The translations under genes were made by a program, and so were the position numbers. A DNA stretch of 64,000 bases. It comes from Aplysia californica. Lineage: Eukaryota > Mollusca > Gastropoda > Aplysiida > Aplysiidae. The notes below the pieces were generated by a model. The model saw only the letters and a program-made list of their open reading frames with translations, had not been told where the DNA came from and did not search any database. Below are positions 1 to 64,000 of the stretch, piece by piece. How positions within the stretch are numbered: the stretch's first letter is position 1; the number at the start of each line of letters is the position of its first letter. The stretch lies in assembly GCF_000002075.1 (NCBI RefSeq), contig NW_004797344.1:1092422-1156421 (forward strand), in the 5' to 3' direction.

Positions 1-246
1 GGTTTTCATAAGTAGATTTACTCGTGTGTACATAGCTAGCCTGACTAGGAAATGGCTTTTGCGTTGGCATGGAGGGAATCTGGGATGAGCCATTCATCCA
101 TTCGATGACAGAGGGAAATGGAACATTAGCTCATGAGTAGGGGGATATAGCAGTACTGGTTGAGTAAGCTGCGTAGAAGACATTGTGATGGGTGTTTGAG
201 GAGAAGCGTTTGACTGTGATTGAAAGCATGTTTTTTCTGGTTTCAG
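1..246 (+). other. Partial intron b upstream of unit 1
   Basis: The window starts within a B-to-A intron. The sequence matches the last 246 nt of the other intron b copies and ends with a T-rich tract and CAG at 244-246. The tract has only six T after CATG, against seven or eight in nearly all other copies. The upstream unit is not visible. Confidence 0.9.
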
Positions 247-971
247 TGCGTCCCAAGACACCAACCCTGAGCAGAGCTCCTACAGATGCTACCATTGAGA
301 GCGGCACATCTGTGACGTTGACATGTGCAACACTGAGCAGTGGAGTTGTGACCTACATATTTTCACAGGGCAGCACCCAGGTTCAAAGCGGCTCCAGCGC
401 CACATACGATTTGGCAAGTGCTGCCACCTCAGACACTGGGTCTTACACGTGTATTGCCAGCATCAGTTCAGTGGACTCCGTTGCCAGCAACACAGAGACC
501 ATGACAGTTGTCGGTGAGTATGATGTCAAGTTCTAGGAGGGTAGGGAATAAGGAAGAGAGATGAGACTGAGAGAGGAGTATTTTGTCCCTTTGTGACACG
601 GTTGACAGAAAAGAAGGATGGAAGAGGAACCTCCATGTGATGTTGTCTGCTGTAGGTTTACGTGCTGGTGAGAAGCAGCGTGGTTGAGCATACTCTTCTG
701 TTTGTTTCTTCAGATAAACCAACGACGCCCACTTTGGCTACCGACAATAGTGACCCAACGGATGGCGATGCCATAACACTGACGTGTACAGCCACAGAGG
801 CCGCGGTAAACAACTATGAGTTCAAACTGGGCTCAACGTCACTGGCTTCTGGAAGTAGCAGCACATATACCATAAGCACTGCAACTATCGGCGCAGATGA
901 TGGCAGCTACACCTGTATTGTGTCCATCGACACCGTGGCCTCAGATGCCAGTAGTGCCGTGGTCGTTGCGC
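247..971 (+). CDS. Ig unit 1 (exons A1, B1)
   Basis: Exon A 247-513, exon B 714-971. Domain A has a private T38I change. Domain B has Thr53, shared only with units 2 and 18-20. This is the most divergent intact unit: shortest acceptor T-tract, altered intron a. Followed by an L intron of the early GAAAGAGG subtype. Confidence 0.85.
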
Positions 972-3900
972 GTGAGTAGAGCAGTATTATATTTGGACTG
1001 TGAGTGTGTCTGTGTCTGTATCGAATACAAAAGTGGGCACGCCGGGGAAAATGTGTGTTGTGTTTACGCGTGACGTTGATTTTTGACAAATTGTTTTCTT
1101 CCGTTTTCACATTTCTGTTTGTTAAGTTTAAGGTTCTTGCTGGTGGAATGTGGGAGGGGTCTTAAGGACTTAATGAAAGAGGTTTTTTTTTAGACAGAAA
1201 GAAGAGGAAAGTTTATGCCTTAGTTTTGATGAAAACACGAGTGATGGTTTGACAGTTGGTTTTCATAAGTAGATTTACTCGTGTGTACATAGCTAGCCTG
1301 ACTAGGAAATGGCTTTTGCGTTGGCATGGAGGGAATCTGGGATGAGCCATTCATCCATTCGATGACAGAGGGAAATGGAACATTAGCTCATGAGTAGGGG
1401 GATATAGCAGTACTGGTTGAGTAAGCTGCGTAGAAGACATTGTGATGGGTGTTTGAGGAGAAGCGTTTGACTGTGATTGAAAGCATGTTTTTTTTCTGGT
1501 TTCAGTGCGTCCCAAGACACCAACCCTGAGCAGAGCTCCTACAGATGCTACCATTGAGAGCGGCACATCTGTGACGTTGACATGTGCAACACTGAGCAGT
1601 GGAGTTGTGACCTACACATTTTCACAGGGCAGCACCCAGGTTCAAAGCGGCTCCAGCGCCACATACGATTTGGCAAGTGCTGCCACCTCAGACACTGGGT
1701 CTTACACGTGTATTGCCAGCATCAGTTCAGTGGACTCCGTTGCCAGCAACACAGAGACCATGACAGTTGTCGGTGAGTATGATGTCAAGTTCTAGGAGGG
1801 CAGGGAATAAGGAAGAGAGATGAGACTGAGAGAGGAGTATTTTGTCCCTTTGTGACACGGTTGACAGAAAAGAAGGATGGAAGAGGAACCTCCATTTGAT
1901 GTTGTCTGCTGTAGGTTTACGTGCTGGTGAGAAGCAGCGTGGTTGAGCATACTCTTCTGTTTGTTTCCTCAGATAAACCAACGACGCCCACTTTGGCTAC
2001 CGACAATAGTGACCCAACGGATGGCGATGCCATAACACTGACGTGTACAGCCACAGAGGCCGCGGTAAACAACTATGAGTTCAAACTGGGCTCAACGTCA
2101 CTGGCTTCTGGAAGTAGCAGCACATATACCATAAGCACTGCAACTATCGGCGCAGATGATGGCAGCTACACCTGTATTGTGTCCATCGACACCGTGGCCT
2201 CAGATGCCAGTAGTGCCGTGGTCGTTGCGCGTGAGTAGAGCAGTATTATATTTGGACTGTGAGTGTGTCTGTGTCTGTATCGAATACAAAAGTGGGCACG
2301 CCGGGGAAAATGTGTGTTGTGTTTACGCGTGACGTTGATTTTTGACAAATTGTTTTCTTCCGTTTTCACATTTCTGTTTGTTAAGTTTAAGGTTCTTGCT
2401 GGTGGAATGTGGGAGGGGTCTTAAGGACTTAATGAAAGAGGTTTTTTTTTAGACAGAAAGAAGAGGAAAGTTTATGCCTTAGTTTTGATGAAAACACGAG
2501 TGATGGTTTGACAGTTGGTTTTCATAAGTAGATTTACTCGTGTGTACATAGCTAGCCTGACTAGGAAATGGCTTTTGCGTTGGCATGGAGGGAATCTGGG
2601 ATGAGCCATTCATCCATTCGATGACAGAGGGAAATGGAACATTAGCTCATGAGTAGGGGGATATAGCAGTACTGGTTGAGTAAGCTGCGTAGAAGACATT
2701 GTGATGGGTGTTTGAGGAGAAGCGTTTGACTGTGATTGAAAGCATGTTTTTTTTCTGGTTTCAGTGCGTCCCAAGACACCAACCCTGAGCAGAGCTCCTA
2801 CAGATGCTACCATTGAGAGCGGCACATCTGTGACGTTGACATGTGCAACACTGAGCAGTGGAGTTGTGACCTACACATTTTCACAGGGCAGCACCCAGGT
2901 TCAAAGCGGCTCCAGCGCCACATACGATTTGGCAAGTGCTGCCACCTCAGACACTGGGTCTTACACGTGTATTGCCAGCATCAGTTCAGTGGACTCCGTT
3001 GCCAGCAACACAGAGACCATGACAGTTGTCGGTGAGTATGATGTCAAGTTCTAGGAGGGCAGGGAATAAGGAAGAGAGATGAGACTGAGAGAGGAGTATT
3101 TTGTCCCTTTGTGACACCGTTGACAGAAAAGAAGGATGGAAGAGGAACCTCCATTTGATGTTGTCTGCTGTAGGTTTACGTGCTGGTGAGAAGCAGCGTG
3201 GTTGAGCATACTCTTCTGTTTGTTTCCTCAGATAAACCAACGACGCCCACTTTGGCTACCGACAATAGTGACCCAACGGATGGCGATGCCATAACACTGA
3301 CGTGTACAGCCACAGAGGCCGCGGTAAACAACTATGAGTTCAAACTGGGCTCAACGTCACTGGCTTCTGGAAGTAGCAGCACATATTCCATAAGCACTGC
3401 AACTATCGGCGCAGATGATGGCAGCTACACCTGTATTGTGTCCATCGACACCGTGGCCTCAGATGCCAGTAGTGCCGTGGTCGTTGCGCGTGAGTAGAGC
3501 AGTATTATATTTGGACTGTGAGTGTGTCTGTGTCTGTATCGAATACAAAAGTGGGCACGCCGGGGAAAATGTGTGTTGTGTTTACGCGTGACGTTGATTT
3601 TTGACAAATTGTTTTCTTCCGTTTTCACATTTCTGTTTGTTAAGTTTAAGTTTCTTGCTGGTGGAATGTGGGAGGGGTCTTAAGGACTTAATGAATGAGG
3701 GTTTTTTTTAGACAGAAAGAAGAGGAAAGTTTATGCCTTAGTTTTGATGAAAACACGAGTGATGATTTGACAGTGGGTTTTCATAAGTAGATTTACTCGT
3801 GTGTACATAGCTAGCCTGACTAGGAAATGGCTTTTGCGTTGGCATGGAGGGAATCTGGGATGAGCCATTCATCCATTCGATGACAGAGGGAAATGGAACA

Positions 3901-6900
3901 TTAGCTCATGAGTAGGGGGATATAGCAGTACTGGTTGAGTAAGCTGCGTAGAAGACATTGTGATGGGTGTTTGAGGAGAAGCGTTTGACTGTGATTGAAA
4001 GCATGTTTTTTTTCTGGTTTCAGTGCGTCCCAAGACACCAACCCTGAGCAGAGCTCCTACAGATGCTACCATTGAGAGCGGCACATCTGTGACGTTGACA
4101 TGTGCAACACTGAGCAGTGGAGTTGTGACCTACACATTTTCACAGGGCAGCACCCAGGTTCAAAGCGGCTCCAGCGCCACATACGATTTGGCAAGTGCTG
4201 CCACCTCAGACACTGGGTCTTACACGTGTATTGCCAGCATCAGTTCAGTGGACTCCGTTGCCAGCAACACAGAGACCATGACAGTTGTCGGTGAGTATGA
4301 TGTCAAGTTCTAGGAGGGCAGGGAATAAGGAAGAGAGATGAGACTGAGAGAGGAGTATTTTGTCCCTTTGTGACACCGTTGACAGAAAAGAAGGATGGAA
4401 GAGGAACCTCCATTTGATGTTGTCTGCTGTAGGTTTACGTGCTGGTGAGAAGCAGCGTGGTTGAGCATACTCTTCTGTTTGTTTCCTCAGATAAACCAAC
4501 GACGCCCACTTTGGCTACCGACAATAGTGACCCAACGGATGGCGATGCCATAACACTGACGTGTACAGCCACAGAGGCCGCGGTAAACAACTATGAGTTC
4601 AAACTGGGCTCAACGTCACTGGCTTCTGGAAGTAGCAGCACATATTCCATAAGCACTGCAACTATCGGCGCAGATGATGGCAGCTACACCTGTATTGTGT
4701 CCATCGACACCGTGGCCTCAGATGCCAGTAGTGCCGTGGTCGTTGCGCGTGAGTAGAGCAGTATTATATTTGGACTGTGAGTGTGTCTGTGTCTGTATCG
4801 AATACAAAAGTGGGCACGCCGGGGAAAATGTGTGTTGTGTTTACGCGTGACGTTGATTTTTGACAAATTGTTTTCTTCCGTTTTCACATTTCTGTTTGTT
4901 AAGTTTAAGTTTCTTGCTGGTGGAATGTGGGAGGGGTCTTAAGGACTTAATGAATGAGGGTTTTTTTTAGACAGAAAGAAGAGGAAAGTTTATGCCTTAG
5001 TTTTGATGAAAACACGAGTGATGATTTGACAGTGGGTTTTCATAAGTAGATTTACTCGTGTGTACATAGCTAGCCTGACTAGGAAATGGCTTTTGCGTTG
5101 GCATGGAGGGAATCTGGGATGAGCCATTCATCCATTCGATGACAGAGGGAAATGGAACATTAGCTCATGAGTAGGGGGATATAGCAGTACTGGTTGAGTA
5201 AGCTGCGTAGAAGACATTGTGATGGGTGTTTGAGGAGAAGCGTTTGACTGTGATTGAAAGCATGTTTTTTTTCTGGTTTCAGTGCGTCCCAAGACACCAA
5301 CCCTGAGCAGAGCTCCTACAGATGCTACCATTGAGAGCGGCACATCTGTGACGTTGACATGTGCAACACTGAGCAGTGGAGTTGTGACCTACACATTTTC
5401 ACAGGGCAGCACCCAGGTTCAAAGCGGCTCCAGCGCCACATACGATTTGGCAAGTGCTGCCACCTCAGACACTGGGTCTTACACGTGTATTGCCAGCATC
5501 AGTTCAGTGGACTCCGTTGCCAGCAACACAGAGACCATGACAGTTGTCGGTGAGTATGATGTCAAGTTCTAGGAGGGCAGGGAATAAGGAAGAGAGATGA
5601 GACTGAGAGAGGAGTATTTTGTCCCTTTGTGACACCGTTGACAGAAAAGAAGGATGGAAGAGGAACCTCCATTTGATGTTGTCTGCTGTAGGTTTACGTG
5701 CTGGTGAGAAGCAGCGTGGTTGAGCATACTCTTCTGTTTGTTTCCTCAGATAAACCAACGACGCCCACTTTGGCTACCGACAATAGTGACCCAACGGATG
5801 GCGATGCCATAACACTGACGTGTACAGCCACAGAGGCCGCGGTAAACAACTATGAGTTCAAACTGGGCTCAACGTCACTGGCTTCTGGAAGTAGCAGCAC
5901 ATATTCCATAAGCACTGCAACTATCGGCGCAGATGATGGCAGCTACACCTGTATTGTGTCCATCGACACCGTGGCCTCAGATGCCAGTAGTGCCGTGGTC
6001 GTTGCGCGTGAGTAGAGCAGTATTATATTTGGACTGTGAGTGTGTCTGTGTCTGTATCGAATACAAAAGTGGGCACTCCGGGGAAAATGTGTGTTGTGTT
6101 TACGCGTGACGTTGATTTTTGACAAATTGTTTTCTTCCGTTTTCACATTTCTGTTTGTTAAGTTTAAGTTTCTTGCTGGTGGAATGTGGGAGGGGTCTTA
6201 AGGACTTAATGAATGAGGGTTTTTTTTAGACAGAAAGAAGAGGAAAGTTTATGCCTTAGTTTTGATGAAAACACGAGTGATGATTTGACAGTGGGTTTTC
6301 ATAAGTAGATTTACTCGTGTGTACATAGCTAGCCTGACTAGGAAATGGCTTTTGCGTTGGCATGGAGGGAATCTGGGATGAGCCATTCATCCATTCGATG
6401 ACAGAGGGAAATGGAACATTAGCTCATGAGTAGGGGGATATAGCAGTACTGGTTGAGTAAGCTGCGTAGAAGACATTGTGATGGGTGTTTGAGGAGAAGC
6501 GTTTGACTGTGATTGAAAGCATGTTTTTTTTCTGGTTTCAGTGCGTCCCAAGACACCAACCCTGAGCAGAGCTCCTACAGATGCTACCATTGAGAGCGGC
6601 ACATCTGTGACGTTGACATGTGCAACACTGAGCAGTGGAGTTGTGACCTACACATTTTCACAGGGCAGCACCCAGGTTCAAAGCGGCTCCAGCGCCACAT
6701 ACGATTTGGCAAGTGCTGCCACCTCAGACACTGGGTCTTACACGTGTATTGCCAGCATCAGTTCAGTGGACTCCGTTGCCAGCAACACAGAGACCATGAC
6801 AGTTGTCGGTGAGTATGATGTCAAGTTCTAGGAGGGCAGGGAATAAGGAAGAGAGATGAGACTGAGAGAGGAGTATTTTGTCCCTTTGTGACACCGTTGA

Positions 6901-9900
6901 CAGAAAAGAAGGATGGAAGAGGAACCTCCATTTGATGTTGTCTGCTGTAGGTTTACGTGCTGGTGAGAAGCAGCGTGGTTGAGCATACTCTTCTGTTTGT
7001 TTCCTCAGATAAACCAACGACGCCCACTTTGGCTACCGACAATAGTGACCCAACGGATGGCGATGCCATAACACTGACGTGTACAGCCACAGAGGCCGCG
7101 GTAAACAACTATGAGTTCAAACTGGGCTCAACGTCACTGGCTTCTGGAAGTAGCAGCACATATTCCATAAGCACTGCAACTATCGGCGCAGATGATGGCA
7201 GCTACACCTGTATTGTGTCCATCGACACCGTGGCCTCAGATGCCAGTAGTGCCGTGGTCGTTGCGCGTGAGTAGAGCAGTATTATATTTGGACTGTGAGT
7301 GTGTCTGTGTCTGTATCGAATACAAAGGTGGGCACTCCGGGGAAAATGTGTGTTGTGTTTACGCGTGACGTTGATTTTTGACAAATTGTTTTCTTCCGTT
7401 TTCACATTTCTGTTTGTTAAGTTTAAGTTTCTTGCTGGTGGAATGTGGGAGGGGTCTTAAGGACTTAATGAATGAGGGTTTTTTTTAGACAGAAAGAAGA
7501 GGAAAGTTTATGCCTTAGTTTTGATGAAAACACGAGTGATGATTTGACAGTGGGTTTTCATAAGTAGATTTACTCGTGTGTACATAGCTAGCCTGACTAG
7601 GAAATGGCTTTTGCGTTGGCATGGAGGGAATCTGGGATGAGCCATTCATCCATTCGATGACAGAGGGAAATGGAACATTAGCTCATGAGTAGGGGGATAT
7701 AGCAGTACTGGTTGAGTAAGCTGCGTAGAAGACATTGTGATGGGTGTTTGAGGAGAAGCGTTTGACTGTGATTGAAAGCATGTTTTGTTTCTGGTTTCAG
7801 TGCGTCCCAAGACACCAAACCTGAGCAGAGCTCCTACAGATGCTACCATTGAGAGCGGCACATCTGTGACGTTGACATGTGCAACACTGAGCAGTGGAGT
7901 TGTGACCTACACATTTTCACAGGGCAGCACCCAGGTTCAAAGCGGCTCCAGCGCCACATACGATTTGGCAAGTGCTGCCACCTCAGACACTGGGTCTTAC
8001 ACGTGTATTGCCAGCATCAGTTCAGTGGACTCCGTTGCCAGCAACACAGAGACCATGACAGTTGTCGGTGAGTATGATGTCAAGTTCTAGGAGGGCAGGG
8101 AATAAGGAAGAGAGATGAGACTGAGAGAGGAGTATTTTGTCCCTTTGTGACACGGTTGACAGAAAAGAAGGATGGAAGAGGAACCTCCATTTGATGTTGT
8201 CTGCTGTAGGTTTACGTGCTGGTGAGAAGCAGCGTGGTTGAGCATACTCTTCTGTTTGTTTCCTCAGATAAACCAACGACGCCCACTTTGGCTACCGACA
8301 ATAGTGACCCAACGGATGGCGATGCCATAACACTGACGTGTACAGCCACAGAGGCCGCGGTAAACAACTATGAGTTCAAACTGGGCTCAACGTCACTGGC
8401 TTCTGGAAGTAGCAGCACATATTCCATAAGCACTGCAACTATCGGCGCAGATGATGGCAGCTACACCTGTATTGTGTCCATCGACACCGTGGCCTCAGAT
8501 GCCAGTAGTGCCGTGGTCGTTGCGCGTGAGTAGAGCAGTATTATATTTGGACTGTGAGTGTGTCTGTGTCTGTATCGAATACAAAAGTGGGCACGCCGGG
8601 GAAAATGTGTGTTGTGTTTACGCGTGACGTTGATTTTTGACAAATTGTTTTCTTCCGTTTTCACATTTCTGTTTGTTAAGTTTAAGTTTCTTGCTGGTGG
8701 AATGTGGGAGGGGTCTTAAGGACTTAATGAATGAGGGTTTTTTTTAGACAGAAAGAAGAGGAAAGTTTATGCCTTAGTTTTGATGAAAACACGAGTGATG
8801 ATTTGACAGTGGGTTTTCATAAGTAGATTTACTCGTGTGTACATAGCTAGCCTGACTAGGAAATGGCTTTTGCGTTGGCATGGAGGGAATCTGGGATGAG
8901 CCATTCATCCATTCGATGACAGAGGGAAATGGAACATTAGCTCATGAGTAGGGGGATATAGCAGTACTGGTTGAGTAAGCTGCGTAGAAGACATTGTGAT
9001 GGGTGTTTGAGGAGAAGCGTTTGACTGTGATTGAAAGCATGTTTTGTTTCTGGTTTCAGTGCGTCCCAAGACACCAAACCTGAGCAGAGCTCCTACAGAT
9101 GCTACCATTGAGAGCGGCACATCTGTGACGTTGACATGTGCAACACTGAGCAGTGGAGTTGTGACCTACACATTTTCACAGGGCAGCACCCAGGTTCAAA
9201 GCGGCTCCAGCGCCACATACGATTTGGCAAGTGCTGCCACCTCAGACACTGGGTCTTACACGTGTATTGCCAGCATCAGTTCAGTGGACTCCGTTGCCAG
9301 CAACACAGAGACCATGACAGTTGTCGGTGAGTATGATGTCAAGTTCTAGGAGGGCAGGGAATAAGGAAGAGAGATGAGACTGAGAGAGGAGTATTTTGTC
9401 CCTTTGTGACACGGTTGACAGAAAAGAAGGATGGAAGAGGAACCTCCATTTGATGTTGTCTGCTGTAGGTTTACGTGCTGGTGAGAAGCAGCGTGGTTGA
9501 GCATACTCTTCTGTTTGTTTCCTCAGATAAACCAACGACGCCCACTTTGGCTACCGACAATAGTGACCCAACGGATGGCGATGCCATAACACTGACGTGT
9601 ACAGCCACAGAGGCCGCGGTAAACAACTATGAGTTCAAACTGGGCTCAACGTCACTGGCTTCTGGAAGTAGCAGCACATATTCCATAAGCACTGCAACTA
9701 TCGGCGCAGATGATGGCAGCTACACCTGTATTGTGTCCATCGACACCGTGGCCTCAGATGCCAGTAGTGCCGTGGTCGTTGCGCGTGAGTAGAGCAGTAT
9801 TATATTTGGACTGTGAGTGTGTCTGTGTCTGTATCGAATACAAAAGTGGGCACGCCGGGGAAAATGTGTGTTGTGTTTACGCGTGACGTTGATTTTTGAC

Positions 9901-12900
9901 AAATTGTTTTCTTCCGTTTTCACATTTCTGTTTGTTAAGTTTAAGTTTCTTGCTGGTGGAATGTGGGAGGGGTCTTAAGGACTTAATGAATGAGGGTTTT
10001 TTTTAGACAGAAAGAAGAGGAAAGTTTATGCCTTAGTTTTGATGAAAACACGAGTGATGATTTGACAGTGGGTTTTCATAAGTAGATTTACTCGTGTGTA
10101 CATAGCTAGCCTGACTAGGAAATGGCTTTTGCGTTGGCATGGAGGGAATCTGGGATGAGCCATTCATCCATTCGATGACAGAGGGAAATGGAACATTAGC
10201 TCATGAGTAGGGGGATATAGCAGTACTGGTTGAGTAAGCTGCGTAGAAGACATTGTGATGGGTGTTTGAGGAGAAGCGTTTGACTGTGATTGAAAGCATG
10301 TTTTGTTTCTGGTTTCAGTGCGTCCCAAGACACCAAACCTGAGCAGAGCTCCTACAGATGCTACCATTGAGAGCGGCACATCTGTGACGTTGACATGTGC
10401 AACACTGAGCAGTGGAGTTGTGACCTACACATTTTCACAGGGCAGCACCCAGGTTCAAAGCGGCTCCAGCGCCACATACGATTTGGCAAGTGCTGCCACC
10501 TCAGACACTGGGTCTTACACGTGTATTGCCAGCATCAGTTCAGTGGACTCCGTTGCCAGCAACACAGAGACCATGACAGTTGTCGGTGAGTATGATGTCA
10601 AGTTCTAGGAGGGCAGGGAATAAGGAAGAGAGATGAGACTGAGAGAGGAGTATTTTGTCCCTTTGTGACACGGTTGACAGAAAAGAAGGATGGAAGAGGA
10701 ACCTCCATTTGATGTTGTCTGCTGTAGGTTTACGTGCTGGTGAGAAGCAGCGTGGTTGAGCATACTCTTCTGTTTGTTTCCTCAGATAAACCAACGACGC
10801 CCACTTTGGCTACCGACAATAGTGACCCAACGGATGGCGATGCCATAACACTGACGTGTACAGCCACAGAGGCCGCGGTAAACAACTATGAGTTCAAACT
10901 GGGCTCAACGTCACTGGCTTCTGGAAGTAGCAGCACATATTCCATAAGCACTGCAACTATCGGCGCAGATGATGGCAGCTACACCTGTATTGTGTCCATC
11001 GACACCGTGGCCTCAGATGCCAGTAGTGCCGTGGTCGTTGCGCGTGAGTAGAGCAGTATTATATTTGGACTGTGAGTGTGTCTGTGTCTGTATCGAATAC
11101 AAAAGTGGGCACTCCGGGGAAAATGTGTGTTGTGTTTACGCGTGACGTTGATTTTTGACAAATTGTTTTCTTCCGTTTTCACATTTCTGTTTGTTAAGTT
11201 TAAGTTTCTTGCTGGTGGAATGTGGGAGGGGTCTTAAGGACTTAATGAATGAGGGTTTTTTTTAGACAGAAAGAAGAGGAAAGTTTATGCCTTAGTTTTG
11301 ATGAAAACACGAGTGATGATTTGACAGTGGGTTTTCATAAGTAGATTTACTCGTGTGTACATAGCTAGCCTGACTAGGAAATGGCTTTTGCGTTGGCATG
11401 GAGGGAATCTGGGATGAGCCATTCATCCATTCGATGACAGAGGGAAATGGAACATTAGCTCATGAGTAGGGGGATATAGCAGTACTGGTTGAGTAAGCTG
11501 CGTAGAAGACATTGTGATGGGTGTTTGAGGAGAAGCGTTTGACTGTGATTGAAAGCATGTTTTGTTTCTGGTTTCAGTGCGTCCCAAGACACCAAACCTG
11601 AGCAGAGCTCCTACAGATGCTACCATTGAGAGCGGCACATCTGTGACGTTGACATGTGCAACACTGAGCAGTGGAGTTGTGACCTACACATTTTCACAGG
11701 GCAGCACCCAGGTTCAAAGCGGCTCCAGCGCCACATACGATTTGGCAAGTGCTGCCACCTCAGACACTGGGTCTTACACGTGTATTGCCAGCATCAGTTC
11801 AGTGGACTCCGTTGCCAGCAACACAGAGACCATGACAGTTGTCGGTGAGTATGATGTCAAGTTCTAGGAGGGCAGGGAATAAGGAAGAGAGATGAGACTG
11901 AGAGAGGAGTATTTTGTCCCTTTGTGACACGGTTGACAGAAAAGAAGGATGGAAGAGGAACCTCCATTTGATGTTGTCTGCTGTAGGTTTACGTGCTGGT
12001 GAGAAGCAGCGTGGTTGAGCATACTCTTCTGTTTGTTTCCTCAGATAAACCAACGACGCCCACTTTGGCTACCGACAATAGTGACCCAACGGATGGCGAT
12101 GCCATAACACTGACGTGTACAGCCACAGAGGCCGCGGTAAACAACTATGAGTTCAAACTGGGCTCAACGTCACTGGCTTCTGGAAGTAGCAGCACATATT
12201 CCATAAGCACTGCAACTATCGGCGCAGATGATGGCAGCTACACCTGTATTGTGTCCATCGACACCGTGACCTCAGATGCCAGTAGTGCCGTGGTCGTTGC
12301 GCGTGAGTAGAGCAGTATTATATTTGGACTGTGAGTGTGTCTGTGTCTGTATCGAATACAAAAGTGGGCACGCCGGGGAAAATGTGTGTTGTGTTTACGC
12401 GTGACGTTGATTTTTGACAAATTGTTTTCTTCCGTTTTCACATTTCTGTTTGTTAAGTTTAAGTTTCTTGCTGGTGGAATGTGGGAGGGGTCTTAGGGAC
12501 TTAATGAATTAGGCTTTTTTAGACAGAATGAGCAAAGTTTATGTCTAATTTTGAGAAAAACACGAGTGATGGTTTGACAGTGGGTTTTCATAAGTAGATT
12601 TACTCGTGTGTACATAGCTAGCCTGACTAGGAAATGGCTTTTGCGTTGGCATGGAGGGAATCTGGGATGAGCCATTCATCCATTCGATGACAGAGGGAAA
12701 TGGAACATTAGCTCATGAGTAGGGGGATATAGCAGTACTGGTTGAGTAAGCTGCGTAGAAGACATTGTGATGGGTGTTTGAGGAGAAGCGTTTGACTGTG
12801 ATTAAAAGCATGTTTTTTTCTGGTTTCAGTGCGTCCCAAGACACCAACCCTGAGCAGAGCTCCTACAGATGCTACCATTGAGAGCGGCACATCTGTGACG

Positions 12901-15900
12901 TTGACATGTGCAACACTGAGCAGTGGAGTTGTGACCTACACATTTTCACAGGGCAGCACCCAGGTTCAAAGCGGCTCCAGCGCCACATACGATTTGGCAA
13001 GTGCTGCCACCTCAGACACTGGGTCTTACACGTGTATTGCCAGTATCAGTTCAGTGGACTCCGTTGCCAGCAACACAGAGACCATGACAGTTGTCGGTGA
13101 GTATGATGTCAAGTTCTAGGAGGGCAGGGAATAAGGAAGAGAGATGAGACTGAGAGAGGAGTATTTTGTCCCTTTGTGACACGGTTGACAGAAAAGAAGG
13201 ATGGAAGAGGAACCTCCATGTGATGTTGTCTGCTGTAGGTTTACGTGCTGGTGAGAAGCAGCGTGGTTGAGCATACTCTTCTGTTTGTTTCCTCAGATAA
13301 ACCAACGACGCCCACTTTGGCTACCGACAATAGTGACCCAACGGATGGCGATGCCATAACACTGACGTGTACAGCCACAGAGGCCGCGGTAAACAACTAT
13401 GAGTTCAAACTGGGCTCAACGTCACTGGCTTCTGGAAGTAGCAGCACATATTCCATAAGCACTGCAACTATCGGCGCAGATGATGGCAGCTACACCTGTA
13501 TTGTGTCCATCGACACCGTGGCCTCAGATGCCAGTAGTGCCGTGGTCGTTGCGCGTGAGTAGAGCAGTATTATATTTGGACTGTGAGTGTGTCTGTGTCT
13601 GTATCGAATACAAAAGTGGGCACGCCGGGGAAAATGTGTGTTGTGTTTACGCGTGACGTTGATTTTTGACAAATTGTTTTCTTCCGTTTTCACATTTCTG
13701 TTTGTTAAGTTTAAGTTTCTTGCTGGTGGAATGTGGGAGGGGTCTTAGGGACTTAATGAATTAGGCTTTTTTAGACAGAATGAGCAAAGTTTATGTCTAA
13801 TTTTGAGAAAAACACGAGTGATGGTTTGACAGTGGGTTTTCATAAGTAGATTTACTCGTGTGTACATAGCTAGCCTGACTAGGAAATGGCTTTTGCGTTG
13901 GCATGGAGGGAATCTGGGATGAGCCATTCATCCATTCGATGACAGAGGGAAATGGAACATTAGCTCATGAGTAGGGGGATATAGCAGTACTGGTTGAGTA
14001 AGCTGCGTAGAAGACATTGTGATGGGTGTTTGAGGAGAAGCGTTTGACTGTGATTAAAAGCATGTTTTTTTCTGGTTTCAGTGCGTCCCAAGACACCAAC
14101 CCTGAGCAGAGCTCCTACAGATGCTACCATTGAGAGCGGCACATCTGTGACGTTGACATGTGCAACACTGAGCAGTGGAGTTGTGACCTACACATTTTCA
14201 CAGGGCAGCACCCAGGTTCAAAGCGGCTCCAGCGCCACATACGATTTGGCAAGTGCTGCCACCTCAGACACTGGGTCTTACACGTGTATTGCCAGTATCA
14301 GTTCAGTGGACTCCGTTGCCAGCAACACAGAGACCATGACAGTTGTCGGTGAGTATGATGTCAAGTTCTAGGAGGGCAGGGAATAAGGAAGAGAGATGAG
14401 ACTGAGAGAGGAGTATTTTGTCCCTTTGTGACACGGTTGACAGAAAAGAAGGATGGAAGAGGAACCTCCATTTGATGTTGTCTGCTGTAGGTTTACGTGC
14501 TGGTGAGAAGCAGCGTGGTTGAGCATACTCTTCTGTTTGTTTCCTCAGATAAACCAACGACGCCCACTTTGGCTACCGACAATAGTGACCCAACGGATGG
14601 CGATGCCATAACACTGACGTGTACAGCCACAGAGGCCGCGGTAAACAACTATGAGTTCAAACTGGGCTCAACGTCACTGGCTTCTGGAAGTAGCAGCACA
14701 TATTCCATAAGCACTGCAACTATCGGCGCAGATGATGGCAGCTACACCTGTATTGTGTCCATCGACACCGTGGCCTCAGATGCCAGTAGTGCCGTGGTCG
14801 TTGCGCGTGAGTAGAGCAGTATTATATTTGGACTGTGAGTGTGTCTGTGTCTGTATCGAATACAAAAGTGGGCACGCCGGGGAAAATGTGTGTTGTGTTT
14901 ACGCGTGACGTTGATTTTTGACAAATTGTTTTCTTCCGTTTTCACATTTCTGTTTGTTAAGTTTAAGTTTCTTGCTGGTGGAATGTGGGAGGGGTCTTAG
15001 GGACTTAATGAATTAGGCTTTTTTAGACAGAATGAGCAAAGTTTATGTCTAATTTTGAGAAAAACACGAGTGATGGTTTGACAGTGGGTTTTCATAAGTA
15101 GATTTACTCGTGTGTACATAGCTAGCCTGACTAGGAAATGGCTTTTGCGTTGGCATGGAGGGAATCTGGGATGAGCCATTCATCCATTCGATGACAGAGG
15201 GAAATGGAACATTAGCTCATGAGTAGGGGGATATAGCAGTACTGGTTGAGTAAGCTGCGTAGAAGACATTGTGATGGGTGTTTGAGGAGAAGCGTTTGAC
15301 TGTGATTAAAAGCATGTTTTTTTCTGGTTTCAGTGCGTCCCAAGACACCAACCCTGAGCAGAGCTCCTACAGATGCTACCATTGAGAGCGGCACATCTGT
15401 GACGTTGACATGTGCAACACTGAGCAGTGGAGTTGTGACCTACACATTTTCACAGGGCAGCACCCAGGTTCAAAGCGGCTCCAGCGCCACATACGATTTG
15501 GCAAGTGCTGCCACCTCAGACACTGGGTCTTACACGTGTATTGCCAGTATCAGTTCAGTGGACTCCGTTGCCAGCAACACAGAGACCATGACAGTTGTCG
15601 GTGAGTATGATGTCAAGTTCTAGGAGGGCAGGGAATAAGGAAGAGAGATGAGACTGAGAGAGGAGTATTTTGTCCCTTTGTGACACGGTTGACAGAAAAG
15701 AAGGATGGAAGAGGAACCTCCATTTGATGTTGTCTGCTGTAGGTTTACGTGCTGGTGAGAAGCAGCGTGGTTGAGCATACTCTTCTGTTTGTTTCCTCAG
15801 ATAAACCAACGACGCCCACTTTGGCTACCGACAATAGTGACCCAACGGATGGCGATGCCATAACACTGACGTGTACAGCCACAGAGGCCGCGGTAAACAA

Positions 15901-18900
15901 CTATGAGTTCAAACTGGGCTCAACGTCACTGGCTTCTGGAAGTAGCAGCACATATTCCATAAGCACTGCAACTATCGGCGCAGATGATGGCAGCTACACC
16001 TGTATTGTGTCCATCGACACCGTGACCTCAGATGCCAGTAGTGCCGTGGTCGTTGCGCGTGAGTAGAGCAGTATTATATTTGGACTGTGAGTGTGTCTGT
16101 GTCTGTATCGAATACAAAAGTGGGCACGCCGGGGAAAATGTGTGTTGTGTTTACGCGTGACGTTGATTTTTGACAAATTGTTTTCTTCCGTTTTCACATT
16201 TCTGTTTGTTAAGTTTAAGTTTCTTGCTGGTGGAATGTGGGAGGGGTCTTAGGGACTTAATGAATTAGGCTTTTTTAGACAGAATGAGCAAAGTTTATGT
16301 CTAATTTTGAGAAAAACACGAGTGATGGTTTGACAGTGGGTTTTCATAAGTAGATTTACTCGTGTGTACATAGCTAGCCTGACTAGGAAATGGCTTTTGC
16401 GTTGGCATGGAGGGAATCTGGGATGAGCCATTCATCCATTCGATGACAGAGGGAAATGGAACATTAGCTCATGAGTAGGGGGATATAGCAGTACTGGTTG
16501 AGTAAGCTGCGTAGAAGACATTGTGATGGGTGTTTGAGGAGAAGCGTTTGACTGTGATTAAAAGCATGTTTTTTTCTGGTTTCAGTGCGTCCCAAGACAC
16601 CAACCCTGAGCAGAGCTCCTACAGATGCTACCATTGAGAGCGGCACATCTGTGACGTTGACATGTGCAACACTGAGCAGTGGAGTTGTGACCTACACATT
16701 TTCACAGGGCAGCACCCAGGTTCAAAGCGGCTCCAGCGCCACATACGATTTGGCAAGTGCTGCCACCTCAGACACTGGGTCTTACACGTGTATTGCCAGT
16801 ATCAGTTCAGTGGACTCCGTTGCCAGCAACACAGAGACCATGACAGTTGTCGGTGAGTATGATGTCAAGTTCTAGGAGGGCAGGGAATAAGGAAGAGAGA
16901 TGAGACTGAGAGAGGAGTATTTTGTCCCTTTGTGACACGGTTGACAGAAAAGAAGGATGGAAGAGGAACCTCCATGTGATGTTGTCTGCTGTAGGTTTAC
17001 GTGCTGGTGAGAAGCAGCGTGGTTGAGCATACTCTTCTGTTTGTTTCCTCAGATAAACCAACGACGCCCACTTTGGCTACCGACAATAGTGACCCAACGG
17101 ATGGCGATGCCATAACACTGACGTGTACAGCCACAGAGGCCGCGGTAAACAACTATGAGTTCAAACTGGGCTCAACGTCACTGGCTTCTGGAAGTAGCAG
17201 CACATATTCCATAAGCACTGCAACTATCGGCGCAGATGATGGCAGCTACACCTGTATTGTGTCCATCGACACCGTGGCCTCAGATGCCAGTAGTGCCGTG
17301 GTCGTTGCGCGTGAGTAGAGCAGTATTATATTTGGACTGTGAGTGTGTCTGTGTCTGTATCGAATACAAAAGTGGGCACGCCGGGGAAAATGTGTGTTGT
17401 GTTTACGCGTGACGTTGATTTTTGACAAATTGTTTTCTTCCGTTTTCACATTTCTGTTTGTTAAGTTTAAGTTTCTTGCTGGTGGAATGTGGGAGGGGTC
17501 TTAAGGACTTAATGAATTAGGCTTTTTTAGACAGAATGAGCAAAGTTTATGTCTAATTTTGAGAAAAACACGAGTGATGGTTTGACAGTGGGTTTTCATA
17601 AGTAGATTTACTCGTGTGTACATAGCTAGCCTGACTAGGAAATGGCTTTTGCGTTGGCATGGAGGGAATCTGGGATGAGCCATTCATCCATTCGATGACA
17701 GAGGGAAATGGAACATTAGCTCATGAGTAGGGGGATATAGCAGTACTGGTTGAGTAAGCTGCGTAGAAGACATTGTGATGGGTGTTTGAGGAGAAGCGTT
17801 TGACTGTGATTGAAAGCATGTTTTTTTCTGGTTTCAGTGCGTCCCAAGACACCAACCCTGAGCAGAGCTCCTACAGATGCTACCATTGAGAGCGGCACAT
17901 CTGTGACGTTGACATGTGCAACACTGAGCAGTGGAGTTGTGACCTACACATTTTCACAGGGCAGCACCCAGGTTCAAAGCGGCTCCAGCGCCACATACGA
18001 TTTGGCAAGTGCTGCCACCTCAGACACTGGGTCTTACACGTGTATTGCCAGCATCAGTTCAGTGGACTCCGTTGCCAGCAACACAGAGACCATGACAGTT
18101 GTCGGTGAGTATGATGTCAAGTTCTAGGAGGGCAGGGAATAAGGAAGAGAGATGAGACTGAGAGAGGAGTATTTTGTCCCTTTGTGACACGGTTGACAGA
18201 AAAGAAGGATGGAAGAGGAACCTCCATTTGATGTTGTCTGCTGTAGGTTTACGTGCTGGTGAGAAGCAGCGTGGTTGAGCATACTCTTCTGTTTGTTTCC
18301 TCAGATAAACCAACGACGCCCACTTTGGCTACCGACAATAGTGACCCAACGGATGGCGATGCCATAACACTGACGTGTACAGCCACAGAGGCCGCGGTAA
18401 ACAACTATGAGTTCAAACTGGGCTCAACGTCACTGGCTTCTGGAAGTAGCAGCACATATTCCATAAGCACTGCAACTATCGGCGCAGATGATGGCAGCTA
18501 CACCTGTATTGTGTCCATCGACACCGTGGCCTCAGATGCCAGTAGTGCCGTGGTCGTTGCGCGTGAGTAGAGCAGTATTATATTTGGACTGTGAGTGTGT
18601 CTGTGTCTGTATCGAATACAAAAGTGGGCACGCCGGGGAAAATGTGTGTTGTGTTTACGCGTGACGTTGATTTTTGACAAATTGTTTTCTTCCGTTTTCA
18701 CATTTCTGTTTGTTAAGTTTAAGTTTCTTGCTGGTGGAATGTGGGAGGGGTCTTAAGGACTTAATGAATTAGGCTTTTTTAGACAGAATGAGCAAAGTTT
18801 ATGTCTAATTTTGAGAAAAACACGAGTGATGGTTTGACAGTGGGTTTTCATAAGTAGATTTACTCGTGTGTACATAGCTAGCCTGACTAGGAAATGGCTT

Positions 18901-21900
18901 TTGCGTTGGCATGGAGGGAATCTGGGATGAGCCATTCATCCATTCGATGACAGAGGGAAATGGAACATTAGCTCATGAGTAGGGGGATATAGCAGTACTG
19001 GTTGAGTAAGCTGCGTAGAAGACATTGTGATGGGTGTTTGAGGAGAAGCGTTTGACTGTGATTGAAAGCATGTTTTTTTTCTGGTTTCAGTGCGTCCCAA
19101 GACACCAACCCTGAGCAGAGCTCCTACAGATGCTACCATTGAGAGCGGCACATCTGTGACGTTGACATGTGCAACACTGAGCAGTGGAGTTGTGACCTAC
19201 ACATTTTCACAGGGCAGCACCCAGGTTCAAAGCGGCTCCAGCGCCACATACGATTTGGCAAGTGCTGCCACCTCAGACACTGGGTCTTACACGTGTATTG
19301 CCAGCATCAGTTCAGTGGACTCCGTTGCCAGCAACACAGAGACCATGACAGTTGTCGGTGAGTATGATGTCAAGTTCTAGGAGGGCAGGGAATAAGGAAG
19401 AGAGATGAGACTGAGAGAGGAGTATTTTGTCCCTTTGTGACACGGTTGACAGAAAAGAAGGATGGAAGAGGAACCTCCATTTGATGTTGTCTGCTGTAGG
19501 TTTACGTGCTGGTGAGAAGCAGCGTGGTTGAGCATACTCTTCTGTTTGTTTCCTCAGATAAACCAACGACGCCCACTTTGGCTACCGACAATAGTGACCC
19601 AACGGATGGCGATGCCATAACACTGACGTGTACAGCCACAGAGGCCGCGGTAAACAACTATGAGTTCAAACTGGGCTCAACGTCACTGGCTTCTGGAAGT
19701 AGCAGCACATATTCCATAAGCACTGCAACTATCGGCGCAGATGATGGCAGCTACACCTGTATTGTGTCCATCGACACCGTGGCCTCAGATGCCAGTACTG
19801 CCGTGGTCGTTGCGCGTGAGTAGAGCAGTATTATATTTGGACTGTGAGTGTGTCTGTGTCTGTATCGAATACAAAAGTGGGCACGCCGGGGAAAATGTGT
19901 GTTGTGTTTACGCGTGACGTTGATTTTTGACAAATTGTTTTCTTCCGTTTTCACATTTCTGTTTGTTAAGTTTAAGTTTCTTGCTGGTGGAATGTGGGAG
20001 GGGTCTTAAGGACTTAATGAATTAGGCTTTTTTAGACAGAATGAGCAAAGTTTATGTCTAATTTTGAGAAAAACACGAGTGATGGTTTGACAGTGGGTTT
20101 TCATAAGTAGATTTACTCGTGTGTACATAGCTAGCCTGACTAGGAAATGGCTTTTGCGTTGGCATGGAGGGAATCTGGGATGAGCCATTCATCCATTCGA
20201 TGACAGAGGGAAATGGAACATTAGCTCATGAGTAGGGGGATATAGCAGTACTGGTTGAGTAAGCTGCGTAGAAGACATTGTGATGGGTGTTTGAGGAGAA
20301 GCGTTTGACTGTGATTGAAAGCATGTTTTTTTCTGGTTTCAGTGCGTCCCAAGACACCAACCCTGAGCAGAGCTCCTACAGATGCTACCATTGAGAGCGG
20401 CACATCTGTGACGTTGACATGTGCAACACTGAGCAGTGGAGTTGTGACCTACACATTTTCACAGGGCAGCACCCAGGTTCAAAGCGGCTCCAGCGCCACA
20501 TACGATTTGGCAAGTGCTGCCACCTCAGACACTGGGTCTTACACGTGTATTGCCAGCATCAGTTCAGTGGACTCCGTTGCCAGCAACACAGAGACCATGA
20601 CAGTTGTCGGTGAGTATGATGTCAAGTTCTAGGAGGGCAGGGAATAAGGAAGAGAGATGAGACTGAGAGAGGAGTATTTTGTCCCTTTGTGACACGGTTG
20701 ACAGAAAAGAAGGATGGAAGAGGAACCTCCATTTGATGTTGTCTGCTGTAGGTTTACGTGCTGGTGAGAAGCAGCGTGGTTGAGCATACTCTTCTGTTTG
20801 TTTCCTCAGATAAACCAACGACGCCCACTTTGGCTACCGACAATAGTGACCCAACGGATGGCGATGCCATAACACTGACGTGTACAGCCACAGAGGCCGC
20901 GGTAAACAACTATGAGTTCAAACTGGGCTCAACGTCACTGGCTTCTGGAAGTAGCAGCACATATTCCATAAGCACTGCAACTATCGGCGCAGATGATGGC
21001 AGCTACACCTGTATTGTGTCCATCGACACCGTGGCCTCAGATGCCAGTAGTGCCGTGGTCGTTGCGCGTGAGTAGAGCAGTATTATATTTGGACTGTGAG
21101 TGTGTCTGTGTCTGTATCGAATACAAAAGTGGGCACGCCGGGGAAAATGTGTGTTGTGTTTACGCGTGACGTTGATTTTTGACAAATTGTTTTCTTCCGT
21201 TTTCACATTTCTGTTTGTTAAGTTTAAGTTTCTTGCTGGTGGAATGTGGGAGGGGTCTTAAGGACTTAATGAATGAGGGTTTTTTTTAGACAGAAAGAAG
21301 AGGAAAGTTTATGCCTTAGTTTTGATGAAAACACGAGTGATGATTTGACAGTGGGTTTTCATAAGTAGATTTACTCGTGTGTACATAGCTAGCCTGACTA
21401 GGAAATGGCTTTTGCGTTGGCATGGAGGGAATCTGGGATGAGCCATTCATCCATTCGATGACAGAGGGAAATGGAACATTAGCTCATGAGTAGGGGGATA
21501 TAGCAGTACTGGTTGAGTAAGCTGCGTAGAAGACATTGTGATGGGTGTTTGAGGAGAAGCGTTTGACTGTGATTGAAAGCATGTTTTTTTCTGGTTTCAG
21601 TGCGTCCCAAGACACCAACCCTGAGCAGAGCTCCTACAGATGCTACCATTGAGAGCGGCACATCTGTGACGTTGACATGTGCAACACTGAGCAGTGGAGT
21701 TGTGACCTACACATTTTCACAGGGCAGCACCCAGGTTCAAAGCGGCTCCAGCGCCACATACGATTTGGCAAGTGCTGCCACCTCAGACACTGGGTCTTAC
21801 ACGTGTATTGCCAGCATCAGTTCAGTGGACTCCGTTGCCAGCAACACAGAGACCATGACAGTTGTCGGTGAGTATGATGTCAAGTTCTAGGAGGGCAGGG

Positions 21901-24900
21901 AATAAGGAAGAGAGATGAGACTGAGAGAGGAGTATTTTGTCCCTTTGTGACACGGTTGACAGAAAAGAAGGATGGAAGAGGAACCTCCATTTGATGTTGT
22001 CTGCTGTAGGTTTACGTGCTGGTGAGAAGCAGCGTGGTTGAGCATACTCTTCTGTTTGTTTCCTCAGATAAACCAACGACGCCCACTTTGGCTACCGACA
22101 ATAGTGACCCAACGGATGGCGATGCCATAACACTGACGTGTACAGCCACAGAGGCCGCGGTAAACAACTATGAGTTCAAACTGGGCTCAACGTCACTGGC
22201 TTCTGGAAGTAGCAGCACATATACCATAATCACTACAACTATCGGCGCAGATGATGGCAGCTACACATGTATTGTGTCCATCGACACCGTGGCCTCAGAT
22301 GCCAGTAGTGCCGTGGTCGTTGCGCGTGAGTAGAGCAGTATTATATTTGGACTGTGAGTGTGTCTGTGTCTGTATCGAATACAAAAGTGGGCACGCCGGG
22401 GAAAATGTGTGTTGTGTTTACGCGTGACGTTGATTTTTGACAAATTGTTTTCTTCCGTTTTCACATTTCTGTTTGTTAAGTTTAAGGTTCTTGCTGGTGG
22501 AATGTGGGAGGGGTCTTAGGGACTTAATGAATTAGGCTTTTTTAGACAGAATGAGCAAAGTTTATGTCTAATTTTGAGAAAAACACGAGTGATGGTTTGA
22601 CAGTGGGTTTTCATAAGTAGATTTACTCGTGTGTACATAGCTAGCCTGACTAGGAAATGGCTTTTGCGTTGGCATGGAGGGAATCTGGGATGAGCCATTC
22701 ATCCATTCGATGACAGAGGGAAATGGAACATTAGCTCATGAGTAGGGGGATATAGCAGTACTGGTTGAGTAAGCTGCGTAGAAGACATTGTGATGGGTGT
22801 TTGAGGAGAAGCGTTTGACTGTGATTGAAAGCATGTTTTTTTTCTGGTTTCAGTGCGTCCCAAGACACCAACCCTGAGCAGAGCTCCTACAGATGCTACC
22901 ATTGAGAGCGGCACATCTGTGACGTTGACATGTGCAACACTGAGCAGTGGAGTTGTGACCTACACATTTTCACAGGGCAGCACCCAGGTTCAAAGCGGCT
23001 CCAGCGCCACATACGATTTGGCAAGTGCTGCCACCTCAGACACTGGGTCTTACACGTGTATTGCCAGCATCAGTTCAGTGGACTCCGTTGCCAGCAACAC
23101 AGAGACCATGACAGTTGTCGGTGAGTATGATGTCAAGTTCTAGGAGGGCAGGGAATAAGGAAGAGAGATGAGACTGAGAGAGGAGTATTTTGTCCCTTTG
23201 TGACACGGTTGACAGAAAAGAAGGATGGAAGAGGAACCTCCATTTGATGTTGTCTGCTGTAGGTTTACGTGCTGGTGAGAAGCAGCGTGGTTGAGCATAC
23301 TCTTCTGTTTGTTTCCTCAGATAAACCAACGACGCCCACTTTGGCTACCGACAATAGTGACCCAACGGATGGCGATGCCATAACACTGACGTGTACAGCC
23401 ACAGAGGCCGCGGTAAACAACTATGAGTTCAAACTGGGCTCAACGTCACTGGCTTCTGGAAGTAGCAGCACATATACCATAATCACTACAACTATCGGCG
23501 CAGATGATGGCAGCTACACATGTATTGTGTCCATCGACACCGTGGCCTCAGATGCCAGTAGTGCCGTGGTCGTTGCGCGTGAGTAGAGCAGTATTATATT
23601 TGGACTGTGAGTGTGTCTGTGTCTGTATCGAATACAAAAGTGGGCACGCCGGGGAAAATGTGTGTTGTGTTTACGCGTGACGTTGATTTTTGACAAATTG
23701 TTTTCTTCCGTTTTCACATTTCTGTTTGTTAAGTTTAAGTTTCTTGCTGGTGGAATGTGGGAGGGGTCTTAAGGACTTAATGAATGAGGGTTTTTTTTAG
23801 ACAGAAAGAAGAGGAAAGTTTATGCCTTAGTTTTGATGAAAACACGAGTGATGATTTGACAGTGGGTTTTCATAAGTAGATTTACTCGTGTGTACATAGC
23901 TAGCCTGACTAGGAAATGGCTTTTGCGTTGGCATGGAGGGAATCTGGGATGAGCCATTCATCCATTCGATGACAGAGGGAAATGGAACATTAGCTCATGA
24001 GTAGGGGGATATAGCAGTACTGGTTGAGTAAGCTGCGTAGAAGACATTGTGATGGGTGTTTGAGGAGAAGCGTTTGACTGTGATTAAAAGCATGTTTTTT
24101 TCTGGTTTCAGTGCGTCCCAAGACACCAACCCTGAGCAGAGCTCCTACAGATGCTACCATTGAGAGCGGCACATCTGTGACGTTGACATGTGCAACACTG
24201 AGCAGTGGAGTTGTGACCTACACATTTTCACAGGGCAGCACCCAGGTTCAAAGCGGCTCCAGCGCCACATACGATTTGGCAAGTGCTGCCACCTCAGACA
24301 CTGGGTCTTACACGTGTATTGCCAGCATCAGTTCAGTGGACTCCGTTGCCAGCAACACAGAGACCATGACAGTTGTCGGTGAGTATGATGTCAAGTTCTA
24401 GGAGGGCAGGGAATAAGGAAGAGAGATGAGACTGAGAGAGGAGTATTTTGTCCCTTTGTGACACGGTTGACAGAAAAGAAGGATGGAAGAGGAACCTCCA
24501 TTTGATGTTGTCTGCTGTAGGTTTACGTGCTGGTGAGAAGCAGCGTGGTTGAGCATACTCTTCTGTTTGTTTCCTCAGATAAACCAACGACGCCCACTTT
24601 GGCTACCGACAATAGTGACCCAACGGATGGCGATGCCATAACACTGACGTGTACAGCCACAGAGGCCGCGGTAAACAACTATGAGTTCAAACTGGGCTCA
24701 ACGTCACTGGCTTCTGGAAGTAGCAGCACATATACCATAATCACTACAACTATCGGCGCAGATGATGGCAGCTACACATGTATTGTGTCCATCGACACCG
24801 TGGCCTCAGATGCCAGTAGTGCCGTGGTCGTTGCGCGTGAGTAGAGCAGTATTATATTTGGACTGTGAGTGTGTCTGTGTCTGTATCGAATACAAAAGTG

Positions 24901-27900
24901 GGCACGCCGGGGAAAATGTGTGTTGTGTTTACGCGTGACGTTGATTTTTGACAAATTGTTTTCTTCCGTTTTCACATTTCTGTTTGTTAAGTTTAAGGTT
25001 CTTGCTGGTGGAATGTGGGAGGGGTCTTAGGGACTTAATGAATTAGGCTTTTTTAGACAGAATGAGCAAAGTTTATGTCTAATTTTGAGAAAAACACGAG
25101 TGATGGTTTGACAGTGGGTTTTCATAAGTAGATTTACTCGTGTGTACATAGCTAGCCTGACTAGGAAATGGCTTTTGCGTTGGCATGGAGGGAATCTGGG
25201 ATGAGCCATTCATCCATTCGATGACAGAGGGAAATGGAACATTAGCTCATGAGTAGGGGGATATAGCAGTACTGGTTGAGTAAGCTGCGTAGAAGACATT
25301 GTGATGGGTGTTTGAGGAGAAGCGTTTGACTGTGATTAAAAGCATGTTTTTTTCTGGTTTCAGTGCGTCCCAAGACACCAACCCTGAGCAGAGCTCCTAC
25401 AGATGCTACCATTGAGAGCGGCACATCTGTGACGTTGACATGTGCAACACTGAGCAGTGGAGTTGTGACCTACACATTTTCACAGGGCAGCACCCAGGTT
25501 CAAAGCGGCTCCAGCGCCACATACGATTTGGCAAGTGCTGCCACCTCAGACACTGGGTCTTACACGTGTATTGCCAGCATCAGTTCAGTGGACTCCGTTG
25601 CCAGCAACACAGAGACCATGACAGTTGTCGGTGAGTATGATGTCAAGTTCTAGGAGGGCAGGGAATAAGGAAGAGAGATGAGACTGAGAGAGGAGTATTT
25701 TGTCCCTTTGTGACACGGTTGACAGAAAAGAAGGATGGAAGAGGAACCTCCATTTGATGTTGTCTGCTGTAGGTTTACGTGCTGGTGAGAAGCAGCGTGG
25801 TTGAGCATACTCTTCTGTTTGTTTCCTCAGATAAACCAACGACGCCCACTTTGGCTACCGACAATAGTGACCCAACGGATGGCGATGCCATAACACTGAC
25901 GTGTACAGCCACAGAGGCCGCGGTAAACAACTATGAGTTCAAACTGGGCTCAACGTCACTGGCTTCTGGAAGTAGCAGCACATATTCCATAAGCACTGCA
26001 ACTATCGGCGCAGATGATGGCAGCTACACCTGTATTGTGTCCATCGACACCGTGGCCTCAGATGCCAGTAGTGCCGTGGTCGTTGCGCGTGAGTAGAGCA
26101 GTATTATATTTGGACTGTGAGTGTGTCTGTGTCTGTATCGAATACAAAAGTGGGCACGCCGGGGAAAATGTGTGTTGTGTTTACGCGTGACGTTGATTTT
26201 TGACAAATTGTTTTCTTCCGTTTTCACATTTCTGTTTGTTAAGTTTAAGGTTCTTGCTGGTGGAATGTGGGAGGGGTCTTAAGGACTTAATGAATTAGGC
26301 TTTTTTAGACAGAAAGAAGAGGAAAGTTTATGCCTTAGTTTTGATGAAAACACGAGTGATGATTTGACAGTGGGTTTTCATAAGTAGATTTACTCGTGTT
26401 TACATAGCTAGCCTGACTAGGAAATGGCTTTTGCGTTGGCATGGAGGGAATCTGGGATGAGCCATTCATCCATTCGATGACAGAGGGAAATGGAACATTA
26501 GCTCATGAGTAGGGGGATATAGCAGTACTGGTTGAGTAAGCTGCGTAGAAGACATTGTGATGGGTGTTTGAGGAGAAGCGTTTGACTGTGATTGAAAGCA
26601 TGTTTTTTTTCTGGTTTCAGTGCGTCCCAAGACACCAACCCTGAGCAGAGCTCCTACAGATGCTACCATTGAGAGCGGCACATCTGTGACGTTGACATGT
26701 GCAACACTGAGCAGTGGAGTTGTGACCTACACATTTTCACAGGGCAGCACCCAGGTTCAAAGCGGCTCCAGCGCCACATACGATTTGGCAAGTGCTGCCA
26801 CCTCAGACACTGGGTCTTACACGTGTATTGCCAGCATCAGTTCAGTGGACTCCGTTGCCAGCAACACAGAGACCATGACAGTTGTCGGTGAGTATGATGT
26901 CAAGTTCTAGGAGGGCAGGGAATAAGGAAGAGAGATGAGACTGAGAGAGGAGTATTTTGTCCCTTTGTGACACGGTTGACAGAAAAGAAGGATGGAAGAG
27001 GAACCTCCATTTGATGTTGTCTGCTGTAGGTTTACGTGCTGGTGAGAAGCAGCGTGGTTGAGCATACTCTTCTGTTTGTTTCCTCAGATAAACCAACGAC
27101 GCCCACTTTGGCTACCGACAATAGTGACCCAACGGATGGCGATGCCATAACACTGACGTGTACAGCCACAGAGGCCGCGGTAAACAACTATGAGTTCAAA
27201 CTGGGCTCAACGTCACTGGCTTCTGGAAGTAGCAGCACATATTCCATAAGCACTGCAACTATCGGCGCAGATGATGGCAGCTACACCTGTATTGTGTCCA
27301 TCGACACCGTGGCCTCAGATGCCAGTAGTGCCGTGGTCGTTGCGCGTGAGTAGAGCAGTATTATATTTGGACTGTGAGTGTGTCTGTGTCTGTATCGAAT
27401 ACAAAAGTGGGCACGCCGGGGAAAATGTGTGTTGTGTTTACGCGTGACGTTGATTTTTGACAAATTGTTTTCTTCCGTTTTCACATTTCTGTTTGTTAAG
27501 TTTAAGTTTCTTGCTGGTGGAATGTGGGAGGGGTCTTAAGGACTTAATGAATGAGGGTTTTTTTTAGACAGAAAGAAGAGGAAAGTTTATGCCTTAGTTT
27601 TGATGAAAACACGAGTGATGATTTGACAGTGGGTTTTCATAAGTAGATTTACTCGTGTTTACATAGCTAGCCTGACTAGGAAATGGCTTTTGCGTTGGCA
27701 TGGAGGGAATCTGGGATGAGCCATTCATCCATTCGATGACAGAGGGAAATGGAACATTAGCTCATGAGTAGGGGGATATAGCAGTACTGGTTGAGTAAGC
27801 TGAGTAGAAGACATTGTGATGGGTGTTTGAGGAGAAGCGTTTGACTGTGATTGAAAGCATGTTTTTTTTCTGGTTTCAGTGCGTCCCAAGACACCAACCC

Positions 27901-30900
27901 TGAGCAGAGCTCCTACAGATGCTACCATTGAGAGCGGCACATCTGTGACGTTGACATGTGCAACACTGAGCAGTGGAGTTGTGACCTACACATTTTCACA
28001 GGGCAGCACCCAGGTTCAAAGCGGCTCCAGCGCCACATACGATTTGGCAAGTGCTGCCACCTCAGACACTGGGTCTTACACGTGTATTGCCAGCATCAGT
28101 TCAGTGGACTCCGTTGCCAGCAACACAGAGACCATGACAGTTGTCGGTGAGTATGATGTCAAGTTCTAGGAGGGCAGGGAATAAGGAAGAGAGATGAGAC
28201 TGAGAGAGGAGTATTTTGTCCCTTTGTGACACGGTTGACAGAAAAGAAGGATGGAAGAGGAACCTCCATTTGATGTTGTCTGCTGTAGGTTTACGTGCTG
28301 GTGAGAAGCAGCGTGGTTGAGCATACTCTTCTGTTTGTTTCCTCAGATAAACCAACGACGCCCACTTTGGCTACCGACAATAGTGACCCAACGGATGGCG
28401 ATGCCATAACACTGACGTGTACAGCCACAGAGGCCGCGGTAAACAACTATGAGTTCAAACTGGGCTCAACGTCACTGGCTTCTGGAAGTAGCAGCACATA
28501 TTCCATAAGCACTGCAACTATCGGCGCAGATGATGGCAGCTACACCTGTATTGTGTCCATCGACACCGTGGCCTCAGATGCCAGTAGTGCCGTGGTCGTT
28601 GCGCGTGAGTAGAGCAGTATTATATTTGGACTGTGAGTGTGTCTGTGTCTGTATCGAATACAAAAGTGGGCACGCCGGGGAAAATGTGTGTTGTGTTTAC
28701 GCGTGACGTTGATTTTTGACAAATTGTTTTCTTCCGTTTTCACATTTCTGTTTGTTAAGTTTAAGTTTCTTGCTGGTGGAATGTGGGAGGGGTCTTAGGG
28801 ACTTAATGAATTAGGCTTTTTTAGACAGAATGAGCAAAGTTTATGTCTAATTTTGAGAAAAACACGAGTGATGATTTGACAGTGGGTTTTCATAAGTAGA
28901 TTTACTCGTGTTTACATAGCTAGCCTGACTAGGAAATGGCTTTTGCGTTGGCATGGAGGGAATCTGGGATGAGCCATTCATCCATTCGATGACAGAGGGA
29001 AATGGAACATTAGCTCATGAGTAGGGGGATATAGCAGTACTGGTTGAGTAAGCTGCGTAGAAGACATTGTGATGGGTGTTTGAGGAGAAGCGTTTGACTG
29101 TGATTGAAAGCATGTTTTTTTTCTGGTTTCAGTGCGTCCCAAGACACCAACCCTGAGCAGAGCTCCTACAGATGCTACCATTGAGAGCGGCACATCTGTG
29201 ACGTTGACATGTGCAACACTGAGCAGTGGAGTTGTGACCTACACATTTTCACAGGGCAGCACCCAGGTTCAAAGCGGCTCCAGCGCCACATACGATTTGG
29301 CAAGTGCTGCCACCTCAGACACTGGGTCTTACACGTGTATTGCCAGCATCAGTTCAGTGGACTCCGTTGCCAGCAACACAGAGACCATGACAGTTGTCGG
29401 TGAGTATGATGTCAAGTTCTAGGAGGGCAGGGAATAAGGAAGAGAGATGAGACTGAGAGAGGAGTATTTTGTCCCTTTGTGACACGGTTGACAGAAAAGA
29501 AGGATGGAAGAGGAACCTCCATTTGATGTTGTCTGCTGTAGGTTTACGTGCTGGTGAGAAGCAGCGTGGTTGAGCATACTCTTCTGTTTGTTTCCTCAGA
29601 TAAACCAACGACGCCCACTTTGGCTACCGACAATAGTGACCCAACGGATGGCGATGCCATAACACTGACGTGTACAGCCACAGAGGCCGCGGTAAACAAC
29701 TATGAGTTCAAACTGGGCTCAACGTCACTGGCTTCTGGAAGTAGCAGCACATATTCCATAAGCACTGCAACTATCGGCGCAGATGATGGCAGCTACACCT
29801 GTATTGTGTCCATCGACACCGTGGCCTCAGATGCCAGTAGTGCCGTGGTCGTTGCGCGTGAGTAGAGCAGTATTATATTTGGACTGTGAGTGTGTCTGTG
29901 TCTGTATCGAATACAAAAGTGGGCACGCCGGGGAAAATGTGTGTTGTGTTTACGCGTGACGTTGATTTTTGACAAATTGTTTTCTTCCGTTTTCACATTT
30001 CTGTTTGTTAAGTTTAAGGTTCTTGCTGGTGGAATGTGGGAGGGGTCTTAGGGACTTAATGAATTAGGCTTTTTTAGACAGAATGAGCAAAGTTTATGTC
30101 TAATTTTGAGAAAAACACGAGTGATGATTTGACAGTGGGTTTTCATAAGTAGATTTACTCGTGTGTACATAGCTAGCCTGACTAGGAAATGGCTTTTGCG
30201 TTGGCATGGAGGGAATCTGGGATGAGCCATTCATCCATTCGATGACAGAGGGAAATGGAACATTAGCTCATGAGTAGGGGGATATAGCAGTACTGGTTGA
30301 GTAAGCTGCGTAGAAGACATTGTGATGGGTGTTTGAGGAGAAGCGTTTGACTGTGATTGAAAGCATGTTTTTTTTCTGGTTTCAGTGCGTCCCAAGACAC
30401 CAACCCTGAGCAGAGCTCCTACAGATGCTACCATTGAGAGCGGCACATCTGTGACGTTGACATGTGCAACACTGAGCAGTGGAGTTGTGACCTACACATT
30501 TTCACAGGGCAGCACCCAGGTTCAAAGCGGCTCCAGCGCCACATACGATTTGGCAAGTGCTGCCACCTCAGACACTGGGTCTTACACGTGTATTGCCAGC
30601 ATCAGTTCAGTGGACTCCGTTGCCAGCAACACAGAGACCATGACAGTTGTCGGTGAGTATGATGTCAAGTTCTAGGAGGGCAGGGAATAAGGAAGAGAGA
30701 TGAGACTGAGAGAGGAGTATTTTGTCCCTTTGTGACACGGTTGACAGAAAAGAAGGATGGAAGAGGAACCTCCATTTGATGTTGTCTGCTGTAGGTTTAC
30801 GTGCTGGTGAGAAGCAGCGTGGTTGAGCATACTCTTCTGTTTGTTTCCTCAGATAAACCAACGACGCCCACTTTGGCTACCGACAATAGTGACCCAACGG

Positions 30901-33900
30901 ATGGCGATGCCATAACACTGACGTGTACAGCCACAGAGGCCGCGGTAAACAACTATGAGTTCAAACTGGGCTCAACGTCACTGGCTTCTGGAAGTAGCAG
31001 CACATATTCCATAAGCACTGCAACTATCGGCGCAGATGATGGCAGCTACACCTGTATTGTGTCCATCGACACCGTGGCCTCAGATGCCAGTAGTGCCGTG
31101 GTCGTTGCGCGTGAGTAGAGCAGTATTATATTTGGACTGTGAGTGTGTCTGTGTCTGTATCGAATACAAAAGTGGGCACGCCGGGGAAAATGTGTGTTGT
31201 GTTTACGCGTGACGTTGATTTTTGACAAATTGTTTTCTTCCGTTTTCACATTTCTGTTTGTTAAGTTTAAGTTTCTTGCTGGTGGAATGTGGGAGGGGTC
31301 TTAAGGACTTAATGAATGAGGGTTTTTTTTAGACAGAAAGAAGAGGAAAGTTTATGCCTTAGTTTTGATGAAAACACGAGTGATGATTTGACAGTGGGTT
31401 TTCATAAGTAGATTTACTCGTGTGTACATAGCTAGCCTGACTAGGAAATGGCTTTTGCGTTGGCATGGAGGGAATCTGGGATGAGCCATTCATCCATTCG
31501 ATGACAGAGGGAAATGGAACATTAGCTCATGAGTAGGGGGATATAGCAGTACTGGTTGAGTAAGCTGCGTAGAAGACATTGTGATGGGTGTTTGAGGAGA
31601 AGCGTTTGACTGTGATTGAAAGCATGTTTTTTTTCTGGTTTCAGTGCGTCCCAAGACACCAACCCTGAGCAGAGCTCCTACAGATGCTACCATTGAGAGC
31701 GGCACATCTGTGACGTTGACATGTGCAACACTGAGCAGTGGAGTTGTGACCTACACATTTTCACAGGGCAGCACCCAGGTTCAAAGCGGCTCCAGCGCCA
31801 CATACGATTTGGCAAGTGCTGCCACCTCAGACACTGGGTCTTACACGTGTATTGCCAGCATCAGTTCAGTGGACTCCGTTGCCAGCAACACAGAGACCAT
31901 GACAGTTGTCGGTGAGTATGATGTCAAGTTCTAGGAGGGCAGGGAATAAGGAAGAGAGATGAGACTGAGAGAGGAGTATTTTGTCCCTTTGTGACACGGT
32001 TGACAGAAAAGAAGGATGGAAGAGGAACCTCCATTTGATGTTGTCTGCTGTAGGTTTACGTGCTGGTGAGAAGCAGCGTGGTTGAGCATACTCTTCTGTT
32101 TGTTTCCTCAGATAAACCAACGACGCCCACTTTGGCTACCGACAATAGTGACCCAACGGATGGCGATGCCATAACACTGACGTGTACAGCCACAGAGGCC
32201 GCGGTAAACAACTATGAGTTCAAACTGGGCTCAACGTCACTGGCTTCTGGAAGTAGCAGCACATATTCCATAAGCACTGCAACTATCGGCGCAGATGATG
32301 GCAGCTACACCTGTATTGTGTCCATCGACACCGTGGCCTCAGATGCCAGTAGTGCCGTGGTCGTTGCGCGTGAGTAGAGCAGTATTATATTTGGACTGTG
32401 AGTGTGTCTGTGTCTGTATCGAATACAAAAGTGGGCACGCCGGGGAAAATGTGTGTTGTGTTTACGCGTGACGTTGATTTTTGACAAATTGTTTTCTTCC
32501 GTTTTCACATTTCTGTTTGTTAAGTTTAAGTTTCTTGCTGGTGGATATGTGGGAGGGGTCTTAGGGACTTAATAAATTAGGCTTTTTTAGACAGAATGAG
32601 CAAAGTTTATGTCTAATTTTGAGAAAAACACGAGTGATGGTTTGACAGTGGGTTTTCATAAGTAGATTTACTCGTGTGTACATAGCTAGCCTGACTAGGA
32701 AATGGCTTTTGCGTTGGCATGGAGGGAATCTGGGATGAGCCATTCATCCATTCGATGACAGAGGGAAATGGAACATTAGCTCATGAGTAGGGGGATATAG
32801 CAGTACTGGTTGAGTAAGCTGCGTAGAAGACATTGTGATGGGTGTTTGAGGAGAAGCGTTTGACTGTGATTGAAAGCATTTTTTTTTTCTGTTTTCAGTG
32901 CGTCCCAAGACGCCTCCCTGGTAGAGCTCCTACAGATGCTACCATTGAGAGCGGCACATCTGTGACGTTGACATGTGCAACACTGAGCAGTGGAGTTGTG
33001 ACCTACACATTTTCACAGGGCAGCACCCAGGTTCAAAGCGGCTCCAGCGCCACATACGATTTGGCAAGTGCTGCCACCTCAGACACTGGGTCTTACACGT
33101 GTATTGCCAGCATCAGTTCAGTGGACTCCGTTGCCAGCAACACAGAGACCATGACAGTTGTCGGTGAGTATGATGTCAAGTTCTAGGAGGGCAGGGAATA
33201 AGGAAGAGAGATGAGACTGAGAGAGGAGTATTTTGTCCCTTTGTGACACGGTTGACAGAAAAGAAGGATGGAAGAGGAACCTCCATTTGATGTTGTCTGC
33301 TGTAGGTTTACGTGCTGGTGAGAAGCAGCGTGGTTGAGCATACTCTTCTGTTTGTTTCCTCAGATAAACCAACGACGCCCACTTTGGCTACCGACAATAG
33401 TGACCCAACGGATGGCGATGCCATAACACTGACGTGTACAGCCACAGAGGCCGCGGTAAACAACTATGAGTTCAAACTGGGCTCAACGTCACTGGCTTCT
33501 GGAAGTAGCAGCACATATTCCATAAGCACTGCAACTATCGGCGCAGATGATGGCAGCTACACCTGTATTGTGTCCATCGACACCGTGGCCTCAGATGCCA
33601 GTAGTGCCGTGGTCGTTGCGCGTGAGTAGAGCAGTATTATATTTGGACTGTGAGTGTGTCTGTGTCTGTATCGAATACAAAAGTGGGCACGCCGGGGAAA
33701 ATGTGTGTTGTGTTTACGCGTGACGTTGATTTTTGACAAATTGTTTTCTTCCGTTTTCACATTTCTGTTTGTTAAGTTTAAGTTTCTTGCTGGTGGAATG
33801 TGGGAGGGGTCTTAGGGACTTAATAAATTAGGCTTTTTTAGACAGAATGAGCAAAGTTTATGTCTAATTTTGAGAAAAACACGAGTGATGGTTTGAAAGT

Positions 33901-36900
33901 GGGTTTTCATAAGTAGATTTACTCGTGTGTACATAGCTAGCCTGACTAGGAAATGGCTTTTGCGTTGGCATGGAGGGAATCTGGGATGAGCCATTCATCC
34001 ATTCGATGACAGAGGGAAATGGAACATTAGCTCATGAGTAGGGGGATATAGCAGTACTGGTTGAGTAAGCTGCGTAGAAGACATTGTGATGGGTGTTTGA
34101 GGAGAAGCGTTTGACTGTGATTAAAAGCATGTTTTTTTCTGGTTTCAGTGCGTCCCAAGACACCAACCCTGAGCAGAGCTCCTACAGATGCTACCATTGA
34201 GAGCGGCACATCTGTGACGTTGACATGTGCAACACTGAGCAGTGGAGTTGTGACCTACACATTTTCACAGGGCAGCACCCAGGTTCAAAGCGGCTCCAGC
34301 GCCACATACGATTTGGCAAGTGCTGCCACCTCAGACACTGGGTCTTACACGTGTATTGCCAGCATCAGTTCAGTGGACTCCGTTGCCAGCAACACAGAGA
34401 CCATGACAGTTGTCGGTGAGTATGATGTCAAGTTCTAGGAGGGCAGGGAATAAGGAAGAGAGATGAGACTGAGAGAGGAGTATTTTGTCCCTTTGTGACA
34501 CGGTTGACAGAAAAGAAGGATGGAAGAGGAACCTCCATTTGATGTTGTCTGCTGTAGGTTTACGTGCTGGTGAAAAGCAGCGTGGTTGAGCATACTCTTC
34601 TGTTTGTTTCCTCAGATAAACCAACGACGCCCACTTTGGCTACCGACAATAGTGACCCAACGGATGGCGATGCCATAACACTGACGTGTACAGCCACAGA
34701 GGCCGCGGTAAATAACTATGAGTTCAAACTGGGCTCAACGTCACTGGCTTCTGGAAGTAGCAGCACATATTCCATAAGCACTGCAACTATCGGCGCAGAT
34801 GATGGCAGCTACACCTGTATTGTGTCCATCGACACCGTGGCCTCAGATGCCAGTAGTGCCGTGGTCGTTGCGCGTGAGTAGAGCAGTATTATATTTGGAC
34901 TGTGAGTGTGTCTGTGTCTGTATCGAATACAAAAGTGGGCACGCCGGGGAAAATGTGTGTTGTGTTTACGCGTGACGTTGATTTTTGACAAATTGTTTTC
35001 TTCCGTTTTCACATTTCTGTTTGTTAAGTTTAAGTTTCTTGCTGGTGGAATGTGGGAGGGGTCTTAAGGACTTAATGAATGAGGGTTTTTTTTAGACAGA
35101 AAGAAGAGGAAAGTTTATGCCTTAGTTTTGATGAAAACACGAGTGATGATTTGACAGTGGGTTTTCATAAGTAGATTTACTCGTGTGTACATAGCTAGCC
35201 TGACTAGGAAATGGCTTTTGCGTTGGCATGGAGGGAATCTGGGATGAGCCATTCATCCATTCGATGACAGAGGGAAATGGAACATTAGCTCATGAGTAGG
35301 GGGATATAGCAGTACTGGTTGAGTAAGCTGCGTAGAAGACATTGTGATGGGTGTTTGAGGAGAAGCGTTTGACTGTGATTGAAAGCATGTTTTTTTTCTG
35401 GTTTCAGTGCGTCCCAAGACACCAACCCTGAGCAGAGCTCCTACAGATGCTACCATTGAGAGCGGCACATCTGTGACGTTGACATGTGCAACACTGAGCA
35501 GTGGAGTTGTGACCTACACATTTTCACAGGGCAGCACCCAGGTTCAAAGCGGCTCCAGCGCCACATACGATTTGGCAAGTGCTGCCACCTCAGACACTGG
35601 GTCTTACACGTGTATTGCCAGCATCAGTTCAGTGGACTCCGTTGCCAGCAACACAGAGACCATGACAGTTGTCGGTGAGTATGATGTCAAGTTCTAGGAG
35701 GGCAGGGAATAAGGAAGAGAGATGAGACTGAGAGAGGAGTATTTTGTCCCTTTGTGACACGGTTGACAGAAAAGAAGGATGGAAGAGGAACCTCCATTTG
35801 ATGTTGTCTGCTGTAGGTTTACGTGCTGGTGAAAAGCAGCGTGGTTGAGCATACTCTTCTGTTTGTTTCCTCAGATAAACCAACGACGCCCACTTTGGCT
35901 ACCGACAATAGTGACCCAACGGATGGCGATGCCATAACACTGACGTGTACAGCCACAGAGGCCGCGGTAAACAACTATGAGTTCAAACTGGGCTCAACGT
36001 CACTGGCTTCTGGAAGTAGCAGCACATATTCCATAAGCACTGCAACTATCGGCGCAGATGATGGCAGCTACACCTGTATTGTGTCCATCGACACCGTGGC
36101 CTCAGATGCCAGTAGTGCCGTGGTCGTTGCGCGTGAGTAGAGCAGTATTATATTTGGACTGTGAGTGTGTCTGTGTCTGTATCGAATACAAAAGTGGGCA
36201 CGCCGGGGAAAATGTGTGTTGTGTTTACGCGTGACGTTGATTTTTGACAAATTGTTTTCTTCCGTTTTCACATTTCTGTTTGTTAAGTTTAAGGTTCTTG
36301 CTGGTGGAATGTGGGAGGGGTCTTAAGGACTTAATGAATGAGGGTTTTTTTTAGACAGAAAGAAGAGGAAAGTTTATGCCTTAGTTTTGATGAAAACACG
36401 AGTGATGATTTGACAGTGGGTTTTCATAAGTAGATTTACTCGTGTGTACATAGCTAGCCTGACTAGGAAATGGCTTTTGCGTTGGCATGGAGGGAATCTG
36501 GGATGAGCCATTCATCCATTCGATGACAGAGGGAAATGGAACATTAGCTCATGAGTAGGGGGATATAGCAGTACTGGTTGAGTAAGCTGCGTAGAAGACA
36601 TTGTGATGGGTGTTTGAGGAGAAGCGTTTGACTGTGATTAAAAGCATGTTTTTTTCTGGTTTCAGTGCGTCCCAAGACACCAACCCTGAGCAGAGCTCCT
36701 ACAGATGCTACCATTGAGAGCGGCACATCTGTGACGTTGACATGTGCAACACTGAGCAGTGGAGTTGTGACCTACACATTTTCACAGGGCAGCACCCAGG
36801 TTCAAAGCGGCTCCAGCGCCACATACGATTTGGCAAGTGCTGCCACCTCAGACACTGGGTCTTACACGTGTATTGCCAGCATCAGTTCAGTGGACTCCGT

Positions 36901-39900
36901 TGCCAGCAACACAGAGACCATGACAGTTGTCGGTGAGTATGATGTCAAGTTCTAGGAGGGCAGGGAATAAGGAAGAGAGATGAGACTGAGAGAGGAGTAT
37001 TTTGTCCCTTTGTGACACGGTTGACAGAAAAGAAGGATGGAAGAGGAACCTCCATTTGATGTTGTCTGCTGTAGGTTTACGTGCTGGTGAAAAGCAGCGT
37101 GGTTGAGCATACTCTTCTGTTTGTTTCCTCAGATAAACCAACGACGCCCACTTTGGCTACCGACAATAGTGACCCAACGGATGGCGATGCCATAACACTG
37201 ACGTGTACAGCCACAGAGGCCGCGGTAAATAACTATGAGTTCAAACTGGGCTCAACGTCACTGGCTTCTGGAAGTAGCAGCACATATTCCATAAGCACTG
37301 CAACTATCGGCGCAGATGATGGCAGCTACACCTGTATTGTGTCCATCGACACCGTGGCCTCAGATGCCAGTAGTGCCGTGGTCGTTGCGCGTGAGTAGAG
37401 CAGTATTATATTTGGACTGTGAGTGTGTCTGTGTCTGTATCGAATACAAAAGTGGGCACGCCGGGGAAAATGTGTGTTGTGTTTACGCGTGACGTTGATT
37501 TTTGACAAATTGTTTTCTTCCGTTTTCACATTTCTGTTTGTTAAGTTTAAGGTTCTTGCTGGTGGAATGTGGGAGGGGTCTTAGGGACTTAATGAATTAG
37601 GCTTTTTTAGACAGAATGAGCAAAGTTTATGTCTAATTTTGAGAAAAACACGAGTGATGGTTTGACAGTGGGTTTTCATAAGTAGATTTACTCGTGTGTA
37701 CATAGCTAGCCTGACTAGGAAATGGCTTTTGCGTTGGCATGGAGGGAATCTGGGATGAGCCATTCATCCATTCGATGACAGAGGGAAATGGAACATTAGC
37801 TCATGAGTAGGGGGATATAGCAGTACTGGTTGAGTAAGCTGCGTAGAAGACATTGTGATGGGTGTTTGAGGAGAAGCGTTTGACTGTGATTGAAAGCATG
37901 TTTTTTTTCTGGTTTCAGTGCGTCCCAAGACACCAACCCTGAGCAGAGCTCCTACAGATGCTACCATTGAGAGCGGCACATCTGTGACGTTGACATGTGC
38001 AACACTGAGCAGTGGAGTTGTGACCTACACATTTTCACAGGGCAGCACCCAGGTTCAAAGCGGCTCCAGCGCCACATACGATTTGGCAAGTGCTGCCACC
38101 TCAGACACTGGGTCTTACACGTGTATTGCCAGCATCAGTTCAGTGGACTCCGTTGCCAGCAACACAGAGACCATGACAGTTGTCGGTGAGTATGATGTCA
38201 AGTTCTAGGAGGGCAGGGAATAAGGAAGAGAGATGAGACTGAGAGAGGAGTATTTTGTCCCTTTGTGACACGGTTGACAGAAAAGAAGGATGGAAGAGGA
38301 ACCTCCATTTGATGTTGTCTGCTGTAGGTTTACGTGCTGGTGAAAAGCAGCGTGGTTGAGCATACTCTTCTGTTTGTTTCCTCAGATAAACCAACGACGC
38401 CCACTTTGGCTACCGACAATAGTGACCCAACGGATGGCGATGCCATAACACTGACGTGTACAGCCACAGAGGCCGCGGTAAACAACTATGAGTTCAAACT
38501 GGGCTCAACGTCACTGGCTTCTGGAAGTAGCAGCACATATTCCATAAGCACTGCAACTATCGGCGCAGATGATGGCAGCTACACCTGTATTGTGTCCATC
38601 GACACCGTGGCCTCAGATGCCAGTAGTGCCGTGGTCGTTGCGCGTGAGTAGAGCAGTATTATATTTGGACTGTGAGTGTGTCTGTGTCTGTATCGAATAC
38701 AAAAGTGGGCACGCCGGGGAAAATGTGTGTTGTGTTTACGCGTGACGTTGATTTTTGACAAATTGTTTTCTTCCGTTTTCACATTTCTGTTTGTTAAGTT
38801 TAAGTTTCTTGCTGGTGGAATGTGGGAGGGGTCTTAAGGACTTAATGAATGAGGGTTTTTTTTAGACAGAAAGAAGAGGAAAGTTTATGCCTTAGTTTTG
38901 ATGAAAACACGAGTGATGATTTGACAGTGGGTTTTCATAAGTAGATTTACTCGTGTGTACATAGCTAGCCTGACTAGGAAATGGCTTTTGCGTTGGCATG
39001 GAGGGAATCTGGGATGAGCCATTCATCCATTCGATGACAGAGGGAAATGGAACATTAGCTCATGAGTAGGGGGATATAGCAGTACTGGTTGAGTAAGCTG
39101 CGTAGAAGACATTGTGATGGGTGTTTGAGGAGAAGCGTTTGACTGTGATTAAAAGCATGTTTTTTTCTGGTTTCAGTGCGTCCCAAGACACCAACCCTGA
39201 GCAGAGCTCCTACAGATGCTACCATTGAGAGCGGCACATCTGTGACGTTGACATGTGCAACACTGAGCAGTGGAGTTGTGACCTACACATTTTCACAGGG
39301 CAGCACCCAGGTTCAAAGCGGCTCCAGCGCCACATACGATTTGGCAAGTGCTGCCACCTCAGACACTGGGTCTTACACGTGTATTGCCAGCATCAGTTCA
39401 GTGGACTCCGTTGCCAGCAACACAGAGACCATGACAGTTGTCGGTGAGTATGATGTCAAGTTCTAGGAGGGCAGGGAATAAGGAAGAGAGATGAGACTGA
39501 GAGAGGAGTATTTTGTCCCTTTGTGACACGGTTGACAGAAAAGAAGGATGGAAGAGGAACCTCCATTTGATGTTGTCTGCTGTAGGTTTACGTGCTGGTG
39601 AAAAGCAGCGTGGTTGAGCATACTCTTCTGTTTGTTTCCTCAGATAAACCAACGACGCCCACTTTGGCTACCGACAATAGTGACCCAACGGATGGCGATG
39701 CCATAACACTGACGTGTACAGCCACAGAGGCCGCGGTAAATAACTATGAGTTCAAACTGGGCTCAACGTCACTGGCTTCTGGAAGTAGCAGCACATATTC
39801 CATAAGCACTGCAACTATCGGCGCAGATGATGGCAGCTACACCTGTATTGTGTCCATCGACACCGTGGCCTCAGATGCCAGTAGTGCCGTGGTCGTTGCG

Positions 39901-42900
39901 CGTGAGTAGAGCAGTATTATATTTGGACTGTGAGTGTGTCTGTGTCTGTATCGAATACAAAAGTGGGCACGCCGGGGAAAATGTGTGTTGTGTTTACGCG
40001 TGACGTTGATTTTTGACAAATTGTTTTCTTCCGTTTTCACATTTCTGTTTGTTAAGTTTAAGGTTCTTGCTGGTGGAATGTGGGAGGGGTCTTAGGGACT
40101 TAATGAATTAGGCTTTTTTAGACAGAATGAGCAAAGTTTATGTCTAATTTTGAGAAAAACACGAGTGATGGTTTGACAGTGGGTTTTCATAAGTAGATTT
40201 ACTCGTGTGTACATAGCTAGCCTGACTAGGAAATGGCTTTTGCGTTGGCATGGAGGGAATCTGGGATGAGCCATTCATCCATTCGATGACAGAGGGAAAT
40301 GGAACATTAGCTCATGAGTAGGGGGATATAGCAGTACTGGTTGAGTAAGCTGCGTAGAAGACATTGTGATGGGTGTTTGAGGAGAAGCGTTTGACTGTGA
40401 TTGAAAGCATGTTTTTTTCTGGTTTCAGTGCGTCCCAAGACACCAACCCTGAGCAGAGCTCCTACAGATGCTACCATTGAGAGCGGCACATCTGTGACGT
40501 TGACATGTGCAACACTGAGCAGTGGAGTTGTGACCTACACATTTTCACAGGGCAGCACCCAGGTTCAAAGCGGCTCCAGCGCCACATACGATTTGGCAAG
40601 TGCTGCCACCTCAGACACTGGGTCTTACACGTGTATTGCCAGCATCAGTTCAGTGGACTCCGTTGCCAGCAACACAGAGACCATGACAGTTGTCGGTGAG
40701 TATGATGTCAAGTTCTAGGAGGGCAGGGAATAAGGAAGAGAGATGAGACTGAGAGAGGAGTATTTTGTCCCTTTGTGACACGGTTGACAGAAAAGAAGGA
40801 TGGAAGAGGAACCTCCATTTGATGTTGTCTGCTGTAGGTTTACGTGCTGGTGAGAAGCAGCGTGGTTGAGCATACTCTTCTGTTTGTTTCCTCAGATAAA
40901 CCAACGACGCCCACTTTGGCTACCGACAATAGTGACCCAACGGATGGCGATGCCATAACACTGACGTGTACAGCCACAGAGGCCGCGGTAAATAACTATG
41001 AGTTCAAACTGGGCTCAACGTCACTGGCTTCTGGAAGTAGCAGCACATATTCCATAAGCACTGCAACTATCGGCGCAGATGATGGCAGCTACACCTGTAT
41101 TGTGTCCATCGACACCGTGGCCTCAGATGCCAGTAGTGCCGTGGTCGTTGCGCGTGAGTAGAGCAGTATTATATTTGGACTGTGAGTGTGTCTGTGTCTG
41201 TATCGAATACAAAAGTGGGCACGCCGGGGAAAATGTGTGTTGTGTTTACGCGTGACGTTGATTTTTGACAAATTGTTTTCTTCCGTTTTCACATTTCTGT
41301 TTGTTAAGTTTAAGTTTCTTGCTGGTGGAATGTGGGAGGGGTCTTAAGGACTTAATGAATGAGGGTTTTTTTTAGACAGAAAGAAGAGGAAAGTTTATGC
41401 CTTAGTTTTGATGAAAACACGAGTGATGATTTGACAGTGGGTTTTCATAAGTAGATTTACTCGTGTGTACATAGCTAGCCTGACTAGGAAATGGCTTTTG
41501 CGTTGGCATGGAGGGAATCTGGGATGAGCCATTCATCCATTCGATGACAGAGGGAAATGGAACATTAGCTCATGAGTAGGGGGATATAGCAGTACTGGTT
41601 GAGTAAGCTGCGTAGAAGACATTGTGATGGGTGTTTGAGGAGAAGCGTTTGACTGTGATTGAAAGCATGTTTTTTTTCTGGTTTCAGTGCGTCCCAAGAC
41701 ACCAACCCTGAGCAGAGCTCCTACAGATGCTACCATTGAGAGCGGCACATCTGTGACGTTGACATGTGCAACACTGAGCAGTGGAGTTGTGACCTACACA
41801 TTTTCACAGGGCAGCACCCAGGTTCAAAGCGGCTCCAGCGCCACATACGATTTGGCAAGTGCTGCCACCTCAGACACTGGGTCTTACACGTGTATTGCCA
41901 GCATCAGTTCAGTGGACTCCGTTGCCAGCAACACAGAGACCATGACAGTTGTCGGTGAGTATGATGTCAAGTTCTAGGAGGGCAGGGAATAAGGAAGAGA
42001 GATGAGACTGAGAGAGGAGTATTTTGTCCCTTTGTGACACGGTTGACAGAAAAGAAGGATGGAAGAGGAACCTCCATTTGATGTTGTCTGCTGTAGGTTT
42101 ACGTGCTGGTGAGAAGCAGCGTGGTTGAGCATACTCTTCTGTTTGTTTCCTCAGATAAACCAACGACGCCCACTTTGGCTACCGACAATAGTGACCCAAC
42201 GGATGGCGATGCCATAACACTGACGTGTACAGCCACAGAGGCCGCGGTAAACAACTATGAGTTCAAACTGGGCTCAACGTCACTGGCTTCTGGAAGTAGC
42301 AGCACATATTCCATAAGCACTGCAACTATCGGCGCAGATGATGGCAGCTACACCTGTATTGTGTCCATCGACACCGTGGCCTCAGATGCCAGTAGTGCCG
42401 TGGTCGTTGCGCGTGAGTAGAGCAGTATTATATTTGGACTGTGAGTGTGTCTGTGTCTGTATCGAATACAAAAGTGGGCACGCCGGGGAAAATGTGTGTT
42501 GTGTTTACGCGTGACGTTGATTTTTGACAAATTGTTTTCTTCCGTTTTCACATTTCTGTTTGTTAAGTTTAAGGTTCTTGCTGGTGGAATGTGGGAGGGG
42601 TCTTAGGGACTTAATGAATTAGGCTTTTTTAGACAGAATGAGCAAAGTTTATGTCTAATTTTGAGAAAAACACGAGTGATGGTTTGACAGTGGGTTTTCA
42701 TAAGTAGATTTACTCGTGTGTACATAGCTAGCCTGACTAGGAAATGGCTTTTGCGTTGGCATGGAGGGAATCTGGGATGAGCCATTCATCCATTCGATGA
42801 CAGAGGGAAATGGAACATTAGCTCATGAGTAGGGGGATATAGCAGTACTGGTTGAGTAAGCTGCGTAGAAGACATTGTGATGGGTGTTTGAGGAGAAGCG

Positions 42901-45900
42901 TTTGACTGTGATTGAAAGCATGTTTTTTTCTGGTTTCAGTGCGTCCCAAGACACCAACCCTGAGCAGAGCTCCTACAGATGCTACCATTGAGAGCGGCAC
43001 ATCTGTGACGTTGACATGTGCAACACTGAGCAGTGGAGTTGTGACCTACACATTTTCACAGGGCAGCACCCAGGTTCAAAGCGGCTCCAGCGCCACATAC
43101 GATTTGGCAAGTGCTGCCACCTCAGACACTGGGTCTTACACGTGTATTGCCAGCATCAGTTCAGTGGACTCCGTTGCCAGCAACACAGAGACCATGACAG
43201 TTGTCGGTGAGTATGATGTCAAGTTCTAGGAGGGCAGGGAATAAGGAAGAGAGATGAGACTGAGAGAGGAGTATTTTGTCCCTTTGTGACACGGTTGACA
43301 GAAAAGAAGGATGGAAGAGGAACCTCCATTTGATGTTGTCTGCTGTAGGTTTACGTGCTGGTGAGAAGCAGCGTGGTTGAGCATACTCTTCTGTTTGTTT
43401 CCTCAGATAAACCAACGACGCCCACTTTGGCTACCGACAATAGTGACCCAACGGATGGCGATGCCATAACACTGACGTGTACAGCCACAGAGGCCGCGGT
43501 AAATAACTATGAGTTCAAACTGGGCTCAACGTCACTGGCTTCTGGAAGTAGCAGCACATATTCCATAAGCACTGCAACTATCGGCGCAGATGATGGCAGC
43601 TACACCTGTATTGTGTCCATCGACACCGTGGCCTCAGATGCCAGTAGTGCCGTGGTCGTTGCGCGTGAGTAGAGCAGTATTATATTTGGACTGTGAGTGT
43701 GTCTGTGTCTGTATCGAATACAAAAGTGGGCACGCCGGGGAAAATGTGTGTTGTGTTTACGCGTGACGTTGATTTTTGACAAATTGTTTTCTTCCGTTTT
43801 CACATTTCTGTTTGTTAAGTTTAAGGTTCTTGCTGGTGGAATGTGGGAGGGGTCTTAGGGACTTAATGAATTAGGCTTTTTTAGACAGAATGAGCAAAGT
43901 TTATGTCTAATTTTGAGAAAAACACGAGTGATGGTTTGACAGTGGGTTTTCATAAGTAGATTTACTCGTGTGTACATAGCTAGCCTGACTAGGAAATGGC
44001 TTTTGCGTTGGCATGGAGGGAATCTGGGATGAGCCATTCATCCATTCGATGACAGAGGGAAATGGAACATTAGCTCATGAGTAGGGGGATATAGCAGTAC
44101 TGGTTGAGTAAGCTGCGTAGAAGACATTGTGATGGGTGTTTGAGGAGAAGCGTTTGACTGTGATTGAAAGCATGTTTTTTTCTGGTTTCAGTGCGTCCCA
44201 AGACACCAACCCTGAGCAGAGCTCCTACAGATGCTACCATTGAGAGCGGCACATCTGTGACGTTGACATGTGCAACACTGAGCAGTGGAGTTGTGACCTA
44301 CACATTTTCACAGGGCAGCACCCAGGTTCAAAGCGGCTCCAGCGCCACATACGATTTGGCAAGTGCTGCCACCTCAGACACTGGGTCTTACACGTGTATT
44401 GCCAGCATCAGTTCAGTGGACTCCGTTGCCAGCAACACAGAGACCATGACAGTTGTCGGTGAGTATGATGTCAAGTTCTAGGAGGGCAGGGAATAAGGAA
44501 GAGAGATGAGACTGAGAGAGGAGTATTTTGTCCCTTTGTGACACGGTTGACAGAAAAGAAGGATGGAAGAGGAACCTCCATTTGATGTTGTCTGCTGTAG
44601 GTTTACGTGCTGGTGAGAAGCAGCGTGGTTGAGCATACTCTTCTGTTTGTTTCCTCAGATAAACCAACGACGCCCACTTTGGCTACCGACAATAGTGACC
44701 CAACGGATGGCGATGCCATAACACTGACGTGTACAGCCACAGAGGCCGCGGTAAACAACTATGAGTTCAAACTGGGCTCAACGTCACTGGCTTCTGGAAG
44801 TAGCAGCACATATTCCATAAGCACTGCAACTATCGGCGCAGATGATGGCAGCTACACCTGTATTGTGTCCATCGACACCGTGGCCTCAGATGCCAGTAGT
44901 GCCGTGGTCGTTGCGCGTGAGTAGAGCAGTATTATATTTGGACTGTGAGTGTGTCTGTGTCTGTATCGAATACAAAAGTGGGCACGCCGGGGAAAATGTG
45001 TGTTGTGTTTACGCGTGACGTTGATTTTTGACAAATTGTTTTCTTCCGTTTTCACATTTCTGTTTGTTAAGTTTAAGGTTCTTGCTGGTGGAATGTGGGA
45101 GGGGTCTTAGGGACTTAATGAATTAGGCTTTTTTAGACAGAATGAGCAAAGTTTATGTCTAATTTTGAGAAAAACACGAGTGATGGTTTGACAGTGGGTT
45201 TTCATAAGTAGATTTACTCGTGTGTACATAGCTAGCCTGACTAGGAAATGGCTTTTGCGTTGGCATGGAGGGAATCTGGGATGAGCCATTCATCCATTCG
45301 ATGACAGAGGGAAATGGAACATTAGCTCATGAGTAGGGGGATATAGCAGTACTGGTTGAGTAAGCTGCGTAGAAGACATTGTGATGGGTGTTTGAGGAGA
45401 AGCGTTTGACTGTGATTGAAAGCATGTTTTTTTTCTGGTTTCAGTGCGTCCCAAGACACCAACCCTGAGCAGAGCTCCTACAGATGCTACCATTGAGAGC
45501 GGCACATCTGTGACGTTGACATGTGCAACACTGAGCAGTGGAATTGTGACCTACACATTTTCACAGGGCAGCACCCAGGTTCAAAGCGGCTCCAGCGCCA
45601 CATACGATTTGGCAAGTGCTGCCACCTCAGACACTGGGTCTTACACGTGTATTGCCAGCATCAGTTCAGTGGACTCCGTTGCCAGCAACACAGAGACCAT
45701 GACAGTTGTCGGTGAGTATGATGTCAAGTTCTAGGAGGGCAGGGAATAAGGAAGAGAGATGAGACTGAGAGAGGAGTATTTTGTCCCTTTGTGACACGGT
45801 TGACAGAAAAGAAGGATGGAAGAGGAACCTCCATTTGATGTTGTCTGCTGTAGGTTTACGTGCTGGTGAGAAGCAGCGTGGTTGAGCATACTCTTCTGTT

Positions 45901-48900
45901 TGTTTCCTCAGATAAACCAACGACGCCCACTTTGGCTACCGACAATAGTGACCCAACGGATGGCGATGCCATAACACTGACGTGTACAGCCACAGAGGCC
46001 GCGGTAAACAACTATGAGTTCAAACTGGGCTCAACGTCACTGGCTTCTGGAAGTAGCAGCACATATTCCATAAGCACTGCAACTATCGGCGCAGATGATG
46101 GCAGCTACACCTGTATTGTGTCCATCGACACCGTGGCCTCAGATGCCAGTAGTGCCGTGGTCGTTGCGCGTGAGTAGAGCAGTATTATATTTGGACTGTG
46201 AGTGTGTCTGTGTCTGTATCGAATACAAAAGTGGGCACTCCGGGGAAAATGTGTGTTGTGTTTACGCGTGACATTGATCTTTGACAAATTGTTTTCTTCC
46301 GTTTTCACATTTCTGTTTGTTAAGTTTAAGTTTCTTGCTGGTGGAATGTGGGAGGGGTCTTAAGGACTTAATGAATGAGGGTTTTTTTTTAGACAGAAAG
46401 AAGAGGAAAGTTTATGCCTTAGTTTTGATGAAAACACGAGTGATGATTTGACAGTGGGTTTTCATAAGTAGATTTACTCGTGTGTACATAGCTAGCCTGA
46501 CTAGGAAATGGCTTTTGCGTTGGCATGGAGGGAATCTGGGATGAGCCATTCATCCATTCGATGACAGAGGGAAATGGAACATTAGCTCATGAGTAGGGGG
46601 ATATAGCAGTACTGGTTGAGTAAGCTGCGTAGAAGACATTGTGATGGGTGTTTGAGGAGAAGCGTTTGACTGTGATTGAAAGCATGTTTTTTTCTGGTTT
46701 CAGTGCGTCCCAAGACACCAACCCTGAGCAGAGCTCCTACAGATGCTACCATTGAGAGCGGCACATCTGTGACGTTGACATGTGCAACACTGAGCAGTGG
46801 AGTTGTGACCTACACATTTTCACAGGGCAGCACCCAGGTTCAAAGCGGCTCCAGCGCCACATATGATTTGGCAAGTGCTGCCACCTCAGACACTGGGTCT
46901 TACACGTGTATTGCCAGCATCAGTTCAGTGGACTCCGTTGCCAGCAACACAGAGACCATGACAGTTGTCGGTGAGTATGATGTCAAGTTCTAGGAGGGCA
47001 GGGAATAAGGAAGAGAGATGAGACTGAGAGAGGAGTATTTTGTCCCTTTGTGACACGGTTGACAGAAAAGAAGGATGGAAGAGGAACCTCCATTTGATGT
47101 TGTCTGCTGTAGGTTTACGTGCTGGTGAGAAGCAGCGTGGTTGAGCATACTCTTCTGTTTGTTTCCTCAGATAAACCAACGACGCCCACTTTGGCTACCG
47201 ACAATAGTGACCCAACGGATGGCGATGCCATAACACTGACGTGTACAGCCACAGAGGCCGCGGTAAACAACTATGAGTTCAAACTGGGCTCAACGTCACT
47301 GGCTTCTGGAAGTAGCAGCACATATTCCATAAGCACTGCAACTATCGGCGCAGATGATGGCAGCTACACCTGTATTGTGTCCATCGACACCGTGGCCTCA
47401 GATGCCAGTAGTGCCGTGGTCGTTGCGCGTGAGTAGAGCAGTATTATATTTGGACTGTGAGTGTGTCTGTGTCTGTATCGAATACAAAAGTGGGCACGCC
47501 GGGGAAAATGTGTGTTGTGTTTACGCGTGACGTTGATTTTTGACAAATTGTTTTCTTCCGTTTTCACATTTCTGTTTGTTAAGTTTAAGGTTCTTGCTGG
47601 TGGAATGTGGGAGGGGTCTTAAGGACTTAATGAATTAGGCTTTTTTAGACAGAAAGAAGAGGAAAGTTTATGCCTTAGTTTTGATGAAAACACGAGTGAT
47701 GATTTGACAGTGGGTTTTCATAAGTAGATTTACTCGTGTGTACATAGCTAGCCTGACTAGGAAATGGCTTTTGCGTTGGCATGGAGGGAATCTGGGATGA
47801 GCCATTCATCCATTCGATGACAGAGGGAAATGGAACATTAGCTCATGAGTAGGGGGATATAGCAGTACTGGTTGAGTAAGCTGCGTAGAAGACATTGTGA
47901 TGGGTGTTTGAGGAGAAGCGTTTGACTGTGATTGAAAGCATGTTTTTTTTCTGGTTTCAGTGCGTCCCAAGACACCAACCCTGAGCAGAGCTCCTACAGA
48001 TGCTACCATTGAGAGCGGCACATCTGTGACGTTGACATGTGCAACACTGAGCAGTGGAGTTGTGACCTACACATTTTCACAGGGCAGCACCCAGGTTCAA
48101 AGCGGCTCCAGCGCCACATACGATTTGGCAAGTGCTGCCACCTCAGACACTGGGTCTTACACGTGTATTGCCAGCATCAGTTCAGTGGACTCCGTTGCCA
48201 GCAACACAGAGACCATGACAGTTGTCGGTGAGTATGATGTCAAGTTCTAGGAGGGCAGGGAATAAGGAAGAGAGATGAGACTGAGAGAGGAGTATTTTGT
48301 CCCTTTGTGACACGGTTGACAGAAAAGAAGGATGGAAGAGGAACCTCCATTTGATGTTGTCTGCTGTAGGTTTACGTGCTGGTGAGAAGCAGCGTGGTTG
48401 AGCATACTCTTCTGTTTGTTTCCTCAGATAAACCAACGACGCCCACTTTGGCTACCGACAATAGTGACCCAACGGATGGCGATGCCATAACACTGACGTG
48501 TACAGCCACAGAGGCCGCGGTAAACAACTATGAGTTCAAACTGGGCTCAACGTCACTGGCTTCTGGAAGTAGCAGCACATATTCCATAAGCACTGCAACT
48601 ATCGGCGCAGATGATGGCAGCTACACCTGTATTGTGTCCATCGACACCGTGGCCTCAGATGCCAGTAGTGCCGTGGTCGTTGCGCGTGAGTAGAGCAGTA
48701 TTATATTTGGACTGTGAGTGTGTCTGTGTCTGTATCGAATACAAAAGTGGGCACGCCGGGGAAAATGTGTGTTGTGTTTACGCGTGACGTTGATTTTTGA
48801 CAAATTGTTTTCTTCCGTTTTCACATTTCTGTTTGTTAAGTTTAAGGTTCTTGCTGGTGGAATGTGGGAGGGGTCTTAGGGACTTAATGAATTAGGCTTT

Positions 48901-51900
48901 TTTAGACAGAATGAGCAAAGTTTATGTCTAATTTTGAGAAAAACACGAGTGATGGTTTGACAGTGGGTTTTCATAAGTAGATTTACTCGTGTGTACATAG
49001 CTAGCCTGACTAGGAAATGGCTTTTGCGTTGGCATGGAGGGAATCTGGGATGAGCCATTCATCCATTCGATGACAGAGGGAAATGGAACATTAGCTCATG
49101 AGTAGGGGGATATAGCAGTACTGGTTGAGTAAGCTGCGTAGAAGACATTGTGATGGGTGTTTGAGGAGAAGCGTTTGACTGTGATTGAAAGCATGTTTTT
49201 TTTCTGGTTTCAGTGCGTCCCAAGACACCAACCCTGAGCAGAGCTCCTACAGATGCTACCATTGAGAGCGGCACATCTGTGACGTTGACATGTGCAACAC
49301 TGAGCAGTGGAGTTGTGACCTACACATTTTCACAGGGCAGCACCCAGGTTCAAAGCGGCTCCAGCGCCACATACGATTTGGCAAGTGCTGCCACCTCAGA
49401 CACTGGGTCTTACACGTGTATTGCCAGCATCAGTTCAGTGGACTCCGTTGCCAGCAACACAGAGACCATGACAGTTGTCGGTGAGTATGATGTCAAGTTC
49501 TAGGAGGGCAGGGAATAAGGAAGAGAGATGAGACTGAGAGAGGAGTATTTTGTCCCTTTGTGACACGGTTGACAGAAAAGAAGGATGGAAGAGGAACCTC
49601 CATTTGATGTTGTCTGCTGTAGGTTTACGTGCTGGTGAGAAGCAGCGTGGTTGAGCATACTCTTCTGTTTGTTTCCTCAGATAAACCAACGACGCCCACT
49701 TTGGCTACCGACAATAGTGACCCAACGGATGGCGATGCCATAACACTGACGTGTACAGCCACAGAGGCCGCGGTAAACAACTATGAGTTCAAACTGGGCT
49801 CAACGTCACTGGCTTCTGGAAGTAGCAGCACATATTCCATAAGCACTGCAACTATCGGCGCAGATGATGGCAGCTACACCTGTATTGTGTCCATCGACAC
49901 CGTGGCCTCAGATGCCAGTAGTGCCGTGGTCGTTGCGCGTGAGTAGAGCAGTATTATATTTGGACTGTGAGTGTGTCTGTGTCTGTATCGAATACAAAAG
50001 TGGGCACGCCGGGGAAAATGTGTGTTGTGTTTACGCGTGACGTTGATTTTTGACAAATTGTTTTCTTCCGTTTTCACATTTCTGTTTGTTAAGTTTAAGT
50101 TTCTTGCTGGTGGAATGTGGGAGGGGTCTTAAGGACTTAATGAATGAGGGTTTTTTTTAGACAGAAAGAAGAGGAAAGTTTATGCCTTAGTTTTGATGAA
50201 AACACGAGTGATGATTTGACAGTGGGTTTTCATAAGTAGATTTACTCGTGTGTACATAGCTAGCCTGACTAGGAAATGGCTTTTGCGTTGGCATGGAGGG
50301 AATCTGGGATGAGCCATTCATCCATTCGATGACAGAGGGAAATGGAACATTAGCTCATGAGTAGGGGGATATAGCAGTACTGGTTGAGTAAGCTGCGTAG
50401 AAGACATTGTGATGGGTGTTTGAGGAGAAGCGTTTGACTGTGATTGAAAGCATGTTTTTTTTCTGGTTTCAGTGCGTCCCAAGACACCAACCCTGAGCAG
50501 AGCTCCTACAGATGCTACCATTGAGAGCGGCACATCTGTGACGTTGACATGTGCAACACTGAGCAGTGGAGTTGTGACCTACACATTTTCACAGGGCAGC
50601 ACCCAGGTTCAAAGCGGCTCCAGCGCCACATACGATTTGGCAAGTGCTGCCACCTCAGACACTGGGTCTTACACGTGTATTGCCAGCATCAGTTCAGTGG
50701 ACTCCGTTGCCAGCAACACAGAGACCATGACAGTTGTCGGTGAGTATGATGTCAAGTTCTAGGAGGGCAGGGAATAAGGAAGAGAGATGAGACTGAGAGA
50801 GGAGTATTTTGTCCCTTTGTGACACGGTTGACAGAAAAGAAGGATGGAAGAGGAACCTCCATTTGATGTTGTCTGCTGTAGGTTTACGTGCTGGTGAGAA
50901 GCAGCGTGGTTGAGCATACTCTTCTGTTTGTTTCCTCAGATAAACCAACGACGCCCACTTTGGCTACCGACAATAGTGACCCAACGGATGGCGATGCCAT
51001 AACACTGACGTGTACAGCCACAGAGGCCGCGGTAAACAACTATGAGTTCAAACTGGGCTCAACGTCACTGGCTTCTGGAAGTAGCAGCACATATTCCATA
51101 AGCACTGCAACTATCGGCGCAGATGATGGCAGCTACACCTGTATTGTGTCCATCGACACCGTGGCCTCAGATGCCAGTAGTGCCGTGGTCGTTGCGCGTG
51201 AGTAGAGCAGTATTATATTTGGACTGTGAGTGTGTCTGTGTCTGTATCGAATACAAAAGTGGGCACGCCGGGGAAAATGTGTGTTGTGTTTACGCGTGAC
51301 GTTGATTTTTGACAAATTGTTTTCTTCCGTTTTCACATTTCTGTTTGTTAAGTTTAAGGTTCTTGCTGGTGGAATGTGGGAGGGGTCTTAGGGACTTAAT
51401 GAATTAGGCTTTTTTAGACAGAATGAGCAAAGTTTATGTCTAATTTTGAGAAAAACACGAGTGATGGTTTGACAGTGGGTTTTCATAAGTAGATTTACTC
51501 GTGTGTACATAGCTAGCCTGACTAGGAAATGGCTTTTGCGTTGGCATGGAGGGAATCTGGGATGAGCCATTCATCCATTCGATGACAGAGGGAAATGGAA
51601 CATTAGCTCATGAGTAGGGGGATATAGCAGTACTGGTTGAGTAAGCTGCGTAGAAGACACTGTGATGGGTGTTTGAGGAGAAGCGTTTGACTGTGATTGA
51701 AAGCATGTTTTTTTCTGGTTTCAGTGCGTCCCAAGACACCAACCCTGAGCAGAGCTCCTACAGATGCTACCATTGAGAGCGGCACATCTGTGACGTTGAC
51801 ATGTGCAACACTGAGCAGTGGAGTTGTGACCTACACATTTTCACAGGGCAGCACCCAGGTTCAAAGCGGCTCCAGCGCCACATACGATTTGGCAAGTGCT

Positions 51901-54900
51901 GCCACCTCAGACACTGGGTCTTACACGTGTATTGCCAGCATCAGTTCAGTGGACTCCGTTGCCAGCAACACAGAGACCATGACAGTTGTCGGTGAGTATG
52001 ATGTCAAGTTCTAGGAGGGCAGGGAATAAGGAAGAGAGATGAGACTGAGAGAGGAGTATTTTGTCCCTTTGTGACACGGTTGACAGAAAAGAAGGATGGA
52101 AGAGGAACCTCCATTTGATGTTGTCTGCTGTAGGTTTACGTGCTGGTGAGAAGCAGCGTGGTTGAGCATACTCTTCTGTTTGTTTCCTCAGATAAACCAA
52201 CGACGCCCACTTTGGCTACCGACAATAGTGACCCAACGGATGGCGATGCCATAACACTGACGTGTACAGCCACAGAGGCCGCGGTAAACAACTATGAGTT
52301 CAAACTGGGCTCAACGTCACTGGCTTCTGGAAGTAGCAGCACATATTCCATAAGCACTGCAACTATCGGCGCAGATGATGGCAGCTACACCTGTATTGTG
52401 TCCATCGACACCGTGGCCTCAGATGCCAGTAGTGCCGTGGTCGTTGCGCGTGAGTAGAGCAGTATTATATTTGGACTGTGAGTGTGTCTGTGTCTGTATC
52501 GAATACAAAAGTGGGCACGCCGGGGAAAATGTGTGTTGTGTTTACGCGTGACGTTGATTTTTGACAAATTGTTTTCTTCCGTTTTCACATTTCTGTTTGT
52601 TAAGTTTAAGGTTCTTGCTGGTGGAATGTGGGAGGGGTCTTAGGGACTTAATGAATTAGGCTTTTTTAGACAGAATGAGCAAAGTTTATGTCTAATTTTG
52701 AGAAAAACACGAGTGATGGTTTGACAGTGGGTTTTCATAAGTAGATTTACTCGTGTGTACATAGCTAGCCTGACTAGGAAATGGCTTTTGCGTTGGCATG
52801 GAGGGAATCTGGGATGAGCCATTCATCCATTCGATGACAGAGGGAAATGGAACATTAGCTCATGAGTAGGGGGATATAGCAGTACTGGTTGAGTAAGCTG
52901 CGTAGAAGACACTGTGATGGGTGTTTGAGGAGAAGCGTTTGACTGTGATTGAAAGCATGTTTTTTTCTGGTTTCAGTGCGTCCCAAGACACCAACCCTGA
53001 GCAGAGCTCCTACAGATGCTACCATTGAGAGCGGCACATCTGTGACGTTGACATGTGCAACACTGAGCAGTGGAGTTGTGACCTACACATTTTCACAGGG
53101 CAGCACCCAGGTTCAAAGCGGCTCCAGCGCCACATACGATTTGGCAAGTGCTGCCACCTCAGACACTGGGTCTTACACGTGTATTGCCAGCATCAGTTCA
53201 GTGGACTCCGTTGCCAGCAACACAGAGACCATGACAGTTGTCGGTGAGTATGATGTCAAGTTCTAGGAGGGCAGGGAATAAGGAAGAGAGATGAGACTGA
53301 GAGAGGAGTATTTTGTCCCTTTGTGACACGGTTGACAGAAAAGAAGGATGGAAGAGGAACCTCCATTTGATGTTGTCTGCTGTAGGTTTACGTGCTGGTG
53401 AGAAGCAGCGTGGTTGAGCATACTCTTCTGTTTGTTTCCTCAGATAAACCAACGACGCCCACTTTGGCTACCGACAATAGTGACCCAACGGATGGCGATG
53501 CCATAACACTGACGTGTACAGCCACAGAGGCCGCGGTAAACAACTATGAGTTCAAACTGGGCTCAACGTCACTGGCTTCTGGAAGTAGCAGCACATATTC
53601 CATAAGCACTGCAACTATCGGCGCAGATGATGGCAGCTACACCTGTATTGTGTCCATCGACACCGTGGCCTCAGATGCCAGTAGTGCCGTGGTCGTTGCG
53701 CGTGAGTAGAGCAGTATTATATTTGGACTGTGAGTGTGTCTGTGTCTGTATCGAATACAAAAGTGGGCACGCCGGGGAAAATGTGTGTTGTGTTTACGCG
53801 TGACGTTGATTTTTGACAAATTGTTTTCTTCCGTTTTCACATTTCTGTTTGTTAAGTTTAAGTTTCTTGCTGGTGGAATGTGGGAGGGGTCTTAGGGACT
53901 TAATGAATTAGGCTTTTTTAGACAGAATGAGCAAAGTTTATGTCTAATTTTGAGAAAAACACGAGTGATGGTTTGACAGTGGGTTTTCATAAGTAGATTT
54001 ACTCGTGTGTACATAGCTAGCCTGACTAGGAAATGGCTTTTGCGTTGGCATGGAGGGAATCTGGGATGAGCCATTCATCCATTCGATGACAGAGGGAAAT
54101 GGAACATTAGCTCATGAGTAGGGGGATATAGCAGTACTGGTTGAGTAAGCTGCGTAGAAGACACTGTGATGGGTGTTTGAGGAGAAGCGTTTGACTGTGA
54201 TTGAAAGCATGTTTTTTTCTGGTTTCAGTGCGTCCCAAGACACCAACCCTGAGCAGAGCTCCTACAGATGCTACCATTGAGAGCGGCACATCTGTGACGT
54301 TGACATGTGCAACACTGAGCAGTGGAGTTGTGACCTACACATTTTCACAGGGCAGCACCCAGGTTCAAAGCGGCTCCAGCGCCACATACGATTTGGCAAG
54401 TGCTGCCACCTCAGACACTGGGTCTTACACGTGTATTGCCAGCATCAGTTCAGTGGACTCCGTTGCCAGCAACACAGAGACCATGACAGTTGTCGGTGAG
54501 TATGATGTCAAGTTCTAGGAGGGCAGGGAATAAGGAAGAGAGATGAGACTGAGAGAGGAGTATTTTGTCCCTTTGTGACACGGTTGACAGAAAAGAAGGA
54601 TGGAAGAGGAACCTCCATTTGATGTTGTCTGCTGTAGGTTTACGTGCTGGTGAGAAGCAGCGTGGTTGAGCATACTCTTCTGTTTGTTTCCTCAGATAAA
54701 CCAACGACGCCCACTTTGGCTACCGACAATAGTGACCCAACGGATGGCGATGCCATAACACTGACGTGTACAGCCACAGAGGCCGCGGTAAACAACTATG
54801 AGTTCAAACTGGGCTCAACGTCACTGGCTTCTGGAAGTAGCAGCACATATTCCATAAGCACTGCAACTATCGGCGCAGATGATGGCAGCTACACCTGTAT

Positions 54901-57900
54901 TGTGTCCATCGACACCGTGGCCTCAGATGCCAGTAGTGCCGTGGTCGTTGCGCGTGAGTAGAGCAGTATTATATTTGGACTGTGAGTGTGTCTGTGTCTG
55001 TATCGAATACAAAAGTGGGCACGCCGGGGAAAATGTGTGTTGTGTTTACGCGTGACGTTGATTTTTGACAAATTGTTTTCTTCCGTTTTCACATTTCTGT
55101 TTGTTAAGTTTAAGGTTCTTGCTGGTGGAATGTGGGAGGGGTCTTAAGGACTTAATGAATGAGGGTTTTTTTTAGACAGAAAGAAGAGGAAAGTTTATGC
55201 CTTAGTTTTGATGAAAACACGAGTGATGATTTGACAGTGGGTTTTCATAAGTAGATTTACTCGTGTGTACATAGCTAGCCTGACTAGGAAATGGCTTTTG
55301 CGTTGGCATGGAGGGAATCTGGGATGAGCCATTCATCCATTCGATGACAGAGGGAAATGGAACATTAGCTCATGAGTAGGGGGATATAGCAGTACTGGTT
55401 GAGTAAGCTGCGTAGAAGACACTGTGATGGGTGTTTGAGGAGAAGCGTTTGACTGTGATTGAAAGCATGTTTTTTTCTGGTTTCAGTGCGTCCCAAGACA
55501 CCAACCCTGAGCAGAGCTCCTACAGATGCTACCATTGAGAGCGGCACATCTGTGACGTTGACATGTGCAACACTGAGCAGTGGAGTTGTGACCTACACAT
55601 TTTCACAGGGCAGCACCCAGGTTCAAAGCGGCTCCAGCGCCACATACGATTTGGCAAGTGCTGCCACCTCAGACACTGGGTCTTACACGTGTATTGCCAG
55701 CATCAGTTCAGTGGACTCCGTTGCCAGCAACACAGAGACCATGACAGTTGTCGGTGAGTATGATGTCAAGTTCTAGGAGGGCAGGGAATAAGGAAGAGAG
55801 ATGAGACTGAGAGAGGAGTATTTTGTCCCTTTGTGACACGGTTGACAGAAAAGAAGGATGGAAGAGGAACCTCCATTTGATGTTGTCTGCTGTAGGTTTA
55901 CGTGCTGGTGAGAAGCAGCGTGGTTGAGCATACTCTTCTGTTTGTTTCCTCAGATAAACCAACGACGCCCACTTTGGCTACCGACAATAGTGACCCAACG
56001 GATGGCGATGCCATAACACTGACGTGTACAGCCACAGAGGCCGCGGTAAACAACTATGAGTTCAAACTGGGCTCAACGTCACTGGCTTCTGGAAGTAGCA
56101 GCACATATTCCATAAGCACTGCAACTATCGGCGCAGATGATGGCAGCTACACCTGTATTGTGTCCATCGACACCGTGGCCTCAGATGCCAGTAGTGCCGT
56201 GGTCGTTGCGCGTGAGTAGAGCAGTATTATATTTGGACTGTGAGTGTGTCTGTGTCTGTATCGAATACAAAAGTGGGCACGCCGGGGAAAATGTGTGTTG
56301 TGTTTACGCGTGACGTTGATTTTTGACAAATTGTTTTCTTCCGTTTTCACATTTCTGTTTGTTAAGTTTAAGGTTCTTGCTGGTGGAATGTGGGAGGGGT
56401 CTTAGGGACTTAATGAATTAGGCTTTTTTAGACAGAATGAGCAAAGTTTATGTCTAATTTTGAGAAAAACACGAGTGATGGTTTGACAGTGGGTTTTCAT
56501 AAGTAGATTTACTCGTGTGTACATAGCTAGCCTGACTAGGAAATGGCTTTTGCGTTGGCATGGAGGGAATCTGGGATGAGCCATTCATCCATTCGATGAC
56601 AGAGGGAAATGGAACATTAGCTCATGAGTAGGGGGATATAGCAGTACTGGTTGAGTAAGCTGCGTAGAAGACACTGTGATGGGTGTTTGAGGAGAAGCGT
56701 TTGACTGTGATTGAAAGCATGTTTTTTTCTGGTTTCAGTGCGTCCCAAGACACCAACCCTGAGCAGAGCTCCTACAGATGCTACCATTGAGAGCGGCACA
56801 TCTGTGACGTTGACATGTGCAACACTGAGCAGTGGAGTTGTGACCTACACATTTTCACAGGGCAGCACCCAGGTTCAAAGCGGCTCCAGCGCCACATACG
56901 ATTTGGCAAGTGCTGCCACCTCAGACACTGGGTCTTACACGTGTATTGCCAGCATCAGTTCAGTGGACTCCGTTGCCAGCAACACAGAGACCATGACAGT
57001 TGTCGGTGAGTATGATGTCAAGTTCTAGGAGGGCAGGGAATAAGGAAGAGAGATGAGACTGAGAGAGGAGTATTTTGTCCCTTTGTGACACGGTTGACAG
57101 AAAAGAAGGATGGAAGAGGAACCTCCATTTGATGTTGTCTGCTGTAGGTTTACGTGCTGGTGAGAAGCAGCGTGGTTGAGCATACTCTTCTGTTTGTTTC
57201 CTCAGATAAACCAACGACGCCCACTTTGGCTACCGACAATAGTGACCCAACGGATGGCGATGCCATAACACTGACGTGTACAGCCACAGAGGCCGCGGTA
57301 AACAACTATGAGTTCAAACTGGGCTCAACGTCACTGGCTTCTGGAAGTAGCAGCACATATTCCATAAGCACTGCAACTATCGGCGCAGATGATGGCAGCT
57401 ACACCTGTATTGTGTCCATCGACACCGTGACCTCAGATGCCAGTAGTGCCGTGGTCGTTGCGCGTGAGTAGAGCAGTATTATATTTGGACTGTGAGTGTG
57501 TCTGTGTCTGTATCGAATACAAAAGTGGGCACGCCGGGGAAAATGTGTGTTGTGTTTACGCGTGACGTTGATTTTTGACAAATTGTTTTCTTCCGTTTTC
57601 ACATTTCTGTTTGTTAAGTTTAAGTTTCTTGCTGGTGGAATGTGGGAGGGGTCTTAAGGACTTAATGAATGAGGGTTTTTTTTAGACAGAAAGAAGAGGA
57701 AAGTTTATGCCTTAGTTTTGATGAAAACACGAGTGATGATTTGACAGTGGGTTTTCATAAGTAGATTTACTCGTGTGTACATAGCTAGCCTGACTAGGAA
57801 ATGGCTTTTGCGTTGGCATGGAGGGAATCTGGGATGAGCCATTCATCCATTCGATGACAGAGGGAAATGGAACATTAGCTCATGAGTAGGGGGATATAGC

Positions 57901-60900
57901 AGTACTGGTTGAGTAAGCTGCGTAGAAGACATTGTGATGGGTGTTTGAGGAGAAGCGTTTGACTGTGATTGAAAGCATGTTTTTTTCTGGTTTCAGTGCG
58001 TCCCAAGACACCAACCCTGAGCAGAGCTCCTACAGATGCTACCATTGAGAGCGGCACATCTGTGACGTTGACATGTGCAACACTGAGCAGTGGAGTTGTG
58101 ACCTACACATTTTCACAGGGCAGCACCCAGGTTCAAAGCGGCTCCAGCGCCACATACGATTTGGCAAGTGCTGCCACCTCAGACACTGGGTCTTACACGT
58201 GTATTGCCAGCATCAGTTCAGTGGACTCCGTTGCCAGCAACACAGAGACCATGACAGTTGTCGGTGAGTATGATGTCAAGTTCTAGGAGGGCAGGGAATA
58301 AGGAAGAGAGATGAGACTGAGAGAGGAGTATTTTGTCCCTTTGTGACACGGTTGACAGAAAAGAAGGATGGAAGAGGAACCTCCATTTGATGTTGTCTGC
58401 TGTAGGTTTACGTGCTGGTGAGAAGCAGCGTGGTTGAGCATACTCTTCTGTTTGTTTCCTCAGATAAACCAACGACGCCCACTTTGGCTACCGACAATAG
58501 TGACCCAACGGATGGCGATGCCATAACACTGACGTGTACAGCCACAGAGGCCGCGGTAAACAACTATGAGTTCAAACTGGGCTCAACGTCACTGGCTTCT
58601 GGAAGTAGCAGCACATATTCCATAAGCACTGCAACTATCGGCGCAGATGATGGCAGCTACACCTGTATTGTGTCCATCGACACCGTGACCTCAGATGCCA
58701 GTAGTGCCGTGGTCGTTGCGCGTGAGTAGAGCAGTATTATATTTGGACTGTGAGTGTGTCTGTGTCTGTATCGAATACAAAAGTGGGCACGCCGGGGAAA
58801 ATGTGTGTTGTGTTTACGCGTGACGTTGATTTTTGACAAATTGTTTTCTTCCGTTTTCACATTTCTGTTTGTTAAGTTTAAGTTTCTTGCTGGTGGAATG
58901 TGGGAGGGGTCTTAAGGACTTAATGAATGAGGGTTTTTTTTAGACAGAAAGAAGAGGAAAGTTTATGCCTTAGTTTTGATGAAAACACGAGTGATGATTT
59001 GACAGTGGGTTTTCATAAGTAGATTTACTCGTGTGTACATAGCTAGCCTGACTAGGAAATGGCTTTTGCGTTGGCATGGAGGGAATCTGGGATGAGCCAT
59101 TCATCCATTCGATGACAGAGGGAAATGGAACATTAGCTCATGAGTAGGGGGATATAGCAGTACTGGTTGAGTAAGCTGCGTAGAAGACATTGTGATGGGT
59201 GTTTGAGGAGAAGCGTTTGACTGTGATTGAAAGCATGTTTTTTTTCTGGTTTCAGTGCGTCCCAAGACACCAACCCTGAGCAGAGCTCCTACAGATGCTA
59301 CCATTGAGAGCGGCACATCTGTGACGTTGACATGTGCAACACTGAGCAGTGGAGTTGTGACCTACACATTTTCACAGGGCAGCACCCAGGTTCAAAGCGG
59401 CTCCAGCGCCACATACGATTTGGCAAGTGCTGCCACCTCAGACACTGGGTCTTACACGTGTATTGCCAGCATCAGTTCAGTGGACTCCGTTGCCAGCAAC
59501 ACAGAGACCATGACAGTTGTCGGTGAGTATGATGTCAAGTTCTAGGAGGGCAGGGAATAAGGAAGAGAGATGAGACTGAGAGAGGAGTATTTTGTCCCTT
59601 TGTGACACGGTTGACAGAAAAGAAGGATGGAAGAGGAACCTCCATTTGATGTTGTCTGCTGTAGGTTTACGTGCTGGTGAGAAGCAGCGTGGTTGAGCAT
59701 ACTCTTCTGTTTGTTTCCTCAGATAAACCAACGACGCCCACTTTGGCTACCGACAATAGTGACCCAACGGATGGCGATGCCATAACACTGACGTGTACAG
59801 CCACAGAGGCCGCGGTAAACAACTATGAGTTCAAACTGGGCTCAACGTCACTGGCTTCTGGAAGTAGCAGCACATATTCCATAAGCACTGCAACTATCGG
59901 CGCAGATGATGGCAGCTACACCTGTATTGTGTCCATCGACACCGTGGCCTCAGATGCCAGTAGTGCCGTGGTCGTTGCGCGTGAGTAGAGCAGTATTATA
60001 TTTGGACTGTGAGTGTGTCTGTGTCTGTATCGAATACAAAAGTGGGCACGCCGGGGAAAATGTGTGTTGTGTTTACGCGTGACGTTGATTTTTGACAAAT
60101 TGTTTTCTTCCGTTTTCACATTTCTGTTTGTTAAGTTTAAGGTTCTTGCTGGTGGAATGTGGGAGGGGTCTTAAGGACTTAATGAATGAGGGTTTTTTTT
60201 AGACAGAAAGAAGAGGAAAGTTTATGCCTTAGTTTTGATGAAAACACGAGTGATGATTTGACAGTGGGTTTTCATAAGTAGATTTACTCGTGTGTACATA
60301 GCTAGCCTGACTAGGAAATGGCTTTTGCGTTGGCATGGAGGGAATCTGGGATGAGCCATTCATCCATTCGATGACAGAGGGAAATGGAACATTAGCTCAT
60401 GAGTAGGGGGATATAGCAGTACTGGTTGAGTAAGCTGCGTAGAAGACATTGTGATGGGTGTTTGAGGAGAAGCGTTTGACTGTGATTGAAAGCATGTTTT
60501 TTTTCTGGTTTCAGTGCGTCCCAAGACACCAACCCTGAGCAGAGCTCCTACAGATGCTACCATTGAGAGCGGCACATCTGTGACGTTGACATGTGCAACA
60601 CTGAGCAGTGGAGTTGTGACCTACACATTTTCACAGGGCAGCACCCAGGTTCAAAGCGGCTCCAGCGCCACATACGATTTGGCAAGTGCTGCCACCTCAG
60701 ACACTGGGTCTTACACGTGTATTGCCAGCATCAGTTCAGTGGACTCCGTTGCCAGCAACACAGAGACCATGACAGTTGTCGGTGAGTATGATGTCAAGTT
60801 CTAGGAGGGCAGGGAATAAGGAAGAGAGATGAGACTGAGAGAGGAGTATTTTGTCCCTTTGTGACACGGTTGACAGAAAAGAAGGATGGAAGAGGAACCT

Positions 60901-63751
60901 CCATTTGATGTTGTCTGCTGTAGGTTTACGTGCTGGTGAGAAGCAGCGTGGTTGAGCATACTCTTCTGTTTGTTTCCTCAGATAAACCAACGACGCCCAC
61001 TTTGGCTACCGACAATAGTGACCCAACGGATGGCGATGCCATAACACTGACGTGTACAGCCACAGAGGCCGCGGTAAACAACTATGAGTTCAAACTGGGC
61101 TCAACGTCACTGGCTTCTGGAAGTAGCAGCACATATTCCATAAGCACTGCAACTATCGGCGCAGATGATGGCAGCTACACCTGTATTGTGTCCATCGACA
61201 CCGTGACCTCAGATGCCAGTAGTGCCGTGGTCGTTGCGCGTGAGTAGAGCAGTATTATATTTGGACTGTGAGTGTGTCTGTGTCTGTATCGAATACAAAA
61301 GTGGGCACGCCGGGGAAAATGTGTGTTGTGTTTACGCGTGACGTTGATTTTTGACAAATTGTTTTCTTCCGTTTTCACATTTCTGTTTGTTAAGTTTAAG
61401 TTTCTTGCTGGTGGAATGTGGGAGGGGTCTTAGGGACTTAATGAATTAGGCTTTTTTAGACAGAATGAGCAAAGTTTATGTCTAATTTTGAGAAAAACAC
61501 GAGTGATGGTTTGACAGTGGGTTTTCATAAGTAGATTTACTCGTGTGTACATAGCTAGCCTGACTAGGAAATGGCTTTTGCGTTGGCATGGAGGGAATCT
61601 GGGATGAGCCATTCATCCATTCGATGACAGAGGGAAATGGAACATTAGCTCATGAGTAGGGGGATATAGCAGTACTGGTTGAGTAAGCTGCGTAGAAGAC
61701 ATTGTGATGGGTGTTTGAGGAGAAGCGTTTGACTGTGATTGAAAGCATGTTTTTTTTCTGGTTTCAGTGCGTCCCAAGACACCAACCCTGAGCAGAGCTC
61801 CTACAGATGCTACCATTGAGAGCGGCACATCTGTGACGTTGACATGTGCAACACTGAGCAGTGGAGTTGTGACCTACACATTTTCACAGGGCAGCACCCA
61901 GGTTCAAAGCGGCTCCAGCGCCACATACGATTTGGCAAGTGCTGCCACCTCAGACACTGGGTCTTACACGTGTATTGCCAGCATCAGTTCAGTGGACTCC
62001 GTTGCCAGCAACACAGAGACCATGACAGTTGTCGGTGAGTATGATGTCAAGTTCTAGGAGGGCAGGGAATAAGGAAGAGAGATGAGACTGAGAGAGGAGT
62101 ATTTTGTCCCTTTGTGACACGGTTGACAGAAAAGAAGGATGGAAGAGGAACCTCCATTTGATGTTGTCTGCTGTAGGTTTACGTGCTGGTGAGAAGCAGC
62201 GTGGTTGAGCATACTCTTCTGTTTGTTTCCTCAGATAAACCAACGACGCCCACTTTGGCTACCGACAATAGTGACCCAACGGATGGCGATGCCATAACAC
62301 TGACGTGTACAGCCACAGAGGCCGCGGTAAACAACTATGAGTTCAAACTGGGCTCAACGTCACTGGCTTCTGGAAGTAGCAGCACATATTCCATAAGCAC
62401 TGCAACTATCGGCGCAGATGATGGCAGCTACACCTGTATTGTGTCCATCGACACCGTGGCCTCAGATGCCAGTAGTGCCGTGGTCGTTGCGCGTGAGTAG
62501 AGCAGTATTATATTTGGACTGTGAGTGTGTCTGTGTCTGTATCGAATACAAAAGTGGGCACGCCGGGGAAAATGTGTGTTGTGTTTACGCGTGACGTTGA
62601 TTTTTGACAAATTGTTTTCTTCCGTTTTCACATTTCTGTTTGTTAAGTTTAAGTTTCTTGCTGGTGGAATGTGGGAGGGGTCTTAAGGACTTAATGAATG
62701 AGGGTTTTTTTTAGACAGAAAGAAGAGGAAAGTTTATGCCTTAGTTTTGATGAAAACACGAGTGATGATTTGACAGTGGGTTTTCATAAGTAGATTTACT
62801 CGTGTGTACATAGCTAGCCTGACTAGGAAATGGCTTTTGCGTTGGCATGGAGGGAATCTGGGATGAGCCATTCATCCATTCGATGACAGAGGGAAATGGA
62901 ACATTAGCTCATGAGTAGGGGGATATAGCAGTACTGGTTGAGTAAGCTGCGTAGAAGACATTGTGATGGGTGTTTGAGGAGAAGCGTTTGACTGTGATTG
63001 AAAGCATGTTTTTTTTCTGGTTTCAGTGCGTCCCAAGACACCAACCCTGAGCAGAGCTCCTACAGATGCTACCATTGAGAGCGGCACATCTGTGACGTTG
63101 ACATGTGCAACACTGAGCAGTGGAGTTGTGACCTACACATTTTCACAGGGCAGCACCCAGGTTCAAAGCGGCTCCAGCGCCACATACGATTTGGCAAGTG
63201 CTGCCACCTCAGACACTGGGTCTTACACGTGTATTGCCAGCATCAGTTCAGTGGACTCCGTTGCCAGCAACACAGAGACCATGACAGTTGTCGGTGAGTA
63301 TGATGTCAAGTTCTAGGAGGGCAGGGAATAAGGAAGAGAGATGAGACTGAGAGAGGAGTATTTTGTCCCTTTGTGACACGGTTGACAGAAAAGAAGGATG
63401 GAAGAGGAACCTCCATTTGATGTTGTCTGCTGTAGGTTTACGTGCTGGTGAGAAGCAGCGTGGTTGAGCATACTCTTCTGTTTGTTTCCTCAGATAAACC
63501 AACGACGCCCACTTTGGCTACCGACAATAGTGACCCAACGGATGGCGATGCCATAACACTGACGTGTACAGCCACAGAGGCCGCGGTAAACAACTATGAG
63601 TTCAAACTGGGCTCAACGTCACTGGCTTCTGGAAGTAGCAGCACATATTCCATAAGCACTGCAACTATCGGCGCAGATGATGGCAGCTACACCTGTATTG
63701 TGTCCATCGACACCGTGGCCTCAGATGCCAGTAGTGCCGTGGTCGTTGCGC
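247..63751 (+). CDS. Giant tandem-Ig-domain protein gene, internal part (51 two-exon units)
   Basis: This is an internal segment of a very large gene for an Ig-repeat protein. I do not recognise the gene. Every unit has exon A, a 200-nt intron a, exon B and an intron b of 527-534 nt. Exon A enters in phase 1 (first codon completed as CTG, Leu) and ends in phase 1; exon B likewise (first codon GAT, Asp). Domain A has Cys27 and Cys69, with D63-x-G65-x-Y67-x-C69. Domain B has Cys25 and Cys68, with D62-x-G64-x-Y66-x-C68. These are the B- and F-strand signatures of the Ig fold. The usual strand-C Trp is Phe in both (F39, F37). No N-x-S/T sequon is present; the domains are acidic and rich in Ser/Thr/Ala. 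Such proteins are normally extracellular adhesion, matrix or recognition molecules; that role is inferred from the family. Residue numbers in the unit entries start at the split first codon. The alternative is an untranscribed array. Confidence 0.85.
514..713 (+). other. Intron a (A to B), reference copy
   Basis: GTGAGTATG donor at 514 and a pyrimidine-rich acceptor ending CAG at 713. The first 120 nt are purine-rich. Reading through the donor in frame adds seven residues and then meets TAG at 534-536, so retention would truncate the protein. All 51 copies are exactly 200 nt. The intron contains a second acceptor-like and donor-like pair bracketing 12 nt (see 656-667). Unit 1 differs from the common form by CCATGTGATG and by a CTTCAG acceptor where others have CCTCAG. 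Confidence 0.85.
656..667 (+). other. Candidate 12-nt in-frame micro-exon inside intron a
   Basis: A TGTCTGCTGTAG acceptor-like site ends at 655 and a CTG/GTGAGA donor-like site begins at 668. The 12 nt between them would enter and leave in phase 1 and add Gly-Leu-Arg-Ala between domains A and B, with the junction Asp kept. The same 12 nt and acceptor-like site occur at the same place in all 51 units; the donor-like site is GTGAAA in units 28-32. Against it: the downstream intron would be only 46 nt, and near-identity of the copies makes conservation uninformative. This is a speculation from splice-site pattern only. Confidence 0.25.
972..1505 (+). other. Intron b (B to A), reference copy, long class
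   Basis: GTGAGTAGA donor at 972 and a T-rich acceptor ending CAG at 1505. In-frame read-through of the donor meets TAG at 977-979. I see no gene, RNA gene or known mobile element in its 534 nt. It holds a TG-rich stretch just after the donor and an internal T-tract plus TAG that resembles a decoy acceptor. Unit 1 and 2 introns carry GAAAGAGG before that tract (positions near 1166-1190); later L introns have GAATGAGGG. S-class introns have GAATTAGGC and a shorter stretch after it. Confidence 0.85.
1506..2230 (+). CDS. Ig unit 2 (exons A2, B2)
   Basis: Exon A 1506-1772, exon B 1973-2230. Domain A has the consensus sequence; domain B keeps Thr53 as in unit 1. The following L intron is again the GAAAGAGG subtype found only after units 1 and 2. 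Confidence 0.85.
2765..3489 (+). CDS. Ig unit 3 (exons A3, B3)
   Basis: Exon A 2765-3031, exon B 3232-3489. First unit with Ser53, the common residue of domain B. Intron a has GACACCGTTGAC, a change shared by units 3-6. Followed by a standard L intron (GAATGAGGG). Confidence 0.85.
4024..4748 (+). CDS. Ig unit 4 (exons A4, B4)
   Basis: Exon A 4024-4290, exon B 4491-4748. Both domains are consensus. Carries the units 3-6 intron a marker (GACACCG). L intron follows. Confidence 0.85.
5283..6007 (+). CDS. Ig unit 5 (exons A5, B5)
   Basis: Exon A 5283-5549, exon B 5750-6007. Both domains are consensus. The L intron that follows has GGGCACTCCG in place of GGGCACGCCG, shared with units 6, 9 and 37. 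Confidence 0.85.
6542..7266 (+). CDS. Ig unit 6 (exons A6, B6)
   Basis: Exon A 6542-6808, exon B 7009-7266. Both domains are consensus. The following L intron has the CACTCCG marker plus a private ACAAAGGTGGG change. Confidence 0.85.
7801..8525 (+). CDS. Ig unit 7 (exons A7, B7)
   Basis: Exon A 7801-8067, exon B 8268-8525. First of four units (7-10) with T7N in domain A and a G interrupting the acceptor T-tract (TTTTGTTTCTGG). Intron a returns to GACACGG. L intron follows. Confidence 0.85.
9060..9784 (+). CDS. Ig unit 8 (exons A8, B8)
   Basis: Exon A 9060-9326, exon B 9527-9784. T7N in domain A and interrupted T-tract, as in units 7, 9 and 10. L intron follows. Confidence 0.85.
10319..11043 (+). 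CDS. Ig unit 9 (exons A9, B9)
   Basis: Exon A 10319-10585, exon B 10786-11043. T7N block. The L intron that follows carries the CACTCCG marker, so this marker recurs four units after units 5-6. Last L intron before a run of S introns. Confidence 0.85.
11578..12302 (+). CDS. Ig unit 10 (exons A10, B10)
   Basis: Exon A 11578-11844, exon B 12045-12302. Combines the T7N A domain with an A76T B domain, the latter also in units 13, 46, 47 and 49. First S intron (527 nt) follows, so this unit marks a junction between two array segments. Confidence 0.85.
12830..13554 (+). CDS. Ig unit 11 (exons A11, B11)
   Basis: Exon A 12830-13096, exon B 13297-13554. A synonymous AGC to AGT at Ser72 of domain A marks units 11-14, together with GATTAAAAGC before the acceptor. 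Intron a has CCATGTGATG as in units 1 and 14. S intron follows. Confidence 0.85.
14082..14806 (+). CDS. Ig unit 12 (exons A12, B12)
   Basis: Exon A 14082-14348, exon B 14549-14806. Consensus protein; Ser72 AGT marker. Common CCATTTGATG in intron a. S intron follows. Confidence 0.85.
15334..16058 (+). CDS. Ig unit 13 (exons A13, B13)
   Basis: Exon A 15334-15600, exon B 15801-16058. Domain B has A76T as in unit 10, three units upstream. Ser72 AGT marker. S intron follows. Confidence 0.85.
16586..17310 (+). CDS. Ig unit 14 (exons A14, B14)
   Basis: Exon A 16586-16852, exon B 17053-17310. Ser72 AGT and CCATGTGATG repeat the unit 11 pattern three units later. The S intron that follows has CTTAAGGAC (L-like) ahead of the S body, a recombinant start. 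Confidence 0.85.
17838..18562 (+). CDS. Ig unit 15 (exons A15, B15)
   Basis: Exon A 17838-18104, exon B 18305-18562. Returns to AGC at Ser72 and GATTGAAAGC before the acceptor. S intron (528 nt) with CTTAAGGAC follows. Confidence 0.85.
19091..19815 (+). CDS. Ig unit 16 (exons A16, B16)
   Basis: Exon A 19091-19357, exon B 19558-19815. Domain B has a private S81T change near its C-terminus. S intron with CTTAAGGAC follows. Confidence 0.85.
20343..21067 (+). CDS. Ig unit 17 (exons A17, B17)
   Basis: Exon A 20343-20609, exon B 20810-21067. Consensus domains. Followed by an L intron of 533 nt with a seven-T acceptor tract, the first L intron after seven S introns. Confidence 0.85.
21601..22325 (+). 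CDS. Ig unit 18 (exons A18, B18)
   Basis: Exon A 21601-21867, exon B 22068-22325. Domain B has Thr53, S55I and A57T plus a synonymous ACA at Thr67, a cluster shared by units 18-20 only. S intron follows. Confidence 0.85.
22854..23578 (+). CDS. Ig unit 19 (exons A19, B19)
   Basis: Exon A 22854-23120, exon B 23321-23578. Same Thr53/Ile55/Thr57 B domain as units 18 and 20, here followed by an L intron of 533 nt. Confidence 0.85.
24112..24836 (+). CDS. Ig unit 20 (exons A20, B20)
   Basis: Exon A 24112-24378, exon B 24579-24836. Last unit with the Thr53/Ile55/Thr57 B domain. GATTAAAAGC precedes the exon A acceptor. S intron follows. Confidence 0.85.
25364..26088 (+). CDS. Ig unit 21 (exons A21, B21)
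   Basis: Exon A 25364-25630, exon B 25831-26088. Consensus domains; GATTAAAAGC before the acceptor. The 532-nt intron that follows is a hybrid: S sequence up to TTTTTTAGACAGAA, then L sequence. Its CGTGTTTACATAG variant marks introns after units 21-23. Confidence 0.85.
26621..27345 (+). CDS. Ig unit 22 (exons A22, B22)
   Basis: Exon A 26621-26887, exon B 27088-27345. Consensus domains. The L intron that follows keeps CGTGTTTACATAG and has a private GCTGAGTAGAAG. Confidence 0.85.
27880..28604 (+). CDS. Ig unit 23 (exons A23, B23)
   Basis: Exon A 27880-28146, exon B 28347-28604. Consensus domains. The S intron that follows ends with the L-type GATGATTTGACAG, a second kind of S/L recombinant, and still has CGTGTTTACATAG. 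Confidence 0.85.
29133..29857 (+). CDS. Ig unit 24 (exons A24, B24)
   Basis: Exon A 29133-29399, exon B 29600-29857. Consensus domains. S intron with L-type GATGATTTG tail follows, as after unit 23, but with the common CGTGTGTACATAG. Confidence 0.85.
30386..31110 (+). CDS. Ig unit 25 (exons A25, B25)
   Basis: Exon A 30386-30652, exon B 30853-31110. Consensus domains; standard L intron follows. Confidence 0.85.
31645..32369 (+). CDS. Ig unit 26 (exons A26, B26)
   Basis: Exon A 31645-31911, exon B 32112-32369. Consensus domains. The 529-nt S intron that follows has an extra T (GGTGGATATGTG) and an AATAAA hexamer at 32571, and leads into the damaged exon A of unit 27. Confidence 0.85.
32571..32576 (+). 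promoter_or_regulatory. AATAAA poly(A)-like hexamer in intron b after unit 26
   Basis: A single G to A change turns the AATGAA of other S introns into AATAAA. It sits about 320 nt upstream of the damaged exon A of unit 27. A canonical hexamer alone is weak evidence of polyadenylation; a T-rich tract and TGAG-type sequence follow but no strong GU-rich element is obvious. Confidence 0.3.
32899..33621 (+). CDS. Ig unit 27: exon A frame-broken, exon B intact
   Basis: Exon A 32899-33163 is 265 nt, not 267. Two single-base losses and several substitutions lie between about 32911 and 32924. Read in the normal phase it gives seven full codons after the split one and then TAG at 32922-32924. The rest of domain A is intact in its own frame. 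Exon B 33364-33621 is consensus. The acceptor is also altered (GCAT, nine T, CTGTTTTCAG). Because the exon is phase 1-1, skipping it would keep the frame; including it would truncate the protein. It could be real damage, a converted patch from a diverged copy, or an assembly error. Confidence 0.75.
33822..33827 (+). promoter_or_regulatory. AATAAA poly(A)-like hexamer in intron b after unit 27
   Basis: Same change as at 32571, in the next intron. I found this hexamer in no other intron b of the window, so the two copies probably share one mutation spread by unit duplication. Confidence 0.3.
34149..34873 (+). CDS. Ig unit 28 (exons A28, B28)
   Basis: Exon A 34149-34415, exon B 34616-34873. First of five units (28-32) with GGTGAAAAGC in intron a. 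Asn33 of domain B is AAT; GATTAAAAGC precedes the acceptor. L intron follows. Starts a 2-unit higher-order pattern. Confidence 0.85.
35408..36132 (+). CDS. Ig unit 29 (exons A29, B29)
   Basis: Exon A 35408-35674, exon B 35875-36132. GGTGAAAAGC in intron a; Asn33 is AAC and GATTGAAAGC precedes the acceptor, opposite to units 28 and 30. L intron of 533 nt follows. Confidence 0.85.
36666..37390 (+). CDS. Ig unit 30 (exons A30, B30)
   Basis: Exon A 36666-36932, exon B 37133-37390. Marker set of unit 28 (AAT at Asn33, GATTAAAAGC, GGTGAAAAGC) but followed by an S intron. Confidence 0.85.
37919..38643 (+). CDS. Ig unit 31 (exons A31, B31)
   Basis: Exon A 37919-38185, exon B 38386-38643. Marker set of unit 29 (AAC at Asn33, eight-T tract). 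L intron of 533 nt follows. Confidence 0.85.
39177..39901 (+). CDS. Ig unit 32 (exons A32, B32)
   Basis: Exon A 39177-39443, exon B 39644-39901. Marker set of units 28 and 30; last unit with GGTGAAAAGC in intron a. S intron follows. Confidence 0.85.
40429..41153 (+). CDS. Ig unit 33 (exons A33, B33)
   Basis: Exon A 40429-40695, exon B 40896-41153. Asn33 AAT persists while intron a returns to GGTGAGAAGC. L intron follows. Confidence 0.85.
41688..42412 (+). CDS. Ig unit 34 (exons A34, B34)
   Basis: Exon A 41688-41954, exon B 42155-42412. Asn33 AAC, eight-T acceptor tract. S intron follows. Confidence 0.85.
42940..43664 (+). CDS. Ig unit 35 (exons A35, B35)
   Basis: Exon A 42940-43206, exon B 43407-43664. 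Asn33 AAT, the last unit with it; seven-T acceptor tract as in unit 33. S intron follows. Confidence 0.85.
44192..44916 (+). CDS. Ig unit 36 (exons A36, B36)
   Basis: Exon A 44192-44458, exon B 44659-44916. Consensus domains, Asn33 AAC. S intron of 528 nt follows, third S intron in a row. Confidence 0.85.
45445..46169 (+). CDS. Ig unit 37 (exons A37, B37)
   Basis: Exon A 45445-45711, exon B 45912-46169. Domain A has a private V34I. The following L intron is unusual: CACTCCG marker, GACATTGATCTTTGAC changes and nine T in the internal tract. Confidence 0.85.
46704..47428 (+). CDS. Ig unit 38 (exons A38, B38)
   Basis: Exon A 46704-46970, exon B 47171-47428. Private synonymous TAC to TAT at Tyr54 of domain A. 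The 532-nt intron that follows is the same S-head/L-tail hybrid seen after unit 21. Confidence 0.85.
47961..48685 (+). CDS. Ig unit 39 (exons A39, B39)
   Basis: Exon A 47961-48227, exon B 48428-48685. Consensus domains. S intron of 528 nt follows. Confidence 0.85.
49214..49938 (+). CDS. Ig unit 40 (exons A40, B40)
   Basis: Exon A 49214-49480, exon B 49681-49938. Consensus domains. L intron follows. Confidence 0.85.
50473..51197 (+). CDS. Ig unit 41 (exons A41, B41)
   Basis: Exon A 50473-50739, exon B 50940-51197. Consensus domains. The S intron that follows is the first with GAAGACACTGTG in place of GAAGACATTGTG, a marker before exon A of units 42-46. Confidence 0.85.
51725..52449 (+). CDS. 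Ig unit 42 (exons A42, B42)
   Basis: Exon A 51725-51991, exon B 52192-52449. Consensus domains; GACACTGTG upstream. S intron follows. Confidence 0.85.
52977..53701 (+). CDS. Ig unit 43 (exons A43, B43)
   Basis: Exon A 52977-53243, exon B 53444-53701. Consensus domains; GACACTGTG upstream. S intron follows, with AAGTTTCTTG where its neighbours have AAGGTTCTTG. Confidence 0.85.
54229..54953 (+). CDS. Ig unit 44 (exons A44, B44)
   Basis: Exon A 54229-54495, exon B 54696-54953. Consensus domains; GACACTGTG upstream. L intron of 533 nt follows, so the GACACTGTG marker occurs on both intron classes. Confidence 0.85.
55487..56211 (+). CDS. Ig unit 45 (exons A45, B45)
   Basis: Exon A 55487-55753, exon B 55954-56211. 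Consensus domains; GACACTGTG upstream. S intron follows. Confidence 0.85.
56739..57463 (+). CDS. Ig unit 46 (exons A46, B46)
   Basis: Exon A 56739-57005, exon B 57206-57463. Last unit with GACACTGTG upstream. Domain B has A76T, seen earlier in units 10 and 13. L intron of 533 nt follows. Confidence 0.85.
57997..58721 (+). CDS. Ig unit 47 (exons A47, B47)
   Basis: Exon A 57997-58263, exon B 58464-58721. A76T in domain B as in unit 46. L intron follows. Confidence 0.85.
59256..59980 (+). CDS. Ig unit 48 (exons A48, B48)
   Basis: Exon A 59256-59522, exon B 59723-59980. Consensus Ala76, lying between A76T units 47 and 49. L intron follows. Confidence 0.85.
60515..61239 (+). CDS. Ig unit 49 (exons A49, B49)
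   Basis: Exon A 60515-60781, exon B 60982-61239. A76T in domain B, here followed by an S intron of 528 nt as in the unit 10 and 13 copies. Confidence 0.85.
61768..62492 (+). CDS. Ig unit 50 (exons A50, B50)
   Basis: Exon A 61768-62034, exon B 62235-62492. Consensus domains. L intron follows. Confidence 0.85.
63027..63751 (+). CDS. Ig unit 51 (exons A51, B51)
   Basis: Exon A 63027-63293, exon B 63494-63751. Consensus domains. Last complete unit; the intron after it is cut by the window end. Confidence 0.85.
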
Positions 63752-64000
63752 GTGAGTAGAGCAGTATTATATTTGGACTGTGAGTGTGTCTGTGTCTGTA
63801 TCGAATACAAAAGTGGGCACGCCGGGGAAAATGTGTGTTGTGTTTACGCGTGACGTTGATTTTTGACAAATTGTTTTCTTCCGTTTTCACATTTCTGTTT
63901 GTTAAGTTTAAGGTTCTTGCTGGTGGAATGTGGGAGGGGTCTTAAGGACTTAATGAATTAGGCTTTTTTAGACAGAAAGAAGAGGAAAGTTTATGCCTTA
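63752..64000 (+). other. Partial intron b after unit 51 (S/L hybrid)
   Basis: GTGAGT donor at 63752. The visible 249 nt show GAATTAGGC (S) and then AGACAGAAAGAAGAGG (L), the same recombinant as after units 21 and 38. The window ends inside it, so a further unit probably follows. Confidence 0.85.

Follow-up and report, generated by a model that had tools for sequence, protein, structure and literature searches.

A homogenised tandem array of two-exon immunoglobulin units, probably a coding VNTR within one gene

Introduction

What kind of locus carries the same two immunoglobulin (Ig) exons, nearly unchanged, from one end of 64 kb to the other? Long series of Ig domains are found in hemicentin, titin and other giant proteins. 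In hemicentin and titin the Ig domains have diverged from one another, and the usual view of an Ig series is one of diverged domains with separate roles. In the array described here, by contrast, two sequences alternate nearly unchanged. We suggest that the DNA analysed probably lies inside a single Ig-superfamily gene and forms a multi-exon coding VNTR, which would encode an acidic Ig stalk or fibre of great length, rich in Ser and Thr. Three other explanations are weighed below: an assembly artefact, a locus of singly used cassettes and a satellite-like gene fragment.

Structure of the array

The window, meaning the whole stretch of 64,000 nucleotides analysed, consists of 51 exon pairs in one direct tandem array, every pair on the + strand with no inverted copy. 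Unit starts, as marked by exon anchors that recur on this strand only, lie 1252–1259 bp apart, and mean pairwise identity between units is 99.27%, with a minimum of 97.9%. At 51 units over 64 kb, this is the long head-to-tail array of kilobase units that defines a macrosatellite. The main features are:

1..64000, + strand: tandem array; a 246-bp partial unit, 50 full units of 1252–1259 bp and a 974-bp partial unit; both ends open
247..513, + strand: exon A of the first unit; 267 nt, phase 1-1, one Ig domain; 51 copies
514..713, + strand: short intron A-to-B; 200 bp, GTGAGT...CAG; an in-frame stop codon shortly past the donor
714..971, + strand: exon B of the first unit; 258 nt, phase 1-1, one Ig domain; 51 copies, 0 broken
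972..1505, + strand: long intron B-to-A; about 532 bp; a two-version block at unit positions ~919–999

An initial annotation of this DNA had described 51 units with 102 phase 1-1 Ig exons and no other gene, and exon mapping bears out that anatomy. It had also proposed that the array runs off both ends. Because the leading 246 bp and the trailing 974 bp are themselves unit sequence, the array does continue past both ends of the window. Chance origin of such an array is impossible.

Every exon is bounded by a TCAG acceptor and a GTGAGT donor (51/51 A exons and 51/51 B exons), so the splice signals are intact throughout (102/102), as had been claimed. Exon A is 267 nt long in all copies except one of 265 nt, exon B is always 258 nt, and every copy is in phase 1-1. 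Since both exons are symmetric, any number of units would splice in frame, and the gain or loss of a unit never breaks the frame. The array thus has the makeup of a multi-exon coding VNTR: near-identical units, each with whole, symmetric, in-frame exons. Besides the exons, the six-frame list for both strands of the unit consensus contains no further long gene-like open reading frame. Neither AATAAA, ATTAAA nor TATAAA occurs on either strand of the consensus, and a search of the first 4 kb of the window against Rfam gave no match. Tandem Repeats Finder gave no report, solely because its longest period was 500.

Tandem arrays are error-prone in assembly, and one unit carries an odd cluster of differences next to a T-run (see below). 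Both facts would fit an assembly artefact, in which the copy number was inflated or a smaller true array was looped. However, 43 of the 50 full units are distinct, and nowhere in the array does a run of several adjacent units recur exactly. The longest exact repeat, 2,543 bp, is well inside the length of long reads. Variants are shared between units as patchy mosaics, not as copied blocks. On these grounds a looped assembly is unlikely, and we regard an artefact of either kind as very improbable.

Encoded domains

Both exons match profiles of the immunoglobulin superfamily above the curated gathering scores of Pfam (30 bits for Ig_3 and 27 bits for Ig_2). Exon A scores 36.3 bits with Ig_3 and 33.4 with Ig_2; exon B scores 30.7 and 29.3, respectively. 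Each domain contains two cysteines, the B/F-strand pair of a beta-sandwich, and the structure model is confident for exon A alone. One of five models of exon A folded well (pLDDT 90.5); it matches Ig domains of Fc-gamma receptors, FCRLA and CD22 with Z-scores up to 14.4 and an rmsd of 1.5 over 86 residues. The model of exon B (pLDDT 38) was left unused. The predicted exon A domain resembles C2-like Ig domains, a likeness that indicates a fold and no function. A search of the whole domains against NCBIfam gave no match.

The two exons are related to each other. Forty of 83 aligned residues (48%) are identical between A and B, and the nucleotide differences number 40, 37 and 57 at codon positions 1, 2 and 3, a third-position excess with P=0.001. 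This concentration at third positions indicates that A and B diverged as protein-coding sequence. Their divergence under protein-level constraint predates the amplification of the array, and the comparison, together with the Ig fold, shows a coding descent of the exons. A recent duplication that included the introns was rejected as the source of the A-B pair, since the short and the long intron have no real similarity to each other.

Tryptophan is absent from both domains, which are acidic (pI 4.0–4.2) and consist of 34–40% Ser and Thr, with no N-glycosylation sequon in either consensus. Domains so acidic and so rich in Ser and Thr are better suited to an extracellular stalk or an adhesive fibre than to a recognition repertoire. 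In four consecutive units (~7801–11844), Thr is replaced by Asn at residue 6 of exon A, which creates the only sequon in the array (N-L-S).

In the PDB, Ig-like or tail proteins (9ncf, 9c2d) give the top sequence matches and rank above animal Ig proteins. With tblastn, exons A and B show 33–35% identity to tail proteins of Citrobacter and Shigella phages. A bacterial or phage origin was rejected: the window contains spliceosomal introns, and the similarity is that of a common short Ig type. Searches of viral contigs and of prokaryote genome contigs returned no relatives of the array.

The intact A exons encode four protein versions and the B exons five, differing by 1–2 residues. The initial annotation had called the copies almost the same and had argued from this against a repertoire; the unit identity given above and the small number of protein versions uphold it on both points. 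Dscam exon clusters and the sDscam cassettes of chelicerates share with the array the arrangement of tandem Ig exon units in a single orientation, but their alternative exons are diverged whereas those here are near-identical. The sequence-diverse alternative exons of a Dscam-type repertoire are not found, and on the sequences in the window this lack of diversity excludes such a repertoire.

A related explanation is that the units are used singly, through alternative promoters or alternative splicing as in chelicerate sDscam and the clustered protocadherins, with one or a few Ig exon pairs in each mRNA. In sDscam-beta, too, the cassettes are tandem copies with two Ig domains apiece (PMC4835542), and symmetric exons can be skipped freely. 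Yet selection among copies that encode four intact A and five B proteins would yield no isoform diversity, and the six-frame list reveals no obvious start or leader exon in the unit. In addition, the two Ig domains of an sDscam-beta cassette are spread over four exons, and cassettes generally have their own promoters (PMC4835542). We consider single use of the units a distinctly unlikely explanation.

Exchange between units

The distribution of variants among units was analysed at 35 informative sites. All four combinations are present at 247 of the 595 site pairs (four-gamete test; Rm at least 6), and linkage between variant sites decays with distance. Adjacent units are more similar than permuted ones (P=1e-4). 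A block of the long intron, at unit positions ~919–999, exists in two versions that differ by linked changes (26 versus 24 units), and each version is found on several exon haplotypes. Reshuffled haplotypes and greatest likeness between neighbours show exchange between units, and the pattern is the signature of unequal crossing-over and gene conversion. The exchange proposed in the initial annotation, which would drive length variation, is supported by four-gamete pairs, neighbour similarity and linkage decay alike. Because units exchange, differences in copy number are likely, and we expect copy-number variation between individuals.

The two versions of the intron block are scattered along the array. 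They form long runs at the left (9 and then 7 units) and are mixed further right.

Reading frames and selection

The frame is open in 101 of the 102 exons. The exception is one copy of exon A near the middle of the window:

32880..32922, + strand: patch of clustered differences; spans the intron end and the start of exon A; substitutions and a 2-bp deletion
32899..33163, + strand: broken exon A; 265 nt; frameshift, stop at codon 8

The 2-bp deletion sits within the ~43-bp cluster of differences, which reaches into the preceding intron and adjoins a T-run. Either gene conversion by a diverged relative or a local error in the consensus would typically look like this patch. If the broken exon is real and included, the transcript would end after 26 units of the window. 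Skipping the exon keeps the frame because the exon is symmetric; the assembled frame is thus interrupted at this point unless the exon is skipped or misassembled.

How much do the open frames say about function? The initial annotation had counted 101 open frames, and the count is correct, but it carries little weight as evidence of function. With the two-version intron block and the broken exon set aside, variable sites number 12 of 525 in the exons and 17 of 618 in the introns (P=0.71). Since exons vary as much as introns, present-day selection is not evident. Eight of the 12 exon substitutions are nonsynonymous (N:S 8:4), compared with about 70% expected without selection. About 2% of random exon changes yield a stop codon, so that, without selection, no more than about 0.2 of the 12 substitutions would be expected to be nonsense, and any neutral test has low power here. 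Furthermore, because the units are 99.3% identical, the 102 exons amount to roughly one observation, not 101 independent ones. The intact frames and splice sites are mostly a legacy of a single recent ancestral unit. As judged from sequence variation, the open frames neither prove nor disprove present-day function, and the argument from them is weak.

These results bear on a further explanation, that the array is a satellite-like, amplified fragment of a two-exon gene, whose expression was lost or never whole and whose frames are intact solely through the recency of amplification and homogenisation. Exon variation no lower than that of introns, a neutral-like N:S ratio and the persistence of a frameshifted exon that has not been removed all favour such a fragment, and at 99.3% identity the intact frames are uninformative. 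Against it, every splice site and all frames but one are intact, the B exons have no defects, and the sole disruption is a clustered patch, with no scattered decay. Few random defects are expected in any case, so these points carry little weight. Taking both sides together, a satellite-like fragment seems rather unlikely.

Discussion

Our preferred reading remains a coding VNTR within one Ig gene. A unit of two Ig exons would have multiplied to at least 51 copies, which would be kept alike by unequal crossing-over and gene conversion acting from unit to unit. Transcription through the array and constitutive splicing would then give (A-B)n, with each unit adding 525 nt, or 175 residues. Copy number would set the length of the stalk or adhesive fibre and leave its surface unchanged. 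As a single joined protein, the share of the window would be up to 8,925 residues (about 0.9 MDa); the initial annotation had proposed one giant protein with at least about 8,900. The first and last exons of the gene, its signal peptide and its anchor would lie beyond the window. We infer that transcription passes through the array, that the exons end up in one protein, that its length is polymorphic and that its role is structural or adhesive. Quite possibly, though we propose it tentatively, the product of this single gene reaches megadalton size, with more than 100, perhaps several hundred, alternating near-identical Ig domains and a length that differs from allele to allele through unequal crossing-over. 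This would be the most homogenised Ig series known and among the longest. Hemicentin is put at >600 kDa (PMC8429575), and the hallmark terminal domains of a hemicentin or titin would lie outside the window. In a literature search of partial coverage, no published description of near-identical tandem Ig exons turned up, which is no proof of novelty.

The closest parallel is the KIV-2 repeat of the human LPA gene. In KIV-2 two exons together make one domain, a kringle, whereas in the Ig array each exon is a whole domain. Both consist of near-identical two-exon genomic units in tandem, inside one gene in LPA and probably here too, and in both the units fall into subtypes that differ in their introns. 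The KIV-2 unit is 5.6 kb, compared with 1.25 kb here, and is present in 1 to >40 copies that give rise to length isoforms; its subtypes carry intronic differences (PMC6314250). By this analogy, the organisation is of the LPA KIV-2 type, though the repeated domain is another one and the copies are more numerous (at least 51). A functional parallel is offered by VERL, the egg-coat receptor of abalone, a giant fibrous extracellular protein of ~22 tandem beta-sandwich repeats of ~150 residues, of which the internal ones are homogenised (PMC3567151). VERL resembles the Ig array as a homogenised repeat protein; it differs in having ZP-N domains, fewer repeats and a known function in fertilisation.

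If transcribed as one gene, the locus would be the Ig equivalent of LPA KIV-2 at a higher copy number, and it would mean that concerted evolution can turn an Ig series into a polymer of tuned length. The splicing of >100 near-identical exons and introns, and the variation of protein length between individuals, would be put to the test as well. Such loci are easily lost from short-read assemblies.

A minor observation concerns the left end of the window. The two leftmost units (~247–2764) carry 6 and 3 rare variants, more than most others, and the edge of the array is possibly nearer on that side.
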